This document shows positions 1-64,000 of a DNA stretch of 64,000 nucleotides, piece by piece. The notes below the pieces were generated by a model. The model had not been told where the DNA came from, made no database searches, and was given only the letters and a program-made list of their open reading frames with translations. Within the stretch, counting starts at the first letter, position 1. Each line of letters opens with the position of its first letter. The stretch lies in the NCBI GenBank assembly GCA_029269725.1, contig JARJHS010000003.1, forward strand, positions 464,292 to 528,291. The letters run 5' to 3'. Position numbers and translations under genes: made by a program. This DNA comes from Pollutibacter soli. GTDB taxonomy: Bacteria; Bacteroidota; Bacteroidia; Chitinophagales; Chitinophagaceae.

Positions 1-346
1 TTCTGCAGCTCTTCTTTATCTGGGTTACAAACTGTTTGCGCTCTGTATCCGATCCCATGGCCGAGCCACCACCAGTGCCGCCCCATACAGGAGCAACAAG
101 ACTTCCTATATTCAAGTTCCGACCGGCAACCTGTTCAGCTAATCTTTTGATATCATCGTCACTGCTATCGATATCTGTATGTGGCAGTGAAAGAAAAATA
201 TCGATGCCGTCGAACTTAACGCCATCTACTTCTGCGGCAGCGGTCATTTCAATCATCTGATCCTGTGAAATCACCGGTTCAGAGCCTTCGCCTTTACCAA
301 CGATACCGGGCCAGGCAGCATTGTGAATTTTTGGGAAATGATTCAT
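1..346 (-). CDS. Sugar phosphate isomerase/epimerase-like TIM-barrel protein (partial, 3' end outside window)
   Basis: The first 115 codons of a minus-strand gene are visible; it runs off the left edge. The start is the ATG at 344-346 ([14 protein letters not shown]). The alternation of short strands and helices ([17 protein letters not shown], then [13 protein letters not shown]) fits the xylose-isomerase-like TIM-barrel family of sugar isomerases and epimerases. It is the last of a minus-strand run with the cupin, DUF4432 and sugar dehydrogenase genes, so a role in converting a sugar or sugar acid is likely. The substrate cannot be read from the sequence. A 334-bp gap filled with heptamer arrays separates it from the next gene upstream. 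Confidence 0.6.
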
Positions 347-392
347 ATGAAGAAGTTTATAGTTTTTAGTTTACAGTTGAAAGGGAGTTCAT

Positions 393-425
393 AGTTCTTA
401 GTTCTTAGTTCTTAGTTCTTAGTTT
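393..425. repeat. Heptamer tandem array, unit AGTTCTT
   Basis: Four perfect copies of AGTTCTT plus a partial copy. A degenerate period-7 lead-in (GTTTATA, GTTTTTA, GTTTACA, GTTGAAA) precedes it from about 355. The gene-free stretch 347-680 is dominated by this array and the two arrays that follow; no gene is visible in it. Confidence 0.9.
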
Positions 426-434
426 AAACAGCCG

Positions 435-480
435 GTTGTTCGTTGTTCGTTGTTCGTTGTTCGTTGTTCGTTGTTCGTTG
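435..480. repeat. Heptamer tandem array, unit GTTGTTC
   Basis: Six perfect copies of GTTGTTC plus four bases. The array starts only 9 bp after the AGTTCTT array but has an unrelated unit of the same length. The sequence AACAGCC occurs on both sides. Confidence 0.9.
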
Positions 481-600
481 AACAGCCAGTTTTCAATTCT
501 ATGTTCCCATAAGTTGTCGGTTGTCAGATCAGTCGCAATCAGTTTTTTCATTAGCAATTAGTCTCATTGCAATTTTTATCTTGCGTTGCCATAAACCTCT

Positions 601-642
601 ATTACCTATTACCTATTACCTATTACCTATTACCTATTACCT
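601..642. repeat. Heptamer tandem array, unit ATTACCT
   Basis: Six perfect copies of ATTACCT, followed by CCTGGCTGTTCCCTTCGTCC. That flank partly recurs beside another heptamer array at 36421-36455 (CCTGGCT, then CCCTTCGTCC). The array ends 38 bp before the stop codon of the cupin gene. Confidence 0.9.
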
Positions 643-680
643 GGCTGTTCCCTTCGTCCACCGCCATTCGGCCTTTGGCC

Positions 681-1901
681 TTACTCATCCACTTCCATAT
701 CCGGATTATCCGGACCGAAATGTTTCAACATTACGATCGGATCGGTTTTGGAATGATTTGTTATCACCACGCCATCCTTCGCAGCTTTTTCTGATACAAA
801 ATATTCATCGTGCGTAAGCTGACCGTAACGTATAAGCGCCGGCGTTTCGATATCCCAGACACCCATTTTTCCATGCCCCTGCATCATGATCATTCCATAT
901 GCAGCATTGTCCTTGATCGTCACAGTTTGTCCAGGATGTACTGTGAGTTCCTTGGCACCATAGTCGTGCGATTTGTAACAGATCCAGAGTTCACGATAAC
1001 CTTCTGCATCAGTTTCAGCAAAAGGTCTTACCGGTTTTGGCTCCATAAAACGATCATGCAACAGGTTAGGATCAGTATTTAGCTCCCAATCGAGTACATC
1101 AAGCAATGCCTGGTAATCACCAATACTTTCTTTCGGAGTTCCGTTCCATAAAAGTTCTTCAGGAATGACAGCATTGTTCACCAATGATTGATACATCGCA
1201 AATACATCCGACGCTTTCTGTGGCTCATAAGTACACAAACTGCCTGGCGCATGCAACAATCCCGGAGGTACATCCCAACCTGTTCCAGGCTGCAACCTTG
1301 CAGCCTGGGAGTAATTAGTGATCTTATTATCCCCCTTAGTAAAATTTTTTAGACACTCAAGAATCTGATCCTTAGTTGTGCCTGGGGTTATCCCAAAGAA
1401 AGTATATGGGAAATCACCGCCATGATTATTTACCTGCGGAGGAAAATAATAAGCTTCCGGTTTTCCAAGCTGACCAATCAATGCTGCTTTTTCATCATTG
1501 TGATGAACGTGATGCGGAAGTGGTCCGAGGTTATCGAAAAATTTAGAATACATCGGCCACAAGCCATATTTTTTCCAGAGACGATCACCGATAAGGTCGC
1601 CCTTTAATTCACCAACTGCATCTCTGAGCAAAACTCTTTTGACTTTTCCACCATCGTTGAATACGATCTGGCTCAAACCTTCATTCTCTCCGGTCAGCGG
1701 ACCATTTTTCGCAGGCGTTGTGGATGAAAACCACCTTTCGTCTATACCACCCCGTACTCCCCCCAAAACATAGTAGTCATCGGGATGAAGTTTTATCCTG
1801 CGACCTGGTACGCAAAATGATCTTGGTACCCAGTTAGGCGCAAGTCGTACAATTCCTTTTCCCTGTTCTAATGCGCCTGATGCTGATTTAGCGTATTCCA
1901 T
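681..1901 (-). CDS. Cupin protein, mannose-6-phosphate isomerase-like
   Basis: A 406-residue protein starting at the ATG at 1899-1901. It resembles the two-domain cupin fold of type I phosphomannose isomerases. A histidine-rich metal-site candidate HHVHHNDEK lies at about residues 130-138, the segment GWDVPPGLLHAPG at about 208-220, and a second cupin-like half (HPGQTVTIKDNAAYGMIMMQGHG) near the C-terminus. This supports a metal-dependent sugar isomerase or a close non-phosphorylated-sugar relative. Its neighbours are a DUF4432 mutarotase-like gene 25 bp upstream and an isomerase-like gene downstream, so the cluster probably converts one sugar. The exact substrate is not visible. Confidence 0.6.
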   Translation of the reverse strand: MEYAKSASGALEQGKGIVRLAPNWVPRSFCVPGRRIKLHPDDYYVLGGVRGGIDERWFSSTTPAKNGPLTGENEGLSQIVFNDGGKVKRVLLRDAVGELKGDLIGDRLWKKYGLWPMYSKFFDNLGPLPHHVHHNDEKAALIGQLGKPEAYYFPPQVNNHGGDFPYTFFGITPGTTKDQILECLKNFTKGDNKITNYSQAARLQPGTGWDVPPGLLHAPGSLCTYEPQKASDVFAMYQSLVNNAVIPEELLWNGTPKESIGDYQALLDVLDWELNTDPNLLHDRFMEPKPVRPFAETDAEGYRELWICYKSHDYGAKELTVHPGQTVTIKDNAAYGMIMMQGHGKMGVWDIETPALIRYGQLTHDEYFVSEKAAKDGVVITNHSKTDPIVMLKHFGPDNPDMEVDE

Positions 1902-1926
1902 ATAAACAAATTCAGTTTATCGTTGA

Positions 1927-3006
1927 TTAATTAAATGAGTTCCTGAAATCATTAAGTTTATCCTGATCATGAATCAATTCAAATTCCATTTCATATTCTC
2001 TTGATTCACTCGGTGTAAGAAAGATCAATTTATTTGTAGCTCTCGCTTCTTTCTGACCAATAGGAAAATTGGTCGCAGGCTCAAGTCCTGTAACATATTC
2101 ACCATATCCCCAGTGTTGCCAATTGGTCAGACAGGGCATCTGTGATTTTTTATACCTCACTGCGAACGCAACTCCAATTTTCTGATTGAAAATTCCGCAG
2201 GTAACAATTCCATCAGCATCGGTACCAGCATCAATATAACAGGCAGCCTCACCCGAACCTGCATGCTCACTCAATGGAGGCTGGCACTGGTGGAATGAAA
2301 ATTCGTTGTTGAAAATTTTTTCTGATACTGTTTCTCTTGCTTTCCATGATCCTTTCCATAATATCTCAGCGCCTTCATCCACCAGGGGCCATCCGAAGTT
2401 GAGATGATATAACAACATATGTGGAGCGTCCTGGTTTCCGGCATTGACAACTTCATCATGAATCCGTACTACAGGACTACCAAGTTCACCGGAAATCGTA
2501 CGGCGCATTTCCAGTTTATGTCCGAGCGCGGAACTTTCTTTTATAATACCGCAAATTTTCATTTGCATATTTCCTCTCAGCAGGTCAGGTTGTACAATGG
2601 AAGTTATTTCAGCCGGAGTATTGCTGAACGGACCGTGAAGCCCGCGTTCACCAAATTCATCGGAATCAGGAACACCGGCATGTGATATTCCACAGGTAGT
2701 CATCAATCCACCTGCAAAACTTCTGAGCCAGGTGATACCATGATCGGAAAAAGGTTCAGGTGCCGTTATTCCAGCGTGACTAATCCATGCGAGACTATGT
2801 GCATTAAAGAAAGCGTCGACTATATCCAATCCACGATCGGGAACAACTTTAAATCTGAATCCTGTGCCGGTGTCAAACCATGCGATCCTGGTGTTACGAC
2901 CGGGACCGTTATCGAGAACGGACGTTTCTATTCCACCCAACTGCGTTACATGCGCAACCCTGCCTTTCCATGCAAAGTTTTTTTCTGTTCCGGATGATAG
3001 CGCCAT
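1927..3006 (-). CDS. DUF4432 family protein (aldose 1-epimerase-like)
   Basis: A 359-residue protein with no signal peptide. The segments ARKxxWFDTGTGFRFKVVPDRGLDI, the central HMLLYHLNFGWPLVDEGAEI and the C-terminal WQHWGYGEYVTGLEPATNFP are characteristic of the galactose-mutarotase-like beta-sandwich family DUF4432. Members are thought to bind or epimerise sugars, often in sugar-acid gene clusters. The gene starts 13 bp after the stop of the large dehydrogenase gene upstream and is followed after 25 bp by the cupin gene, so an operon is likely. Biochemical activity is inferred from fold only. Confidence 0.75.
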   Translation of the reverse strand: MALSSGTEKNFAWKGRVAHVTQLGGIETSVLDNGPGRNTRIAWFDTGTGFRFKVVPDRGLDIVDAFFNAHSLAWISHAGITAPEPFSDHGITWLRSFAGGLMTTCGISHAGVPDSDEFGERGLHGPFSNTPAEITSIVQPDLLRGNMQMKICGIIKESSALGHKLEMRRTISGELGSPVVRIHDEVVNAGNQDAPHMLLYHLNFGWPLVDEGAEILWKGSWKARETVSEKIFNNEFSFHQCQPPLSEHAGSGEAACYIDAGTDADGIVTCGIFNQKIGVAFAVRYKKSQMPCLTNWQHWGYGEYVTGLEPATNFPIGQKEARATNKLIFLTPSESREYEMEFELIHDQDKLNDFRNSFN

Positions 3007-3019
3007 TTTTTTCCTGCTG

Positions 3020-5743
3020 CTATTTCGATGCGGTGGTCACTTTTGCTTTATAGATGGCATTGTCCTTATTTCCCCCTGCTCTCAGATAAGCTATCAGGTC
3101 TTTCAACTCATCAGGGTTCAAACCATTGATCATTCCAGGTAACATGATCGATACCGGCGAATTTTTTACATTGCTTACATCTGTCTTCGGTATCTTTTTC
3201 AGTGCTGATGGATCGAATGGATTCTGAGAAATGACATAATCATTATCCGTCTCACTCATTTGCCTTCCCATTACTGTGTTTCCAGATGTTAAAGTATACA
3301 CTTTTGCTGTATACTGATCAGATATCGTTTTGTTCGGATCAATGATCGCTTCAAGCATATCTTTCGCAGAAAAGCGCGTACCCAGCTGCGTTAGATCCGG
3401 ACCAACCGCACCTCCTTCACCATTCATACCATGACAGGAACTGCAGAGCGTCGCCGTAAATAAGTTCCTGCCTCTGTCATAATCACGCGTACCGGAATCT
3501 GCTTCTACTATGGGCAAGGCTTCTTCGACGGTCCATCTGCGACCGGGGCCTTTTGGTCTTTCTGCACCCGCCACGGCAAGCAATCTACCTTGCGGACTCA
3601 CCAGCGCACTGCCGGAAAGGGTATCCATCGCATGGAAATCAGCTTTTGAAACATGTGCGAGCGCCATCTTTCTTGCTTTGTCAATAAATCCGATATAACT
3701 GTTTCCACCCTTATACCCGAAAGCCCCGTAAAACCATTTGAAATACTTTTCCTGTGCAGGGGCTGTCCAACCGGTTTTAGCTTCGCTCAATACAACGGCG
3801 TAATATATCTGTTGCGCTGGCGGAGTTTTAGACAGTGTAGAAGCGATATCCATTCCATACTGGAGGTTACGCATAATGAGGTCAGAAGAATTGGAAACCG
3901 TTTCTGTTCCTGTGGTATCATCAACCGCTTTCTCCATCAATGCCATTGTTTTTGAAACAGCATCAGGTGCATCGAGATACACCAGTATTTTACTGAAAGA
4001 TCGGTTAAGCAGATTTGTCGGAGCCGGATAGTGTGCATCCAGTTTGGCGATGAGATCTGTTTTCTGCGCACCATCAGGTTTTCCCATCCGTGTAATTGCC
4101 AGCTCAACTGCTCTCAGGTAATCGTTTTTAAATTCCTCAGTTAGCGCAGCATAATCGATGCTCAACAATGCTTTATACAAATCATTTTTCACTGCCGGAG
4201 TTGCTGTACGCGCAAGTGCAACTGAAGCGTAGATCAGCTTAACAGGATCTTTTTCCTGCAATGCCTTTGTCTGCCAGCTGGTCAAAGGCTGATGTTCTAC
4301 AGCAATACGTGCAGCATACCTGATAAAGCGATCAGGATTATTCAGATAATTCCACGCATAAGATACTGCACCGGTATCCTGTTTGGAATGGTACTGTTCA
4401 ATATCATGACGCAGCTTACGGGCATCCGCACCTGCTGAATTAGCAGCGGGAGCCTGGGGTGTTGCTTCATCTTTACCAGTATAGTAAACACGATAAAGAT
4501 CAGATTCAAGTCTTCTTCCACCAGTCAGGAAATACAACGCCCCATCAGGCCCGATTACACCATCAGTTAATGGAAGCGGTGAACCTGAAATAAATTCTTC
4601 TGCTTTTGCAGAATATGTGGCACCATTGGGAACAGGCTGAATTGCATAGATGATTCCAAAACTCCAGTCAAAAGCAAAAATAGATTTCCTGTATTTCTCG
4701 GGGAATTTTGCATTTCTTCCGCTTACCAGGTTTGTTGGCGATCCTTGTCCGATATTGATTACCGCAGGAAGATCATCTGCAAAAGTTGGAGGCCAACGGA
4801 TACTGGCAGTACGCCATCCATATTCACTTCCGCTGGTTACATGGCAAATCCTCGTCGGTTGATACCATGGCATACCAAAATCCCATTCCATATCCGAATC
4901 GTAGGTGAACAATTCACCATCTTCATTAAATGCAAGGTCAAACGCATTTCTGTATCCAGCACTCACCAACGTCCAGTCTGTTCCTTCAGGATTTATTCTT
5001 GCAACCCAGCTGCCGGGTGCTGTGCGATCAACCGCGTGACCGTTCGGATCTACAATTTTTGGGAACAGATTATCTTCTTTCCAGGTTTTGGGAAGAAGAT
5101 AAGAATTCATTTCCGGGAGATCTGTATAGTTTCCTGCAATTAAGTAAAGTGATTTTCCGTCGGGGGCGAGAATAATACTGTGCGGCCCATGCTCACCTTC
5201 GCCCTGCATGGCTTTAAGCAAATCAATTTTATCAAACTGGTCATCATTATCGGTATCGGTTAACCTGTACAAACCACTTCCCTTCTGAAAAGCGGAATCG
5301 CTGCGATGATTAACCATTACATACAAACTGTTGAATGCATACAGCAAACCCTGCGCATAACCCATCTGAACAGCTTTTACCAAAGAATCTGAAGCAGGGG
5401 TTCCTGATGACCTGATTGTAAGCTTTTCTATATCAGGTTTTACGGCTGCTGTATCGTTACTGATAGCAGGAATTTTTAACCTGTACAATGATCCGTACTG
5501 ATCAGATACGATCATTCGTCCTTTATCGTCGAAGGTCATTGACACCCATGATCCCTTTTTATCTTCAGAGGGACTGTACAGATGTTGGGCGGTAAAACCC
5601 GGCGCAAGCTTCAGTTTATCGATTTTTGGATTTGAGCTCCTGACCTGCTCTTCATGCTTTTCGTTTTTACAACTGACAAGAACCATCAGTGAAGAAATTA
5701 ATAATGCTACTATCAGGCGGGAAACTTTGGTACACGACCTCAT
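3020..5743 (-). CDS. Lipoprotein sugar dehydrogenase-like beta-propeller with C-terminal cytochrome c
   Basis: A 907-residue protein. The N-terminus is a lipoprotein signal (VALLISSLMVLVSC, cysteine about 25). Residues about 40-430 form a glucose/sorbosone-dehydrogenase-like propeller (SDQYGSLYRL, GPHSIILAPDGKSLYLI, DGVIGPDGALYFLTGG). A helical HEAT-like middle follows. The last ~150 residues hold a cytochrome c haem site CSSCH near residue 767 and a late methionine candidate (SIMLPGM) as axial ligand. It is probably a periplasmic, envelope-anchored oxidoreductase passing electrons to the respiratory chain. It is the first gene of the minus-strand group that includes DUF4432 and the cupin. 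Substrate unknown. Confidence 0.75.
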   Translation of the reverse strand: MRSCTKVSRLIVALLISSLMVLVSCKNEKHEEQVRSSNPKIDKLKLAPGFTAQHLYSPSEDKKGSWVSMTFDDKGRMIVSDQYGSLYRLKIPAISNDTAAVKPDIEKLTIRSSGTPASDSLVKAVQMGYAQGLLYAFNSLYVMVNHRSDSAFQKGSGLYRLTDTDNDDQFDKIDLLKAMQGEGEHGPHSIILAPDGKSLYLIAGNYTDLPEMNSYLLPKTWKEDNLFPKIVDPNGHAVDRTAPGSWVARINPEGTDWTLVSAGYRNAFDLAFNEDGELFTYDSDMEWDFGMPWYQPTRICHVTSGSEYGWRTASIRWPPTFADDLPAVINIGQGSPTNLVSGRNAKFPEKYRKSIFAFDWSFGIIYAIQPVPNGATYSAKAEEFISGSPLPLTDGVIGPDGALYFLTGGRRLESDLYRVYYTGKDEATPQAPAANSAGADARKLRHDIEQYHSKQDTGAVSYAWNYLNNPDRFIRYAARIAVEHQPLTSWQTKALQEKDPVKLIYASVALARTATPAVKNDLYKALLSIDYAALTEEFKNDYLRAVELAITRMGKPDGAQKTDLIAKLDAHYPAPTNLLNRSFSKILVYLDAPDAVSKTMALMEKAVDDTTGTETVSNSSDLIMRNLQYGMDIASTLSKTPPAQQIYYAVVLSEAKTGWTAPAQEKYFKWFYGAFGYKGGNSYIGFIDKARKMALAHVSKADFHAMDTLSGSALVSPQGRLLAVAGAERPKGPGRRWTVEEALPIVEADSGTRDYDRGRNLFTATLCSSCHGMNGEGGAVGPDLTQLGTRFSAKDMLEAIIDPNKTISDQYTAKVYTLTSGNTVMGRQMSETDNDYVISQNPFDPSALKKIPKTDVSNVKNSPVSIMLPGMINGLNPDELKDLIAYLRAGGNKDNAIYKAKVTTASK

Positions 5744-6045
5744 TGCGTATTGGGTTTATAGCTAACAATCGGGTGCTTAAATTACTAAAGAAATCTTAAA
5801 CACCTAAGAAGCGCATAAATTGCTGAATTCATTCCGGCTCTCCACCCTGTACTATCCTGCAATAGCCGCAAATCCCTGAATATTCCCACCTGTAATTGTA
5901 AAGTTTAAAGTGGGATTTTTAAAGTTCAAAGCAGAACAGCCGTTTTTACCATATTGCAGATCGTCTTTCGTTAAAAAAATGTGATAAGGCAGAAGATTTA
6001 TATATTGATGCAACAGAAGAATATAATTGGTGGTCAACTTCAAAA
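5744..6045. other. Gene-free stretch
   Basis: About 300 bp between the dehydrogenase start and the small lipoprotein on the opposite strand. Divergent promoters are expected here, but no clear Bacteroidota promoter pair, repeat or conserved RNA was recognised. A minus-strand open frame across it (5852-6184) has no coding character. Confidence 0.4.
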
Positions 6046-6171
6046 ATGACACGACAGATGGGAAAGTTGATAATGATGATGGCGGTTTTACTGCTTCTTT
6101 TCTCCTGCAGAAATAACAGGACCAGCGGAGTATCCGCGGTGAAGAGTTCAGGAATGCATTATGCCAAGTAG
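6046..6171 (+). CDS. Small lipoprotein (41 residues)
   Basis: A short plus-strand frame beginning MTRQMGKLIMMM. It has a clear lipoprotein signal: a basic start, a hydrophobic stretch MMMAVLLLLFSC and a lipobox cysteine at residue 21, then a 20-residue tail. The stop codon TAG is followed one base later by an ACGTTNA heptamer array. A small entericidin-like or orphan lipoprotein is possible, but there is no family match I recognise. The frame is short, so the signal peptide is the only real support. Confidence 0.45.
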   Translation: MTRQMGKLIMMMAVLLLLFSCRNNRTSGVSAVKSSGMHYAK

Positions 6172-6172
6172 G

Positions 6173-6208
6173 TTTAACGTTCAACGTTGAACGTTGAACG
6201 TTAAACGT
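6173..6208. repeat. ACGTTNA heptamer array
   Basis: Five consecutive 7-bp units (TTTAACG, TTCAACG, TTGAACG twice, TTAAACG). It begins one base after the small lipoprotein's stop codon. The following GCTCTTGCGG also follows the array at 55888-55922. Confidence 0.9.
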
Positions 6209-6384
6209 AAGCTCTTGCGGAGGTAAATTGTATCCGTGAACTTAACATCAAATTTTCAAATAGCTTTTGTGCAAAAGGTTCACCTCCATATTTTAAATGT
6301 TGGATGCTAAAGAGTGGACACGTCATTTTGGATAAGCCTTCTTACGTCAACCAAAACGAAGAAATCCTTCCACCGAATAGGCGT

Positions 6385-6419
6385 ACGTTAAACGTTCTAC
6401 CTTAAACGTTATACGTTAG
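6385..6419. repeat. ACGTTNA heptamer array overlapping a stop codon
   Basis: Five 7-bp units starting ACGTTAA, ACGTTCT, ACCTTAA, ACGTTAT, ACGTTAG. The last two contain the final two codons and the stop codon of the LytTR gene read on the minus strand. Confidence 0.85.
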
Positions 6420-6846
6420 AGATCCACTCCCGAAACCGGGGTGCCCTGTACTGGCTGATATGGACTTCCTCCTCCAGCCATTCCGGCTGCACCAGGTCCA
6501 CAATAATCTTTCCGAATTCTACAACACGGAATAACCGGATAGCTTCGAAATGCAGAATAATATTCCTGTTGACGCGAAAAAAAACATTGCTTTCAACTGA
6601 AGTCTCGATATCAGTAAGACTTTGATCTATATGAAAGCGATTTCCGGAGAAATCGATTGCAATTACTTCTTTCTTTAATGAATAAAATACAGCAATCTGT
6701 TTCGCTCTTAATGGGATGAAAGTGTTGCCTTCCCTCGCGATCAGCGTTGTTCTTGGTGTGTTTGCAGAAATGTTGCGTGAAAGTGAATTCGTGTAGCCGT
6801 TAGTGTTTAGTTCACTACTGTCATTCTGGTTCATCTGAGTACTCAT
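6409..6846 (-). CDS. Stand-alone LytTR DNA-binding protein
   Basis: A 145-residue protein. After a ~35-residue polar N-terminus, residues ~38-142 match a LytTR domain: IPLRAKQIAVFYSLKKEVIAIDFSGNRFHIDQSLTDIE, then FFRVNRNIILHFEAIR. This is the usual pattern for DNA binding through the ten-stranded LytTR fold. There is no receiver domain, so it is an orphan transcription factor of a type common in Bacteroidota. No partner kinase is adjacent. The C-terminal Asn-Val-stop is encoded by the heptamer array, so the protein tail may have been altered by array insertion. Confidence 0.85.
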   Translation of the reverse strand: MSTQMNQNDSSELNTNGYTNSLSRNISANTPRTTLIAREGNTFIPLRAKQIAVFYSLKKEVIAIDFSGNRFHIDQSLTDIETSVESNVFFRVNRNIILHFEAIRLFRVVEFGKIIVDLVQPEWLEEEVHISQYRAPRFREWISNV

Positions 6847-7250
6847 GTCCGAATAATTTTTCTGTTTTTTGAAAAATTCACTAGGCAGTTTTCTCAGATG
6901 GTGTACCCGGAAATAGTCACCGGTGCGATAGAAGAAAGGGGTTTCTTAGTTACTGGTACAACGATCAGATGATACAATTATTATCCTGTAATGAGTGGCC
7001 CGTTCTTTCTTTTACAAATAAACTGCACTTTAACCAGAGGCAAATACCGCTTGTGTAAATCGGAGTGAAAAATGCGTTAAAGGAATCTTAACAACTGCTT
7101 ATTTCAGGTCGCAAAAAAAATAATTCGGGACTGGATTATGATGCTTGGGGATCGATTGTTTCCTGTACGATTTTTCTGGTAAAACCATCGATATAAAGCG
7201 GCTTGCTTTCACTTTTTATCCAGTATACCTTGGTAGTAAATTTTAAAATT
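6847..7250. other. Divergent intergenic region without recognised genes
   Basis: About 400 bp between the LytTR gene and the PepSY-like gene. It must hold their promoters. I saw no convincing promoter pair, repeat or RNA structure. Confidence 0.4.
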
Positions 7251-7700
7251 ATGAAACTACTATTCATCATCTCCCTGCTGCTCTCCGGAAGTTTTTCCGC
7301 AGATAACCTGTTCGTGCGCGACAAAGTGAAAATCAATTTCGACAAAACTTTCCCTAACGCAAATGATGTTGTTTGGGTTAAGCAGGACAACAACAATGTA
7401 AAGGCTGTACTTATCCAGGATGATATTAAAACGCATATCACTTATAACCCTGATGGTACAGTGAATCAATGCCTCCGTTATTATGCCTGTAAACATCTTC
7501 CCGCACACATTCGTGCAAGGGTGTATGAAAAATTCCCTGATTCAGAAATCATCGGCGTAACTGAAGCTTTCAGCGATAACGCATTGAACTATTACATTAA
7601 TATTAAATCAAGCGCAAAAATTTACGAATTGCGTTCTGATCCATCAGGCGACATCGTGAAACTGAAAAGTTTTAAAGATGGTTCACTGGCCGGTGAGTAA
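7251..7700 (+). CDS. Exported PepSY-like small protein
   Basis: A 149-residue protein. I chose the ATG at 7251 because it begins a classic signal peptide (MKLLFIISLLLSGSFSA), leaving a mature protein of ~130 residues. The mature part has two similar halves: VKINFDKTFPNANDVVWVKQDNNNVKAVLIQDD and IRARVYEKFPDSEIIGVTEAFSDNALNYYINI. That pattern (helix, F-P-x-A/S, then strands) is typical of the putative beta-lactamase-inhibitor-like PepSY-like proteins (DUF2874) secreted by Bacteroidota. Function is unknown. Two hairpins follow it and could terminate transcription. Confidence 0.7.
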   Translation: MKLLFIISLLLSGSFSADNLFVRDKVKINFDKTFPNANDVVWVKQDNNNVKAVLIQDDIKTHITYNPDGTVNQCLRYYACKHLPAHIRARVYEKFPDSEIIGVTEAFSDNALNYYINIKSSAKIYELRSDPSGDIVKLKSFKDGSLAGE

Positions 7701-7819
7701 AGACCAGATCCCTGCGAGTAAAACTACCAGCAAGAAAATGAAAGTAGATTCTAAAACCAACGATTGCCGTAGCCAAAATTAAAAAATGAACGCTAAATAA
7801 ATGTTCAGGGTGTTAACCG

Positions 7820-7876
7820 TTGCCGGAGATTCATTCGCCCTGCAGACCCGGGCGAACAGAAGCCGGCAATTTTTTT
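7820..7876 (+). terminator. Two-tier hairpin followed by U-tract
   Basis: Outer stem TTGCCGG (7820-7826) pairs with CCGGCAA (7863-7869). Inner stem TTCGCCC (7834-7840) pairs with GGGCGAA (7850-7856). Seven Ts follow. It reads as an intrinsic terminator on the plus strand, 120 bp after the PepSY-like gene. The stacked structure could also be the 3' end of a small RNA. Confidence 0.6.
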
Positions 7877-7969
7877 GAAAATGATCTGACAAATTAAAAA
7901 TGCTTCAACGAAACAAACTTCAGCTGCAAACAAACTTGCCTCCATCTTGCCTGTAGCTTTAGTTTAAAT

Positions 7970-8000
7970 AAAAAAGACAGGACGAACCTGTCTTTTTTTT
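7970..8000. terminator. Bidirectional intrinsic terminator
   Basis: AAAAAAGACAGG (7970-7981), loop ACGAA, then CCTGTCTTTTTTTT (7987-8000). The stem is flanked by As on one side and Ts on the other, so it can work in both directions. It sits between the plus-strand PepSY-like gene and the end of the long minus-strand operon at 8119. Confidence 0.8.
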
Positions 8001-8118
8001 GTGACGTACCAAAAGGAAAAACCAACTCTTAATATGTGATACAGTCAACTATCTGAAATAACCCGTTTTATCTACATGGGATATTTTAATAATGATGTTT
8101 GCATTAAACGCATGGCCA

Positions 8119-8862
8119 TCAAAAATAACCGCCCTTCTGAGTGATATCCTGGACTGACTGGCCTTCATTTACCCAGCCAAAAATCAGTTTCTCATTTTCT
8201 TTTATTTCTTCTGCCCTGATCAATACTTCATATGCGATGTTCCGCGGAACCACCAAAACGCCGTCGATATCACCGAGGATAACATCGCCCGGTTTTATGG
8301 TTACGCCTCCGATCGAAAGAGTAACCTCGTAATGGGTAATCAGGCATCTCCCAAGACTTCCATTTGAGATCCTGTATTTATAAAAAACAGGAAATCCGGC
8401 TTCGAGAATCTGGTGCGTATCCCGAATTCCACCATCAATACATGCTGCCTTTACTTTTTTTGCTTTTGCGGTTGCAGTCATTACCCCACCCCATAGCGTC
8501 GCCTGCGTGTCGCCTGTAGTATCCCAAATAACGAACGCGTCTTCCTTCATACTATCCAGCATCTTCACCCGATATTCCATCTCACCGGAGATCATAGCAT
8601 TAGGCGAGCTTTTCACTGTGAATGCAAACCCGGCAACTGTCCGGTATTCCCTTAAAGGAATTATATGTCCTGGCAATGCCTGATTGAGTAAACAAAACTC
8701 CCGCAGCACATCGTTTACAGCACCTGTATACAATTGTTCAAATCGCGTTAGCAATTCTTTTTCTGAAACCGGAAATTTTTCATTTGACACTCCTTCTCGC
8801 AATTCAATTAACTGCTCAAGATTCATCATACCCACCTCTTTCTTGTATTGATCGACGCTCAT
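8119..8862 (-). CDS. RraA family protein, probable pyruvate-type class II aldolase
   Basis: A 247-residue protein of the RraA/HMG-aldolase family. The core has the hallmark LWGGVMTATAKAKKVKAACIDGGIRDTHQI, with the Arg-Asp pair that in HMG/CHA aldolases contacts substrate and metal, followed by GDVILGDIDGVLVVPR. It lacks HMG-specific context. As the last gene of an operon with a dehydrogenase, lactonase and dehydratase, it is a good candidate for the retro-aldol step that splits a 2-keto-3-deoxy sugar acid into pyruvate and an aldehyde. That role is inference; RraA itself is an RNase E inhibitor, but that function does not fit here. Confidence 0.75.
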   Translation of the reverse strand: MSVDQYKKEVGMMNLEQLIELREGVSNEKFPVSEKELLTRFEQLYTGAVNDVLREFCLLNQALPGHIIPLREYRTVAGFAFTVKSSPNAMISGEMEYRVKMLDSMKEDAFVIWDTTGDTQATLWGGVMTATAKAKKVKAACIDGGIRDTHQILEAGFPVFYKYRISNGSLGRCLITHYEVTLSIGGVTIKPGDVILGDIDGVLVVPRNIAYEVLIRAEEIKENEKLIFGWVNEGQSVQDITQKGGYF

Positions 8863-8890
8863 AGACTTATATTTTAAAAATTACAGGTTA

Positions 8891-9748
8891 TCATTTTGCG
8901 AAAAGCATCTGACCTTTTTTACCGGTATCAATGCTATATAATTTTCCTTCTCCTGCTTCCGTTACTACCAATCCCAGGTCACCCCTGGTATCAAAAGCAC
9001 AATTTGTTGGATTAAGAGACGGGAGATGAATATGTCTGAATACGTTTCCATCTATGTCGGCAACTCTCACGGAACCTGTTCCATAAACAGCCACATATAA
9101 ATTTCCTTCTTCATCAAAAGCCATCCCATCGGGCCCGCCAGGGCCCTCAGGACCACCAATAGTACACCATGGCTCTTCTTCTGACCAAAAGCCACTCTCA
9201 TCGTCCCAACGACCTTTCCATAAGCGATGCTTATAGGTTTCAGCCATTATCAGATATTTTCCGTTTGCTGTAAATGCAATTCCATTCGGAAAATATTTAC
9301 CTGTTGTTATTTTTTTAACGGTACCGTCTTTCATCAACACACATGCATAACCGCCTGGCTCCTTCCGTGATTCCCCCGGACAGGTGAAAACCAGGTTGCC
9401 GGCTTTGTCAAATACGAGATCATTGGGTTTATTCAGTGGCTCACCTTTCACCTGGTTTATCAAAACAGAAACCTCTTTTGTTATCGGATTAAACATCCTG
9501 ACTTCACCAAAAAATGAATCGCAATACAGGATCATTCCCGACGCATCTATGGCAATTCCATTAGGCGCTCCACCTACATGGAATCTTTCTATTTTTCCCT
9601 GACGAAAGTTGACAAGGCTTTCTCCTTTCATCTCTACCAGCCACAAACTGCCGTCTGGAGCAAAAGCGGGACCTTCGGGAAATTTCAAGTCTTCAGCAAG
9701 TATCCTGATTTCCGGAATGGAAATATTTTTCATTGCCACTGTCTCCAT
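8891..9748 (-). CDS. SMP-30/gluconolactonase family protein
   Basis: A 285-residue six-bladed propeller protein of the SMP-30/LRE family. Visible motifs are the N-terminal KFPEGPAFAPDGSLWLVEM, the metal-site region NKPNDLVFDKAGN, KYFPNGIAFTANG and GPDGMAFDEEGNLYVAVYG. These carry the expected Glu, Asn and Asp ligands for a divalent metal. Family members hydrolyse sugar lactones to aldonic acids. There is no signal peptide, so it acts in the cytoplasm. It lies 5 bp after the LamG gene and 28 bp before the RraA gene, consistent with a lactonase step in the same pathway. Confidence 0.8.
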   Translation of the reverse strand: METVAMKNISIPEIRILAEDLKFPEGPAFAPDGSLWLVEMKGESLVNFRQGKIERFHVGGAPNGIAIDASGMILYCDSFFGEVRMFNPITKEVSVLINQVKGEPLNKPNDLVFDKAGNLVFTCPGESRKEPGGYACVLMKDGTVKKITTGKYFPNGIAFTANGKYLIMAETYKHRLWKGRWDDESGFWSEEEPWCTIGGPEGPGGPDGMAFDEEGNLYVAVYGTGSVRVADIDGNVFRHIHLPSLNPTNCAFDTRGDLGLVVTEAGEGKLYSIDTGKKGQMLFAK

Positions 9749-9753
9749 CTGTT

Positions 9754-10527
9754 TCAGGCTTTGGGTAAGGGGAAATCATTATGCAGTTTTTTTATCTCCG
9801 CCGCAGTCAGCGCGCGGTCAAATACCGCCAGGCCGCTGATCTGTCCCACAAAATCATTGCCCATTTCAGAAGAGCGATGAACCGCTGCCACAGTAAAATC
9901 GGAGCCATCTTTTCCACCATCAAAAATTCCGTCATCATACCTATATGGGTTACGTCCTGCACGCTCATCAAACTCGCCATTGTAATATGACTTTATCAGG
10001 TGACCATCATAAGTGAACGCGGCAAACGTCCACTCGTTATACCCCACTTTTTTTTCCCCTATTGATACATCCATGCACCAGCGTTCGCCAGGGGTTGGCC
10101 CACCTACGCCTGAAATATGGCCACATACCTGGTCACCACTCTCATACAATTGTATATCCAGAAACAGACAATACTGGCGTTTCTTATCTGTTTCGTTCCA
10201 CATACCTGCCACTGCTTCGCATTGCGAAAACGATTTCTTTTTTCTTTTCAACCAGGCCAGCACAGTCACTCCAGCATTCTGTCCATGAATATCTAACGCT
10301 CCGCATTTCTCACGCGGGATGAAAAGATATTCACCCTCCCTGATTTCGACTGAACTATTCCCGATCACACCACCTTCTACTATTTCCGGATTACCTTTTC
10401 CTTTTTCCAACTCATATACATATGTACCTCTGGAAGTAAAGGGATGTGCCCTGTTGAAATCCCAGCAACAAACCAACCCAGGGATGCTGAGAATGTTTGA
10501 AATGTCTTTATCCAGTTTATTATGCAT
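9754..10527 (-). CDS. LamG-like concanavalin-A fold protein without signal peptide
   Basis: A 257-residue protein from the ATG at 10525-10527. An upstream GTG at 10554 would overlap the transporter stop by 8 bp. The pattern GLVCCWDFN, VTVLAWLKRKKKSF, YNEWTFAAFTYDGHLIKSYYNGE and FVGQISGLAVFDRALTAAEIKKLH is a laminin-G-type jelly roll. Such domains are usually secreted, yet no signal sequence is visible from either start. It sits between the transporter and lactonase genes. It may be a cytosolic carbohydrate-binding or enzymatic protein; function is unknown. Confidence 0.7.
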   Translation of the reverse strand: MHNKLDKDISNILSIPGLVCCWDFNRAHPFTSRGTYVYELEKGKGNPEIVEGGVIGNSSVEIREGEYLFIPREKCGALDIHGQNAGVTVLAWLKRKKKSFSQCEAVAGMWNETDKKRQYCLFLDIQLYESGDQVCGHISGVGGPTPGERWCMDVSIGEKKVGYNEWTFAAFTYDGHLIKSYYNGEFDERAGRNPYRYDDGIFDGGKDGSDFTVAAVHRSSEMGNDFVGQISGLAVFDRALTAAEIKKLHNDFPLPKA

Positions 10528-10546
10528 TATCACGCTTCTTAAAAAT

Positions 10547-11815
10547 TTATACACTGCTTACCTGGTCTTTTCTAAAAAAGAAAATAACACCGAGAAATAT
10601 AAATACACTCCCGAGAAAATAGCTCACCCATAACCAGGATAACACTGCAGAAAGTCCCGTCGTTGGCTTTAATAACCCTAAAAAATAGGGTGAAAAAGCA
10701 CCGACAAGAAAAGCACACATCAGCATTAATCCTGCAGCAGAAGATCTGATCGCTGGTTTAACCACTTCGAAAAGGGATGCAAAAATGTTGGAGTCGTAGG
10801 CGCCACGAAAAATTCCAAAAAGAAACAATGCGATATATGTTCCCGACGAGGTTGATGCTGCTCCCATCCAGTAAATAAATGGAGCACCGCATAACAACGC
10901 CACAGCCTGCAATACGAGACGGTTGCGTGGATTTATTTTTGATAGTCTGTCAGCGAGGGCACCACCGATAATAACACCGATAAAGGCGCCGAGATGATGA
11001 TAGAACATGGAAGAAAATCCGGCATCGGTAAGGGAAAGTTTAAATTTATCTACAAGCAAGGATGGCATCCAGGTAAGGTAACCTACATTTACAAAAACCA
11101 TACATGCAAATGCTGCTGTAAGTAAAATGATTGTTGGCTTTTTACCAACAACTTTTGCCGTACTCATTATGCTTACCTTTTGCACATCCTGTGCGGGCGC
11201 ATCTTTTCTAAGTCTGAAAAAAATAATTATAGCAATCAGGATGCCCGCGCCACCAAAAAGATAAAATGCATTCCGCCAGCCATATTGCTGACCAATATAT
11301 CCGGCAATAAGTCCGCTTAAAATAATTCCGAAATAAACTGCAGTCTGATGTATTGCCAATGCAGAAGAGCGTCCTTTTTTATGCTCTTCGCTGATCAACG
11401 CATTTGCTGCCGGAGCATAAAAAGCTTCTCCTCCACCTGTAGCAATTCCCCGCAACAAAATAAACTGAACGACAGTACTGCTGATGCCGGTAGCCAAAGT
11501 TGCAACACTCCAGAATAAAAGACTGGAACCGATGATCGATTTGCGACTCCAGCGATCTCCAATAAATCCGGCAACGGGAACAAGCAGTCCGTAAGTCCAA
11601 ACCAATGAGGAAGCGATTAATCCCAACTCACTATCTGAAAGACCCAGGTCGTTTTTTATCAATGGCAGCACAACGCTGAAGATCTGCCTGTCAGCCTGGT
11701 TCAGAAAAAATGCAATCCACAACAGCACCAGCATTTCCCATTTGTAAAATCTGGAAACAGACGCGGCCTGCGCAGTTTCAGTCAGTGGGCGATATGTTTC
11801 CGGTATTCCCGACAT
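10547..11815 (-). CDS. MFS transporter, anion:cation symporter-like
   Basis: About 422 residues from the ATG at 11813-11815 (a GTG at 11821 is also possible). Twelve hydrophobic segments are visible. The early motif FLNQADRQIFSVVLPLIKNDLGLSDSELG and the loop GFIGDRWSRKSIIG match MFS sugar-acid transporters such as the hexuronate/phthalate group. It is an inner-membrane permease, presumably importing the mono- or oligosaccharide, or acid, released by the glycosidases of the operon. The GH2 gene ends 6 bp before it, so translation may be coupled. Confidence 0.85.
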   Translation of the reverse strand: MSGIPETYRPLTETAQAASVSRFYKWEMLVLLWIAFFLNQADRQIFSVVLPLIKNDLGLSDSELGLIASSLVWTYGLLVPVAGFIGDRWSRKSIIGSSLLFWSVATLATGISSTVVQFILLRGIATGGGEAFYAPAANALISEEHKKGRSSALAIHQTAVYFGIILSGLIAGYIGQQYGWRNAFYLFGGAGILIAIIIFFRLRKDAPAQDVQKVSIMSTAKVVGKKPTIILLTAAFACMVFVNVGYLTWMPSLLVDKFKLSLTDAGFSSMFYHHLGAFIGVIIGGALADRLSKINPRNRLVLQAVALLCGAPFIYWMGAASTSSGTYIALFLFGIFRGAYDSNIFASLFEVVKPAIRSSAAGLMLMCAFLVGAFSPYFLGLLKPTTGLSAVLSWLWVSYFLGSVFIFLGVIFFFRKDQVSSV

Positions 11816-11821
11816 GGGCAC

Positions 11822-14671
11822 TTATTTAACTGATACTTTTACGGGTGAAGCATTCCACGCACTCAGTTCCAGTTTTGCATTATCCTTTTTGTCCCGCCAT
11901 AATACATGCACAGTGATTTGTTTTGTTTCACCAGGTTGCAACCATATGAAATTATCCGAAGCATAAAATGCACGCTTTACACCGGTGACATCAACCTTCG
12001 TCATAAAAGCAGGAACAGGACCCGTATTTTTTATACTCACTACCAGATCAGATTCTGTTGATGAAAGTTCTTTCTGTGAAAGCAGCGTTACTGAAAGTTT
12101 AGTTTTCGTGGCTGCTGAAACCGGTTTCAGCCAGGGGCCTTTATCCAATGTTATCCAGGCAATTGGTTTGTTTATATACTCCTCGTAAAATGTTTTGTCT
12201 TCCATTTTACTCAAAGACCTTGGAAAATAAACAGAACGGGAGAAAACGGTTCCATCTTCAGCTTTCAGTTCAGCCACAATAAATATAAACCGGTCACGGT
12301 AATCTGAGGGGATCGTGAAACTGCCGGAGGCAATTTCAGTAACAGCTGTTTCGGCCGGAACAATTGCCGTGCTTTCCTTCTCCGCCAGTTTTTTAAACCG
12401 GTCGTCATATACGGTTATAGATGCCCGATAGTTAGCCCCTTTTGGTGAAACTGCGTTTGTGACCTTAAGGTTCAGATCCATTTTTTCACCGGGAGCCCAG
12501 AGAAGTCTTGGTATGTCAAGTGCGATATGTGTAGGTTCGTATGTCCTTTTCAGAAAATAATACGGCGCTCCTGCATGCCCGAACCAATCCATCATCTGGA
12601 TGGCAATCACCGGCCAGTGCCGCTTGAATACCCAGGGCATCAAACCGGTTGTAACCGGGTAATTGCCCTGCATTTTTTCGGACAGGATCTGGTAAAATTC
12701 GCCGGCGCCGATTTGTGATGCTTCTGTAACGGATTCTATTGTCGGGTCATGCATATCGCTGATATGCGATGCACGACTCAGCATACGAGGTACGCGGCCC
12801 GGGCCGTATTCGGTAAAATGATGAATGAATTCGGGATGTGAACGTGCAAAACCGGTATCCCACATTCTTCCCAGTTCTTTGAATTCCTTGCTATCAACTG
12901 TTTCATAAAACAAGCCTGCTTCAGGCATACTATGCATCCCGGTTTCAGAAACCCAGGCTTCTTTTCCATAGCTTCGGTTATACCATACCGGATCCATATC
13001 CGGATACACGTGAATGCTTCCGCCATCGGGCGTTGTACGCACAAAAAAACGCGAGGGATCAAAAGTTCTCAGGTTTCTTTCCAGGATGCCAATCGACATT
13101 GCGTTTCCGTAGGAATACGGATTGAACTCATTGCCTCCACACCAGATCACCAGGGAGGGATGATTGCGTAACCTGAAAATATTCTGTACTACCTGTGCTT
13201 CCCATATATCCTGTGGGTACTCAGGTGTATCCTGGTTACCGATAGGAAAATCCTGCCACACCATAATTCCCATCTCATTACACAACTCAAATAGAGTATT
13301 GGTCTCCAGCAGACCTCCCCCCCAGATGCGTATCAGTTGAACACCCATTTCCTTTGCAGCACTTAAAGTCCAGCGATAACGTTCACGTGAGGTTTCGAGA
13401 AGAATATCCTGTGGGGTGAAATTCATTCCCTTAACAAATATCTTCCGGCCATTGATCACGAATTGCCAGTTTTCAAAATTGTCCTCTGTCCGTGGACCAG
13501 TACTCACTACCCTTTCAATTGTGCGGATTCCGTATTCAAATTCATTTTTGTCAATTACGCGACCATCTTTTTTCAATGAGAGCCGTATTTTGTATAGATT
13601 CGGTTTCCCGAGACCGTTAGGGTACCATAGTTTCGGATCCGGAATAGTAATATCTTCTTCCATCCAGTTTCGTCCCTCATATACTTTCAGCGGAAACTCT
13701 TTCTGATATTTGGGAGAACTATTTTCAACCAATTCAACAAGAACCGAAATCGTACCATCCACAGGTTTGAATTTCACACCGTATTCATTCGGATGGCGGA
13801 TCTGAGCGTTAGACCAGGGATGCAATCGTTGCTGCAATGAATGTTCATTTGCCAGTACTTCAGCTGAGAGATGAAGTATTGCTTCTCTGGTGCCGATGCT
13901 TTTTGTAACCAGGTAAGGTCGCTCCAGCTGAATTTTCGGAGCGATTTCCAATCTTGCTCCCTGCCACATGCCCAACGAGAAAAATGCTTCGCCACCTGAA
14001 CCGCCGGAAATGACCCACGGCTTTATGATTCTTCCGCTGGCTCTTGGATTATAACCTTTTCTTTTATTCAGATCTATTTCGCCGGTACGGGTCCTCGGTA
14101 AATTCTGATCCTGATAGTCCGGTCGATTGTTCCAGTTCCCTGCCATCAGTTCAACAACGATCCTGTTTTCTTTACCGGGTTGAATAAAGCGACTTACTTC
14201 GATATTCGGTCCGCCAAACATACCTTCGTGCACCCCGAGAAGGGAATCGTTGAGCCATACCCGTGAGAAATAATCAATTCCGTCGAAACAGAGAAAAACA
14301 TACTGCTCCTTTGCAGATTCCGGTACAATAAAGGCACGTGAATAGTACCACACTTTTGCATCTGTCCACCTGTATTGTTCTGAATTTAAATGATAATATG
14401 GGTGCGGAAGTTTACCAGCCTTATTCAACGACCAATGTATGGAGTTCGGAACGGTGGTGATGAAAGGATCTTTTCGCTGTGATAGATCTTTCAACCCGGT
14501 TATCTGCGAATCCAGGTATGAAAGCTCCCATTCTCCGGAAAGATCCAGATGCTGACCAGTGGCACGGGGTGTAATATACCAGGGTTGCCAAAGTTGTTTG
14601 ACTTGTTGCTGACCGAAACCTGCAAATGCATAACAGGTCAGCAGCGCTGAAAATAGAATTTTTCTGTACAT
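11822..14671 (-). CDS. Glycoside hydrolase family 2 protein, beta-mannosidase-like
   Basis: About 949 residues from the ATG at 14669-14671 with a signal peptide (KILFSALLTCYAFAGFGQ). Order of parts: sugar-binding jelly roll (VWYYSRAFIVPES), immunoglobulin-like domain, TIM barrel from about residue 400 and a C-terminal sandwich. The catalytic acid/base is the Glu of CGGNE (about 516). The nucleophile candidate is the Glu of WVSETG (about 577). WGGGLLE and VWQDFPIGN are typical of beta-mannosidase/glucosaminidase-type GH2. Exact sugar specificity cannot be fixed. It lies in the susCD operon, so it trims imported or periplasmic oligosaccharides. Confidence 0.8.
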   Translation of the reverse strand: MYRKILFSALLTCYAFAGFGQQQVKQLWQPWYITPRATGQHLDLSGEWELSYLDSQITGLKDLSQRKDPFITTVPNSIHWSLNKAGKLPHPYYHLNSEQYRWTDAKVWYYSRAFIVPESAKEQYVFLCFDGIDYFSRVWLNDSLLGVHEGMFGGPNIEVSRFIQPGKENRIVVELMAGNWNNRPDYQDQNLPRTRTGEIDLNKRKGYNPRASGRIIKPWVISGGSGGEAFFSLGMWQGARLEIAPKIQLERPYLVTKSIGTREAILHLSAEVLANEHSLQQRLHPWSNAQIRHPNEYGVKFKPVDGTISVLVELVENSSPKYQKEFPLKVYEGRNWMEEDITIPDPKLWYPNGLGKPNLYKIRLSLKKDGRVIDKNEFEYGIRTIERVVSTGPRTEDNFENWQFVINGRKIFVKGMNFTPQDILLETSRERYRWTLSAAKEMGVQLIRIWGGGLLETNTLFELCNEMGIMVWQDFPIGNQDTPEYPQDIWEAQVVQNIFRLRNHPSLVIWCGGNEFNPYSYGNAMSIGILERNLRTFDPSRFFVRTTPDGGSIHVYPDMDPVWYNRSYGKEAWVSETGMHSMPEAGLFYETVDSKEFKELGRMWDTGFARSHPEFIHHFTEYGPGRVPRMLSRASHISDMHDPTIESVTEASQIGAGEFYQILSEKMQGNYPVTTGLMPWVFKRHWPVIAIQMMDWFGHAGAPYYFLKRTYEPTHIALDIPRLLWAPGEKMDLNLKVTNAVSPKGANYRASITVYDDRFKKLAEKESTAIVPAETAVTEIASGSFTIPSDYRDRFIFIVAELKAEDGTVFSRSVYFPRSLSKMEDKTFYEEYINKPIAWITLDKGPWLKPVSAATKTKLSVTLLSQKELSSTESDLVVSIKNTGPVPAFMTKVDVTGVKRAFYASDNFIWLQPGETKQITVHVLWRDKKDNAKLELSAWNASPVKVSVK

Positions 14672-14762
14672 CAATTTGTTTTTAAACAGGCCCTGATTAT
14701 CTATCGGTTGCCGGCATTAACATTGATTCGTTGTAATGTTCCGAACTGATATTTCCATTAAA

Positions 14763-15548
14763 TCAGGATGTATATTTTTTTGACTTTTCGTAGCCATGTT
14801 TCAGCAACCATCCCCCGTCAATTGTAATTGTTGATCCCGTCATATAAGTTGCAGAAGCAATAAGGTTTGTTATCAAAACCGCAATCTCTTCCGGCTGTCC
14901 CAGTCTGTGCATCGGAATATTCTCATTGACCAGCGCCAGTTTCTCCTCATCACGCCATACGTCTTCATTCATCGTCGTTTGAATTGCACCGATAGCCAGC
15001 GTATTCACTTTTATATTGTGTGGTGCAAGCTCCAGCGCAACGCCTTTCATTAAGGTTTCAAGCGCTCCTTTACTTGCTCCGTACACGCTCTGTCCTATAC
15101 CCGGCTGTATAGCGTTGATAGATGTAATTGTATAAATGTTTCCCTGGATATTGTCCGCCACCATCATTCCTGCAATGGTTTGCGTGATAAAAAAAGTTCC
15201 TCTGAAATTGACATTCATGAAATGATCGACATCCGATGCGGTGAAATCAAGAAAATGTTTTTTGTATGAAACACCCGAATTGTTTACCAGGATATCGATC
15301 TTACCGAAAGCCTGCCACGCAGTTTTTGCAATCGTCATTGCACCTTCAGCTGTACCAATGGATCCCTGGATTAGTTGAACCTTTACATCCGATTTAATTA
15401 TTTCAGTTGCTGTTTCCTTTGCAGCATCTTCATCTTCCAGGTAATGAAGAATGATATCAGCGCCTTCTTTTGCCAGTTGCAATGCAATGGCTTTTCCAAT
15501 TCCTCCGGAAGCTCCCGTCACCAGAGCCTTTTTTTTTGAAAGCCTCAT
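14763..15548 (-). CDS. Short-chain dehydrogenase/reductase
   Basis: A 261-residue classical SDR. It has the Rossmann glycine motif TGASGGIGKAI (about 12-22), NNSGVS, the catalytic serine region TITSINA, and YGASKGALE with the Tyr-x3-Lys pair. The C-terminal TGSTITIDGGW is standard for NAD(P)-dependent SDRs. It sits 12 bp after the dehydratase-like gene. With the lactonase it would make an aldose-to-aldonate module; a ketoreductase role is the main alternative. Cofactor preference is not clear from the sequence. Confidence 0.8.
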   Translation of the reverse strand: MRLSKKKALVTGASGGIGKAIALQLAKEGADIILHYLEDEDAAKETATEIIKSDVKVQLIQGSIGTAEGAMTIAKTAWQAFGKIDILVNNSGVSYKKHFLDFTASDVDHFMNVNFRGTFFITQTIAGMMVADNIQGNIYTITSINAIQPGIGQSVYGASKGALETLMKGVALELAPHNIKVNTLAIGAIQTTMNEDVWRDEEKLALVNENIPMHRLGQPEEIAVLITNLIASATYMTGSTITIDGGWLLKHGYEKSKKYTS

Positions 15549-15560
15549 TCTTATTTATTT

Positions 15561-16751
15561 TTAAATACCACCTACAATAGGGTACCATTCCGGCCTGCGT
15601 GGATCCTGATGAAATCTCGCGTAGTAATCACCCTTTTCTTCATAGTATTTTTCGTAGAATTTCATTTTATCCTCATCAAGCGTAACACCCAATCCCGCAC
15701 CTGAAGGCACTTTGATACAACCGTTTTTGTACTGCATCAACCCGCCTTCGATAATATCATCTGTCAGGTAATGATAATGCGCGTCGCCTGCAAATGTCAT
15801 CGTCGGAATAGTAGACGCTGTGTGTAACATAGCAGCGAGTTCAATTCCAAACTCTGCACCACTATGCATAGCAATACCGAGGTTGAATGTGTTGCAGATC
15901 GCAGCGAGATCCTTCACGCCTTTAGGACCTTCCCAGTAATGAATATCTGTTAAAACAATATCAACAGCGCCCATGCGTATCGCAGGTGCCAGGTCATCAA
16001 ACCTTGCCGGATACATATTGGTAGCAACAGGAATTCTCACCTGCGACCGCACTGCAGCATTACCCTGCAAACCCCAGGAAGGATCCTCAAAATATTCCAG
16101 GTTCAGATCTTCCAGGCGCCTACCAATCTGTACTGCTGTAGGAACAGACCATACGCCGTTGGGATCAATTCTCAATCCGAATTCGTCTCCGAGTCGCTTT
16201 CTGCACAGTTCAAGAACACGCGCTTCTTCCGATGGTTTTTCAACGCCGGCTTTCAGCTTCATAGCATTTACACCAAGTGTTTCATGCAGCTCAACACAAT
16301 AGTCGGCAAGATCTTCGGCAGAGGCATCATCACCTCCGCCCGGCCGATCATATCGCCAGAACAAATAGCCAATCATCGGCATTTCCTGCCTTACGCTTCC
16401 ACCCAACAAATCGCTCAAAGGCCGGTTAAGCATCTTACCCTGGATATCCAGGCATGCCATTTCTATTGCAGCGTAAAGCCTAGCATTAGAGAGATAATAA
16501 ATACTGCGTAATACTTTTAATTTAATTGTTTCAAGATGAAACGGATCAAGCCCGATGATGCGCGGTTTCAATTTCTGCAAAGCACCACGCTGATCACCTC
16601 CGCCGACTTCTCCCAAACCAATGATTCCTTCATCAGTAACAAGCTCAAGTATCGTCCTTAAAAAATAACCAGGATGAACGCCGGTGTTGTGGCGCAATTG
16701 TGCATTCAGTGGAATTGCTACACAACGTGTTTTCAGATCAACAATTTTCAT
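15561..16751 (-). CDS. Enolase-superfamily sugar-acid dehydratase, glucarate-dehydratase-like
   Basis: A 396-residue protein. The capping domain is followed by a barrel with a full catalytic set: K165-x-K167 (MKLKAG), D196 and N198 (RIDPNG), E222 (YFEDP), N245 (ATNMY), D269 (VLTDIH) and H296 (AMHSG). The Lys-x-Lys, Asp-x-Asn, Glu, Asn, Asp, His order is that of the glucarate dehydratase subgroup. The predicted reaction is dehydration of an aldarate or aldonate to a 2-keto-3-deoxy acid. The gene starts 9 bp after the GH10 gene and ends 12 bp before the SDR gene. Confidence 0.8.
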   Translation of the reverse strand: MKIVDLKTRCVAIPLNAQLRHNTGVHPGYFLRTILELVTDEGIIGLGEVGGGDQRGALQKLKPRIIGLDPFHLETIKLKVLRSIYYLSNARLYAAIEMACLDIQGKMLNRPLSDLLGGSVRQEMPMIGYLFWRYDRPGGGDDASAEDLADYCVELHETLGVNAMKLKAGVEKPSEEARVLELCRKRLGDEFGLRIDPNGVWSVPTAVQIGRRLEDLNLEYFEDPSWGLQGNAAVRSQVRIPVATNMYPARFDDLAPAIRMGAVDIVLTDIHYWEGPKGVKDLAAICNTFNLGIAMHSGAEFGIELAAMLHTASTIPTMTFAGDAHYHYLTDDIIEGGLMQYKNGCIKVPSGAGLGVTLDEDKMKFYEKYYEEKGDYYARFHQDPRRPEWYPIVGGI

Positions 16752-16760
16752 ATTTTGTTT

Positions 16761-18089
16761 CTATAAGATGGTGGCTGAATGCTTACCATCTTTATTGAAA
16801 ATAATTTTTTGTTTTGTAATTTTCTTACCCTGCTTAACGGTAACCTCATAAGAGCCGAAAAAACCCTTAAAACTGAAGTTATCCCCTGTATTCAGTTTCG
16901 CTTTGATATTCGTTTTCCATTCCACGTTGATCAGCTTTTTCAATTCATCATACGCTGGCTTTGGAGAAAAATCGTTGTTTACAAAACCTCCGTTCCATTT
17001 GTCTTCACCCTTTACTGCGGTACCATCTACTACATTCCACCAGATGATTGCTTCGACGGCAGGATGACTGAACCATAACCTGTAAAAATTGCGTGTCAGC
17101 TTTGCCTGGTTTTGCTGACCTGTCGCGTTGTTAGGCAAACTTGGAATCGTGATTTCAGAAATATGAAGAGGTTTGTTGTATCTACCGTACAGATCCAGAA
17201 CAGCGAACATTTGCTTTGGCTGCATAGCCTTCCCTGCAAGCACATCATAGTGAAGTTGCTCATTAAAAAAATGAAACTGTAAACCGATCGCATCAATCTT
17301 TGCTCCACGAAGAAACAGATTGCGGATAAGCATATTGTAAGGACTGTATTCATGCACGTTACCCTGCCAGACTGAAGTGACTTCATTGATCATCAGCTTT
17401 GTTGATGCGGGAAATACCTTTGCAGCCTCAACAAATGAACTGTATACGTAGTCCTCAGGCATAATGACCTGGGGAAAATGATGTAGTGATTCATTCACCA
17501 CGTCCCATGTCTGTATAGCAGAATTCCCGTAATGCTTTGCGATGATATCGATGCGGTTTTTTATTGCAGCCTGAATCTGCAATGTATCTTTTGACAGCCA
17601 GTCCGGCACTGAATGTGTTGGATTGTTCCACACAAGGGTATGCCCCTTGGGAGTGATGTTGTATTTTCTACAGAACCCGAGAACTACATCCGGCGGTGGT
17701 CTGCGATAAATCGGTTCACTTGTTGAATCAAAACGTAGTTTTCCAGGTTGGGGCTCCAAAGTCTTCCAGTAAAACGGTACCGTAGCAAGGTTGAATACCG
17801 ATGCAAATATTTTTTCATACTCCAGGTTTTTTTCTTTGGTATCGAATCCCTGCACCATAAATCCATTCGCGCCAAAAAAAAACTCGTTGTCCAACTGGTG
17901 AATTTCAATTTCAGTTGTTCCCTTGTATTGCGGGAACTGAATTGAAAAATCAGCCATACGATTGTTTTCAATACCCTTACGAATACGCTGTTCAACGTCA
18001 GGATCATTCCATAGTGAATCCAGTGCCGTCTGCGAATGAAGAGATACTGATAAAAAAAGACAAAGAATTCCGGAAAGAAATTTTTGCAT
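16761..18089 (-). CDS. Glycoside hydrolase family 10 (endo-xylanase-like)
   Basis: A 442-residue exported protein (signal MQKFLSGILCLFLSVSLHSQ). The GH10 barrel is clear: HTLVWNNPTHSVPDW, the acid/base Glu200 in WDVVNES and the nucleophile Glu312 in LHISEITIP, then IIWWNVVDGTAVKGEDKWNGGFVNNDFSPKPAY. The acid/base and nucleophile contexts differ slightly from textbook xylanases (NES for NEA, ISEI for ITEL), so the backbone may be xylan or a related glycan. It lies 42 bp after susD, as in many polysaccharide utilization loci. Confidence 0.8.
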   Translation of the reverse strand: MQKFLSGILCLFLSVSLHSQTALDSLWNDPDVEQRIRKGIENNRMADFSIQFPQYKGTTEIEIHQLDNEFFFGANGFMVQGFDTKEKNLEYEKIFASVFNLATVPFYWKTLEPQPGKLRFDSTSEPIYRRPPPDVVLGFCRKYNITPKGHTLVWNNPTHSVPDWLSKDTLQIQAAIKNRIDIIAKHYGNSAIQTWDVVNESLHHFPQVIMPEDYVYSSFVEAAKVFPASTKLMINEVTSVWQGNVHEYSPYNMLIRNLFLRGAKIDAIGLQFHFFNEQLHYDVLAGKAMQPKQMFAVLDLYGRYNKPLHISEITIPSLPNNATGQQNQAKLTRNFYRLWFSHPAVEAIIWWNVVDGTAVKGEDKWNGGFVNNDFSPKPAYDELKKLINVEWKTNIKAKLNTGDNFSFKGFFGSYEVTVKQGKKITKQKIIFNKDGKHSATIL

Positions 18090-18131
18090 ATACTTTATTG
18101 CCTTGGTTTGTAGTTGCAGAAGATGTCGTTA

Positions 18132-19616
18132 TTAATATCCCGGATTCTGGTCAGCCACGGGATCAAGTGCTTTATTGTAATTCATTTCTGAAACCGGAAT
18201 CGGCCACAGATAAAATTTATCAGCGATGGTTTTACCTTTAACTGCCTGAATGATTTCTGCTGCTTTCCCGGTTCGTTTCAATTCCAGCCATCTTTTTCCT
18301 TCGTATTGAAATTCGTACCCACGTTCTTTTATGATCAGATCGATAAAAGTCGTTGCATTATAATCTGCGATGTTGAAATCAACATCGGAAGGAACAGTTG
18401 GCAATTTGCCATACGCCCTGCGATGCACTTTATTCAGCGCTTCCATTGCTTCAGGTGTCGGTCCATTCGCTGCACGACTTGCAGCCTCTGCATAAATCAG
18501 CAACAGATCAGCATAACGGTACCAGGGCTGATCGTTTCCGGCTCCGAGGTTTCCTGAAGCGGTGGGGTCAATAAATTTTTTGTTCAGGATAGAATTCGAA
18601 CCTAAACCAATATTCCAGGAATACCAGAGCCCTTTTCTCAAATCCGCATCACTCTGTCCTGCATAAACCGCATTTGTTTTATCACTGTATTGGGCGAAAA
18701 ATCCACCAGCGCCATGAAATCCGGTTCCAGGATGATTGGTGAACATGGGATAATAATTTCCGAAACCTGCCTGTCTTGCACATTTCACATAAAATATTTC
18801 TTCAGTCGTGCGCACAACGTCCGGGCCGAAAATTTTCTGCCAGTCGTCAACAGTCGTTACAGGTACAAGCGAGTATTTATTCGAAAGGATAACCTCATTA
18901 GCTTTGTCACGTGCCTCACTGTTTTTTCCTAGTTGCAGATACACGTGAGCCAGTAAAGTTTTTGCAGCCCATTTGGAAGGCCTGCCACCCTGCGTCGGAT
19001 TTTCAGGTAATTTATTTTCTGCATCCAGCAAATCGGCCTGGATCAATGCATAAACTTCATCTGCTGTACTGCGTTTGAGATCGCGCTCTGTCATATTCGC
19101 TTCTGTCCGAATGGGTACGCCACTCCAGTTTCTTACGAGGAAAAAATAATCAAAAGCTCTCAGGAATTTTGCTTCTCCAACAAAACGATCGATATCTGCC
19201 TGGGAAATAGAACTGCCGTTTGGCGCATTCGCGATTACGAGATTGGCGTTACGAATACTGAGGTACAACATACCCCACATAGATTGGGTACGTGTAATGT
19301 TTGTAGGATCAAGCCCGGCAAAATCATTCAATATGGCATAACTCCCGCGGCCAAACCCGTAATCAACATAGCTCTCTACCTGGGCAAGGAAAAGCGCGAG
19401 CCCTTCTCCCGTCTGGATATAAGGCACATAAATAGCGTTCACCGCAGCTTCCACTTCAGCAGCGGTATTGTAAAATGTTTCGACTGCGAGCGACTTCGGC
19501 TTTTCTTCCAGTTCTTTACTGCACGATGTAAACATCAGCAGTGTAAAAACCATCATCATTTTAATTGCAGCAGTAACCGAAGTGCGATAGCTGCCGATTA
19601 TATTCTGATTTTTCAT
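18132..19616 (-). CDS. SusD/RagB family glycan-binding lipoprotein
   Basis: About 494 residues from the ATG at 19614-19616, giving the signal VFTLLMFTSC with a lipobox cysteine. The SusD fold is marked by ETFYNTAAEVEAAVNAIY, FLRAFDYFFLVRNWSGVPI (the standard ALR/FLRA helix) and the C-terminal PWYRYADLLLIYAEAA...A, ERGYEFQYEGKRWLELKR and FYLWPIP. SusD proteins sit on the outer membrane over the SusC pore and capture glycan. The gene is 41 bp downstream of susC, the canonical pair. Confidence 0.95.
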   Translation of the reverse strand: MKNQNIIGSYRTSVTAAIKMMMVFTLLMFTSCSKELEEKPKSLAVETFYNTAAEVEAAVNAIYVPYIQTGEGLALFLAQVESYVDYGFGRGSYAILNDFAGLDPTNITRTQSMWGMLYLSIRNANLVIANAPNGSSISQADIDRFVGEAKFLRAFDYFFLVRNWSGVPIRTEANMTERDLKRSTADEVYALIQADLLDAENKLPENPTQGGRPSKWAAKTLLAHVYLQLGKNSEARDKANEVILSNKYSLVPVTTVDDWQKIFGPDVVRTTEEIFYVKCARQAGFGNYYPMFTNHPGTGFHGAGGFFAQYSDKTNAVYAGQSDADLRKGLWYSWNIGLGSNSILNKKFIDPTASGNLGAGNDQPWYRYADLLLIYAEAASRAANGPTPEAMEALNKVHRRAYGKLPTVPSDVDFNIADYNATTFIDLIIKERGYEFQYEGKRWLELKRTGKAAEIIQAVKGKTIADKFYLWPIPVSEMNYNKALDPVADQNPGY

Positions 19617-19657
19617 TTCTATTTTTTTCAATGGCAAAAAATGTATTATTCAATTGA

Positions 19658-22651
19658 TTAAAATCCTGCCCTGATTCCGAATGTTACCATTTTGGAAGGA
19701 GGATAACTGTAGTAGTCAAATCCCTGTGAAGTGGAATTTGCTCCACCATTGGAATTCACTTCAGGATCCCACCAGGAGTATTTGGTGATCGTGATCAGGT
19801 TCTGACCACTCACATATACCTGAAGATTTCTGATCCAGCTCTCGGCAGATTTACCAAAACGGAAATTATATGCCAGCTGTACGTTTCTCAAACGCAGATA
19901 AGATCCATCTTCTATCCAACGGGTAGAAACATTCGAAGCTGCAGTACGACTGATGATGGGATATTTTGCATTGGTATTGGTAGGTGTCCAGTGGTTCAGG
20001 AATACATCCTTCGGCATATTCAATCCAAATCCATAATCGATCGTATTGTTGATAGAACTCACGTTGAAAAGGTCGTTGCCCTGAGAACCCTGGATAAAGA
20101 AATTGAAATCAAAATTTTTATATGACATAAATGAATTGAAACCATAAATAAAATCAGGATTCGGATCGCCGATATAGGTTTTATCATTGGCGTTGAATGC
20201 GCCATCTTTATTGATATCAACGTATTTAATTTTACCGGCATCATTATATCCGTCTTCCACATAACCCCAGAATTGTCCCACGGGGCGGCCTACCCGAAGA
20301 ATATTGGCATTGTCGTTGACCGCTGTCACACCTACGAAACCGCCGAGGATATCCTCATTATTATACAGTTTCACTACTTTGTTTCTGTTGAAACTGATAT
20401 TGGCATTTACATCCCACCGGAATTCCCCCTGGAAAATGCCTGCCCCTACAGTTAATTCAACTCCTTTGTTTTGTATCTCACCAACATTCTGCACCGTGCT
20501 GGTAAATCCAAGTGAGGAAGGCAGCGCTACTGTATTCAGCAGATCGCGGGTATTCTTCACATAGTAGTCTGCTGCCAATGTTAACCGGTTTTTGAAAAAC
20601 GCGATGTCGATCCCAATATCTCGTTGCTCTGTGGTTTCCCATCTCAGGTTTCCCGGAAGGACTGTACCTGGCGCATATGAAGTAAACAAAGCGGCATCAA
20701 ATGTTGCTTTATTTGCAAACAACTGGTTGAGCGTTGCATACGGATTGATGGCTTCACTACCGGTCAGGCCCCAGCCTACACGCAGCTTCATATCAGAAAT
20801 CACTTCAACATTTTTCATGAATTTCTCATTGGAAATTCTCCAGGCCAACGCACCGGAGGGGAAATAACCCCATTTGTTTCCGGCACTGTATTTCGAAGAA
20901 CCATCTGCTCTGAAACTTATAGTGGCGATGTATTTATCATCCAGGATATAATTGGCCCTTCCCAGCCAGGACATGATGACAGATTTGGTATACGATGAAC
21001 CCGGCAGGCCTGGTGTTGCTGCAGGAGCAAGGTCATAGGTCTGGGTGTTATCACTGATAAAACCTGTTCCGCCCGCACTCAATGACGTATTAAGAAAATT
21101 CTGGTAGGTGAAACCAGCCACAGCAGAAACGTTATGCCTGCTGCCAAAAAGTTTATTATAGCTGATGGTATTTTCACTCAGGAGACTAGTTGACCGTACT
21201 GTGCTTACGTTTGCAACACCTTGTGAGTTGATGTACTTTTTTGTAGTGTACTGATCGGTACGGTCATCGGCATTTTCAATACCACCCAGGAACTTAATTG
21301 TTATTTCAGGGATCGGTCTGTAAGATAAAGACGCATTTGCAAGAACACGGTTGGCACGCACTTCATCCGTTTGCTCATTGATAAAATTCAACGGATTGGT
21401 CATTACATTGGAGATAAACGGGTAAGCTGTCGCAAGAACGCGGTAGGTTCCGTCATCATTATATGGTGTCAATGTCGGTGGTGCAGAAATAGCAGCTGAA
21501 ATCATCGAAGCACCACGGTTACCACCTCCGTTATTTTTCCGGTCGGTATTGATCCTGCTCAATACACTGGAGACGTTGAAGCTGAATTTTTTGCTGATCT
21601 CATGATTGAGATTAACGCGAAGAGAATAACGATCATAATTGCTTCCCTTAATAATTCCCTCCTGTCCGAAATATCCACCTGATACGGAGAAATTAGTTTT
21701 TTCATTGCCGCCGCTTACAGTAGCAGACAATGTTTTCATTGGAGCATTCTGAAATACAAGATCCTGCCAGTCGTAGCTTTTGTTGGCAAATTCAGCGATC
21801 TGCGCTTCTGTAAAATAAGGAGCTATATTATCATTTGTTGCCTGCAGATTGTAAAACTGCGCGTATTCCTGTGCGTTCATCAGGTCCAGCTTCTTCCTCA
21901 ACGACTGAATGCCATAGCTGGTTTCAATATCAACATTTGTTTTCCCTGATCTTCCTTTCCGTGTCGTAATCATCACTACCCCATTGGCTCCTCTCGATCC
22001 ATATATTGCTGTAGCCGATGCGTCTTTCAATATTTCTATTGATTCGATATCGGGGTTGTTCAGAATAGTTGGACTCCCTGACACGGGAAAACCATCCACA
22101 ACATACAACGGCTCATTACTTCCCCGGATTGAATTCGCACCACGTATTCTCACACTCACTCCTGCACCCGGTGCGCCTGTATTCTGCAAAACCTGAACAC
22201 CTGCAGCGCGACCGGAAAGGGCCTGCATGACATTCGTCGCAGGAAATGCATTGATATCCCTTCCCTTGACTGTAGCGACGGAACCACTCAGATCTCTTTT
22301 TCTCCTGGTTCCATAACCGATCACTACCACATCCTCCAGTTTATTATCACCAGGGGTGAGAGAAACATTAATAATCGTGCGCGAATTGATCGGCACCTCC
22401 AGATCACCATAACCAAGGTTACTGATCACCAGAAATCCGTTGGGAGTTGGTGAAGTGATTTTGAAATTTCCTTCAGTGTCGGATGTGGTACCGGTTTGTG
22501 TTCCTTTTAAAATTACACTTGCCCCGCTGATAGGCTTCTGATCAGCAGCAGAAGTGATTTTACCAGTTACTACAACCGACTGACCATACGTGTGTGCAAT
22601 GGTAAAGCCCAAAATTATAACCAGGCTTAGCAGCAGCTTTTTTAAACTCAT
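19658..22651 (-). CDS. SusC/RagA family TonB-dependent outer membrane transporter
   Basis: A 997-residue protein. The signal peptide is followed by a carboxypeptidase-like domain (VVVTGKITSAADQKPISGASV), the TonB-box/plug region (VVVIGYGTRRKRDLSGSVA, GVSVRIRGANSIRGSNEPLYVVDG, KDASATAIYGSRGANGVVMITT) and a beta-barrel ending in MVTFGIRAGF. It imports glycan fragments across the outer membrane using TonB energy, together with the SusD protein. It is the first gene of the ten-gene minus-strand operon, and its leader contains two copies of the AT-rich palindrome shared with the iclR region. Confidence 0.97.
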   Translation of the reverse strand: MSLKKLLLSLVIILGFTIAHTYGQSVVVTGKITSAADQKPISGASVILKGTQTGTTSDTEGNFKITSPTPNGFLVISNLGYGDLEVPINSRTIINVSLTPGDNKLEDVVVIGYGTRRKRDLSGSVATVKGRDINAFPATNVMQALSGRAAGVQVLQNTGAPGAGVSVRIRGANSIRGSNEPLYVVDGFPVSGSPTILNNPDIESIEILKDASATAIYGSRGANGVVMITTRKGRSGKTNVDIETSYGIQSLRKKLDLMNAQEYAQFYNLQATNDNIAPYFTEAQIAEFANKSYDWQDLVFQNAPMKTLSATVSGGNEKTNFSVSGGYFGQEGIIKGSNYDRYSLRVNLNHEISKKFSFNVSSVLSRINTDRKNNGGGNRGASMISAAISAPPTLTPYNDDGTYRVLATAYPFISNVMTNPLNFINEQTDEVRANRVLANASLSYRPIPEITIKFLGGIENADDRTDQYTTKKYINSQGVANVSTVRSTSLLSENTISYNKLFGSRHNVSAVAGFTYQNFLNTSLSAGGTGFISDNTQTYDLAPAATPGLPGSSYTKSVIMSWLGRANYILDDKYIATISFRADGSSKYSAGNKWGYFPSGALAWRISNEKFMKNVEVISDMKLRVGWGLTGSEAINPYATLNQLFANKATFDAALFTSYAPGTVLPGNLRWETTEQRDIGIDIAFFKNRLTLAADYYVKNTRDLLNTVALPSSLGFTSTVQNVGEIQNKGVELTVGAGIFQGEFRWDVNANISFNRNKVVKLYNNEDILGGFVGVTAVNDNANILRVGRPVGQFWGYVEDGYNDAGKIKYVDINKDGAFNANDKTYIGDPNPDFIYGFNSFMSYKNFDFNFFIQGSQGNDLFNVSSINNTIDYGFGLNMPKDVFLNHWTPTNTNAKYPIISRTAASNVSTRWIEDGSYLRLRNVQLAYNFRFGKSAESWIRNLQVYVSGQNLITITKYSWWDPEVNSNGGANSTSQGFDYYSYPPSKMVTFGIRAGF

Positions 22652-22665
22652 GGCAGCAATCTTTG

Positions 22666-22682
22666 ATTTTATAATGTAAAAT
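22666..22682. promoter_or_regulatory. Putative operator 1 upstream of susC
   Basis: ATTTTA-TAATG-TAAAAT, a 6-5-6 inverted repeat about 15 bp upstream of the susC ATG. It differs by one base from the palindrome at 25309-25325. Its place in the leader suggests repression; binding by the IclR protein is inferred. Confidence 0.55.
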
Positions 22683-22685
22683 TAT

Positions 22686-22703
22686 ATTTTACAATGATAA
22701 AAT
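22686..22703. promoter_or_regulatory. Putative operator 2 upstream of susC
   Basis: ATTTTA-CAATGA-TAAAAT, the same half-sites with a 6-bp spacer, 4 bp from operator 1. Two adjacent copies would allow cooperative binding. Confidence 0.5.
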
Positions 22704-22861
22704 TATAATGCAACTCCGGTACAGCCAAATTTTTTTTTTGAATATGCTGACTTCAGGCAATTAGAATACAGTTAATTGATTCTGCCCGTGTATAGTACAG
22801 ATAATATTATGTCAGCGGAAAGGTAGACACAACAATAAATGGAGAGAGAGTGGATAGCAGC

Positions 22862-23593
22862 CTATAACTTTTTACTAATCCGATCAGCGGATTTGCGGAT
22901 TTGTTTGATCAGATCAAGCTTGTTCATGTTGTTGTACCTGGACACAGGCATATACACACTTAAAGACGCTATTGTTTTTTTTCCTGAATTGATCGGTAAC
23001 GCGATTCCTATAATCTGATTTCGTGTTATCTGTAAAGCATAACCGTCTTTACGGATCTTACTTATCTGCTTCAGCAGCCCTTTTTTGTCAGCAGCGCCCT
23101 CCCATTCTTCTTTTGACGGAACGCCATATCGCTCTATAAATTTTTCTATCTCCTCATCAGTCAGCATTGACAACAATAAGCGACCAGAGGAAGTGTCATA
23201 CACTCTTTTTTCCCTGGCCGTATTTGCCTGCAGATCATTGTCGCTTTGCACTTTAAAAATGACCACCCTTGCATCGCCCTTGATAATGCATAACAATGAG
23301 TTTTCATTCAACAGACTGGTCAATCCTTCCATCTCTTCCCTCGCAGCGTCAACCAGGGACTTGTTATAACCTTCATTTCCAGAAATAGCATAAGCCATCG
23401 GTCCCAGCAGATATCCCTTTTGCTTATCCAGCTTCTCGATGTATTTGCGATCAACCATTGTTTTGATGATATTCGCACAGGTTCCTGCATTCAGATTAAG
23501 CTTCTCAGCAATCTCGCCGAGGGATTTTGCTTTTTCAGGGTCTTTGCTGATGTACTCCAATATGTCAAATGCACGTTGAATAACCTGTATCAC
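22862..23593 (-). CDS. IclR-family transcriptional regulator
   Basis: A 243-residue protein with a GTG start at 23591-23593; an in-frame stop five codons upstream excludes a longer form and no early ATG exists. Residues 1-65 form the winged helix (VIQRAFDILEYIS, LGEIAEKLNLNAGTCANIIKTMVDRKYIEK). The rest is the IclR effector domain (SSGRLLLSMLTDEEIEKFIERYG, RKDGYALQITRNQIIGIALPI). IclR regulators often sense sugar acids such as KDG, which would fit the neighbouring operon. The same AT-rich palindrome lies 46 bp upstream of its own start, so autoregulation is likely. Confidence 0.9.
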   Translation of the reverse strand: MIQVIQRAFDILEYISKDPEKAKSLGEIAEKLNLNAGTCANIIKTMVDRKYIEKLDKQKGYLLGPMAYAISGNEGYNKSLVDAAREEMEGLTSLLNENSLLCIIKGDARVVIFKVQSDNDLQANTAREKRVYDTSSGRLLLSMLTDEEIEKFIERYGVPSKEEWEGAADKKGLLKQISKIRKDGYALQITRNQIIGIALPINSGKKTIASLSVYMPVSRYNNMNKLDLIKQIRKSADRISKKL

Positions 23594-23638
23594 AAAATTC
23601 GTGTTGTCTTAAATTTTAAAAGACTAAATAACCAATAA

Positions 23639-23655
23639 ATTTTATAATATAAAAA
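23639..23655. promoter_or_regulatory. Putative operator upstream of the IclR gene
   Basis: ATTTTA-TAATA-TAAAAA, matching the 25309-25325 palindrome at 16 of 17 positions. It is placed for autoregulation of the IclR-type gene. The rest of the 23594-23871 gap shows no gene. Confidence 0.55.
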
Positions 23656-23871
23656 TCAGCGTTCAATTATAAAACCGGGTTATCGACGGAATTGGAAAGA
23701 ATTAGCACTGGTGAGACCATGTATGCAATATTTCGCTTATCCATTAAATTCACTTTTCGTCACAAGTATGCGGCCACTTTTTTTTGCCACTGCAGGCTGT
23801 TCGATTAGCGAAACCTGCGGTTATTCGGATCATTGCAACAGCAATCTGAAGTCTGTTGGTCTCGCTAATAG

Positions 23872-25149
23872 CTAAGACAAACTATCCTTTATTAACTCCA
23901 TCGTTTGCCTTTGCCGTTTTTCGACAAAGGCCTTTGCTGCATTTGCTTTTTCCCTCGCTTGTTTTGGATTCTTTGCAATCCAGAGAACAGTGGGTGCAAA
24001 GCGGGTAATATCATCCTCATTATCCATATTGAATAACCAATCCCGCAGTCCGATATCCTGCCACATAAAGCCTTTGCTTGTTTGTTCAAAAAACCGACCT
24101 ACCACTGCCGGAATTCCGTTGCCGATACACATTATGGGTGAATGCATCTCCAGGCCGAATAAACCTGCTGACCGGATATAAGTGCTCACGGCTTCATCAG
24201 TGAGCCAATAGCGATCACGCCAAACCACTTTTGCCTGAACATCTGCCGGTAATTTATCAAAGAGGATTTCCTTACCCAGTTTTACCTGGGTTTCATCTTC
24301 CGGACAAATCAGGATTTTCAGACCGGTTTCCCTGGTAACTGCAATAATAGCATCACGCAGGGGTTTATTATCATGTTCCCTCATCGCCTTATTTCTATTA
24401 TCCTTTACCTGGTTAAAGGGTGTGTTTTTACCGGCAATTTCCCAATATGGTGTAAATCTTTGCCGTGGAATTACACACATAAACTTTCCTTCTTCCAGTC
24501 CATGTGTTTTAAGAAATTCAATCGCTTTTGCATCATTTCTTACATCCACCGCGAATGCGCCATCAGGACAAAACTCCATTACCGGGCACTTCACCTCACT
24601 ATCTTTTGCAAGCTTAAGTGAAACCGAATCTCTGAACAATGCGAAACGCGCTTTATTAAGCAACTCTGTATCCAATGGCTCTGGCTTAACCGCCACATTC
24701 GGATCCTGGCTATAGATTCCCGGAAATGTTATACCATAAACACCAAAAGGTTTACCCGTTTCTTTGTACCACTGCTCCATCTGATTACGGCCCACGAGTG
24801 AAGGGCCTGAGCCATGAAGAAAAAAGTCGCACTCTTTTATTGCTGCCTTAATTTTCTCAGCCGAATCAATGATCGATACTTTGGGAAATCTACTACGAAG
24901 AAGCCGTTCCACACCATTGTCCACACTGGATGGCCAGAGCCTGACTTCAACATCGGGTAAATATTGTTCAAGTAACCTGAGTACGCCAGGAGTATGACCT
25001 ATGTCCCCGATATTCACAGTCTGCCATGATGAACGAAGGACAATCGACTTTGACTTTTGCATTTGTGCCAGCGCGGGAATAGTGGCGAGCAATGAAATAA
25101 GAGCGGGTGTTTGTTTCAAAAATTCTCTCCGATCAATCATGCTAAACAT
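23872..25149 (-). CDS. Exported polysaccharide pyruvyl transferase family protein
   Basis: A 425-residue protein. The N-terminus MIDRREFLKQTPALISLLATIPALA is a twin-arginine-type signal (RREFLK, then a hydrophobic stretch), so export in folded form is likely; an alternative start is the ATG at 25140. The body has polysaccharide-pyruvyl-transferase features: NIGDIGHTPGVLRLLEQYLP, CDFFLHGSGPSLVG, and C-terminal AGLFGLEMHSPIMCIGNGIPAVV. Classical members act in the cytoplasm on exopolysaccharide, so an exported one beside glycosidases is unusual. It is divergent from the GH5-like gene across an operator. Confidence 0.7.
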   Translation of the reverse strand: MFSMIDRREFLKQTPALISLLATIPALAQMQKSKSIVLRSSWQTVNIGDIGHTPGVLRLLEQYLPDVEVRLWPSSVDNGVERLLRSRFPKVSIIDSAEKIKAAIKECDFFLHGSGPSLVGRNQMEQWYKETGKPFGVYGITFPGIYSQDPNVAVKPEPLDTELLNKARFALFRDSVSLKLAKDSEVKCPVMEFCPDGAFAVDVRNDAKAIEFLKTHGLEEGKFMCVIPRQRFTPYWEIAGKNTPFNQVKDNRNKAMREHDNKPLRDAIIAVTRETGLKILICPEDETQVKLGKEILFDKLPADVQAKVVWRDRYWLTDEAVSTYIRSAGLFGLEMHSPIMCIGNGIPAVVGRFFEQTSKGFMWQDIGLRDWLFNMDNEDDITRFAPTVLWIAKNPKQAREKANAAKAFVEKRQRQTMELIKDSLS

Positions 25150-25308
25150 TTTTTTGATGAATTCTTACCTCGGCCTTGTTTGAATTTATTTGCAATCGTT
25201 TTTAAAAAATACAGAATTTTTAGAACACACTGATCACCGGCCAAGCGACCAGATTTTTATTTTTTTTCATATTTATAAAAGTTCAGTAATTTGTCAATGC
25301 AAAGTATG

Positions 25309-25325
25309 ATTTTATAATATAAAAT
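25309..25325. promoter_or_regulatory. Putative operator between the pyruvyl-transferase-like and GH5-like genes
   Basis: A near-perfect palindrome, G-ATTTTA-TAATA-TAAAAT-C, 43 bp upstream of the GH5-like ATG. It is the strongest of the four copies. It could control both divergent genes. Confidence 0.6.
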
Positions 25326-25368
25326 CTATTGTCAGTCCATTCTCTATTTTCACCGATTAAAAAAGCAA

Positions 25369-27273
25369 ATGCATAGCATAAGGGTTTCAATCTCATTTTT
25401 AGTTTGCTGTACTTGGCTGGTAACTGCTGCGCAGGAAAAAACCTTTGAAAATTTCATATCGCGTCATGAAGATCAGTTGATGGAAGGCGACCGTGTCTTC
25501 AGATTTATTGGCGTCAACACTCCCAATATCAATGGGCATTACGATGGATACAGGAACACAAATCCCGACAGTAAATATGCCTATGATCCGATAGAACTCT
25601 CCTTTGAAATGGAGAATTATTTTAAAGATCTTGATCAGATGGGTGTGACAGTAATCAGAAACTGGGGTATTCCCGTCGCCGATGGTTCAGATGAATATGA
25701 AGCAGTTGTAGAAGGCCCTGGAAAATACAATGAAACCGCATTGCGGAGAATTGATAAAATGCTGCAATTATGCAATCGCTACCGGATCAGAGTGATTTTA
25801 TGCCTTGTCAAAGAGAACAGGATATTTGGCAGTACTTCGTCATTCGCTCAACTATATGGCGGTGGGGATTATTATAAGTCGAAGGCGGTTAAAGATGGGT
25901 ATAAGCAATTACTGGAAACCATGGTCAACCGGAAAAACACCTACACCGGAGAATTGTACAAAAATGATAAGGCTATTCTTGCCTGGGAGTTTGGTAATGA
26001 AGTACCGAACAGTAAAGTGGAATGGCTGATTGAAATGACGAACTTTTTGAAGACAATTGATCCCAACCACCTGATTGCCGATCCCCGGCGTGCCAACGGA
26101 CCAGGTCAGATGGATACCCTCGTTAACGATGTGATAAATAAAATTCCCAATATTGATATTGTTAAGACGCGGCAATACCCAAACTATCGGGGATCAGTAG
26201 CCGAATTGTGGGATCAATGCAAGGGTAAACGTCCGATGATCATAGATGAGTTCCAACGTAAAGAAAACTTTGAGAACATTTTAAAGGAAATAGTGGAGAC
26301 AGGCACCAGTGGCGGACTCCTCTGGAGCCTGATGAAGAACCAGTATCGCGGAGGAATCGGTGGTCATGCATTGTTTCATTCCTATAGCTGGGGTGGAAGC
26401 CGCTGGCCCGGCTTCAAAAGCGGTGATTATTTTAATGAGTCTGAAAATTTGATGCAGATAAGAGCTTACTCCTATAAAATCCGTGGGTTGGATACTCCTC
26501 CACTCCCTCCGCCAACCGATAGGCCTTTTTTATACCAGTGCGAGGAAAAGGGAATCGCGGCTCTTAAATGGCGATGTTCTTCAGGATCTAAATTTTACCA
26601 CGTTGAACGATCTTCATCACCAGGCGGGCCCTGGACGATCATTGCTGACAGCATCGATATAAGCTACGATTTATATTTCTATCCCATGTTTAGTGATACG
26701 GGTGCTGTAGCAGGCCAGGCGTATTATTACCGGGTAGCAGGCAAAAATAAATCTGGTATTTCACCTTCATCAAATATTGTGGGACCCGTAATATCCACTC
26801 ATCATATGCTGATGGACAACTTAAGCAATCTGCATTTTGTTTTTTCGAAAAGTGACAACCTCTCGGTCAGTGCAGAAACTTATCCACGTTTACGACAGAC
26901 CGAAGAAGATTATTTTCAGCTGGTCCGGTTACCCGGTAGCCCAGCCGGCGAACTGATTTACAAAGCTGATCAGATAAAATCTATTAGCGTATTTGTATTC
27001 AATGATACCATTGATCAGGTTTCTCTTCAATATTCATTTGATGGAAAAAAATGGAAGTCTGCAGATAAGCACGTCACAAAAAAACTCAGACCCGGATATC
27101 CAAGTCCAATTTCAGAAATGAAAGATAATAGCATTAACAAATACACTTACACAGTTGATAAATTTCCAAAGAAAACCAGGTACGTGCGGATCAGCACTGG
27201 GAACGCCGGGATGATGAATTCCTTTCCGTGGATCGGTAGGGTTCATTTAGTATATCAGGGAAGAATAAACTAA
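25369..27273 (+). CDS. GH5-like beta-mannanase/glycosidase with C-terminal beta-sandwich
   Basis: A 634-residue exported protein (signal to about residue 21). The barrel (about 30-370) has GVTVIRNWGIP, the acid/base Glu211 in WEFGNE and the nucleophile Glu294 in IIDEFQ, as in clan A enzymes of the GH5 mannanase type. A fibronectin-III-like module (about 390-475) and a C-terminal discoidin-like sandwich follow. It probably cleaves a beta-linked backbone such as mannan, in the periplasm or at the surface. The operator shared with susC places it in the same regulon, although it is on the other strand. Confidence 0.75.
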   Translation: MHSIRVSISFLVCCTWLVTAAQEKTFENFISRHEDQLMEGDRVFRFIGVNTPNINGHYDGYRNTNPDSKYAYDPIELSFEMENYFKDLDQMGVTVIRNWGIPVADGSDEYEAVVEGPGKYNETALRRIDKMLQLCNRYRIRVILCLVKENRIFGSTSSFAQLYGGGDYYKSKAVKDGYKQLLETMVNRKNTYTGELYKNDKAILAWEFGNEVPNSKVEWLIEMTNFLKTIDPNHLIADPRRANGPGQMDTLVNDVINKIPNIDIVKTRQYPNYRGSVAELWDQCKGKRPMIIDEFQRKENFENILKEIVETGTSGGLLWSLMKNQYRGGIGGHALFHSYSWGGSRWPGFKSGDYFNESENLMQIRAYSYKIRGLDTPPLPPPTDRPFLYQCEEKGIAALKWRCSSGSKFYHVERSSSPGGPWTIIADSIDISYDLYFYPMFSDTGAVAGQAYYYRVAGKNKSGISPSSNIVGPVISTHHMLMDNLSNLHFVFSKSDNLSVSAETYPRLRQTEEDYFQLVRLPGSPAGELIYKADQIKSISVFVFNDTIDQVSLQYSFDGKKWKSADKHVTKKLRPGYPSPISEMKDNSINKYTYTVDKFPKKTRYVRISTGNAGMMNSFPWIGRVHLVYQGRIN

Positions 27274-27346
27274 CCGGATATCAACACATGAATAACTAAC
27301 GCCGTCAATTAATTGGTCAAAGAAAGAATCAATCCATGCCAGTGAA

Positions 27347-27373
27347 TAAAAAAACCCGCAACTCATGCGGGTT
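27347..27373 (-). terminator. Terminator of tRNA-Ala
   Basis: On the minus strand AACCCGCA, loop TGAGT, TGCGGGTT, then Ts. It starts 7 bp after the tRNA 3' end. Confidence 0.85.
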
Positions 27374-27379
27374 AAAAGG

Positions 27380-27452
27380 TGGAGGATACCGGGATCGAAC
27401 CGGTCACCTCAAACATGCCATGCTTGCGCTCTACCAGATGAGCTAATCCCCC
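27380..27452 (-). tRNA. tRNA-Ala (GGC anticodon)
   Basis: A 73-nt cloverleaf. The acceptor stem GGGGGAT pairs with ATCCTCC (one G-U), the D arm is GCTC/GAGC, the anticodon stem CAAGC/GTTTG holds loop ATGGCAT, and the T arm contains GGTTCGATCC. Anticodon GGC reads alanine GCC/GCU codons. CCA is not fully encoded. A terminator follows directly. Confidence 0.95.
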
Positions 27453-27466
27453 ATTTTCAGTCTATA

Positions 27467-27501
27467 GGCAGGAGTGGGGAGTCAGGAGCCAGAAGTCACT
27501 C
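27467..27501. repeat. Degenerate heptamer array
   Basis: Consecutive 7-bp blocks GGCAGGA, GTGGGGA, GTCAGGA, GCCAGAA, GTCACTC directly before a pyrimidine-rich tract. Confidence 0.7.
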
Positions 27502-27790
27502 ACAGGTTTCTGTTTCTGTTTTCTGTTTCTGATTTCCCTTTCTTCCTGAGTCTGCAAATATATCGCTGGTGGGACTTCCTGCAAAACTTTTCCTTGCAAC
27601 AGCTTAGTTGTCGGTTATCAGCTCTGATGTAGTTAACGTGATAAAAAGCCGTCATTTCTAATTTCTCCCAGTTTTCCGTTTTCAGTTTCCTGTTCCCACC
27701 ACTGTTTCTGCTCTCTCTCTTTCTGTTTCTGTATTCCAGTTTTCCGTTTTCTTCTTCTTCCTGTTTCTGCTTCAGTATTCTCTTTCGTCC
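27502..27790. repeat. Pyrimidine-rich low-complexity tract with 6-7 bp periodicity
   Basis: Runs of TTTCTG, AGTTTTC, CGTTTTC and AGTTTCC blocks. The minus-strand reading frames across it are Lys/Glu/Arg-rich and lack any protein character. It fills the gap between the tRNA and the rhamnose cluster; no gene is called. Confidence 0.75.
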
Positions 27791-27872
27791 GGGCATGACA
27801 GTACATGATTCGGGTTGGATTACAATGGCTACCTTTAAAACCGCTTTTTATTTTAATCAGTAATTGCCTGTC

Positions 27873-28928
27873 ATGCACGGTATCCTCGGTATTTTTTTCC
27901 ATTTGATTGGTGGTTTTGCGTCCGGCAGTTTCTATATGCCATTCAAAAAGGTAAAGAAGTGGTCGTGGGAATCGTACTGGATCATCGGTGGGTTGTTTTC
28001 CTGGTTGATTGTTCCTCCGCTCGCTGCATGGCTCACAGTTCCCGGGTTTGCCGGTATCATCAGGGAAACGCCTTCACATATCATCGGAATCACTATTTTA
28101 TTTGGAGTTCTCTGGGGCATGGGCGGATTGACTTACGGACTTGGTGTCCGTTATCTGGGTATGTCCCTCGGTAATTCTGTGGTGCTTGGATTTTGTTCGG
28201 CATTCGGCGCTCTTGTTCCCTCTTTCTACTATAATTTTTTTCCTGCTCCGGGGAAAACCTGCTTCAATGACCTGCTCACAAAGGGTTGGGGGCAAATCGT
28301 TCTCGCAGGAATCGTTCTCTGCCTGATCGGAATTTATATATGCGGACGAGCCGGAATGATGAAAGAAAAGGAACTAACGTCGGCGGATAAACTAAAATCT
28401 GTTTCCGAGTTCAATCTCCGCAAAGGACTAATAGTTGCCGTATTTTCCGGTATCATGAGTGCATGTTTTAATTTCGGTATCGAAGCTGGTAAACCCATGG
28501 CTGACACAGCAGTTTCACTTGGCATGAATCCATTGTACCAGAACAATGTTACTTATGTGGTCCTATTATGGGGCGGACTTGCAACCAACCTGATCTGGTG
28601 CATGATCCTCAATGCAAGAAATAAATCATTTAAAGACTACACCAATAAAGCCACTCCCCTTTTCAACAATTATTTTTATTCGGCGCTTGCAGGCACAATC
28701 TGGTTTATGCAATTCTTCTTTTATGGAATGGGAGAAAGCAAACTGGGTAATGGTGCAAGCTCGTGGATTTTACATATGGCATTTATTATCCTGATCGCAA
28801 ATCTCTGGGGAATTGCGTTGAAAGAATGGAACGGTGTAAGTAAAAAAACTAAAACAACGATTACCCTTGGCATTGCAACTATTATCATGTCTGTTCTGCT
28901 GGTGGGTTTTGGAAATTCATTGAAATAA
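27873..28928 (+). CDS. rhaT: L-rhamnose:proton symporter
   Basis: A 351-residue membrane protein. The ATG at 27873 is preferred over an upstream TTG at 27864. Ten hydrophobic segments are visible. Signature sections are GGFASGSFYMPFKKVKKWSWESYW, LWGMGGLTYGLGVRYLGMSLGNSVVLG and GMGESKLGNGASSWILHMAFIIL, which match RhaT of the drug/metabolite transporter superfamily. It brings L-rhamnose through the inner membrane with protons. It leads a plus-strand cluster of four rhamnose genes; the aldolase gene begins 19 bp after it. Confidence 0.95.
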   Translation: MHGILGIFFHLIGGFASGSFYMPFKKVKKWSWESYWIIGGLFSWLIVPPLAAWLTVPGFAGIIRETPSHIIGITILFGVLWGMGGLTYGLGVRYLGMSLGNSVVLGFCSAFGALVPSFYYNFFPAPGKTCFNDLLTKGWGQIVLAGIVLCLIGIYICGRAGMMKEKELTSADKLKSVSEFNLRKGLIVAVFSGIMSACFNFGIEAGKPMADTAVSLGMNPLYQNNVTYVVLLWGGLATNLIWCMILNARNKSFKDYTNKATPLFNNYFYSALAGTIWFMQFFFYGMGESKLGNGASSWILHMAFIILIANLWGIALKEWNGVSKKTKTTITLGIATIIMSVLLVGFGNSLK

Positions 28929-28947
28929 TTAAAACGACTAACCAATT

Positions 28948-31068
28948 ATGTCAAATGCATTAACCGGTCAATTTAAACATGTGAGTTACCTGTGGGATGA
29001 ATCTAAAGCTGCGGAGCTTGCGAACGATGAAGTAGGTCTGCTGATCTATCGCTCAAATCTTCTCGGTGCAGACCTTCGGTTAACAAATTACGGCGGTGGA
29101 AACACTTCCTGCAAAACCATCGAAAAGGATCCGCTCACAGGTGCGGAAAAAGAGGTGATGTGGGTGAAAGGTTCGGGTGGAGACCTTGGTACATTGAAAA
29201 AGAGCGGACTTGCCGGATTATATATGGATCGCCTGATCAGTCTGCAATCAATTTATCGAGGACTGACTTATGAAGATGAAATGGTTGAACTATTCAATCA
29301 TTGCATTTTTGATCTGCAGTCAAAAGCGCCATCGATCGATACTGCTTTACATGCATTTCTTCCATTCAAACATATCGATCATCTTCATCCTGATGCAGCC
29401 ATTGCAATTGCAGCGAGCAAAGATGGTAAAGAAATAACCAGAGAACTTTTTAAAGGGACCATCGGATGGGTGGAATGGCAAAGGCCCGGTTTCGATCTTG
29501 GCCTTCAACTGCAAAAATGTGTTGAAGAGAATCCAGGAATCAGGGGAATCATGCTTGGCTCACATGGTCTGTTTACATGGGGAGATACTTCCTATAGCAG
29601 TTACATAAATACGCTGGAGGTAATCGAAACCTGCGCACAATATCTGGAAAATGCATCTGTGGGAAAAGAAAATTTCGGGGGACAGAAATTGCAGTCGCTT
29701 GATAAAGATTCGAGGTTGAAACAGGCAGCGACAATTGCTCCTATACTTCGGGGATTGTGCATTACCAAACAAAAAATGATCGGCCACTTTACGGATGATG
29801 ACAGAGTGCTGGAGTTTATTAATTCCAATGAACTCGACAGATTGGCGCCTATGGGCACCAGTTGTCCTGATCATTTTCTCAGAACAAAAATTTCTCCTTT
29901 GGTAATTCCGATTGCTGCTGATGCAGACCTTAGTGATACAGCTGCAGTTCTTCAGCAACTCGAGCGGCCTTTTGCAGATTATCGTAAAATGTATGCTGAA
30001 TACTACGAAAACTGCAAGCGTGCAAATAGTCCTGCTATGCGTGATCCCAATCCGGTGGTTTTATTATATCCGGGCGTTGGTATGTTTACGTTTGCAAAAG
30101 ACAAACAGACTGCGCGTGTTGCCGGAGAATTCTATATCAATGCTATCAATGTAATGCGCGGCGCAGAAACAATCTCTTCGTATATCGCATTACCGCGGCA
30201 GGAAGCATTTGATATCGAATACTGGTTGTTGGAAGAAGCAAAACTTCAGCGTATGCCTAAGCCAAAACCCCTTTCGGGAAGAATCGCGTTGGTAACCGGA
30301 AGCGCAGGTGGAATAGGAAAAGCAATCGCTAAAAAATTTGCAGAGGAAGGAGCTTGTGTTGTCATCAACGATAACGATTCACAAAGACTCGAAAATGCAA
30401 AAGCGGATTTTAATAAATTATTCGGCCGTGATGTATTTATCGGCGATCTCCTTGATGTAACCAAAAAAGAAACCATCACGCAACTGTTTGAAAAAACAGC
30501 GCTTGCTTTTGGCGGTGTCGATATAGTGGTAAACTGTGCCGGCATTTCGATTTCGAAACCATTGGAAGATCATACAGAGCAGGACTGGGATCTGCTTTAC
30601 GATATCCTTGTAAAGGGTCAGTTCCTCATCAGCCAGGCAGGAACAGCTATTATGCGTAAGCAAAGATCGGGTGGTGATATTCTGAATATCGTAAGCAAAA
30701 ACGCCTTGTTCTCTGGCCCAAACAATGCCGGATATGGTTCTGCAAAAGCCGCACAACTTCACCTGAGCAGATTGAACGCTGCAGAATTAGGTAAAGATGG
30801 CATCCGTGTAAATGTTGTCAATCCGGATGCAGTAATTTCAGATAGTAAGATCTGGGAAGGAGCATGGGCGGAAGGTCGCGCTAAAGCATATGGTGTAACT
30901 GTTGCTGAGTTGCCGTCTTATTATGCAAAACGTACATTACTCAACCAGATTATTCTGCCTGAAGATATAGCGAATGCTTGTTTTGTATTTGTCGGCGGAC
31001 TGATGAATAAATCGACAGGTAATGTTTTGAATGTCGACGGTGGAATTGCAGTTTCATTTGTGAGGTAA
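28948..31068 (+). CDS. Bifunctional rhamnulose-1-phosphate aldolase / lactaldehyde dehydrogenase
   Basis: A 706-residue fusion. Residues about 1-420 are a class II aldolase (RLTNYGGGNTSCK, WVKGSGGDLGTL, HLHPDAAIAIAAS, MLGSHGLFTWG, with zinc-binding histidines). Residues about 430-706 are a short-chain dehydrogenase (VTGSAGGIGKAIAKKF, NCAGIS, YGSAKAAQLH). This is the RhaE (RhaEW) type: it splits rhamnulose-1-phosphate to DHAP and lactaldehyde and then oxidises or reduces the lactaldehyde. It lies between rhaT and the isomerase gene. Confidence 0.92.
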   Translation: MSNALTGQFKHVSYLWDESKAAELANDEVGLLIYRSNLLGADLRLTNYGGGNTSCKTIEKDPLTGAEKEVMWVKGSGGDLGTLKKSGLAGLYMDRLISLQSIYRGLTYEDEMVELFNHCIFDLQSKAPSIDTALHAFLPFKHIDHLHPDAAIAIAASKDGKEITRELFKGTIGWVEWQRPGFDLGLQLQKCVEENPGIRGIMLGSHGLFTWGDTSYSSYINTLEVIETCAQYLENASVGKENFGGQKLQSLDKDSRLKQAATIAPILRGLCITKQKMIGHFTDDDRVLEFINSNELDRLAPMGTSCPDHFLRTKISPLVIPIAADADLSDTAAVLQQLERPFADYRKMYAEYYENCKRANSPAMRDPNPVVLLYPGVGMFTFAKDKQTARVAGEFYINAINVMRGAETISSYIALPRQEAFDIEYWLLEEAKLQRMPKPKPLSGRIALVTGSAGGIGKAIAKKFAEEGACVVINDNDSQRLENAKADFNKLFGRDVFIGDLLDVTKKETITQLFEKTALAFGGVDIVVNCAGISISKPLEDHTEQDWDLLYDILVKGQFLISQAGTAIMRKQRSGGDILNIVSKNALFSGPNNAGYGSAKAAQLHLSRLNAAELGKDGIRVNVVNPDAVISDSKIWEGAWAEGRAKAYGVTVAELPSYYAKRTLLNQIILPEDIANACFVFVGGLMNKSTGNVLNVDGGIAVSFVR

Positions 31069-31134
31069 GCAGAAGGCAGTGGGAAAAGATTGATTTACTA
31101 ACGACATCCTATAGGCCAAATAAAGAATTTATAA

Positions 31135-32409
31135 ATGCGGTTGACAACAACTGATATCCTTGAGTGTAACGAAGACCAGCTTAAACAGCATGGCCGGGCA
31201 TTTGATTTTTTCTCTTCGCTTCATCTGAATGCAGAAGCTATTGTTGAAAAAATCATGCTGTTCCAGGTAGCCATTCCGAGTTGGGCATTGGGAAATGGAG
31301 GTACCAGATTCGGTCGTTTTCCAGGTGGTGGTGAGCCGTCGCGCCTGGAACAAAAAATCGAAGACATTGCATTGCTGAATACGCTGAATCGCTCAAGCAA
31401 TGCTATTTCATTACATATTCCATGGGATATACCAGAGCGACCTGATGAGATCAAATCATTCGCAGCCGAACTGGGGATCAGGTTCGACGCGATGAACTCA
31501 AATACTTTCCAGGATCAACCCGGTCAGGAGTTTAGTTATAAATACGGGTCCTTACAGCACACAGATAAAGCCGTAAGAAACCAGGCCATCGAACATAATA
31601 TTGAAGTTATCCGGTATGGTCAGGAATTAGGATCCGATTCAATTACCGTGTGGCTTTCTGATGGTTCCTGTTTCCCAGGTCAGTTGAATTTCCGAAAAGC
31701 ATTTTCAAATGTCTTATCAGGATTGAAAGAGATTTATTCGGCACTTCCTCCTGATTGGAAAATGTTTGTTGAATACAAACCTTACGAACCGAATTTTTAT
31801 TCGACGACGGTGGGAGATTGGGGACAATCATTTCTGTATGCAAATAAACTTGGTCCGAAAGCATATACATTGGTTGATCTTGGTCATCATCTTCCAAATA
31901 CAAATATTGAGCAGATCGTATCGCTTTTGCTGATGGAAAGAAAGCTGGGAGGTTTTCATTTTAATGATTCGAAATATGGTGATGATGATTTAACTGTGGG
32001 TAGTATTAAACCTTACCAGTTATTCCTGATATTTAATGAGCTGGTCGAAGGCATGGATGCACAGAAAATGGATCATGCAAAAGACCTGGCCTGGATGATC
32101 GATGCATCGCATAATGTAAAAGATCCGCTGGAAGATTTGCTTCAGTCTGTTGAAGCTATTCTAATCAGTTATGCGCAGGCTTTACTTGTGGACAGAAGAT
32201 CATTGGACGAGGCACAACAGGAAAATGATGTTGTGAGATCCCAGGAAATTCTCCAGTCTGCATTCAGAACTGATGTAAGACCGTTAATTGCGGAAGCTTC
32301 GTTGAGAGCGGGCGGTGCTTTGAAACCAATAGACGTTTTCAGAAAATTAAAAGTTCGTGAGCAACTGATAAAAGAGAGAGGAAGGGTCAGTGTTGCTTCA
32401 GGACTTTAA
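31135..32409 (+). CDS. rhaI: L-rhamnose isomerase (RhaI type)
   Basis: A 424-residue TIM-barrel isomerase. ISLHIPWDIPERPDEIKSFA, the metal-ligand segments MFVEYKPYEPNFYST and VDLGHHLPNTNIEQIV, and LGGFHFNDSKYGDDDLTVG match the RhaI branch of rhamnose isomerases used by Bacteroidota and some pseudomonads, distinct from the E. coli RhaA. It converts L-rhamnose to L-rhamnulose, the second step after uptake. It starts 66 bp after the aldolase/dehydrogenase gene. Confidence 0.9.
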   Translation: MRLTTTDILECNEDQLKQHGRAFDFFSSLHLNAEAIVEKIMLFQVAIPSWALGNGGTRFGRFPGGGEPSRLEQKIEDIALLNTLNRSSNAISLHIPWDIPERPDEIKSFAAELGIRFDAMNSNTFQDQPGQEFSYKYGSLQHTDKAVRNQAIEHNIEVIRYGQELGSDSITVWLSDGSCFPGQLNFRKAFSNVLSGLKEIYSALPPDWKMFVEYKPYEPNFYSTTVGDWGQSFLYANKLGPKAYTLVDLGHHLPNTNIEQIVSLLLMERKLGGFHFNDSKYGDDDLTVGSIKPYQLFLIFNELVEGMDAQKMDHAKDLAWMIDASHNVKDPLEDLLQSVEAILISYAQALLVDRRSLDEAQQENDVVRSQEILQSAFRTDVRPLIAEASLRAGGALKPIDVFRKLKVREQLIKERGRVSVASGL

Positions 32410-32420
32410 GCAGCCGTGAT

Positions 32421-32448
32421 GCAGGAGTTGGGAGGCGGGAGACGAAAC
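32421..32448. repeat. Short degenerate heptamer array
   Basis: Blocks GCAGGAG, TTGGGAG, GCGGGAG, ACGAAAC, directly after the isomerase gene. AACAGCC follows, as beside other arrays in the window. Confidence 0.55.
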
Positions 32449-32501
32449 AGCCAAAAGCGCAACTAACCTGCAGGAAAAGCTCGGCTTCCTAAACATAAGT
32501 T

Positions 32502-32560
32502 CCCTTGATGGTGTTCCCACGCAAGGGCCATTTAATATAACCACTGATACGGGAACACCA
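32502..32560 (+). promoter_or_regulatory. Crossing inverted repeats in the rhamnulokinase leader
   Basis: Stem A: CCCTTG (32502-32507) with CAAGGG (32522-32527). Stem B: TGGTGTTCCC (32509-32518) with GGGAACACCA (32551-32560), ten perfect pairs. The stems interlock, so they must form a pseudoknot or exclude each other. The kinase ATG is 12 bp after stem B. A further imperfect hairpin lies at 32472-32490. Possible RNA switch, or an operator. Confidence 0.45.
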
Positions 32561-32572
32561 ACAAGAAAACTG

Positions 32573-33919
32573 ATGATTGCCATTTTCGATATTGGTAAGA
32601 CGAATAAAAAACTTTCGTTGCTGGATGAACAGTATCGTTTCATATATGAAACATCTGTTCAGATTCCGGAAATAAAAGATGAAGATGGTGACCCCTGCGA
32701 AGATCTTGAAGCTTTGATCGCATGGATAAAGGCCGGTTTTGTATCGGTTATTGGTGATCGTAAATACAAAATTGCAGCGCTGAATTTTTCTTCCTACGGC
32801 GCGAGTTTTGTTCCCATAAACAGTACGGGCAATCCTGTTTCGCCTTTATACAATTACCTGAAACCATTTCCCGAAGCACTTCACAATCAGTTTTATCAGA
32901 CTTACGGAGGTGAGCAACAACTCGCGCTGGAAACGGCTTCGCCTATTCTCGGACATCTCAATTCAGGATTACAGCTGTACAGGCTGAAACACATGCGGCC
33001 GGATATTTACGCTGACATCCGGTATGCACTGCATTTGCCGCAATTTCTGTCGTATATATTCACGCGGCACGCATGTTCGGACATGACAAGTATTGGATGT
33101 CATACCCATCTTTGGGATTTCAGAAAACAAAATTATCACCACTGGGTTCACGAGGAAAAGATCACAAAAATTCTGGCACCGGTCGTTGGTGGTGATAAAA
33201 CCCATGTAACCGAATCCATTGGCCAAAAAATAAAAACTGGCATCGGTTTGCATGACAGCTCATCAGCATTGATACCTTACCTGACCTGTTTCAAAGAACC
33301 ATTTCTGCTGATCTCTACAGGCACGTGGTGTATCAGCATGAATCCTTTTAATCAGCAGCCGCTGACAGCGCAGGAACTAAAATACGATTGTCTTTGCTAC
33401 CTCACCCACGATGCAAAAGCAGTAAAATCTTCGCGCCTGTTTGCTGGTCATTGGCACGATCTTCAAACAAAAAGAATAGCAGAGTATTTCAACGTTCAAA
33501 GGGATTATTATAAAAAGGTTGGCTGGGAGGAAGGTCGTTACCAGCCATTACACCCATCAACAAAATCTCATTACTCAGAAGCCTTCATTAACTCAGGTCA
33601 TCTTACATTTAACGATGTTGACCTTAAAAATTTCTCAAGCTACGAAGATGCATATTACAAACTCATGGAGGAAATAATTGCACTCCAGGTTTGGTCATCC
33701 AACCTTGTACTGAACAACATTGTTGAGAAAATATTTGTAGATGGAGGCTTTGGCAGTAATCCATTGTATATGCATATGCTGGCAAAAGCATATCCTGGCA
33801 AACAGGTTTTTGCAGCATCAGTACCACAGGCTTCATCCATTGGCGCAGCAATGATCCTGCACAATGTCTGGAACAGAAAACCAGTTCCTTCCGACATGAT
33901 CTCGCTGAAATCTTTTTGA
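32573..33919 (+). CDS. rhaB: Rhamnulokinase, FGGY family
   Basis: A 448-residue sugar kinase. It has the N-terminal phosphate loop IFDIGKTNKKLSLLD, the middle GHLNSGLQLYRLKHMRPDIYADIRYALHLPQFLSY, the second-domain loop LLISTGTWCISMNPF and the C-terminal FVDGGFGSNPLYMHML. This is the FGGY fold of rhamnulokinases and relatives. Its position after the isomerase and aldolase genes makes L-rhamnulose the likely substrate. It phosphorylates the product of RhaI. It is the last gene of the cluster. Confidence 0.88.
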   Translation: MIAIFDIGKTNKKLSLLDEQYRFIYETSVQIPEIKDEDGDPCEDLEALIAWIKAGFVSVIGDRKYKIAALNFSSYGASFVPINSTGNPVSPLYNYLKPFPEALHNQFYQTYGGEQQLALETASPILGHLNSGLQLYRLKHMRPDIYADIRYALHLPQFLSYIFTRHACSDMTSIGCHTHLWDFRKQNYHHWVHEEKITKILAPVVGGDKTHVTESIGQKIKTGIGLHDSSSALIPYLTCFKEPFLLISTGTWCISMNPFNQQPLTAQELKYDCLCYLTHDAKAVKSSRLFAGHWHDLQTKRIAEYFNVQRDYYKKVGWEEGRYQPLHPSTKSHYSEAFINSGHLTFNDVDLKNFSSYEDAYYKLMEEIIALQVWSSNLVLNNIVEKIFVDGGFGSNPLYMHMLAKAYPGKQVFAASVPQASSIGAAMILHNVWNRKPVPSDMISLKSF

Positions 33920-34040
33920 TTTTCTTGCCTTTGGCTCACACGATTGAAATCGTGGGTTATAAGATCACTTTCCCTTTGGGAATTGAATGACTGTTATACT
34001 TCATTCCGTTTTTCTGTTCGAAACAGTCGGCTGTTTCCGT

Positions 34041-34089
34041 TTGCCTATTGCCTTCTTACTATTGCCTAAACTCTATTTCCTATTTTTGA
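34041..34089. repeat. Degenerate heptamer array, TTGCCTA type
   Basis: Seven 7-bp blocks (TTGCCTA, TTGCCTT, CTTACTA, TTGCCTA, AACTCTA, TTTCCTA, TTTTTGA) ending 15 bp before the DMT gene. A 23-bp core starting with CTATTGCCT recurs at 36425-36447 with one mismatch. Confidence 0.8.
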
Positions 34090-34104
34090 ACGCAAATAAT
34101 CACA

Positions 34105-34437
34105 ATGCTAAAAACAATTCTGCTGCTCACCTGCTCTAATGTATTTATGACAATTGCCTGGTATGGTCATTTAAAATTCAATTCACTTCCACTCTGGAAA
34201 GCGATCCTGATCAGCTGGGGAATTGCACTGTTCGAGTATTGCCTGATGGTGCCAGCCAACCGTGCCGGCTATAGTGTTGGTATGAGTGGCTTCGAATTAA
34301 AAATGACACAGGAAGTAATCACGCTTGTTGTATTTAGCGTGTTTGCCGTTGTTTACCTCAAAGAACCTTTTCAATGGAAATACCTCATCAGTTTTTTATT
34401 CCTGCTCGGCGCAGTTTATTTCATGTTTAAAAAATAG
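34105..34437 (+). CDS. DMT family membrane protein (DUF486)
   Basis: A 110-residue protein of four hydrophobic helices. The order LLTCSNVFMTIAWYGHLKF, SWGIALFEYCLMVPANRAGY, EVITLVVFSVFAVVYLKE and YLISFLFLLGAVYFMFKK is the DUF486/DMT small-transporter type. These are related to small multidrug transporters and probably dimerise in the inner membrane. The substrate is unknown. It is single-copy and convergent with the YdeI-like gene, whose stop is 4 bp away. Confidence 0.85.
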   Translation: MLKTILLLTCSNVFMTIAWYGHLKFNSLPLWKAILISWGIALFEYCLMVPANRAGYSVGMSGFELKMTQEVITLVVFSVFAVVYLKEPFQWKYLISFLFLLGAVYFMFKK

Positions 34438-34440
34438 CGC

Positions 34441-35016
34441 TTAGACCAGCCTGCGATTTTCTGCAGCTTCACTAACAGCCAGCGCTACACGCTTTTGTCT
34501 TGTTTCTTCTCTTTTGGCCAACAAAATCCATTGGTAGGTCCACTTTTTCGCAAAGGGAGTAAAGGCTTCAAAATTGGCCGCGGCTTTTTTGTTTTTCTTA
34601 AATGCTGCCACCAGGTCTTCAGGCATTTCCCATGCTTCCGACTGGTCGATTCTTCCCCAACTTCCATTTGCTTTCGCCAGCTCAATACTCACTAAACCCG
34701 CAGTTTTCATTTGCTTTTTTCTTATCAATTCCTCTACTCTTTTCTTGTTAGATGCACTCCAGACTCCGATTGGTTTTCTACGGGAGTACAATTGTGCGTA
34801 GAACTCATCGTCTGATTTCCTTGTTACACTGTCAATCCAGCCGACACACAAAGCTTCCTGTACTGCATCTTCATAAGAAATGCCTGCCGATTTTGCACTC
34901 TTTTTTTTTAGTAAAACCCAAACCCTATCTTTTGTTAAATGGTTTTTTGCCAGCCAGCTCCGCCAGGCTTTTCTGTTGACAGGCTTAAATATTTCCAGGT
35001 CGTCAAGTCTTGCCAT
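34441..35016 (-). CDS. YdeI/OmpD-associated (bacteriocin-protection-like) protein
   Basis: About 191 residues from the ATG at 35014-35016 (MARLDDLEIFKPVNRKAWRSWLAKNH); a frame extension to 35040 exists but starts inside the upstream gap. The sequence SAGISYEDAVQEALCVGWIDSVTRKSDDEFY and the C-terminal YQWILLAKREETRQKRVA are characteristic of the YdeI/OmpD-associated family, whose role is unsettled (stress or bacteriocin protection reported for relatives). It is not clearly tied to its neighbours. Confidence 0.8.
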   Translation of the reverse strand: MARLDDLEIFKPVNRKAWRSWLAKNHLTKDRVWVLLKKKSAKSAGISYEDAVQEALCVGWIDSVTRKSDDEFYAQLYSRRKPIGVWSASNKKRVEELIRKKQMKTAGLVSIELAKANGSWGRIDQSEAWEMPEDLVAAFKKNKKAAANFEAFTPFAKKWTYQWILLAKREETRQKRVALAVSEAAENRRLV

Positions 35017-35129
35017 ATTGTAAATTAAAAATTTCCACAATTGTTACCGGGTACGGAAAAAAATTTATTAACAGCCATTTATAACCGGTTTCCCATCTCA
35101 GTTCCGGCAAATAAGTTAGATTAGGTAAT

Positions 35130-36248
35130 ATGAAAAACCTTATGATCATTGCTGGCACATTACTTATTGTTTTCCTGACAGGCGTCTCCTGTAATAAGGA
35201 TACTGAAGATGATTCTATTCCAGATCCGACAGATACAACATCGACAACGCCAATAAAAATCCTGCGTAACAATCTTTCTTATCCCTGGGAAATATTGTGG
35301 GGACATGATGATCATATCTGGATGACTGAACGCGCGGGAAAGATCAGTAAACTAAATCCTTCAGATGGCTCCAAGATATTCAGTACAACGATCGATGAAG
35401 TAGAGCCCAGAGGAGAAGGTGGGTTGCTCGGAATGGCACAGGATCCTGATTTTCTTAACAACGGATTTCTTTACGTGGTGTATAACTATATCAAATCCGG
35501 AAACTACACTGAAAAAGTTGTTCGTTTGAAATTCAGCAATGATGCGCTCTCTGATCCTTTCACTCTTATTGATGATATTCCGGCTTCGAATATTCATAAT
35601 GGATCACGCATTTGGGCATCGGATGATGGAAAATTATTTATCAGCACTGGTGATGCAGCTAACAGCGCCAATGCGCAAGATGCCAATAGCAGATCAGGAA
35701 AAATTCTGCGGATAAATAAAGATGGATCAATTCCTTCCGATAATCCTATATCCGGAAATCCGCTCTGGAGTTTTGGTCATCGCAATCCGCAGGGAATGGT
35801 AATGGTAAATAATGTTTTGTACACTTCGGAACACGGACCAAGCGTGGAAGACGAAGTCAATATTATTCAGAAAGGAAAAAATTATGGCTGGCCGCAGGTA
35901 AACGGTCCCTGCAATGGTTCGGAGACTTCTTTCTGCTCAGCTAACAGTGTCGTGGAACCGATCTGGTCAACGGGGGGATCTACTTTTGCACTCAGCGGCA
36001 TGGATTACTATAATCACGATCGAATTCCTGAATGGAAAAACAGTCTGCTTGTAGCTTCATTAAAGAATACGACATTGTATGTGCTGCATTTAAATAGTCA
36101 GAGAACGGCGGTGAATTCTTCGGATGAATATTTCAACGGACAATTTGGAAGACTCAGGGATATATGCGTTTCACCAACCGGTACAGTCTATATCTGCACG
36201 GGCAACGGTGCAAATGATGCGCTGGTTGCGATAACTGCAAGGCCATAG
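35130..36248 (+). CDS. PQQ-dependent soluble-type sugar dehydrogenase, lipoprotein
   Basis: A 372-residue protein with a lipobox (IVFLTGVSC, cysteine 21) and then a Thr/Asp-rich linker. The propeller matches aldose sugar dehydrogenases of the soluble-GDH type: NLSYPWEILWGHDDHIWMTE, GEGGLLGMAQDPDF, the active-site histidine region NIHNGSRI, ISTGDAAN, FGHRNPQGMVM, SEHGPSVEDEVN and KNYGWPQVNGP. It would oxidise aldoses to lactones in the periplasm using PQQ and Ca2+. No PQQ biosynthesis genes are present here. It stands alone and divergent from the YdeI-like gene. Confidence 0.88.
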   Translation: MKNLMIIAGTLLIVFLTGVSCNKDTEDDSIPDPTDTTSTTPIKILRNNLSYPWEILWGHDDHIWMTERAGKISKLNPSDGSKIFSTTIDEVEPRGEGGLLGMAQDPDFLNNGFLYVVYNYIKSGNYTEKVVRLKFSNDALSDPFTLIDDIPASNIHNGSRIWASDDGKLFISTGDAANSANAQDANSRSGKILRINKDGSIPSDNPISGNPLWSFGHRNPQGMVMVNNVLYTSEHGPSVEDEVNIIQKGKNYGWPQVNGPCNGSETSFCSANSVVEPIWSTGGSTFALSGMDYYNHDRIPEWKNSLLVASLKNTTLYVLHLNSQRTAVNSSDEYFNGQFGRLRDICVSPTGTVYICTGNGANDALVAITARP

Positions 36249-36420
36249 GCAGAAGACTCCCTCAGTACTGCGGGGGCAGTAGGAAACAGCCAACCAATGA
36301 GGTGGAAATTGATTGCAAAATGAAAGAGATATTTTAAAATCAGGCATCACGAGCTGACAATCGAACTTTTAAAATTGTATTATCTTTTTATCAGTAAGAT
36401 AATCCTCCCAGGCTCCGGCT

Positions 36421-36455
36421 CTATCTATTGCCTCCTTACTATTGCCTGTTGCCTG
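36421..36455. repeat. Heptamer array, TTGCCTG type
   Basis: Blocks CTATCTA, TTGCCTC, CTTACTA, TTGCCTG, TTGCCTG. The flank CCTGGCT and then CCCTTCGTCC recalls the flank of the 601-642 array. It lies 66 bp from the citrate synthase stop codon. Confidence 0.8.
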
Positions 36456-36520
36456 GCTCTCCCATGCGCCCTTCGTCCCTGACTTTTCAGTTCGCACCTT
36501 TTACCCCTTAGTCCTAAAAA

Positions 36521-37846
36521 TCATCCTTCCCAGATTTCTTCCTTACCATCCAGCCAGCTCTTCACCAGTTCAGTAGTAACAGATTTTGGTCTTTCGAGTG
36601 CAAAGCCCAGGGCTCTGTCCCAACAAAGACTGGCGAGTACGCCGAGTGCGCGGCTGACTCCAAAGAGAACTGTATAGAATTCGTATTCTACCATGCCGTA
36701 GTGAACAAGTAATGCGCCGCTATGTGCGTCGACATTCGGCCATGGATTTTTTACTTTACCAAGAGAACTTAAAATATCAGGAACAGTTTCATAAATTCTC
36801 CAAACTGTCTTAACCAGCGGATCGTTTGGCATGTGCTTTTTTCCAAATTCCATTTGCGCGGAGAATCTTGGATCTGTTTTGCGCAGTACAGCGTGACCAT
36901 AACCGGGAACAACTTTCCCTTCACCCAAAGTTTTCTTCACATAAGTTTCCACCTGCTTTTTAGTGGGCAACTCAACATCGAGTTCCTTCCTCATCTCAAA
37001 TATCCATTTGATTACCTCCTGGTTAGCAAGGCCATGTAATGGACCGGCAAGTCCGTTCATACCAGCTGCAAGACTTAGGAACGGATCACTCAGGGCAGAA
37101 CCTACAAGATGGGTGGTATGCGCAGACACATTCCCACCTTCATGGTCTGCATGAATGGTCATATATAAACGCATAAGCTCTTTAAAACTCTCGTCATTAT
37201 AACCCATCATGTGGGCAAAATTTCCGGCCCAATCAAGCAAACCATTCGGTTGAATATGGTCGCCGTTTTTATATTTCCTGCGATAGATATATGCTGCGAT
37301 CCTTGGTAGACGCGCGATCAGATCCATCGTATCATCGAATGTCGCACTCCAGTAATCCTTTTTATTCATTCCTTCGGCGTACTTCTTAGCGAACTGACTG
37401 CCGGTCTGCAGCGCCATGATACCAACCACAAACTGCGTCATCGGGTGCGCAGAAACAGGCAAAGCCTCGATGGTATCAAAAACATAATTGGGTACGTGGG
37501 AACGACGTTGCCAGTTGGCAGTAAGCATATTGACATCCGCCTCTGTTGGCATGTCACCAACCAGCATCAAATAAAATAATCCTTCGGGAAGTGGTTCACT
37601 CCCACCTTTTGCTTTCGGCAGGTCCTTTTGCAATTCCGGAATGGAGTATCCGCGGAAACGTATTCCTTCATTTGCATCCAGCAATGAAGTCTCTGTCACT
37701 AGTCCGGTTATTCCACGCATCCCCTGGTAGATCTGCGATAGGGTTACTTCACCAATTTTCTTTTTTCCATGTGTTTTTAAAATCTCCTTGATTTCAGCTC
37801 CCAGCTCTTCCGCTTTAACCTTAAACCTATCCTTGATCTCTTCCAT
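36521..37846 (-). CDS. gltA: Citrate synthase, eukaryotic type
   Basis: A 441-residue protein of the mitochondrial-type citrate synthase lineage found in Bacteroidota. Key pieces are the substrate-loop histidine region HADHEGGNVSAHTTHLVGSALSDP, the second histidine in VVPGYGHAVLRKTDPRF and the C-terminal NVDAHSGALLVHYGMVEYEFYTVLFGVSRALG. It joins acetyl-CoA and oxaloacetate in the TCA cycle. It is a single gene with gene-free regions on both sides. Confidence 0.97.
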   Translation of the reverse strand: MEEIKDRFKVKAEELGAEIKEILKTHGKKKIGEVTLSQIYQGMRGITGLVTETSLLDANEGIRFRGYSIPELQKDLPKAKGGSEPLPEGLFYLMLVGDMPTEADVNMLTANWQRRSHVPNYVFDTIEALPVSAHPMTQFVVGIMALQTGSQFAKKYAEGMNKKDYWSATFDDTMDLIARLPRIAAYIYRRKYKNGDHIQPNGLLDWAGNFAHMMGYNDESFKELMRLYMTIHADHEGGNVSAHTTHLVGSALSDPFLSLAAGMNGLAGPLHGLANQEVIKWIFEMRKELDVELPTKKQVETYVKKTLGEGKVVPGYGHAVLRKTDPRFSAQMEFGKKHMPNDPLVKTVWRIYETVPDILSSLGKVKNPWPNVDAHSGALLVHYGMVEYEFYTVLFGVSRALGVLASLCWDRALGFALERPKSVTTELVKSWLDGKEEIWEG

Positions 37847-38164
37847 GTATGAATACTGTTTGATCTAAGTGAATTGGACTATCCTTACCGTATAAAGGTA
37901 GCTAAAAAGGTGAGAAGAAAGAAGGAGGAAGTAAGAAGCAGAAGGCTAAAAAAGTCAAAAAAGGCCACGAATTAATTGAATTTTAATTGCTTTATCCGTT
38001 TAATCAACACTGTTATCAGAAGTATGAAAGTCGAATTGCAAGAGGGCATTGACCAAGCCCTCTTATTAATAATTTTTTACCTGCATATGGGGATCCTTGC
38101 AATACGATTAACGGTTATCCACTACATCACTTCTGTACTTCCGGCTAACAAGTGCTGACAAAGT
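37847..38164. other. Gene-free stretch with a purine-rich heptamer array
   Basis: The region contains 7-bp blocks at 37910-37951 (GTGAGAA, GAAAGAA, GGAGGAA, GTAAGAA, GCAGAAG, GCTAAAA). The rest has no recognised gene or RNA; the citrate synthase promoter is expected near 37850-37900. Confidence 0.65.
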
Positions 38165-39244
38165 CTATTTAGGTGCTTTACGATACAGATATACGGTAAC
38201 TCCTGCGAACAACACATTGGGTATCCATGCCGCAATATTGGGATCGAGATTTCCTTTGGTACTAAAAATGGTGGAGAAACGATCGGAAAGAATAAATACG
38301 GCGCATATGATAATGCCAATCGCAAGGTGTGCTCCACTACCACCCCTGATTTTCCGACAGGCAAGAATAGCACCGATCAACGTGAGTATAATTACAGCAA
38401 CTGGTGTTGCATTACGATGGGCTTTTTCCATCATCAGATCTTTTACGGATTCTGAACCTCGTAACTTATCAAGTTCAATCATCCGGTTAAGTTCGGGTGT
38501 CGTCAATCTTGACTGTACATATTCATCTTTCTGCAGATCGGTTGGCTTGAAACTGAATTTGCGATGTTGTTCTGTGTAGAACTTTACATCTTCTTTCAAT
38601 GAATCAACTTTTCTTTCCACCACACCGGTAAGCTTCCAGCTTTTCTTTGCGGTATCCCAGGCGATATTATCAGCACGTAAATTGTAAACGACTTTATGAT
38701 TAATCACTTTTTCAACAAAAAAACTTCCACCGGATCTCGATGAAGTGTCATAGTAACGGATGCCCGCATAACTGAAAGAATCGACACGCATGTACACACT
38801 ACGGGAAACTGGTGACATATTTGAACCCTTCACATATTTCAGTTCAAAACTGGTTCTGATCGCGTTTGCCTTCGGAATAATGTACCAGTTGCTCACCCAT
38901 AACAAAATTCCAAGTACAGCGCCACCAACTACATAAGGTCTGAGAATACGTCTCAGGCTCACACCACTGGCGAGTATTGCGATGAACTCCGATCGGTTCG
39001 CCATCTTGGATGTGAAAAATATTACGGAGATAAAAACAAACAGTGGAAAAAGAAGTGCAACGATATAGGGTATAAAACCTAAATAATAATTCATGAACAC
39101 ATATCCGGCTTCCAGGTTGTTCTTTACAAAATCATCTGTTTTCTCACTCATATCTATTACCGTCGAAATAACGGTGAGCAGGATAACAGAAAAGAAAAAT
39201 GTACTCAGGAACTTCCAGAATATGTACCAGTCGATTTTCTTCAT
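38165..39244 (-). CDS. LptF/LptG-type permease (YjgP/YjgQ)
   Basis: About 359 residues from the ATG at 39242-39244 (MKKIDWYIFWKFL), chosen over a longer frame that lacks the family start. Three N-terminal helices (FLSTFFFSVILLTVISTVIDM; YVFMNYYLGFIPYIVALLFPLFVFISVIFF; VVGGAVLGILLWVSNWYIIP), a periplasmic beta-jelly-roll middle and three C-terminal helices give the LptF/G topology. It is a membrane subunit of the ABC system that exports lipopolysaccharide. Which of LptF or LptG it represents cannot be told here. Confidence 0.9.
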   Translation of the reverse strand: MKKIDWYIFWKFLSTFFFSVILLTVISTVIDMSEKTDDFVKNNLEAGYVFMNYYLGFIPYIVALLFPLFVFISVIFFTSKMANRSEFIAILASGVSLRRILRPYVVGGAVLGILLWVSNWYIIPKANAIRTSFELKYVKGSNMSPVSRSVYMRVDSFSYAGIRYYDTSSRSGGSFFVEKVINHKVVYNLRADNIAWDTAKKSWKLTGVVERKVDSLKEDVKFYTEQHRKFSFKPTDLQKDEYVQSRLTTPELNRMIELDKLRGSESVKDLMMEKAHRNATPVAVIILTLIGAILACRKIRGGSGAHLAIGIIICAVFILSDRFSTIFSTKGNLDPNIAAWIPNVLFAGVTVYLYRKAPK

Positions 39245-39384
39245 CAAAGCAGATTGCAAATAGTCAGAGGAATTTCCTGTGAAGCAGCAAAAATAAATCA
39301 AATCTTCAGGCCGGGGAAATCATAACATTGGTTAGCCATCTGAATGCAATCGATTTAACAAAATTGAGTGATTAAAAGTGATAG

Positions 39385-41877
39385 TTATTTGCCTAAAACG
39401 GGATAAACAATCTTTGTGCCTTCATCGAATTCACCCTTGATCGACATGGGTCGCTGGTCGCGATATTCATAGGTGTATATAGTTGTCCACCCAGCTGCAG
39501 GATAATAAGTCTGCAAGACAAAAGCTGAGCCAACTCGTTTGATACGTATCAAAGATTTTTCAACGACAACTGTATCCAATTTTTTGAAGACCTGCTTTCC
39601 ACCAATCACATCGCCAACAAAATACCTGCTTTCAAGCCTGCCGAGGTATATGAAATTGTTGATTTTTGAAATCGAATCGTTATTCGGTATTTCATATAAT
39701 GCAGTATCGCTATCCAGGATTAAAACGCCTGAAGTGCCAAGACTGTCCGGTATAGTCATCTCAACCCAACCATTGCCAACCAGCATCTGTTTTGAACTCA
39801 TGGCAATTGTACCTGCTCCATTGGATTTCCATATACCCATTGGCGATTGAGTCAGCTGACCTTTTATCTTATCAAAATAGACCAGATCACCTTCTGATGA
39901 AGTAGCTGGTGGTTTTGGATTAGATGTCGAATCGAGGGTAACAAAATCTTTAATGTTTGCATTGTATCCACCGAACTTAAACTCATCATAATAAGCTTCG
40001 ATCGTACCGTTAAAACATGGATAACCCCAACCCATACCCGTAGAATCAATCCATGGCCATTTGTACAAGCCCTGGTGGATATAAGCTTCAGGGGCACGGC
40101 CCGGTCCCAGAACCCAGTTGGGGCCAAATCTTTCCCAGACAAGTACACCATTGCGGTATAGCTTTATATACCCCGAATCCTGGTTTGTAAAATTGCGATG
40201 TAACGCCCAATCAACCCACTGCCCTTTTACCACCGGACCTATATCAGAAGTGAGTTCGCCCTTGGGCTTTCCATCCGAAGAAATGTTCACAACAACTGCA
40301 TACATTCTGTCTTTCAGTATTTGTAATCTGAAAGGTGTTGAATAATCATCCGGAGAAGATTTTGTATTGAATAAAACTGAAACCGGTGTGCAATCATCGA
40401 CCCAGGTTTTTGGAATCAGCATTGATGCAGACATCCAGTTGATCCCGATGAATTTTTCAGCGGGTTGGTTCCATGACAATTCTGCCCTCATACTCACCGG
40501 GTTGTAGGTTGGATTCTTCGTTACAGAAACTTTGTAACTTTTCTTCCCCTTACGTGCAAAATCAGAAGAGACAGTAATGTTAGCAAGATCGGCCTTGTTG
40601 AAAACATCATTTCCATGACCGGTATAAAATCCCCATCGTGAAAGCGGAAACTGTGCCCATTCGGTATGGGGCTGAATTTCCGGTTCATCCTCGCAGTCAT
40701 CATATAAAAACACGCCAGGCATATAATCGGGTAACGTGTCGAGTACGGTTACATTAATATCATCGTTTGAAACAAAACCTGTATTATCGGTTACGGTAAA
40801 TCTGAATTTATACGTACCTATTTTCAGATTAAGAATCGTAGTAGACAATTCTGTTGCGTTCGCAATTTTGACAGAAGTATCGCCGGCAATGAGCATCCAT
40901 TCCTTTCTGATGATGGCGCCGTCGGAATCACTTGCGGAGCCTCTGAGTGTAACAGAATTTTTTGGTAGATTAACGGAAATGTCCGGACCGGCAGAAATAA
41001 CCGGGGGTTTGTTTTTAGAACTATCGGGAGCAACAATAAAGTCCTCCAGTTTTGATGAAGTGTTACCAAACCGGATTTCATCCAAATAAATAGTCCGGGA
41101 ATTATTAACCAGGCTTGGCCCCCTGCCCTCGCCAAGACTATCATTCCACGGCCACTTATGCATACCGACGGTTACATACCCTTCAGCGTAATGTCCTTTT
41201 TCCACCCAATTGCCACCGGTATGATTAAGAACGAGTTTGCCATTTTTATAAAGCCGGATATATCCACTATCGGCTTGGGTGAAATTTCGGTTCATGACCC
41301 AATCCGTCCATACTCCTTTATCCACCGGGCCAAGATCATAAAGAAAATTCCTGGAAACTTTACCGGAATCGCTCACGATTGAACCTTCTAAAAACCAGCG
41401 CCCTTTCATTATATACATAAATGAAGGAGTTGGATGATCGTAAGGCACAGGTATAGTGGAAAATAGAACTCCATCGGGCGTAACATCATCCTGGAACCAT
41501 GTCGGCACCATTATCGACGCGGCCATCCATCGGATGCCTGTCTTCACATTATTGGATAGAAGATTCCAGGTCAGTTCTGCGCGTGAGGTACCGGTCAGAC
41601 CGGTTTTGCCATACGAAGTATCTTTTGATATGCTGAAGCGATAACTGTATTTCCCTTTACGCGAAAAGGAATCTGAGATGACAATTTTTGAAGTTCCTGA
41701 GTTGAGCGGGCCTGTGCCATCAGGTTTGACATTGCCCTGGAAATATTGCCATTTGTTTATCGGACCAGCCCATTCAATAGCAGGCGCCTTTTCACAGTCA
41801 TCATAAATGATGAACTGCTTCTGTGCAACAGCACCAATGGTTGTACAACAAAACAGTAGCAATAAAAATTGTTTCAT
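39385..41877 (-). CDS. Exported polysaccharide-lyase-like protein with two catalytic-type domains and a PKD module
   Basis: An 830-residue secreted protein (signal to about residue 18). Residues about 20-275 and 390-650 are two copies of a heparin-lyase-I-like beta-jelly-roll (DDCE start, SRKGKYSYRFSISK versus ARKGKKSYKVSVTK, AELTWN versus AELSWN, VDKGVWTDWVMNRNFTQADSGYIRLYKNGKL versus VVKGQWVDWALHRNFTNQDSGYIKLYRNGVL). A PKD-type domain (PPVISAGPDISVNLPKNSVTLRG) lies between them and a further beta module ends the protein. Lyase activity is inferred. It is a monocistronic minus-strand gene outside the PUL. Confidence 0.7.
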   Translation of the reverse strand: MKQFLLLLFCCTTIGAVAQKQFIIYDDCEKAPAIEWAGPINKWQYFQGNVKPDGTGPLNSGTSKIVISDSFSRKGKYSYRFSISKDTSYGKTGLTGTSRAELTWNLLSNNVKTGIRWMAASIMVPTWFQDDVTPDGVLFSTIPVPYDHPTPSFMYIMKGRWFLEGSIVSDSGKVSRNFLYDLGPVDKGVWTDWVMNRNFTQADSGYIRLYKNGKLVLNHTGGNWVEKGHYAEGYVTVGMHKWPWNDSLGEGRGPSLVNNSRTIYLDEIRFGNTSSKLEDFIVAPDSSKNKPPVISAGPDISVNLPKNSVTLRGSASDSDGAIIRKEWMLIAGDTSVKIANATELSTTILNLKIGTYKFRFTVTDNTGFVSNDDINVTVLDTLPDYMPGVFLYDDCEDEPEIQPHTEWAQFPLSRWGFYTGHGNDVFNKADLANITVSSDFARKGKKSYKVSVTKNPTYNPVSMRAELSWNQPAEKFIGINWMSASMLIPKTWVDDCTPVSVLFNTKSSPDDYSTPFRLQILKDRMYAVVVNISSDGKPKGELTSDIGPVVKGQWVDWALHRNFTNQDSGYIKLYRNGVLVWERFGPNWVLGPGRAPEAYIHQGLYKWPWIDSTGMGWGYPCFNGTIEAYYDEFKFGGYNANIKDFVTLDSTSNPKPPATSSEGDLVYFDKIKGQLTQSPMGIWKSNGAGTIAMSSKQMLVGNGWVEMTIPDSLGTSGVLILDSDTALYEIPNNDSISKINNFIYLGRLESRYFVGDVIGGKQVFKKLDTVVVEKSLIRIKRVGSAFVLQTYYPAAGWTTIYTYEYRDQRPMSIKGEFDEGTKIVYPVLGK

Positions 41878-42361
41878 AACCGCATGCTTAGCCGAAAATG
41901 CTGATCTTGCTTTATGTCAGTTCAGTGATTGTCGGTTGTATCCTAATGCACAGTTCCCCCTATGCTTTCAAGAGCTGTACACAGTATTTGTTGCGTTTAG
42001 CACGTTATATATGCAGTGTTACAGCATACACACGGAAATCGAGAGAATATTTGGATTACAATTGGTGAGAGTAATTCTCAGATCAGAGGATTTGGAAACA
42101 CTTCAACAGTGTCCGGGTATAGTCAGAGGCAATATATCCGGGCTTGAAACCAGAATAGAAACTGAAGCATTATCCACATTTAATCAACATTACAGACAGC
42201 CTCAGTCGCTGCAATTTATAGTAAAAATTCTATTATCCCTCGTATTTAACCGGTATTTTTTAACTTGTACGGCAGAATAGCCCAAAAACCAGAAAAGTAA
42301 CAGATCACAGATTCCCCCCTGCTGAATCTATCTTGTTGTGTCTCATCTATTAATATCAGGC
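41878..42361. other. Gene-free stretch
   Basis: About 480 bp upstream of the polysaccharide-lyase-like gene. A plus-strand open frame overlapping its start (41807-42280) looks non-coding. No repeats, tRNA or hairpin were recognised. Confidence 0.4.
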
Positions 42362-42694
42362 TTATTGGGGCCGGTTGTTGCAGTTCCACACGTTTTTTTC
42401 AAATTTCGCATCATCCCTGAACTGATCAAAACTATATCCATCCGCCATGGTCAGGAGTTCTCCTGCTTCATTATAATATACAGGAGCGCAGTTACACGCA
42501 GGTCCTTTACAGAATATTAAATAAACAAATTGCTTATTCCAGGAATAAAGATCAACAAATGGTTCGCACCCGCAATTTGAATTTCCTTCGGTATAAGCCT
42601 TAATAGCATAAGGAAGTTCTTCCGGAATTTCACTCTCTTTCGCACAGGAAAATGTAAAAATAATCAGGCATACTAAAGCGACCAGGTATTTCAT
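42362..42694 (-). CDS. Small lipoprotein of unknown function
   Basis: A 110-residue protein from the ATG at 42692-42694, which gives a good lipoprotein signal (MKYLVALVCLIIFTFSCAKE, cysteine at residue 17). The mature part is rich in cysteines: NSNCGCEPFVDLY, FCKGPACNCAP and VWNCN, which suggests disulphides or metal binding in the periplasm. A similar pattern is common in Bacteroidota lipoproteins without assigned role. No operon partner is evident. Confidence 0.6.
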   Translation of the reverse strand: MKYLVALVCLIIFTFSCAKESEIPEELPYAIKAYTEGNSNCGCEPFVDLYSWNKQFVYLIFCKGPACNCAPVYYNEAGELLTMADGYSFDQFRDDAKFEKNVWNCNNRPQ

Positions 42695-42987
42695 ATGCAG
42701 TTTACTGGCAACTGACAAAAGCGAATATCGGGTCGTTGCGTGAAATGAAAATAATATATCGCTTGGATCCTGTTCAAAGTTTACCATTTCAAAATAAAAC
42801 AAAGGAAACTATCAACCCATCAGATAATAACGTTTATGCATACCCTAAACTATACTTTTTAAACGGAAATTTCTATCGTCATTTCACTGAGATTATCCTC
42901 AGAAAACACCCATTCCCAATGCGCTTGAGTGGACGGGCATATCACGGTTTTAGTTTTAAATCTTTCAAAATTTAAAACCGCTGATTT

Positions 42988-43599
42988 ATGAAAAATTCCA
43001 TCAAAAACACCCCGACCATTCTTTCTTATGCAGCAATTTTCGCCAGTTCTTTTTTCATTCTTGTAGCTGCCTGCAGCAAAAGTGATGTCCGCGAACCTGG
43101 CGGAAATCTTTCATCCCATGCTAATGGAATGGGAAAATCCACTAACTTGAATAGTGGCAAAGTAGCTGAACACAACATCAGTGCAGACGATGCTAAAACT
43201 TTTGTGCGGGCCTATTTCGACCATACCACTGCTGGTATGACTGCGGAAGAAAAAAAGAACGTGGTAACCTCTGTTTATTTTCCGTTGGATGCCTTGGAAG
43301 AATACCTTGCAGCGATGAAGCAGCACAACAGCAGTACCTCGGGTCTGAGAATTTATTTTGCCAGGTACAACAGAAGTCACATCAATACCCTTGAATTGAC
43401 TGATAGAAAACTTCAGCTGGATCATAACAATATGAATACGGTTGTATTGGTAGCGACAAGAAAAGATGCCGAAGGATACCCGGTCGATATTATCGGAACA
43501 GGCATCAACCAGCCCTTCAATGTAGGCATCTCTTGTCCTCCACTGCCGCCTTCCAGCTGCAAAGGCGAATACTGTCCGTTGGTTGAAAGCAGCGATTAA
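42988..43599 (+). CDS. Lipoprotein of unknown function upstream of a signalling operon
   Basis: A 203-residue protein. The signal YAAIFASSFFILVAAC gives a lipobox cysteine at residue 29. The mature part has a helical segment (ISADDAKTFVRAYFDHTTAGMTAEEKKNVVTSVYFPLDALEEYLAAM), then strands (GLRIYFARYNRSHINTLELTDRKL) and a C-terminal Pro/Cys-rich tail (CPPLPPSSCKGEYCP). It is not recognised. It starts an apparent plus-strand operon: a membrane protein gene follows after 11 bp, then kinase and regulator genes, so it may be an envelope sensor partner. Confidence 0.55.
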   Translation: MKNSIKNTPTILSYAAIFASSFFILVAACSKSDVREPGGNLSSHANGMGKSTNLNSGKVAEHNISADDAKTFVRAYFDHTTAGMTAEEKKNVVTSVYFPLDALEEYLAAMKQHNSSTSGLRIYFARYNRSHINTLELTDRKLQLDHNNMNTVVLVATRKDAEGYPVDIIGTGINQPFNVGISCPPLPPSSCKGEYCPLVESSD

Positions 43600-43610
43600 A
43601 TCCTGAAACA

Positions 43611-44258
43611 ATGAATCATATTTTTCTCTGGTTTGAACTTTTTTGTCTGGTGGTGGCCGTCGTTAACTACCGTACGCTGAAAGGTTCAAACCTTTTTTGG
43701 TTTATACCTTTTCTAGTGTTGACCAATGTGCAGGAATGGGGAAGCCGGTATGGGTTTCTGAGTCAGAATGGAAACAATATACTTAGTCAGAATATTTTTA
43801 CGACTATAGAGTTCATGTTTTATACCTGGTTGTTTTCAAAAGAAGTTCATCATTTATTTTTATCGAAGATGATCAGAATTTCCGGCAGCATCCTGATACT
43901 CGCGATTCTAATAAACCTTTTATTTTTCCAGGGAATTGCGCCCGAATTCCATAGTTATACTTATCTGCCCGGATCAATTCTTATGATACTTTTTGCAGCT
44001 GCCTTGTTCTTTAATAATTTCCTTGGCGAGGAGTATGTTGATATACCACGCACACCCATGTTTTGGATATCTATTGGCGTAATGTTTTTTTACGCTGGTA
44101 TGTTCTCTTTATACACCATGTTACTACCTGCAATAAAATCAGGCGACTACAGCTTTGTCAATCTCTATTTAATACTGACAAACGTTTTTAATATTATTTT
44201 GTATTCCTGTTTTATTATTTCCTTTTTATGCCTGAGGGGACGGAAGTTAGCAACGTGA
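43611..44258 (+). CDS. Multi-pass membrane protein adjoining a histidine kinase
   Basis: A 215-residue protein with about seven hydrophobic segments and short loops, for example FLWFELFCLVVAVVNY, IFTTIEFMFYTWLF, ISGSILILAILINLLFF and LILTNVFNIILYSCFIISFLCL. It has no known signature I recognise. Its stop TGA overlaps a GTG start of the histidine kinase in a GTGA junction, so the two are probably co-translated. It may be the membrane sensing half of a split sensor, since the kinase itself has only one membrane helix. Confidence 0.6.
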   Translation: MNHIFLWFELFCLVVAVVNYRTLKGSNLFWFIPFLVLTNVQEWGSRYGFLSQNGNNILSQNIFTTIEFMFYTWLFSKEVHHLFLSKMIRISGSILILAILINLLFFQGIAPEFHSYTYLPGSILMILFAAALFFNNFLGEEYVDIPRTPMFWISIGVMFFYAGMFSLYTMLLPAIKSGDYSFVNLYLILTNVFNIILYSCFIISFLCLRGRKLAT

Positions 44259-45013
44259 ATCCAGCTCACATTATATGGACGACAATCGTCTTTTGCCTAC
44301 TTATTGCTGTAATTATGATTTTTCTGTTCCGATATCAGAAAAGACAGAAAAAATTTATTGAGCAAAAAAATGCGTTCGCTCAAACCTTACTTCAATCGCA
44401 ATTGGAAATCCAGGAGCAGACGCTGAAAAATATCTCCCAGGAAATTCATGATAACATCGGGCAGGTACTTAGCCTGGTAAAACTGAATCTTTTTAAAACC
44501 GACGTCGAAGAAGGAGATCAGTTGCGTCGCCGCATACTCGATTCCAGGAACCTGGTCAGTAAAGCTATTGTAGACTTAAGAGATTTAAGCCATAGTCTGA
44601 ATACGGATTATGTGGAAGAAAATGGATTGATTCCTGCGTTGGCATATGAGCTGGAGATGATAGCGAAAACCGGTATCCTGAAAACAGCTATGCAGGTGAA
44701 TGGTAATTCGCGTGCATTTGATAAACAGAAGGAATTGATCATTTTCAGGATTGCCCAGGAAGCTTTTCAGAATGTAATCAAACATGCGCAGGCAAGCGAA
44801 CTGGTAGTTGTTGCAGATTTCCAGGAGTCTGGATTTTTGTTGTCGATCAGGGACGACGGTTGCGGTGTAAATAAATTGGAACCAAACTCTACTAATGGTA
44901 AACCAGGAATGGGAATCAGGAATATGCAGAAACGGGCAGAAATGATAAAAGGTTATGTTTCAATTTCTTCTGATTCCTCAAATGCAGGCACAACGGTTCT
45001 CTTCAGGTTGTAA
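44255..45013 (+). CDS. Sensor histidine kinase (HisKA_3/NarL-partner type)
   Basis: About 252 residues from the GTG at 44255, which overlaps the previous stop as GTGA; the ATG at 44228 would give 261 residues. One N-terminal membrane helix (IIWTTIVFCLLIAVIMIFLF) is followed by a coiled coil, the phospho-acceptor box ISQEIHDNIGQVLSLVKLNL, and a HATPase domain (FRIAQEAFQNVIKHAQA, IRDDGCGVN, GMGIRNMQKRAEMIKG). This type phosphorylates NarL/LuxR response regulators. The regulator gene starts 250 bp downstream. Confidence 0.88.
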   Translation: MNPAHIIWTTIVFCLLIAVIMIFLFRYQKRQKKFIEQKNAFAQTLLQSQLEIQEQTLKNISQEIHDNIGQVLSLVKLNLFKTDVEEGDQLRRRILDSRNLVSKAIVDLRDLSHSLNTDYVEENGLIPALAYELEMIAKTGILKTAMQVNGNSRAFDKQKELIIFRIAQEAFQNVIKHAQASELVVVADFQESGFLLSIRDDGCGVNKLEPNSTNGKPGMGIRNMQKRAEMIKGYVSISSDSSNAGTTVLFRL

Positions 45014-45262
45014 CCGCTTGTTTGAAACACATAATAAAAAATCTTTTAAATAATTCTCGTTGTTATTGAGTGTTTTTTCCAGGAAAATGACCGTGAATAC
45101 ACCCTTGCCCATGAATCGCAGGAGTTCGAATTTGTCACTGAATCAACGACAGGCGTACCAGGGATGGATCATTCCTACGCCTGGATTTATTGATCAGCAA
45201 AAGAACAGCAGATTATGGAACAACAATATGTATCAGCTTACCCAACGAAAAAACCGACATCA

Positions 45263-45928
45263 ATGAGACAACTTAAAAAAACTACAGTCGCTCTGGTAGA
45301 TGACCACATTCTTCTCCGCAACGGACTCGCAGGACTCATAAATAGTTTTGATGAATTTGAAGTTGTTTTTGAAGCTGATAATGGACAGGATTTCACTGAA
45401 AAGATAAAACACAATCCTGTACCCGATATGGTAATGCTGGATATCAATATGCCGGAAATGGATGGATATTCAACTGCACAATATCTTAAACAAACGTATC
45501 CTCTCGTAAAAGTCCTTGCTCTCTCCATGTATGATAATGAAACTTCCATCATTCGCATGTTTAAAGCAGGGGCGCGTGGGTATATTCTCAAGGACAGTGA
45601 ACCAAAAGAACTGAAAAGGGCTTTGGACTCAATTATTCAGAAAGGATATTACAACTCCGAATTGGTTTCCAGTAAGCTGATTCACTCCATCAATAAACTC
45701 GAAAACGAAGAAAGCGAAGTAAAACAGCTTGTCGATTTGAACGATCGTGAAATACAATTTCTGAAATATGCATGTACAGAAATGACGTATAAAGAAATTG
45801 CAGAGAAAATGTTTTTGTCGCCGAGAACAATTGATGGTTACAGGGATGCTTTATTTGAGAAACTTGGTGTTTCTACAAGAGTGGGATTGGTAATGTTTGC
45901 TGTGAAGAATGGGATTGTAGTGGTGTAA
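45263..45928 (+). CDS. NarL/FixJ-type response regulator
   Basis: About 221 residues from the ATG at 45263 (MRQLKKTTVALVDDH); an upstream ATG at 45215 is possible. The receiver domain has the DD pair (LVDDHILLRNG) and phospho-acceptor Asp in MVMLDINMPEMDG, plus Lys in GYILKDSEPKEL. The C-terminal LuxR helix-turn-helix is NDREIQFLKYACTEMTYKEIAEKMFLSPRTIDGYRDALFEKLGV. It should be the output of the adjacent kinase at 44255-45013 and perhaps also of the large sensor kinase that converges on it from 49015. Confidence 0.9.
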   Translation: MRQLKKTTVALVDDHILLRNGLAGLINSFDEFEVVFEADNGQDFTEKIKHNPVPDMVMLDINMPEMDGYSTAQYLKQTYPLVKVLALSMYDNETSIIRMFKAGARGYILKDSEPKELKRALDSIIQKGYYNSELVSSKLIHSINKLENEESEVKQLVDLNDREIQFLKYACTEMTYKEIAEKMFLSPRTIDGYRDALFEKLGVSTRVGLVMFAVKNGIVVV

Positions 45929-46009
45929 GGTTGGTGCATAATAAGTTTGTAGATGGATTTTTATATTGGCTGATACAAATTTTAATAACTTACTGGACAT
46001 TATTTCTAT

Positions 46010-49000
46010 TCAGATCTCTGAAATAGTAATTTCCGTGCCGTTGCCGATTGTTGATATAATTTGCACCTTATAATTAATATTTTTAGAACGGTATTTTAAA
46101 TTTTTTATTCCGTTCCCTTGTGATGGTGAATCTGTGTCAAAACCGTTTCCGTCGTCTTTGATTATTAATACTTTCTTTTTGAAATTTTTTTGAAAAAGGA
46201 CCTCAATATTCTTACATCCGGAGTATTTTATTGAATTATTAATTGCTTCCTTAGCCATCAGTAATAAATTTCGTTTCTCCTTCTTTGTAAGTATTGAGTT
46301 TTTTAATTCATATTCTATTTTACTCGAAAACGTAATATTGTTTGCAAGAGAAATTGGCAATGCGAATTTCTTAATTCGTTCAAGAAATTCTTCTGTTGTA
46401 TCAAGGCTGTCATCCAGTATCCAGATCATATCCCTCAATCCCGTCGTTGCTTGAGATAATGCGTCTTCAATTTTATTTAAAAAATCTAAATCGCCCTGCG
46501 AGTTTTTGGCGAGATGCGTAAACACTTTGACGGTATTTAATGTGCTACCTATGTCGTCATGGAGATCACTCGCCATATTTTTCCTGATATTTTGCTGAGC
46601 TTTTATCTGACTGATTCTATAGCGATACAATGCATAGAGGAAGCCTGCAGCGAAAATAACTACTCCAACCCTAAACCACAAGGTCTGGTACCACAAAGGC
46701 AACCAGTTCAATGACACGCGAGCGATTGATTGGGTCTCGGAAAAATTTCCGTCAAGATATTTTATTTCAATGCTATAATTGCCTGGCTGGCGACCCATTA
46801 AATTGATACTTCTGCTATTCCCGATATTGATCCAATTGGTATCAACTTCCATTATCCGGTATGCGAAACCAAATTTTTCGGGAGAGTCATAGTTAATAGA
46901 CGAAAAATTAACAGTTGCCTGCAACGCCCCCGCAGGTATCTCAAAATACTCCTGGTTGATATCAAAATTTTCTGTTGTTGTATCTGCCCTCACATGTACC
47001 ATAATTGAGGAAATGTATACATCATGCCTTGATTTCCGTAGATTCATTTTTTTCGCGTCGAAAGCCGTCATTCCTCCTAACCCTCCAAATATTGCTATAT
47101 CAGATACGGAAGTACCACTGAATTGTTCAAAATAATTTGAATGCATTCCATCTTCTTCCAGAAATGTTTCAATCGATTCATTTTTCACGTTCATTATAGA
47201 TAATCCGGTATTCGAGGAAATGGCTAGTAAGGTATCGTTAATCAGAACAATCTTGTTCAATCCCACATTATAAAATCCTTCTTTTTTACCGTATAGTTTT
47301 ATCGCTCCATTATCTTTTGACACTCTTGCCAGCCCATGTCCATAATCAGCGATCCAGTAATATGATCCCGTCTCTGCAATATCCATGTTTATGTTAAGCG
47401 TATCTGTTGAATTCGGAAATAAAAAATACATTTCCTCAGACGACCGTGTCTGCGGATTATACTTGGTTATGCTTGCATCAAATAATACCCATAATTTTTC
47501 TTCGGAATCAAAAAAAAGTCGTTTTGTAAAATAACCTTTCCTTGCGCCGAGCCAACTGCTTACATCGACCTTATGCAATAGTCTTTTTTTTCTATCCCAG
47601 GCATAGAACTCGTTTGGATTGAAAGCGGCAAAAAAATAAAGTGAGTCCCGCAATGTCACCATAGACACAAATCCCTTGTCTGCCAAGAGACCCAGTTCTG
47701 GAAAAACAGAACTTAGATTTTTTTTTCTACCCCCAAAATAAAATTCCGTACCACCGGGGCCAGACACTAAAAGTGAATTATTCGGTAAACAAATTCCAGA
47801 ATAAAAAGTCTGCGGGTCCGATAATCTTTTTAGCGCACCGGATTGCAGGTACACACGGAAGAGTCCATTATCTGTACATACATATACTTCATTTTCGCTT
47901 CGATGAAATATAGTTGTACAATGTCCCAGACGCAAAAAACTTTTATCCATCGATTCATAATAACCGGTAACGGGCGGGTCCAGATTTCTAATATATGCAA
48001 GGCCATACTGCCCTCCGATCCACAACGCTTTTCCATCAAAATAAATCGAACTGGTATAGAGCAACCAATCATCGTCATCCATAAATCGACTGAATCTTAG
48101 TTCTGTGATTTCGCCTGATGAAAACGATATTTTCAAAAGTTTGCCGTCACCCGTAACAAATGCCTCCTCACCAAAAATCGTGATGCAATCAAACTTCCTA
48201 TTTAAAATATTTAATAATTTCCCTTTTAAAACCGAGCGAATGTTAACATACCATTGCTTTTCGATATCAACAATTTTCAGACCTGTGTTGATTGGAATGA
48301 AAATATATTCGGAATTGGCTGCTAAGTCGGTATATGCAGGAATCTCACTATCACTCGGTTGAGATTCATCAATCAGGAACTTCCAATTATTAAAGATTGA
48401 ATCCGAAGTGACGATACCCACTTCAGAGATCAGGAACCATAACTTATTTCTTTGGTCTAAAAGAATCTTATTAATTGACCCCGGCTTCTGAAGCTTTTCT
48501 GCTGATCGAAAGACAACTTCATTTGTATAATTCGACTTATCGATCCGGAAAACTGTTCCATCTGCGGATCCAATAAAAATATGTCCTGCAGTTACGGCCA
48601 ATGACCTGCACCACGCCTGGACACCCTTTAACGATATTGTAGTGTCTGTTGTACCGGAGCTAATATTAATTTTAGTGAGCCCACCTGTCAAACTCAGCGC
48701 CCAAAGGTGATCCCCGGTATAGTCAATAGCCAGGTCAAAAATATCGGTTCCGTTCAGGATAAATTTTCGATTAGCAACATTCTGACTGAATGCGCGACTT
48801 ATCGTGCCGTCAAACCGGAACAAACCCTCCTGCGTTGAAACCCATATAAATCCCAGCCTATCCTTTAAAACTTTCCTCGCATTCAGGCTGGGAATGAGAT
48901 TCTCTTTATTTAACTTAGTCAGGGGCAAAAAAGTAGTTTCCTGAGCTTTTGATATTGCCGGTGCCAGGAAGAAGGTCTGCAGAAATACACAGCAGTGTAA

Positions 49001-49015
49001 AATTTTGCTACACAT
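46010..49015 (-). CDS. Large periplasmic-propeller sensor histidine kinase
   Basis: About 1001 residues from the ATG at 49013-49015. A signal sequence (LHCCVFLQTFFLAPAISKAQ) is followed by two seven-bladed-propeller-like halves (DRLGFIWVSTQEGLFRFDG), a Y_Y_Y domain (PGNYSIEIKYLDG), one membrane helix (WFRVGVVIFAAGFLYALYRY), the H-box MASDLHDDIGSTLNTVK and an ATPase domain (NLLLMAKEAINNSIKYSG, IKDDGNGFD). It is not a hybrid: there is no receiver or AraC domain, so it needs a separate regulator, probably the one at 45263-45928. Its start codon shares CATG with the C11 protease gene. Confidence 0.9.
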   Translation of the reverse strand: MCSKILHCCVFLQTFFLAPAISKAQETTFLPLTKLNKENLIPSLNARKVLKDRLGFIWVSTQEGLFRFDGTISRAFSQNVANRKFILNGTDIFDLAIDYTGDHLWALSLTGGLTKINISSGTTDTTISLKGVQAWCRSLAVTAGHIFIGSADGTVFRIDKSNYTNEVVFRSAEKLQKPGSINKILLDQRNKLWFLISEVGIVTSDSIFNNWKFLIDESQPSDSEIPAYTDLAANSEYIFIPINTGLKIVDIEKQWYVNIRSVLKGKLLNILNRKFDCITIFGEEAFVTGDGKLLKISFSSGEITELRFSRFMDDDDWLLYTSSIYFDGKALWIGGQYGLAYIRNLDPPVTGYYESMDKSFLRLGHCTTIFHRSENEVYVCTDNGLFRVYLQSGALKRLSDPQTFYSGICLPNNSLLVSGPGGTEFYFGGRKKNLSSVFPELGLLADKGFVSMVTLRDSLYFFAAFNPNEFYAWDRKKRLLHKVDVSSWLGARKGYFTKRLFFDSEEKLWVLFDASITKYNPQTRSSEEMYFLFPNSTDTLNINMDIAETGSYYWIADYGHGLARVSKDNGAIKLYGKKEGFYNVGLNKIVLINDTLLAISSNTGLSIMNVKNESIETFLEEDGMHSNYFEQFSGTSVSDIAIFGGLGGMTAFDAKKMNLRKSRHDVYISSIMVHVRADTTTENFDINQEYFEIPAGALQATVNFSSINYDSPEKFGFAYRIMEVDTNWINIGNSRSINLMGRQPGNYSIEIKYLDGNFSETQSIARVSLNWLPLWYQTLWFRVGVVIFAAGFLYALYRYRISQIKAQQNIRKNMASDLHDDIGSTLNTVKVFTHLAKNSQGDLDFLNKIEDALSQATTGLRDMIWILDDSLDTTEEFLERIKKFALPISLANNITFSSKIEYELKNSILTKKEKRNLLLMAKEAINNSIKYSGCKNIEVLFQKNFKKKVLIIKDDGNGFDTDSPSQGNGIKNLKYRSKNINYKVQIISTIGNGTEITISEI

Positions 49016-50474
49016 GAGTAACACCAAAAAAACCTACAAATGGAAAGTAGTCATCATAGCGCAGTACAGCAAAGACTGGGATCCTGAATATAAGGAACTT
49101 ATTGATGAAGTTAAAGAGAGTCTGCAGACTTTAGAATCTGTTCGCTTTTTAATACTTACATATCGGGTTCCTCATTCAACATTTAAAAATGGAGCAATTA
49201 AAATTGAAGATTTTGAATATGGAAATCCTAACGAATCTTCTGAGGATTGGAAAGACTCAAACTTTTATGATGGAGATGATATAAAATCGTTTTTCAGTGA
49301 CATAGTTTTGCCCGTTAATGCCGATAAGCTTGTGTTTATGACCTGGGGGCATGGCGCTGGATTAGGGTACCTTCCGGAAAAAATCATTCCTCCAACAGAT
49401 TTAAACCTTTGGAAACCTAACGAGGTGTTTCAGATCGCAGGCAAGCTGAAAACGATGGAATTATTGCGTGAATATCAAGATCAAATCATTGCCGAAGCCA
49501 CAGTATCACAATTCATTAATGCCAACTTTTCGATAAAAAAAATTACCCCAACACCTGCTTTGAATGCGCTGATTCTCAAAAGCAGCCATCTGCGGGATTT
49601 TGCAAGTGAGTTCGTCCAATCCACGGGTATAATCAGTGCGGGTGACCTGGCAGAATGGTTGAAAATTCTAAATCAAAAGGTAAATATTTTTATCGCCTCA
49701 AACTGCTTATGTCAAATGTTTGAGCCTGGATATTCGCTTAGAAAGGTAGCAAAATACATGGTTGCGGCGCAAAGCTTAATTCCGTTATTTGGGTTTGATT
49801 ATTGGTCATTTTTCTGTTCGCTTAAGGATGACGCCCTCGATGACCGCGATCACGTATTGAACATTATAAAAAATTTCCCGAGCAAGTACGATGAAGAATA
49901 TTTAATTTGGGCAAAAGCAGCAGACACAAAATTTGACAGAGAAGTTTTAGAAATTGCCTCACTTTCAGCAAACGATCTGTACTATTATGACGATTTACTT
50001 ATAGAGATTAATAAACTTGCTGAATTGTTATCTGAGATTATAATTAACAATACTGAAAATGTAGGCATTATTATCGACGCTAGAGAGAAAAGCATGGACA
50101 TGATGCCCGGGAATAACGCAATCGGATTTATCGATATTTTTCACTTTACTAATAATCTCCTTTTTTATTCAAGCAATAGCTTGAACAACGAAATAAAAAA
50201 AGTCATCTCAGAAATTAATAAAATCAAAATAAAGTGTTGCATTGCCGCTTATCCTCAATCCACAGCTGACTGGCCAATTTTAGTTCCGATAACTTTTGAA
50301 AAGCCCGAATTTTTATCAATTTTTCATCCAGCTCCCGCCAGATATGACAATCAGAAATTCATTTATGATCGCTTTTACTCTGAAAGGTCAAGAGATACCA
50401 TATCAAGAGAGAAAAAGTTGAAATGGGATGACTATATCAGAGCTTTCTCAAAAAGATTTATTTCAAGTTATTGA
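49014..50474 (+). CDS. Clostripain-like (family C11) caspase-fold cysteine protease
   Basis: A 486-residue protein starting at the ATG at 49014 inside CATG. No signal peptide, so probably cytosolic. The caspase-fold core is clear: first strand KWKVVIIAQYSKD, DKLVFMTWGHGAGLG with catalytic His113, a long insert, then VNIFIASNCLCQMFEPGYSLRKVAKYMVAAQ with catalytic Cys231, the equivalent of the DxCLMxxxE clostripain motif followed by the substrate-pocket segment. The remainder (FYSSNSLNNEIKKVI...AAYPQSTADWP) is C-terminal. Specificity cannot be read. The small gene at 50468-50875 converges on its 3' end; 7 bp overlap. Confidence 0.72.
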   Translation: MSNTKKTYKWKVVIIAQYSKDWDPEYKELIDEVKESLQTLESVRFLILTYRVPHSTFKNGAIKIEDFEYGNPNESSEDWKDSNFYDGDDIKSFFSDIVLPVNADKLVFMTWGHGAGLGYLPEKIIPPTDLNLWKPNEVFQIAGKLKTMELLREYQDQIIAEATVSQFINANFSIKKITPTPALNALILKSSHLRDFASEFVQSTGIISAGDLAEWLKILNQKVNIFIASNCLCQMFEPGYSLRKVAKYMVAAQSLIPLFGFDYWSFFCSLKDDALDDRDHVLNIIKNFPSKYDEEYLIWAKAADTKFDREVLEIASLSANDLYYYDDLLIEINKLAELLSEIIINNTENVGIIIDAREKSMDMMPGNNAIGFIDIFHFTNNLLFYSSNSLNNEIKKVISEINKIKIKCCIAAYPQSTADWPILVPITFEKPEFLSIFHPAPARYDNQKFIYDRFYSERSRDTISREKKLKWDDYIRAFSKRFISSY

Positions 50475-50875
50475 CTGCTATCCGGAAAGCCAGAGGCGTT
50501 CACTTTGCCGCCGGGGCCTTCAAACGTGAGATTTACTTTCGCGAACGATGTGCCTGCAAATCTTCTCCAGCCAAGGTTCATTCGAAAACCTTCAATTTTT
50601 ATGTCATTTGTTCCGTGCTCAAATTTAAGAAAGGCATACGGATTTTTTTCATCTTTACATTTTTCATCAATTTTATCTATTTCTAAAGGTGTTTCCTGCA
50701 AGCTAGCATTTTCATCATCGGTTTGAATTTCAACTGTAAAGTTTAAAATTATAGAGTCACCAGCTTTACTCGCCACAATTTTTTTCGAATCTATTAGAAA
50801 CGATTTGTAAGGGAATTCTGAAGCTGTAGTTGACTTTAAAATTTTGATAAATAGTCCGGTGAAAGCGTCTGGCAT
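50468..50875 (-). CDS. Unknown beta-rich protein convergent with the C11 protease
   Basis: A 135-residue protein without signal peptide or helices. Stretches such as SIILNFTVEIQTDD, YAFLKFEHGTNDIKIEGFRMNLGWRRFAG and FAKVNLTFEGPGGKVNASG suggest a small beta-sandwich. Its last 7 bp, stop codon included, overlap the end of the C11 gene. I do not recognise a family. The neighbour at higher coordinates is an MT-A70 methyltransferase pseudogene, so it may belong to the same former operon. Confidence 0.5.
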   Translation of the reverse strand: MPDAFTGLFIKILKSTTASEFPYKSFLIDSKKIVASKAGDSIILNFTVEIQTDDENASLQETPLEIDKIDEKCKDEKNPYAFLKFEHGTNDIKIEGFRMNLGWRRFAGTSFAKVNLTFEGPGGKVNASGFPDSSQ

Positions 50876-51046
50876 AAAGGTAATTTTTAAATGTCATCAG
50901 AATAATTCGAGAAAACTACTCACCAGTGCATTGATTAGTCGTTTCAATTTTATTTAGATTAAAGACACTAGCTGTATTTTCTGAATCGAAATAAATGCTT
51001 TTCAATCATTCATAAAAAGTGAAATCACCCTTTTTACCCTGCTTTT

Positions 51047-51765
51047 TCACCCATATTTATTAATTACTTTTGGAGAATATTTAGTTTTTTGTCTCAACTT
51101 CGATTTTACTTCGTCATCAACACGACAAGTCACCTCTGGCTTAATTGTAATTTGACTCTCGGCTTGTGAATCGTTGCAATATATTTGCCAATCGATTTCA
51201 TAAGTTTCAGCTTGATTGCCCAAACCGCCTAGCCCTCTTTACTTCCCCTTGAAAACGGCTCAAGGTAGGGCCCAGGACTACATGATTCAGAAAGTTTATA
51301 CTGCTAATCATGCTTTCTGCTATGTTCACGTTTTCTTGTTGCGATAATATTGACTTGCGAACGCCCTGGTGCTAGTGTCCGAGCCTTTTTTCCACGTACA
51401 CCAAATAGTAAAACCTCCGTAACATTGTAAAATAAAATCAGACACCTCGGCCATCTGGCCCACCATCCTTTTTAATTTTATACAAAATAATGTTACTCTT
51501 ATAATTAGACCCCGCGCTTTCATTATTTCTAATCTTTCGGGCAAAAAAGCGTTTGGCACCCACAAATAAAGATGTGCTGTTTCATTAGCGGCAATTTGCA
51601 CTGGTATATCTTTTATTGCTTGACGATCCAAAGTGGGATAACGGCACAGTCTCCGATGTTCTTGGGGCAACTTGCCAGTTCTGTTTCAAACTGCCAGGGT
51701 GGATCAGCAACTATCGCCGTGAAACGCTGTTCACCTAAAATTGTTAAAAAATCCTTTGCTCTCAG
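51047..51765 (-). pseudogene. MT-A70 family adenine methyltransferase pseudogene
   Basis: The reading must change frame several times to recover the protein. One frame gives FTAIVADPPWQFE with catalytic DPPW at 51694-51705. The next frame gives RTGKLPQEHRRLCRYPTLD and HLYLWVPNAFLPERLEIMKA. A third gives NYKSNIILYKIKKDGG, PDGRGV and a stop. Then come VTEVLLFGVRGKKARTLAPG, RSQVNIIATRKREHSRK and another stop, then CSPGPYLE, GNQAETYEIDWQIY and a TGA at 51047-51049. This order is that of MT-A70 DNA adenine methyltransferases. At least three frameshifts and two internal stops show it is dead. Confidence 0.8.
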
Positions 51766-51782
51766 GAATTAGTGGGACAAAA

Positions 51783-52028
51783 TTACTCGTTCCTGCCGCT
51801 CGCTAGTCTTTTATGCCTTTTCTTGGCAAAATCTTTCACTATTAATTCTACTGTGACAATTTTCACAATGTGATTTAGATTTCCAGGCTTTCCCATGTGT
51901 TCGTCGGCATCATCCTCCGCCTCGATCTTTGTATCCCTGCGGGTTCCGGCGTAAGAGCATTTAGTACAAATCGCCTGATGATAGATACGATCCGAAAACG
52001 AACCATTTTTTAATAACTGTTTTGACAT
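51783..52028 (-). CDS. Small Cys-pair protein, zinc-ribbon-like
   Basis: An 81-residue protein with one CxxC (ICTKCSYAGTRRDTK) and an Asp/Glu/His-rich segment (IEAEDDADEHMGKPGNLNHIVKIV), then a basic tail (DFAKKRHKRLASGRNE). It starts 6 bp after the end of the interrupted exported-protein gene and ends 17 bp before the MT-A70 remnant, so all three were probably one operon. It is not recognised; a small zinc-binding accessory protein is plausible. Confidence 0.45.
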   Translation of the reverse strand: MSKQLLKNGSFSDRIYHQAICTKCSYAGTRRDTKIEAEDDADEHMGKPGNLNHIVKIVTVELIVKDFAKKRHKRLASGRNE

Positions 52029-52034
52029 CGTTTA

Positions 52035-53414
52035 TTATTTGTATTTGAATTGAATGGGGAATGAGAAACGAATGCCAATATTGTTTCTTTCGAACAAATC
52101 GTATTCAGTTTCTGTCGTTTTAAAAAAATCGAGGAACTTGTAGTACAGCTCCGCATTCACGACCGAACTTTCTTTCTTAGAATCTTTAATTGCGAAAAGA
52201 AATCCCAAATAAGTATTAACTATCGGCTTTTGTTTGGATTGTATAATCCATTCCGGATTGACATGAAAAGCAGCTATATTATTCTGAAATAAAAACCAAA
52301 AAATATCACCGTATAAAGTCACTTTTTTCAGATCCTGGAGATATTCTCCCTTGTAAGCAGTATAGTTTTTTGTGGTTTTCCGATTGCCGGGACTTGTCCC
52401 AAATTCAGTTGTCTCTGAAATTTCCTCCTTTTTCAATTTTGTAAAGTTGTCACTGTAACCGAATGCTATTCCACAATCTGCAAAAAAGGACTGGAAATTT
52501 ACAGGTCGCCATCGATAATAGGACCATTGCAACTTAAGTTCATGTGTCACAAAGGAAGTGTCAGCTATTTGTTGGTCAACCAGCTGGGCTGGGTAGAATA
52601 ATTTAAATGCATTTCTGTTGACTTTATATCCAATAGAAAACCAGCCAAAGCCAAATCCCTCAATACCTGATTGGAAGGAAAGACTCTCGAGTTGCTTAAG
52701 TGTCTTATTCTTTAGATTTCTAAGCTGTGTTTTGTAATAGGGATAATTTTGAATAGCTGCATGAATTGAATCACATAAATGACTTGCTTTTTCTACCAGA
52801 TATGTCAATTCAGCGATCCTTGTATCATCTGTTGCGGCCTGCAATAGTAAAGTCAGAGAGTCTTGTTTTTAGGTTTGCGTTTCTAGCGTCATGTTTAGCT
52901 GAACAAATTCCCGACGACGGGAAAACGCAATAAATTTCTCCTCGAAATCAAACTTAATTTTATCGATTTGTTGGTTATAAATATCTGCTGAATCTGCATC
53001 ATACTCCAATCGCTGTTTGGACAAAGTCATAAAATTATACTGCAGATCCAGGCTGAATTGCGTATTAAGCGTTGAATTATTGAATAGGGAAAATATACCG
53101 TCAGATACGGCCCCGCTGGCTTTAGCCGTAAAAACTGAACCCTTATTCGATATGATATTTCCGGCAAAGTCCACCTTTCCGTCCGTCAGATCCAACGAAG
53201 CGAAATTACCAATGCTGTTCTTCGTTTGGCCGGTAATCAAATTACTGAATTGTTGATTCAGCAGTTTTTTAAACATAGACCGGTTGTCGCCGACAACGAC
53301 AGCACCATTGTTAACCCTGTACGCGTCAAAATCAATTCTGTAGGCTCGAGTTGAGTCTTGTGCATCTGCCAATAACGGGAACCCAACCATTAGAAAAAGG
53401 ATATGTCTTATCAT
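52035..53414 (-). pseudogene. Exported beta-barrel-like protein gene interrupted by an in-frame TAA
   Basis: Two open halves lie in the same frame, separated only by TAA at 52869-52871. The 5' half starts at 53412-53414 with a signal peptide (MIRHILFLMVGFPLLADAQ) and includes NSIGNFASLDLTDGKVDFAGNI. Directly after the stop come KQDSLTLLLQAATDD and a 3' half full of strand patterns (GFGFGWFSIGYKV, HELKLQWSYYRWRP, FADCGIAFGYSDNF, IGIRFSFPIQFKYK), ending like an outer-membrane barrel. The joined product would be 459 residues. It is either a pseudogene, a TAA read-through, or a sequencing error; a split into two genes is less likely because only the 5' half has a signal peptide. Confidence 0.65.
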
Positions 53415-53721
53415 AAATCGGAGTTTTCCTATTTTGGAGTAGTGCTTAATCTTTAAATAAGGTTGATAAAGTAAAAAAAACAAATCAGGTTGTAAAACCG
53501 TTTTTTCACGTTCTTTCCAGGCGTGTTTTCCTCATTGCCCGCGAAGCAAACATGTATTCACTCCCATTCTATTGAAGTACTACAGATTCGAAACCTTCGT
53601 CTAAAACTTACTGTTGAATGTTATTTGTAAATCAATAAACCGTGTGTCTTGTATCAGGTTTATTTTTTGTTTGTCATTTGACAAATTCTTCCTGCGATTT
53701 GCTTCCGACCTGCCTCCAATA

Positions 53722-53967
53722 TTAATTTAAAAGGCGGCCTACGGCAGGGTGGTTATTGACTGATTGTTGCAATGGGACTTTCAGCTTTGGACAAAATAAT
53801 TCTTCCTTTATCATTTTTGCAAACAGTGATCCGGTACAAGCATCACAATCTGAAAAATTGATAACAGACCCCGAGACTTCATACATTCCTGTTAGATTAT
53901 TACCATACACTATTAAGACAAACTTTTCTTTCGTGCATCTTTTAAAAAAATAGCGCCATTCACACAT
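53722..53967 (-). CDS. Possible small unknown protein
   Basis: An 81-residue frame (MCEWRYFFKRCTKEKFVLIVYGNN) with a middle section GMYEVSGSVINFSDCDACTG that resembles small exported Bacteroidota proteins. No signal peptide is present from this start; an A-run at 53943-53950 could hide a frameshift from a longer 5' part. It may be real, truncated, or chance. Confidence 0.3.
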   Translation of the reverse strand: MCEWRYFFKRCTKEKFVLIVYGNNLTGMYEVSGSVINFSDCDACTGSLFAKMIKEELFCPKLKVPLQQSVNNHPAVGRLLN

Positions 53968-54064
53968 TCGCGCTATGGGGGGCGCTGAACGTGTTGTTTA
54001 ATGTCCCGGATGCTGCTGAATACAAAAATCTTTACTCTACAACTGATCACCGTGCATTAATAAA

Positions 54065-54280
54065 ATGGATGCATCGACCAAATACCGATGGCTCATTGAA
54101 GGTTGGAGTGACTATTGGAATGATAGAAAAAATGCTAACTGGGTTCATTATAGAATAAAAATGATCAGGTTTTAATTTCTTCACGCAGTACATGAAAATC
54201 CTGGATTGGCAAAGAAAGTCGATGGAGAATATCATGAGTTCTGCGGATACGTGGACGTGTTTGTGGAGCGGATTAGATAG
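54065..54280 (+). pseudogene. Possible gene remnant with in-frame TAA
   Basis: A 71-codon plus-strand frame with one internal TAA at 54173-54175. It reads MDASTKYRWLIEGWSDYWND and then, after the stop, FLHAVHENPGLAKKVDGEYH and EFCGYVDVFVERIR. The Glu/Lys/Asp-rich second half looks coding. An overlapping frame just upstream (GALNVLFNVPDAAEYKNLY) also looks coding-like, so several frameshifts may be present. No family recognised. The rest of 53415-54333 shows no clear gene. Confidence 0.3.
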
Positions 54281-54333
54281 GCACCTTATTGTAACTCATC
54301 TGTAAATATGCCGAATTAAGTATGAAATCATTC

Positions 54334-54711
54334 CTAAATAGAATTGCCTACCTTGCCAGATAAATGATCATTCGCTTGATCCCCCTGTTTTTCAAACATT
54401 TTGGTCATTGTATTCAAACCAATTTTAATTTTAACAGAATCTCTCCCGGTATCTGGCCCTTCCCCTGTTCTTATTTTTATTATCCCCGCGTTCGTATGCA
54501 AAGTTGACATTTGAAACGCTAAATATCTGAGGCCTAAAACAATGCTTATGCTCCACGACACGACTGTTATGGCTAAAGGAATTTGAATTACCCCAATGGC
54601 CATCTTTTCAGTTCTTACGATTGTAAAAGCTATTGCAGCAACGCTAAGAGCGGTAATATAATAAACATATTTTTCCTGTTTCGCTTGTAACCTATTGGCA
54701 AGATCTTTCAA
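54334..54711 (-). CDS. Small two-helix membrane protein, perhaps 5'-truncated
   Basis: A 125-residue frame starting at TTG (54709-54711); no ATG is available and a TAG lies four codons upstream, so the 5' end may have been lost. It has a charged N-terminal helix (LANRLQAKQEKY), two membrane helices (YYITALSVAAIAFTIVR; MAIGVIQIPLAITVVSWSISIVLGLRYLAF) and a soluble basic C-terminus. It is unrecognised. It ends the accessory patch just before tRNA-Lys. Confidence 0.5.
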   Translation of the reverse strand: MKDLANRLQAKQEKYVYYITALSVAAIAFTIVRTEKMAIGVIQIPLAITVVSWSISIVLGLRYLAFQMSTLHTNAGIIKIRTGEGPDTGRDSVKIKIGLNTMTKMFEKQGDQANDHLSGKVGNSI

Positions 54712-54787
54712 ATCTGGATCCTAAATATTCTTTTCCCAAATTAAGGTTGCTTGTTAATTTGCAAAATACTTGCAAAAGTCGGTAAAT

Positions 54788-54814
54788 GAAAAAAGGGTTT
54801 CGCCTGAAACCCTT
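54788..54814 (-). terminator. Terminator of tRNA-Lys
   Basis: On the minus strand AAGGGTTTC, loop AGGC, GAAACCCTT, then Ts, 8 bp after the tRNA 3' end. Confidence 0.85.
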
Positions 54815-54822
54815 GCCTGGAG

Positions 54823-54895
54823 TGACCCCGCAGGGACTCGAACCCTGGACCTACTGATTAAGAGTCAGTAGCTCTACCAGCTGAGCTACGGAGTC
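54823..54895 (-). tRNA. tRNA-Lys (CTT anticodon)
   Basis: A 73-nt cloverleaf: acceptor GACTCCG/CGGGGTC (one G-U), D arm GCTC/GAGC, anticodon loop CTCTTAA with CTT reading lysine AAG, and T arm GGTTCGAGTCC. CCA is not encoded. Its 3' end faces the accessory patch, but no repeat of the tRNA end was seen elsewhere in the window. Confidence 0.95.
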
Positions 54896-55102
54896 AATTG
54901 GGGGTGTGAAATTATACATTTTCCGGCAGTCTCCCTATCAGGCAAAAAAATGTTTGAAATGTTCCATTAAAATCCAAAATAAATGGTCTCCATGGTACAA
55001 TTTTAGAATCAAAAGAATTGCCTGCACAATCCGGGAAATCAATCGATGAAAATATATAATAAGACTTGTATTATTTTCGTAATCAGTTTAACACAACACC
55101 CA

Positions 55103-55894
55103 ATGAGGAAAGTTCTGGTATTCGCCCCGCTATTGATGTGGTTTCTTCAGAGCAATGCCCAGGTGAGCTCATTATTTGAGGAACAACTTTTCATTGAAGG
55201 AGATGATACGCTCCGATGCCGGATACTTACACCACAGAACTTCAGCACGACAAAAAAGTTTCCCCTGGTGGTTTTCCTTCATGGAGCTGGTGAACGCGGA
55301 ACTGATAACGAAAAACAATTAACCTGGGGAGCAGATTTATTCCTCGATTCAGTGAACAGGGCAAAATATCCGGCGATCGTTGTGTTTCCGCAGTGTCCGG
55401 AAAATGAAGCCTGGTCGAGCGTGAAACGCGGACAGATAAAAGATACATTAGGTGGCTTTGAGTTTGATACCGCTGCCGCACAACCGAAAACTGCGGCATT
55501 GGTAATTCGCTTTATCGATAGCCTGGTTGCAAAACCGGGTGTCGATCAGAACCGTGTCTATCTCGGAGGATTATCGATGGGAGGATTTGGAACATTTGAA
55601 TTTCTCTGGCGTCGCCCGGATCTTTTTGCTGCAGCCTTCCCTATCTGCGGAGGTGGAGTTCCGGCAAAAGTTCATTCCTACGCGAAAAAATTACCTATCT
55701 GGATTTTTCACGGTGATGCAGATCCCATTGTGCCTGTAACCCAATCCCGTCGAATGGTTCGCGCATTACAAAAAACTACTGCAGAAATTAAATACACCGA
55801 ATATCCGGGAGTGCAACACGAAAGCTGGAAAAATGCATTTGCAGAGCCCGGGCTGATGGAGTGGATTTTTTCGAAGAAGAAACCCACACGTTAA
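55103..55894 (+). CDS. Secreted alpha/beta hydrolase, prolyl-oligopeptidase/esterase type
   Basis: About 263 residues from the ATG at 55103, which gives a signal peptide (MRKVLVFAPLLMWFLQSNAQ). The fold is clear: PLVVFLHGAGERGTDNEKQL, the nucleophile Ser in VYLGGLSMGGFGTFEF, Asp in WIFHGDADPIVPVTQSRRM, and His in EYPGVQHESW. It resembles PHB-depolymerase/phospholipase-type esterases and acts outside the cytoplasm. The TAA stop codon lies inside a heptamer array (55888-55922). It converges on tgt. Confidence 0.88.
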   Translation: MRKVLVFAPLLMWFLQSNAQVSSLFEEQLFIEGDDTLRCRILTPQNFSTTKKFPLVVFLHGAGERGTDNEKQLTWGADLFLDSVNRAKYPAIVVFPQCPENEAWSSVKRGQIKDTLGGFEFDTAAAQPKTAALVIRFIDSLVAKPGVDQNRVYLGGLSMGGFGTFEFLWRRPDLFAAAFPICGGGVPAKVHSYAKKLPIWIFHGDADPIVPVTQSRRMVRALQKTTAEIKYTEYPGVQHESWKNAFAEPGLMEWIFSKKKPTR

Positions 55895-55922
55895 ACGCAG
55901 AACGTTGAACATAAAACATTGG
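55888..55922. repeat. ACGTTNA heptamer array carrying the esterase stop codon
   Basis: Five units (ACGTTAA, ACGCAGA, ACGTTGA, ACATAAA, ACATTGG). The first holds the TAA stop at 55892-55894. The flank CTCTTGCGG is the same as after the 6173-6208 array. Confidence 0.9.
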
Positions 55923-56074
55923 CTCTTGCGGTAATCAGAACTTATAGTTTCTGCTTGTTTTATATGGTTCTGCCAGCGCAATGAGTTTTCAATAGCAAAA
56001 TAAACTTCATCAAATTATACTTACATCCAAATAAAATTTTTCATTTTATCGGACTTCCAAAACATCAAACTATT

Positions 56075-56102
56075 ACGTTATACATTTAACGTTTGACTTC
56101 AT
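56075..56102. repeat. ACGTTNA heptamer array at the tgt 3' end
   Basis: Units ACGTTAT, ACATTTA, ACGTTTG, ACTTCAT. The last contains the tgt stop codon. Together with 55888-55922 it frames the 3' ends of two converging genes. Confidence 0.8.
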
Positions 56103-57238
56103 ACCCGTCTTGAAATGCGAGGTATCATCTCCTTCTTCCAGGACACAAAGTCGCCCGAAACGATATGTTCTCTCGCTGTTTTAACCAGCCACAAATAAAA
56201 AGCGAGATTATGTATGCTCGCAATGGTAAGACCAAGAATTTCTTTGGATTTTATCAGGTGACGCAAATAAGATTTTGAATAGTAGTTACTGGTTTCGCAG
56301 GGAATGCCAGTATCCAAAGGAGAAAAGTCAAATTCCCATTTTTTATTGTCGATATTAATTACACCTTCAGTAGTAAACAACATTGCGTTACGCCCGTTCC
56401 GTGTGGGCATGACGCAGTCAAACATATCTATACCCAATGAGATACATTCGAGCAGATCCCATGGTGTACCCACCCCCATCAGGTATCGCGGTTTGTTTAC
56501 AGGCAGATGTTCGCAACTCAACGCACAGAATTCATAAATCATGTCAACAGGTTCTCCGACGCTAAGTCCACCGATCGCATTTCCCACTGCATCCTTTGAA
56601 CTGATATATTCACAGGATGCTTTTCTCAGATCTGCAAACGTGCCACCTTGCACGATCGGAAAAAGCGTTTGCTCATACCCGTATTTCGCACCAGCTTTAT
56701 CCAGTCGGTTGATGCACCTGTCAAGCCAACGATGAGTCAGTTCCATCGAATCCTTCACATACCTGTATTCGGAAGGATATGGCGGACATTCATCAAACGC
56801 CATAATGATATCCGCACCGATCGTACGTTGGATATCCATCACGGATTCCGGAGTAAAAAGATGCCGTGACCCATCTATATGACTTTGGAATACGACTCCT
56901 TCTTCAGAAATTTTTCGACTCGCAGCGAGTGAAAAAACCTGGTACCCACCGCTATCGGTCAAAATTGGCCGATCCCAGTGATTGAACTTATGTAATCCTC
57001 CCGCTGCTTCCAACACTTCAAGGCCCGGTCGTAAATAGAGATGATAGGTATTTCCAAGTATGATTTCTGCTTCCACTTCCGTAGCCAGCTGCCGCTGCGT
57101 CACTGCTTTTACTGTTCCGCCAGTACCCACCGGCATGAAAATCGGTGTCTGAATATCGCCATGCGGAGTAGTCAATACCCCCGCCCTTGCTGCATTCTGT
57201 TGTTCTGTCTGTTCGAGTCGAAAGGAAAACTGGCTCAT
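56099..57238 (-). CDS. tgt: tRNA-guanine transglycosylase
   Basis: 379 residues from the ATG at 57236-57238 (MSQFSFRLEQTEQQNAARAG), chosen over a longer frame whose N-terminus lacks homology to the family. Catalytic segments are LTDSGGYQVFSL, IMAFDECPPYPSEY and the nucleophile region MFDCVMPTRNGRNAMLF. It inserts preQ1 in place of guanine 34 of tRNAs for queuosine. The zinc site normally C-x-C-x2-C-x~25-H is altered: IPCETSNYYSKSYLRHL keeps only one of three cysteines. Confidence 0.93.
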   Translation of the reverse strand: MSQFSFRLEQTEQQNAARAGVLTTPHGDIQTPIFMPVGTGGTVKAVTQRQLATEVEAEIILGNTYHLYLRPGLEVLEAAGGLHKFNHWDRPILTDSGGYQVFSLAASRKISEEGVVFQSHIDGSRHLFTPESVMDIQRTIGADIIMAFDECPPYPSEYRYVKDSMELTHRWLDRCINRLDKAGAKYGYEQTLFPIVQGGTFADLRKASCEYISSKDAVGNAIGGLSVGEPVDMIYEFCALSCEHLPVNKPRYLMGVGTPWDLLECISLGIDMFDCVMPTRNGRNAMLFTTEGVINIDNKKWEFDFSPLDTGIPCETSNYYSKSYLRHLIKSKEILGLTIASIHNLAFYLWLVKTAREHIVSGDFVSWKKEMIPRISRRV

Positions 57239-57494
57239 AAGGCGCAAGATAACGCAACTGTTGTTCAGAAGAAGTCCAAGGCAGTAGACCTGAGCCGAAC
57301 GCCGGTAGCCAACAGCCATACCTTGGTTTGGAAAGGATAAGATAACCGGCAACAATTGTTTTGAATAATAAAAATGATTCTACATCTTATTATACCAAAA
57401 GCGGAGATCTGCCGCCCGCTGCCTGTTGCCTTTTCCACATATTGTGAAATCTCCACTTCCACACTTCATTCGCCCATAATCTATCTTCGCGCAC

Positions 57495-58613
57495 ATGTCT
57501 ATCAGCTTGTGGGAAATTGTCTTCATAGTATTCTGCGTAGTTACACTTATTCAAATCATTTTTTACCTGGCCCTTTTCCGTCGGGTTGGCGTTTATAAAA
57601 ATCCGGAACGTACTCAATTCAGAGAAAATGCAGTGAGCGTAGTTGTCTGTGCCCGCGATGAAGCCCATAATCTTTCCCGCAACTTACCGGGCATCCTCGT
57701 CCAGGACTATCGCAGTACACATGAAGTGATTGTTGTAAACGACAACTCCCAGGACGAAACAAAATATCTCCTGGAAGGTATGCATAAACAGTTCCGGCAA
57801 TTGCATGTTGTAGAGTTGAAACAGGAAGCAAAACTGATCCCCGGTAAAAAGTTTCCTCTTTCAGTAGGAATCAAAACTGCTAAATACGAAATCCTTTTAC
57901 TGACAGATGCAGACTGTGTGCCTGCTACGGAGCACTGGATTCAGAGAATGCAGGACGCTTATGACGATGGTATTGAAATAGTACTCGGCCATGGCGCTTA
58001 CGAAAAAAAGAAAGGATTACTCAATGCGCTCATACGATTCGACACATTTCACACAGCGTTGCAATATTTCTCCTATGCGCTTGCAGGTATGCCATATATG
58101 GGCGTGGGTAGAAATCTTTCTTATCGAAAAAAAGTTTTCTTTCAGAATAAAGGATTCGCTGCACATAACCATGTTCCCGGTGGAGATGATGATCTTTTCA
58201 TAAATGCTGTTGCTACAAAAACTAACACCGCTGTTGTGCTGGACAAAGATTCATTTACACTATCCGCACCGCAGGAAACCTGGCAGGGATGGGTGGCACA
58301 GAAATACCGTCACTATACAACAGGAAAATTCTATAAGCCGAAACACCGGTACCTGCTCGGAATTTATGCGCTGACCTATTTTTTATTCTACCCGCTTTTC
58401 GCTTTGTCAGCGATTTTCTTTTGGTGGCCGCTCGCGCTGGGAATATACTTATTACGTCTGATTATTCAGGGCGTCGTTTGGTACAAAGCCATGGTTAAAC
58501 TGGATGAAAAAAATCTGTTCCCCTGGTATTGGCTGCTGGATATCTGGATGTTCTTTTATTATCTCATCTTTATGTCAGCAGTATGGAAGAAACCCAAAAA
58601 AACCTGGAAATAA
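57495..58613 (+). CDS. Family 2 glycosyltransferase, membrane-associated
   Basis: A 372-residue protein. An N-terminal helix (IVFIVFCVVTLIQIIFYLALF), the GT-A core (SVVVCARDEAHNLSRNLPGIL, EVIVVNDNSQDETKYLL, ILLLTDADCVPATEHW with the DAD metal site) and C-terminal membrane helices (YFLFYPLFALSAIFFWWPLALGIYL) fit an inverting membrane GT2, acting on the cytoplasmic face on envelope polysaccharide or lipid. The donor sugar is unknown. It overlaps the rsmG start by 31 bp. Confidence 0.85.
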   Translation: MSISLWEIVFIVFCVVTLIQIIFYLALFRRVGVYKNPERTQFRENAVSVVVCARDEAHNLSRNLPGILVQDYRSTHEVIVVNDNSQDETKYLLEGMHKQFRQLHVVELKQEAKLIPGKKFPLSVGIKTAKYEILLLTDADCVPATEHWIQRMQDAYDDGIEIVLGHGAYEKKKGLLNALIRFDTFHTALQYFSYALAGMPYMGVGRNLSYRKKVFFQNKGFAAHNHVPGGDDDLFINAVATKTNTAVVLDKDSFTLSAPQETWQGWVAQKYRHYTTGKFYKPKHRYLLGIYALTYFLFYPLFALSAIFFWWPLALGIYLLRLIIQGVVWYKAMVKLDEKNLFPWYWLLDIWMFFYYLIFMSAVWKKPKKTWK

Positions 58614-59230
58614 TATTTAAATACTTCTCTGAGTTTTCACCGGCTCAGACCGATCAGCTTTCTCAGCTGCAGCCATTGTATAAAGAGTGGAATGAAAGGA
58701 TCAATGTGATTTCAAGAAAAGATATTGACTCTCTTTACGAAAAGCATGTCCTGCATTCGCTCGCCATCGCAGCCTGGTTTGATTTTACACCAGGCGTAAA
58801 TATAATAGACATCGGAACAGGAGGTGGCTTTCCAGGAATTCCACTGGCAATATTTTTCCCGCAAACAAATTTCCTACTGGTCGATTCGATCGGAAAAAAA
58901 ATTATGGTTGTTAATGATATTGCCGAAAAAATCGGTCTGAAGAATGTGGAGACAAGACACTGCCGTGCAGAAGATGTCAGGGACAGAAAGTTTGATTTTG
59001 CAGTGAGCAGGGCCGTTGCGCCATTAAAAGAGTTGTGGAAATGGGCTAAGCCGCTGCTTACCAACGAGAGAAAATTAAAAGATTTTAAAAACGGACTTAT
59101 ATGCCTTAAAGGTGGCGATCTTGCCCAGGAAATTGCTGAAAGTCGCCTCCGGCCACATGTCCGTGAAATTCAATCCATTTTCCCGGAACCGGAGTTTGAA
59201 CAGAAATACATTTTGTACACTCCTGTCTGA
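58583..59230 (+). CDS. rsmG: 16S rRNA (guanine-527-N7)-methyltransferase
   Basis: 215 residues from the ATG at 58583 (MEETQKNLEIIFKYF), inside the end of the glycosyltransferase gene. It has the family core LQPLYKEWNERINVISRKDIDSLYEKHVLHSL, the SAM site NIIDIGTGGGFPGIPLAIFFP and FDFAVSRAVAPLKELWKWAKPL. It methylates G527 of 16S rRNA. It is likely co-transcribed and translation-coupled with the GT2 gene. Confidence 0.95.
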   Translation: MEETQKNLEIIFKYFSEFSPAQTDQLSQLQPLYKEWNERINVISRKDIDSLYEKHVLHSLAIAAWFDFTPGVNIIDIGTGGGFPGIPLAIFFPQTNFLLVDSIGKKIMVVNDIAEKIGLKNVETRHCRAEDVRDRKFDFAVSRAVAPLKELWKWAKPLLTNERKLKDFKNGLICLKGGDLAQEIAESRLRPHVREIQSIFPEPEFEQKYILYTPV

Positions 59231-59424
59231 TCACATCCATTAAAATCCCGGTTTGGTTTGCCATTTCAGGATGCCTCTTTAAGATGATTTTTCGCTAGCT
59301 TTATAACTCGATCCCATCAGAAAACGCGGTTCGGTTTTCACGTATGCTTTGCCGTGATCAGCCTGAATCGTAGCAGTAATTTTAATCAGTAACGCAGAAT
59401 TTTACTGCATATTAATCCACAATT

Positions 59425-60060
59425 ATGAACGACATTTCAGTTTGTATCGTTGAAGATAATAAGGACATCCGTCTTGCATTGGAACAAATCATCCAGATGG
59501 CAGATGGTTACAAACTGCTGACCTCCTTTCCTAATGCGGAAGAGGCCGTTGCGGGACTGCCCGCCTGCAATCCGAATGTTGTTCTGATGGATATCAATCT
59601 GGGCGGCATGAGTGGCATTGAATGTGTGGGCCTGGTAAAACCGAGACATCCGGATATCCTTTTTATGATGTGCACGGTTTATGAAGAAGATGAAAAGATT
59701 TTTGAAGCACTGGCCGCAGGAGCCAGCGGTTATATTCTGAAAAAAACCGCACCCGCAAAATTGCTTGAGGCAATTCGTGAATTGTACGAAGGTGGTTCAC
59801 CCATGAGCAGCCAGATAGCAAGGAAAGTGGTGGCGGCTTTCAGCAAAACACCAAAGACTGCAAGTAATCTTTCTCTTGACACTTTATCGCATCGGGAAAC
59901 CGAAATTCTTGAATTACTGGCAAAAGGATTGCTTTACAAAGAAATTGCTGCGAAACTTGGAATTGCACAGGAGACTGTCCGCAAACACGTATACCATATC
60001 TACGAAAAACTCCACGTGAATAACAGGGTTGAAGCAGTGAACAGGTATTTTGGACGTTAA
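59425..60060 (+). CDS. Orphan NarL-type response regulator
   Basis: A 211-residue protein. Receiver domain: CIVEDNKDIRLALEQII, phospho-acceptor Asp in VVLMDINLGGMSG, GYILKKTAPAKL. LuxR helix-turn-helix: LSHRETEILELLAKGLLYKEIAAKLGIAQETVRKHVYHIYEKLHVNNRVEAV. No histidine kinase is adjacent. The last codons and the stop (GGA CGT TAA) lie at the start of a heptamer array. Confidence 0.9.
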   Translation: MNDISVCIVEDNKDIRLALEQIIQMADGYKLLTSFPNAEEAVAGLPACNPNVVLMDINLGGMSGIECVGLVKPRHPDILFMMCTVYEEDEKIFEALAAGASGYILKKTAPAKLLEAIRELYEGGSPMSSQIARKVVAAFSKTPKTASNLSLDTLSHRETEILELLAKGLLYKEIAAKLGIAQETVRKHVYHIYEKLHVNNRVEAVNRYFGR

Positions 60061-60102
60061 ACGATCTACGTATTACGTTTAACGTAGAACGTTCAACGTA
60101 AA
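60054..60102. repeat. ACGTTNA heptamer array filling a convergent gap
   Basis: Seven in-phase units: ACGTTAA, ACGATCT, ACGTATT, ACGTTTA, ACGTAGA, ACGTTCA, ACGTAAA. It carries the stop codon of the response regulator and ends two bases before the stop codon of the M1 peptidase, so nearly the whole 44-bp gap is repeat. Confidence 0.92.
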
Positions 60103-60104
60103 GT

Positions 60105-62033
60105 TTACCAGTTCAATTCAAGCCGGTTGTCCTTTCTCTCCATATCCGCAGTCTGATGTCTTGGGTCTATTTCTACAATCTTAAGATCAAGAAGTTTCCT
60201 GTCGACCTCAAATGTGTAAAATCTGTCTGTCCATTTCCAGGGAGCGAACTCAATTCTTTTTACAGAAGCATCATCCTGCGGTTTACTTCCGAACATCAGA
60301 TATTGAGGGATATAGGCCATCAGTTTTGAACCATCCTTAAAAGTAAGTTGCACATCATTGGGCATTGGCATCGTACCCTTATTCCTCAAGCGGATTTTAG
60401 TCTTACCGCCTTCTTCCCATAAACTATCGATCGAATAGTCTATCGTCTTTATCGTATTCACAAAATAACCTTTGTACCAATCCAGTTGGATACCACTAAC
60501 ACCTTCGGCCAAACGAATGAAGTCGTTTGGATTGGGATGTTTGAACTTCCATGTATCAAAATATTTCAGCATGATCGCATCGCGGTTTTTATCTCCAACG
60601 ATATATGCGAGCGTTTCGAGAAATACTTCACCTTTTACATAAGCATTTGTAGAATAACCGGCATTGGTTTCATACTGATCAGCATGGGTTGTCAACGGTT
60701 CATTATAGTCGCTTTTTGAAATAGCGATATAGGCACGCATTGCACCTTCATGTGGAGTGCTGTCTTTAAAATTCTCCAGGAAATTGATGGTACGCGATTC
60801 AGCAAAAGAAGTAAAGCCTTCATCCATCCATGAATGAAGTGATTCATTTGTACCCAGCATCATCTGGTACCAGCTATGTAACCATTCATGAATTACAACT
60901 CCACGACCAGCACCTTTCAGGAGTGTAGCCATCGGGTATTCCATACCGCCATCACCACCTTGTATAAACGAATATTGCTGGTAAGGATATTTTCCACAGG
61001 TTTTTTCGATATAGGGTAAAGCTCTTGAGGCCAGTTCCAATACGTTTTCCCATTCCCTACGATAATTGGAAATGTATTGATCAGCAGACATATTCTGTTT
61101 TACGCGTGGTGAAAAACCATCGTAAATAGCTTTCAGTTTATCAGGATCAATTTTGTAAAACGCATGCAGTGTTAAGCCATCGCGGAACTTTTTTGAGAGG
61201 TGTATGTACTGCGGATCAGCTGCCCAGACAAAATCATGAACATTTGGTGCAACAAAATGCCAGTTGAGTGTATTTCCTGCTGGCGTTTTAACGGTGGTGC
61301 CTGCAGCTTCGTAACCATGGCCTATCTCCTGTGCATTCTGCAAATAACCTGTCCCCGCAATGGTGTAATTTTTATCAATATTGATGGTTACATCAAAATC
61401 ACCCCACACGCCATAAAATTCACGTGCGATATACGGGGTTGGATGCCATCCTTCATAATCATATTCAGCCAGTTTCGGATACCACTGCGCCATACTGAAT
61501 CTTACGCCTTCAGCATTATCTCTTCCACTTCTGCGAATCTGTACAGGCACCTGGGCCTCAAAACTAAGTTCAAGAACTGCTTTTGACTTTGGTAGAATCG
61601 GCTTGTCCAGTTCCACTTTTAAGATGGTCTCATACAACTTAACTTTTTGAGCACGACCATTTACTTTTACATCGTTCACTTTCTGATATCCTGCCTCATC
61701 AGGTTTCAGATTTAATATTCTGTCCCGTACACGACCATCCCAATCGTTTCTTCCATTCACAACACGCTTTCCCAACTCACGACTGCGTGCATCCATCATA
61801 CTTTCCGGCTGAAATGCATTCCAGTACAAATGATAAAACAACACTTTAAGTGTATCAGGAGAATTGTTGGTGTATTCAATGGACTGCTTGCCTTTAAATT
61901 GATTTTTTTCAACATCCATTTTTACATCCATCTTATATTTCACACGCTGCTGCCAACGATCAGGTTGTGCCTGAGAAATAGACACATGGAAAACAAAAAC
62001 GATCAGTAATGATACAGAAAGAATATTCTTCAT
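60105..62033 (-). CDS. M1 family zinc metallopeptidase
   Basis: About 642 residues from the ATG at 62031-62033, which gives a signal peptide (KNILSVSLLIVFVFHVSISQAQ). The catalytic core has VVIHEWLHSW (HExxH) and the third ligand in WMDEGFTSFAE, with the exopeptidase motif region GGDGGMEYP. M1 enzymes remove N-terminal residues; this one is exported to the periplasm or surface. It is single-gene and convergent with the response regulator gene. Confidence 0.92.
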   Translation of the reverse strand: MKNILSVSLLIVFVFHVSISQAQPDRWQQRVKYKMDVKMDVEKNQFKGKQSIEYTNNSPDTLKVLFYHLYWNAFQPESMMDARSRELGKRVVNGRNDWDGRVRDRILNLKPDEAGYQKVNDVKVNGRAQKVKLYETILKVELDKPILPKSKAVLELSFEAQVPVQIRRSGRDNAEGVRFSMAQWYPKLAEYDYEGWHPTPYIAREFYGVWGDFDVTINIDKNYTIAGTGYLQNAQEIGHGYEAAGTTVKTPAGNTLNWHFVAPNVHDFVWAADPQYIHLSKKFRDGLTLHAFYKIDPDKLKAIYDGFSPRVKQNMSADQYISNYRREWENVLELASRALPYIEKTCGKYPYQQYSFIQGGDGGMEYPMATLLKGAGRGVVIHEWLHSWYQMMLGTNESLHSWMDEGFTSFAESRTINFLENFKDSTPHEGAMRAYIAISKSDYNEPLTTHADQYETNAGYSTNAYVKGEVFLETLAYIVGDKNRDAIMLKYFDTWKFKHPNPNDFIRLAEGVSGIQLDWYKGYFVNTIKTIDYSIDSLWEEGGKTKIRLRNKGTMPMPNDVQLTFKDGSKLMAYIPQYLMFGSKPQDDASVKRIEFAPWKWTDRFYTFEVDRKLLDLKIVEIDPRHQTADMERKDNRLELNW

Positions 62034-62129
62034 ATACGCAGGATTCAATAGAAATTGTTCTGATAAAGGCCGCAAAAATACTGATTTAGCCATGGCTGTT
62101 AAAGGGAAAGCTGTTAAAATCGGTTAAGA

Positions 62130-62185
62130 AGTCAGTAGACAGTAGAGCAGACAAGAAGTTTATAGTTAATAGTTGAAAGTGACAG
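62130..62185. repeat. Degenerate heptamer array
   Basis: Eight 7-bp blocks (AGTCAGT, AGACAGT, AGAGCAG, ACAAGAA, GTTTATA, GTTAATA, GTTGAAA, GTGACAG). GTTTATA and GTTGAAA occur in the same order in the lead-in near 355-380. Confidence 0.75.
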
Positions 62186-62219
62186 TTGTTTCCGGCGATT
62201 GACGGAAATTATACATATG

Positions 62220-62933
62220 CTATTCCTCAGCCGCGTCATCTTCCTGAAACTGGTCTTTGGAACTCTTTCCCGGCCTCCCCGCAACAACAATTACGATCTC
62301 ACCTTTCACGGTTTTCGAAGTAAAATAATCATGCACTTCCTGCAGCGTTCCCCTTTTATTTTCTTCAAATTTTTTCGAAAGTTCGCGGCTGACGGAACAT
62401 AGCCTTTCAGCACCAAAATATCCGATCATTCCGGCCAGTGTTTTGACCAGTCGCATGGGCGATTCATAAAAAATCATCGTGCGTTCTTCGTTTGTCAATG
62501 TGGTCAGCAAAGTATGTCTGCCTTTTTTCAGCGGAAGAAATCCTTCAAAACAAAAACGATTTGTTGGCAGACCGCTTACTACCAGGGCAGGTACAAATGC
62601 TGTGGCTCCTGGTAAACATTCGACTGGCACACCTTCTTTAATACATTCCCTTACGAGATAATAAGCCGGGTCCGAAATTCCAGGGGTACCCGCGTCCGTA
62701 ATCAAAGCGATTTTCTTTCCCTCCTGCAATTGTTTTACAAGATGAGCAGACACTTTGTGTTCATTATGCTGGTGATAGGGAGTAAGTGGTTTGCTGATAT
62801 TGTAATGCTGCAGCAAAACGGAAGAAGTCCTGGTATCTTCTGCAAGAATAAAATCAACTTCCTGCAACAATTGTACTGCGCGGAAAGTGAAGTCTGCCAG
62901 ATTTCCTATCGGTGTTGGAATGATATGAAGCAT
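62220..62933 (-). CDS. rsmI: 16S rRNA (cytidine-1402-2'-O)-methyltransferase
   Basis: A 237-residue tetrapyrrole-methylase-fold protein. Start MLHIIPTPIGNLADFTFRAVQLLQEVDFILAEDTRTSSVLL, then ALITDAGTPGISDPAYYLVRE and GLPTNRFCFEGFLPLKKGRH are the RsmI signature blocks. It 2'-O-methylates C1402 in the 16S rRNA decoding centre. The upstream gap to purS (27 bp) is entirely heptamer repeat. Confidence 0.96.
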   Translation of the reverse strand: MLHIIPTPIGNLADFTFRAVQLLQEVDFILAEDTRTSSVLLQHYNISKPLTPYHQHNEHKVSAHLVKQLQEGKKIALITDAGTPGISDPAYYLVRECIKEGVPVECLPGATAFVPALVVSGLPTNRFCFEGFLPLKKGRHTLLTTLTNEERTMIFYESPMRLVKTLAGMIGYFGAERLCSVSRELSKKFEENKRGTLQEVHDYFTSKTVKGEIVIVVAGRPGKSSKDQFQEDDAAEE

Positions 62934-62935
62934 CT

Positions 62936-62977
62936 ACGTTGAACGTTGAACGTTAAACGTTTAACGTTGAACGTGGA
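62936..62977. repeat. ACGTTNA heptamer array at the purS 3' end
   Basis: Six units (ACGTTGA twice, ACGTTAA, ACGTTTA, ACGTTGA, ACGTGGA). It fills the whole gap between the rsmI start and the purS stop and encodes the end of PurS (Val-Gln-Arg-stop) on the minus strand. Confidence 0.92.
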
Positions 62978-63209
62978 TTTCAAAATACTCCATTACAGGG
63001 TTGGCGAGTAATTTTTTGCTTGCTTCTTCTGCAATTGATTTTGCTTCCTCAGGTGAACCTGCTTCTACCTGCAGCATAATGTGTTTGCCGATACGCACAT
63101 CCTCAATTGATTTCATACCAAGGTTACCCAGTCCGCCAAGCACAGCTTTCCCTTGCGGATCCAGCAGATCTTTCAACGGCATCACATCTATATGCACGTT
63201 ATAATTCAT
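62961..63209 (-). CDS. purS: Phosphoribosylformylglycinamidine synthase subunit PurS
   Basis: 82 residues from the ATG at 63207-63209 (MNYNVHIDVMPLKDLLDPQGKAV), the usual PurS length; longer frames lack homology. Blocks are LGGLGNLGMKSIEDVRIGKHI and a ferredoxin-like end. PurS bridges PurL and PurQ in the four-step FGAM synthase of purine synthesis. Its start overlaps the pssA stop as ATGA, so the pair is translation-coupled. The last three residues and the stop are encoded by the heptamer array. Confidence 0.93.
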   Translation of the reverse strand: MNYNVHIDVMPLKDLLDPQGKAVLGGLGNLGMKSIEDVRIGKHIMLQVEAGSPEEAKSIAEEASKKLLANPVMEYFEIHVQR

Positions 63210-63967
63210 GCAGTTTGTTTTTTGTAAATTAAAGATATAAGAATATAAGCGAGGAATACCACCGGTACCGCAAGCCATTTTAAAGTTATAGCTGCTAACA
63301 CAGCAACTACTACAAGTATGATTTTGGGAAGATTTCCTTTTGCACCTCCACCAGAAAATTTCATGCTGATCATCGGAAGGCGCGAAACCATCAGGTAACT
63401 GATTACAAAAATCAGGAGATATAATACCCAACGATTGAGTAGCAGTTGCTGAACATTAAAATAGTTATACAGAAGAATCAGCGGGAAAGATGCAATCAGC
63501 AGCCCGGCAGCCGGAGCAGGAATGCCGGTGAAACCGGAAAGATTGGGCTCGCTGATATTGAAGCGGGCAAGTCTCCATGCTGCAGCTGCAGGAACCAGGA
63601 ATGCAGGAATTAAACTGAACATTGCCACATCCAGTCCATCTTCCGTAGAAGCAAAACTAATCCTGAGCAACTGATACATGATCATTCCCGGAGCAACACC
63701 AAAACTCACTACATCTGCAAGTGAATCGAGTTGCTTTCCCATTTCGGATGTTGACTTGAAGAGACGCGCGACAAAACCATCCAGGAAATCAATTATGCCT
63801 GCAATACCAATACAAACAGATCCCCACCATATTTTTTCCGGAAGATAGATCTTCCAATCCTGCCCGTTATAATTGATGATGCCTTCCCCGGTTTGTAATA
63901 TAAAAACGATGGCCAGGCAACCTGCAATCAGATTCAGCAGCGTAAACAGGTTAGGGATTTGTTTCAT
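63206..63967 (-). CDS. pssA: CDP-diacylglycerol--serine O-phosphatidyltransferase
   Basis: A 253-residue membrane protein of the CDP-alcohol phosphatidyltransferase family. The catalytic signature DG-x2-AR-x8-G-x3-D-x3-D is seen in FLDGFVARLFKSTSEMGKQL followed by DSLAD. Several membrane helices follow. It makes phosphatidylserine, the precursor of phosphatidylethanolamine. It is the first gene of the minus-strand run pssA-purS-rsmI. Its start is at the window's right edge, with ~30 bp of leader visible. Confidence 0.93.
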   Translation of the reverse strand: MKQIPNLFTLLNLIAGCLAIVFILQTGEGIINYNGQDWKIYLPEKIWWGSVCIGIAGIIDFLDGFVARLFKSTSEMGKQLDSLADVVSFGVAPGMIMYQLLRISFASTEDGLDVAMFSLIPAFLVPAAAAWRLARFNISEPNLSGFTGIPAPAAGLLIASFPLILLYNYFNVQQLLLNRWVLYLLIFVISYLMVSRLPMISMKFSGGGAKGNLPKIILVVVAVLAAITLKWLAVPVVFLAYILISLIYKKQTA

Positions 63968-64000
63968 ATTTTATTGGTCGCTTGAGCATTGAAAAGCCGG

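Follow-up and report, generated by a model that had tools for sequence, protein, structure and literature searches.

Introduction

Among repeats that bear comparison with the arrays described here, the short tandemly repeated repetitive sequences of cyanobacteria are heptanucleotide repeats, and the REP/BIME elements, which are associated with RAYT transposases, are self-complementary, lineage-specific and present in many copies behind genes and between convergent genes. Polymerase slippage is the usual answer to the unsettled question of why bacterial tandem repeats are so often heptamers. Heptanucleotide repeats are reported to be the commonest long simple repeats in most of the genomes studied, and slippage has been proposed for them (Mrazek 2007, cited in PMC4679880 and PMC4692102). 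The GGGAATC and GGGGA(C/T)T heptamers of Xanthomonas and Nostoc combine a fixed part with variable letters and are mostly intergenic, those like GGGAATC lying on the coding strand in the first 50 bp after stops, overlap with the stop included, and on the non-coding strand before starts (Rehm et al. 2015, PMC4692102). TAACTGA heptamers occur in Beggiatoaceae, Cyanobacteria and a few Bacteroidetes, and in Beggiatoa mostly just upstream of starts (MacGregor 2015, PMC4679880).

Two kinds of heptamer array with one common period coexist in the genome of Pollutibacter soli: one, with a GTT core, bears the signature of slippage, whereas the other, with an ACGT core, shows little of that signature and marks the ends of genes, running in their direction. 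The ACGT arrays are placed behind stops, are oriented with the gene and differ from the GTT class in the memory that one unit keeps of the next. With the GGGAATC heptamers, the arrays here share the fixed and variable letters, the mostly intergenic position, the coding strand behind stops, the overlap with stops, the pairs of opposite orientation and, for the GTT class, the non-coding strand before starts. However, ACGTWRA and GTTNNNN as a rule hold no GGG, so that no quadruplex is expected; a placement rule of G-rich heptamers that is also followed by a unit without G-tracts speaks against quadruplexes as its cause. The ACGT class differs further in its self-complementary core and in not keeping to the non-coding strand upstream of starts (7 coding, 2 non-coding). 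With the TAACTGA repeats, which in some genomes are mixed with other heptamers, the arrays share an intergenic and lineage-specific character, but the unit is another one and, relative to the placement given in that source, the ACGT class lies behind a stop in 38 of 51 cases and before a start in 7. Heptanucleotide simple sequence repeats agree with the GTT class in period, intergenic position and identical units, and not with the ACGT class, in which adjacent units lack such identity. REP/BIME elements resemble the ACGT arrays in self-complementarity, position behind genes and between convergent genes, copy number and lineage specificity; unlike them, the arrays show no conserved element body, and Y1_Tnp genes are not consistently among their neighbours. 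No description of the ACGT arrays was found in the CC-licensed full texts searched.

Our favoured reading, held tentatively at a probability of roughly 0.4, is that GTT repeats of the slippage type stand beside ACGT arrays that serve as a lineage-specific boundary element at the 3' ends of genes. In the ACGT class it can be tested whether function, instead of copying, maintains a 7-nt period; if the reading is true, the class would also offer a way to study how transcripts are ended or protected in these bacteria.

Arrays in the window

The window is the whole 64,000-nucleotide stretch analysed, from a Chitinophagaceae genome of 6.12 Mb. ORF and stop positions are those of our own gene-calling script and not of an annotation. 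The features are as follows.

354-382, plus strand: degenerate GTT-class array, GTT each 7 bp with changing spacers
386-424, plus strand: GTT-class array, unit AGTTCTT, 5.6 copies (TRF, 96% match)
435-480, plus strand: GTT-class array, unit GTTGTTC, 6.6 copies (TRF, 100% match)
599-642, minus strand: exact array CTATTAC/ATTACCT, 6.3 copies (TRF, 100% match)
6046-6171, plus strand: small ORF of 41 aa, read by eye and missed by the gene caller
6172-6212, plus strand: ACGT-class array with five ACGT, one every 7 bp (TRF period 7 at 6172-6208)
6381-6420, minus strand: degenerate ACGT-class array (TRF period 7 at 6384-6418)
27467-27500, no strand: purine-rich block with 7/14-bp periodicity and no ACGT or GTT core, above all 400 shuffles
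34038-34075, no strand: TATTGCC-type block, best lag 14, P=0.0125
36421-36462, no strand: TATTGCC-type block like that at 34038, periodicity at chance (P=0.12)
37905-37950, no strand: purine-rich block of marginal periodicity (P=0.0325)
55886-55925, plus strand: weak ACGT-class array overlapping a plus-strand ORF stop (55894), lag-7 P=0.0025
56070-56106, minus strand: marginal ACGT-class array at a minus-strand ORF stop (56099), P=0.0375
60054-60104, no strand: ACGT-class array that takes up the gap separating two convergent stops, 60060 (plus) and 60105 (minus)
62125-62185, no strand: mixed block, lag-7 self-match 0.56, above all 400 shuffles
62936-62975, minus strand: ACGT-class array with six ACGT (TRF period 7 at 62936-62974)

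The lag-7 self-match of each segment was compared with the best lag (4-15) among 400 mononucleotide shuffles, and the resulting P values are uncorrected for the choice of segments by eye. None of the 400 shuffles matched the lag-7 score of the three exact arrays or of the segments at 6172, 6384, 60054, 62936, 27467 and 62125. The best lag was 14 instead of 7 for the segments at 6384, 55886, 60054, 34038, 36421 and 27467, and TRF likewise assigns period 14 to 60060-60100. The initial annotation had described a family of 7-bp arrays with unrelated units. As to the period, this is upheld for the three exact arrays and most of the ACGTTNA arrays; the block at 36421 does not rise above chance, and the signal of several further blocks is marginal. 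Nor are the units unrelated throughout, since most belong to two classes with a GTT or an ACGT core. The array at 599-642 belongs to neither; read along the minus-strand gene ending at 681, its unit is AGGTAAT.

Several of the ACGT arrays touch the end of an ORF: the TAG at 6169-6171 of the small ORF abuts the array at 6172-6212, the minus-strand ORF 6409-6846 has its stop inside the array at 6381-6420, and the array at 62936-62975, whose spacers lean opposite to the usual orientation, includes a minus-strand ORF stop (62961) and ends just before the rsmI start (62933, minus). Rfam covariance models gave two matches in the window, both tRNA, and none at an array. The flanks said to be shared between arrays are indeed present, CTCTTGCGG after those at 6177 and 55888, and CCTGGCT and CCCTTCGTCC after those at 642 and 36421. 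CTCTTGCGG occurs seven times across the 41 stretches searched, and of the other five occurrences only one (L130) is near an ACGT array.

Period 7 across the genome

The excess of period 7 extends to the genome as a whole, contrary to the first of the two outcomes that the initial annotation had named as refuting its view. A 400-kb sample taken at regular intervals contained 18 exact runs of at least 10 with period 7, as against 0-4 for any of the remaining periods up to 13 and one run with period 7 in a single Markov shuffle; among longer periods, 14, 17 and 21 gave 10, 8 and 7 runs. With mismatches tolerated, lag 7 yielded 25 arrays, lag 14 yielded 10, and lags 4-6 and 8-13 yielded 0-3 each, with none at any lag in one shuffle. 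When 32 trinucleotides were followed over 27 periods, ACG/CGT and AAC/GTT stood far out, both at period 7 (23 chains against 0 in shuffles, and 23 against 0.33, respectively); AAA chains were raised 2-5 fold at some periods. A check independent of any chosen word, made on 924 post-stop 63-mers, counted 891 repeats of four-letter words at lag 7 and 103-159 at lags 5, 6 and 8-12.

The GTT class

The GTT class comprises GTTGTTC, GTTCTTA and other units. Its neighbouring units are identical in 53% of cases, where chance would give 11%, which is the pattern that slippage should leave. These arrays favour the coding over the non-coding strand by 17 to 6 in the 50 bp after stops, and the non-coding over the coding strand by 14 to 1 in the 50 bp ahead of starts. 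AGTTCTTAGTTCTT, from the array at 386-424, has 36 matches in the genome and its reversed control none. Positions 300-720 of the window have 50 genome matches besides themselves, nearly all within the array part and most covering the array at 435-480. A composite of a GTTCTTA/GTTCATA array, a short linker and a GTTGTTC array recurs in the genome; it was met again in one other stretch (L163) and twice in another (L128), once with the order swapped. The origin of all arrays from one dispersed repeat, named in the initial annotation as the other finding that would overturn its view, is for the most part not borne out: this GTT composite does recur, but copies of a single element do not make up all the arrays. 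GTT-class arrays would then be heptanucleotide tandem repeats that lengthen and shorten by slippage and may have spread in part through the two-array composite. The single heptamer-making mechanism proposed earlier fits this class, but the ACGT class better fits the maintenance of a site.

The ACGT class

In the sense of the gene the ACGT unit reads ACGT-W-R-A, a four-letter core followed by a degenerate triplet, which ends in A in all but 7 of the 102 units (95); the spacers lean one way in 24 arrays and the other way in 2. Strand-symmetric DNA sites were accordingly dropped as a candidate once the arrays had been oriented by gene. Neighbouring spacers are identical in 13 of 118 cases, the random level (10.5 expected, p=0.25), so that plain unit-by-unit slippage fails to explain this class. 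Spacers two units apart are identical in 14 cases against 6.0 expected (p=0.002), and the middle spacer letter leans likewise (lag 2, p=0.0455; lag 1, p=0.086), which points to some copying in 14-bp steps.

Of 51 ACGT arrays in three sample sets, 38 lie within 20 bp after a stop codon, with a null of 8.25% and similar shares in each set (12/17, 15/19 and 11/15); 7 of the 51 lie before a start and 10 near neither. Within 50 bp behind stops, 30 are on the coding strand, 7 on the non-coding strand and 10 neutral, and within 50 bp before starts 7 are coding, 2 non-coding and 2 neutral. Stops of convergent genes carry an array more often than those of codirectional genes (24/212 against 15/442, p=1.4e-4, an array shared by two stops being counted twice). 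A core that is kept, which is partly built in as arrays were collected by the exact core, together with varied other letters and the place behind stops, suggests a gene-end signal rather than junk; with no detectable copying history in adjacent units, the maintenance of a site fits better than a process that only makes heptamers.

It is somewhat unlikely, in our judgement, that all arrays are neutral slippage heptamers of a favoured 7-nt length, the ACGT class being merely old and decayed at gene ends that tolerate repeats. Such an account agrees with the slippage signature of the GTT class, with the excess of identity two units apart and with the reported prevalence of heptamers among long simple repeats in most genomes studied (Mrazek 2007, cited in PMC4679880 and PMC4692102). 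However, decay that randomises adjacent spacers would hit the core too, and tolerance alone predicts neither the share of arrays behind stops nor their orientation in gene sense. Ectopic conversion or recombination between loci through the shared core, evening the core and shuffling the spacers with no function involved, would suit a core common to hundreds of places and spacers that look shuffled, but it leaves both placement and orientation unexplained and is quite unlikely.

A period of 7, being 1 modulo 3, also gives a stop in every frame within three units, and a stop does occur in 81 of 102 units in gene sense and in 38 of 102 antisense. That the arrays are fail-safe stops is nevertheless highly improbable: the ACGT core is left unexplained, the commonest post-stop spacers in another genome with arrays in the same place (G093; TAT, TTT, TGT and GGT in gene sense) yield no stop, and GTTGTTC has none on either strand.

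Array RNA folds through the ACGT core. Selected hairpins were rejected as a candidate, since complementarity of mirror spacers is no higher than random (1.51 against 1.58), spacers give the fold no extra stability (z of +0.21, s.e. 0.15, relative to random spacers) and reverse-complement spacers stand side by side less often than expected (4 against 10.4). Avoidance of ACGT as a word was also set aside, its observed/expected ratio in coding sequence being 0.87, which is not unusual among palindromes. A terminator-like hairpin with a T-run occurs at 3 of 21 array-bearing ends and at 102 of 496 others, no significant depletion (p=0.59); a depletion suggested by a smaller sample (3/28 against 86/417) was lost in this larger one.

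GCCTA follows within 22 nt at 26% of 31 array-bearing ends and at 1% of 423 control ends, so some copies have a defined tail. This, and a placement like that of REP elements, would be in keeping with a REP- or MITE-type mobile element that inserts behind genes and carries the array. We consider this very unlikely, as there is no conserved body outside the core and only one of the four Y1_Tnp genes in the genome has an array within about 1.5 kb on either side, some 1.1 kb away; a REP/RAYT link was dropped for want of a consistent neighbourhood with these four genes. The tail GCCTAAG was likewise given up as a mark of the element, since it is clear near arrays but ACGTN{1,3}GCCTAAG occurs 18 times genome-wide against 23 for its reversed control.

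The ACGT arrays consist of three to eight units, each ACGT plus a degenerate triplet; their first unit lies anywhere between the last bases of the ORF and some 20 nt past the stop, and they mostly run in the direction of the gene. A short convergent gap is filled by one array, and longer gaps often have one array per gene. Under the favoured reading of a 3'-end boundary element, the core may be kept because a sequence-specific factor, or a ladder of short hairpins for which ACGT units have the capacity in RNA, acts at the 3' end of the transcript, with less read-through between converging genes or protection of the end as the proposed effect; the sites would be read at a 7-nt pitch and the free letters of the spacers would go unread. 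Counting against this reading are the arrays near neither stop nor start, the lack of a significant depletion of terminator-like hairpins at array-bearing ends, the signs of 14-bp copying and the absence from congeners described below.

Distribution in related genomes

Four-unit ACGT matches number 347 in this genome and 0 in 24 sampled congeners, so the element is dispensable within the genus. RsmI identity is at most 77% in the nearest sampled genomes, and a search for orthologous arrays at the rsmI loci of relatives gave a lag-7 array beginning within 60 bp of the stop in 5 of 80. In three other genomes, at loci picked by pattern and with counts that carry no null, the ACGT arrays found no more than 20 bp past a stop number 7 of 17 (G093), 6 of 10 (G268) and 2 of 3 (G060). 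It is unlikely, though conceivable, that bacteria in general mark gene ends with degenerate heptad arrays, as one functional class with lineage dialects. A factor or RNA ladder would then read a short core, repeated at a 7-nt pitch, immediately after stops. The dialects, with a core word that differs by lineage, would be ACGT-W-R-A here, GGGNATC in Xanthomonas and Nostoc and, for other Chitinophagaceae, ACGT-S-A-R and ACGT-K-N-T. Heptad arrays in general, at 80 other Chitinophagaceae loci, lie within 20 bp of a stop in 15 of 52 cases (null 17%), and as this closeness is modest the link with stops is not claimed for all heptads. The reversed control of the ACGT pattern, with a TGCA core, has 0 matches in this genome and 28 in another (G015), where they are exact TGCAACC units; 25 of 394 family genomes, in a table counted by hand, have 1-32 such matches each, and heptads with other cores are thus common in Chitinophagaceae.

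Excess of period 7

Two classes of heptad array recur in this genome: the GTT class has a GTT core and carries a slippage signature, and the ACGT class, in which ACGT and a degenerate triplet spacer repeat at a 7-bp pitch, mostly sits behind stop codons, leans with the sense of the gene and is biased towards convergent gaps. Exact period-7 runs with at least 12 matches numbered five in the window, against a mean of 0.0 in 20 Markov shuffles. The initial annotation had placed period-7 arrays with unrelated units in many of the gene-free gaps, and TRF recovered all three exact arrays together with each of those at 6172, 6384 and 62936. Fourteen claimed segments were each scored against 400 shuffles; nine beat every shuffle (the three exact arrays, 6172, 6384, 60054, 62936, 27467 and 62125), and for the others the claim weakens by degrees, with shuffle P values of 0.0025 (55886), 0.0125 (34038), 0.0325 (37905), 0.0375 (56070) and 0.12 (36421). 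The prominence of this period extends to the genome: in a sample of 400 kb taken at fixed spacing, period 7 accounted for 18 exact runs and each of the remaining periods between 1 and 13 for four at most, with 10, 8 and 7 runs at the longer periods 14, 17 and 21. Allowing mismatches gave 25 arrays at lag 7, 10 at lag 14 and 0–3 at each remaining lag between 4 and 13.

Two classes of array

Among 32 trinucleotides at 27 periods, the far-outlying signals were ACG/CGT and AAC/GTT, both at period 7, with 23 chains of at least four each compared with 0 and 0.33 in shuffles; the two partly overlap because AACG contains both words. Chains of the GTT class number 78 in the 1.246 Mb sampled from this genome, with units including GTTGTTC, GTTCGTT, GTTCATA and GTTCTTA. 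Adjacent units are identical in 53% of cases (11% expected) and change in blocks, for example four CGTT spacers followed by thirteen CGTA, which is the signature of slippage. Neither class includes the purine-rich blocks or the exact CTATTAC array.

The side-by-side arrays at 354-480 are part of a recurring composite: window positions 300-720 have 50 matches besides themselves, nearly all inside the array part, and a GTTCTTA/GTTCATA array adjoining a GTTGTTC array is found again in one sampled stretch (L163) and twice in another (L128), one of these in the other order. An inverted repeat with arms about 150 bp apart was also observed here: GAACAGCCAG (481-490) stands behind the GTTGTTC array, and the inverse of this sequence, CTGGCTGTTC (642-651), behind the ATTACCT array.

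Position and orientation of the ACGT arrays

Genes were called with our own hexamer caller (927 genes; one call in a 20-kb shuffle at the same cut-off). With overlap allowed, 38 of 51 ACGT arrays lay within 20 bp after a stop (random placement in gaps, 8.25%) and 7 of 51 within 20 bp before a start (8.2%), four being near both and ten near neither. The post-stop share was 12/17, 15/19 (stretches partly chosen) and 11/15 in the separate sample sets. A word-independent check of 924 post-stop 63-mers gave 891 lag-7 repeats of four-letter words, compared with 103–159 at lags 5, 6 and 8–12; before starts there were 490 at lag 7 versus 133 at lag 6 and 113 at lag 8.

For gaps of at least 25 bp, an array was present at 24 of 212 convergent stops versus 15 of 442 codirectional ones (p=1.4e-4), and for gaps of 25–75 bp at 13/46 versus 6/147, an array shared by two stops being counted at both. 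A smaller sample, with the gap as the unit of counting, gave 10/78 convergent, 15/311 codirectional and 3/86 divergent. Two cases come from the window:

60060 and 60105: convergent stops with an ACGT array between them
6171: last base of the TAG of a 41-aa ORF missed by the caller, an ACGT array running from the next base

The second was scored as a miss in one count, owing to the missed ORF. From 32 single-stop arrays (102 spacers) the gene-sense unit is ACGT-[T58 A36 G6 C2]-[G42 A29 T19 C12]-[A95 T4 G2 C1]; 24 of these arrays lean with it, two against it and six neither. The window's 62936 array leans against the usual orientation.

Number, spread and spacers of the ACGT arrays

The 51 arrays (at least three exact ACGT at 7-bp spacing) come from 1.246 Mb, made up of the window plus 60 stretches, one trimmed to 10 kb for overlap; the window and two position-placed sets contribute 32 over 864 kb, or about 230 when extrapolated to the whole genome. 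The pattern (ACGTNNN)3ACGT, counted with overlapping starts on one strand, had 347 matches in this genome versus 0 for the reversed control. It was not found in any of 39 relatives, 24 of them congeners, among which the reversed control matched 28 times in G015 and twice in G029. One of 25 sampled genomes of the genus has the ACGT heptad array, and 32 of 394 family genomes, this one counted, contain the pattern, the next highest counts being 39, 21 and 16.

Because the arrays were found by their core, its conservation is built in; this does not apply to the independence between neighbouring spacers or to the bias at the first and last spacer letters. Unoriented, the first spacer base is T119 A41 G5 C4, the middle C54 T44 A38 G33 and the last A135 T24 C7 G3. 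Adjacent spacers were no more often identical than expected (13/118 vs 10.5, p=0.25), those two units apart were (14 vs 6.0, p=0.002), reverse-complement neighbours were scarce (4 vs 10.4), and the middle letter showed weak similarity (p=0.086 at lag 1, 0.0455 at lag 2). These tests therefore give no clear trace of unit-by-unit copying in this class and some of 14-bp copying. A tail with GCCTA, often GCCTAAG, occurs within 22 nt behind the arrays at 26% of 31 array-bearing ends versus 1% of 423 controls.

Possible role of the ACGT arrays

Something acting on the ACGT core at transcript 3' ends may be what keeps the core, and we tentatively regard the arrays as a boundary element of gene 3' ends, at a probability of roughly 0.4. 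Against mononucleotide shuffles, array-bearing ends had a mean RNA folding z of -2.5 (n=43) versus -0.05 for a random subset of 98 other ends, because the core is self-complementary. Against dinucleotide shuffles array RNA reached z -1.1, and real spacers folded no better than random ones; a protein reader therefore fits equally well as a hairpin. Arrays did not measurably replace terminator-like hairpins (3/21 array ends vs 102/496 others, p=0.59).

Comparison with a published placement rule

A report on GGGAATC-like heptamers of Xanthomonas and Nostoc (PMC4692102) describes degenerate units and opposite-orientation pairs, the coding strand bearing the heptamers 0–50 bp behind stops and the non-coding strand 0–50 bp before starts. 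Both halves of this rule are obeyed by the GTT class (17 coding vs 6 non-coding at stops, p=0.035; 14 non-coding vs 1 coding at starts, p=0.001), so that the rule is seen in one more lineage, here for a unit lacking G-tracts. The ACGT class agrees at stops (30 coding vs 7 non-coding, 10 neutral) but differs at starts (7 coding, 2 non-coding, 2 neutral). Heptamer arrays are already known, as is post-stop placement for a G-rich kind; for a stop-tied degenerate ACGT heptad array without adjacent-unit identity, no prior description was found among the papers listed from a mostly open-access literature.

Heptads in other genomes

In three genomes of other genera, the share of ACGT arrays no more than 20 bp past a stop was 7/17 (G093), 6/10 (G268) and 2/3 (G060), at loci picked by pattern and counted without a null; the gene-sense units were mostly ACGT-K-N-T, ACGT-S-A-R in 5/6, and exact ACGTGAG, respectively. 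In 80 other Chitinophagaceae loci, lag 7 again ranked first with 52 imperfect arrays of many unlike units, but only 15 of these fell in the 20 bp behind a stop, where the null is 17%. The strong link to stops is therefore demonstrated for the ACGT class but not for heptads at large. Period 8 was the second commonest imperfect lag in these loci (27 arrays vs 52). By our count, 25 of the 394 family genomes contain TGCA-core heptads. In the congener G015 (L186, 2249-2326), two TGCAGGT/TGCAACC arrays form a close inverted pair; a variant unit shared by both arms (TTACAGG / CCTGTAA) lies at mirror positions in them, as though the arms had been copied from each other. Within 10 kb of sequence from Chitinophaga solisilvae (L069; 3541-3685, 4464-4597, 6361-6622 and 8536-8673), several inverted pairs have arms of ATTACGA-type heptads around a short loop; similar arms recur in L075 and L086, so the heptads here do resemble the arms of a hairpin element present at dispersed sites.

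Genome context

The genome comprises 6.12 Mb in 37 contigs, the window being bases 464292-528291 of contig C23; the 24 sampled congeners, several of them incomplete, measure 1.4–4.1 Mb versus 6.1 Mb here. The window's RsmI protein shares 72–79% identity (best segments) with the best 80 listed relatives, most of them Chitinophagaceae (Ferruginibacter, Lacibacter and Chitinophaga among others), which places the host in or near that family. Identity in RsmI to the 24 sampled genomes of its own genus is at most 77%. Two tRNA genes lie in the window:

27378-27452, minus strand: tRNA-Ala (ggc)
54822-54895, minus strand: tRNA-Lys (ctt)

CTAG is strongly depleted in samples of this genome (0.81 Mb), with observed/expected ratios of 0.34 in coding and 0.37 in non-coding sequence.
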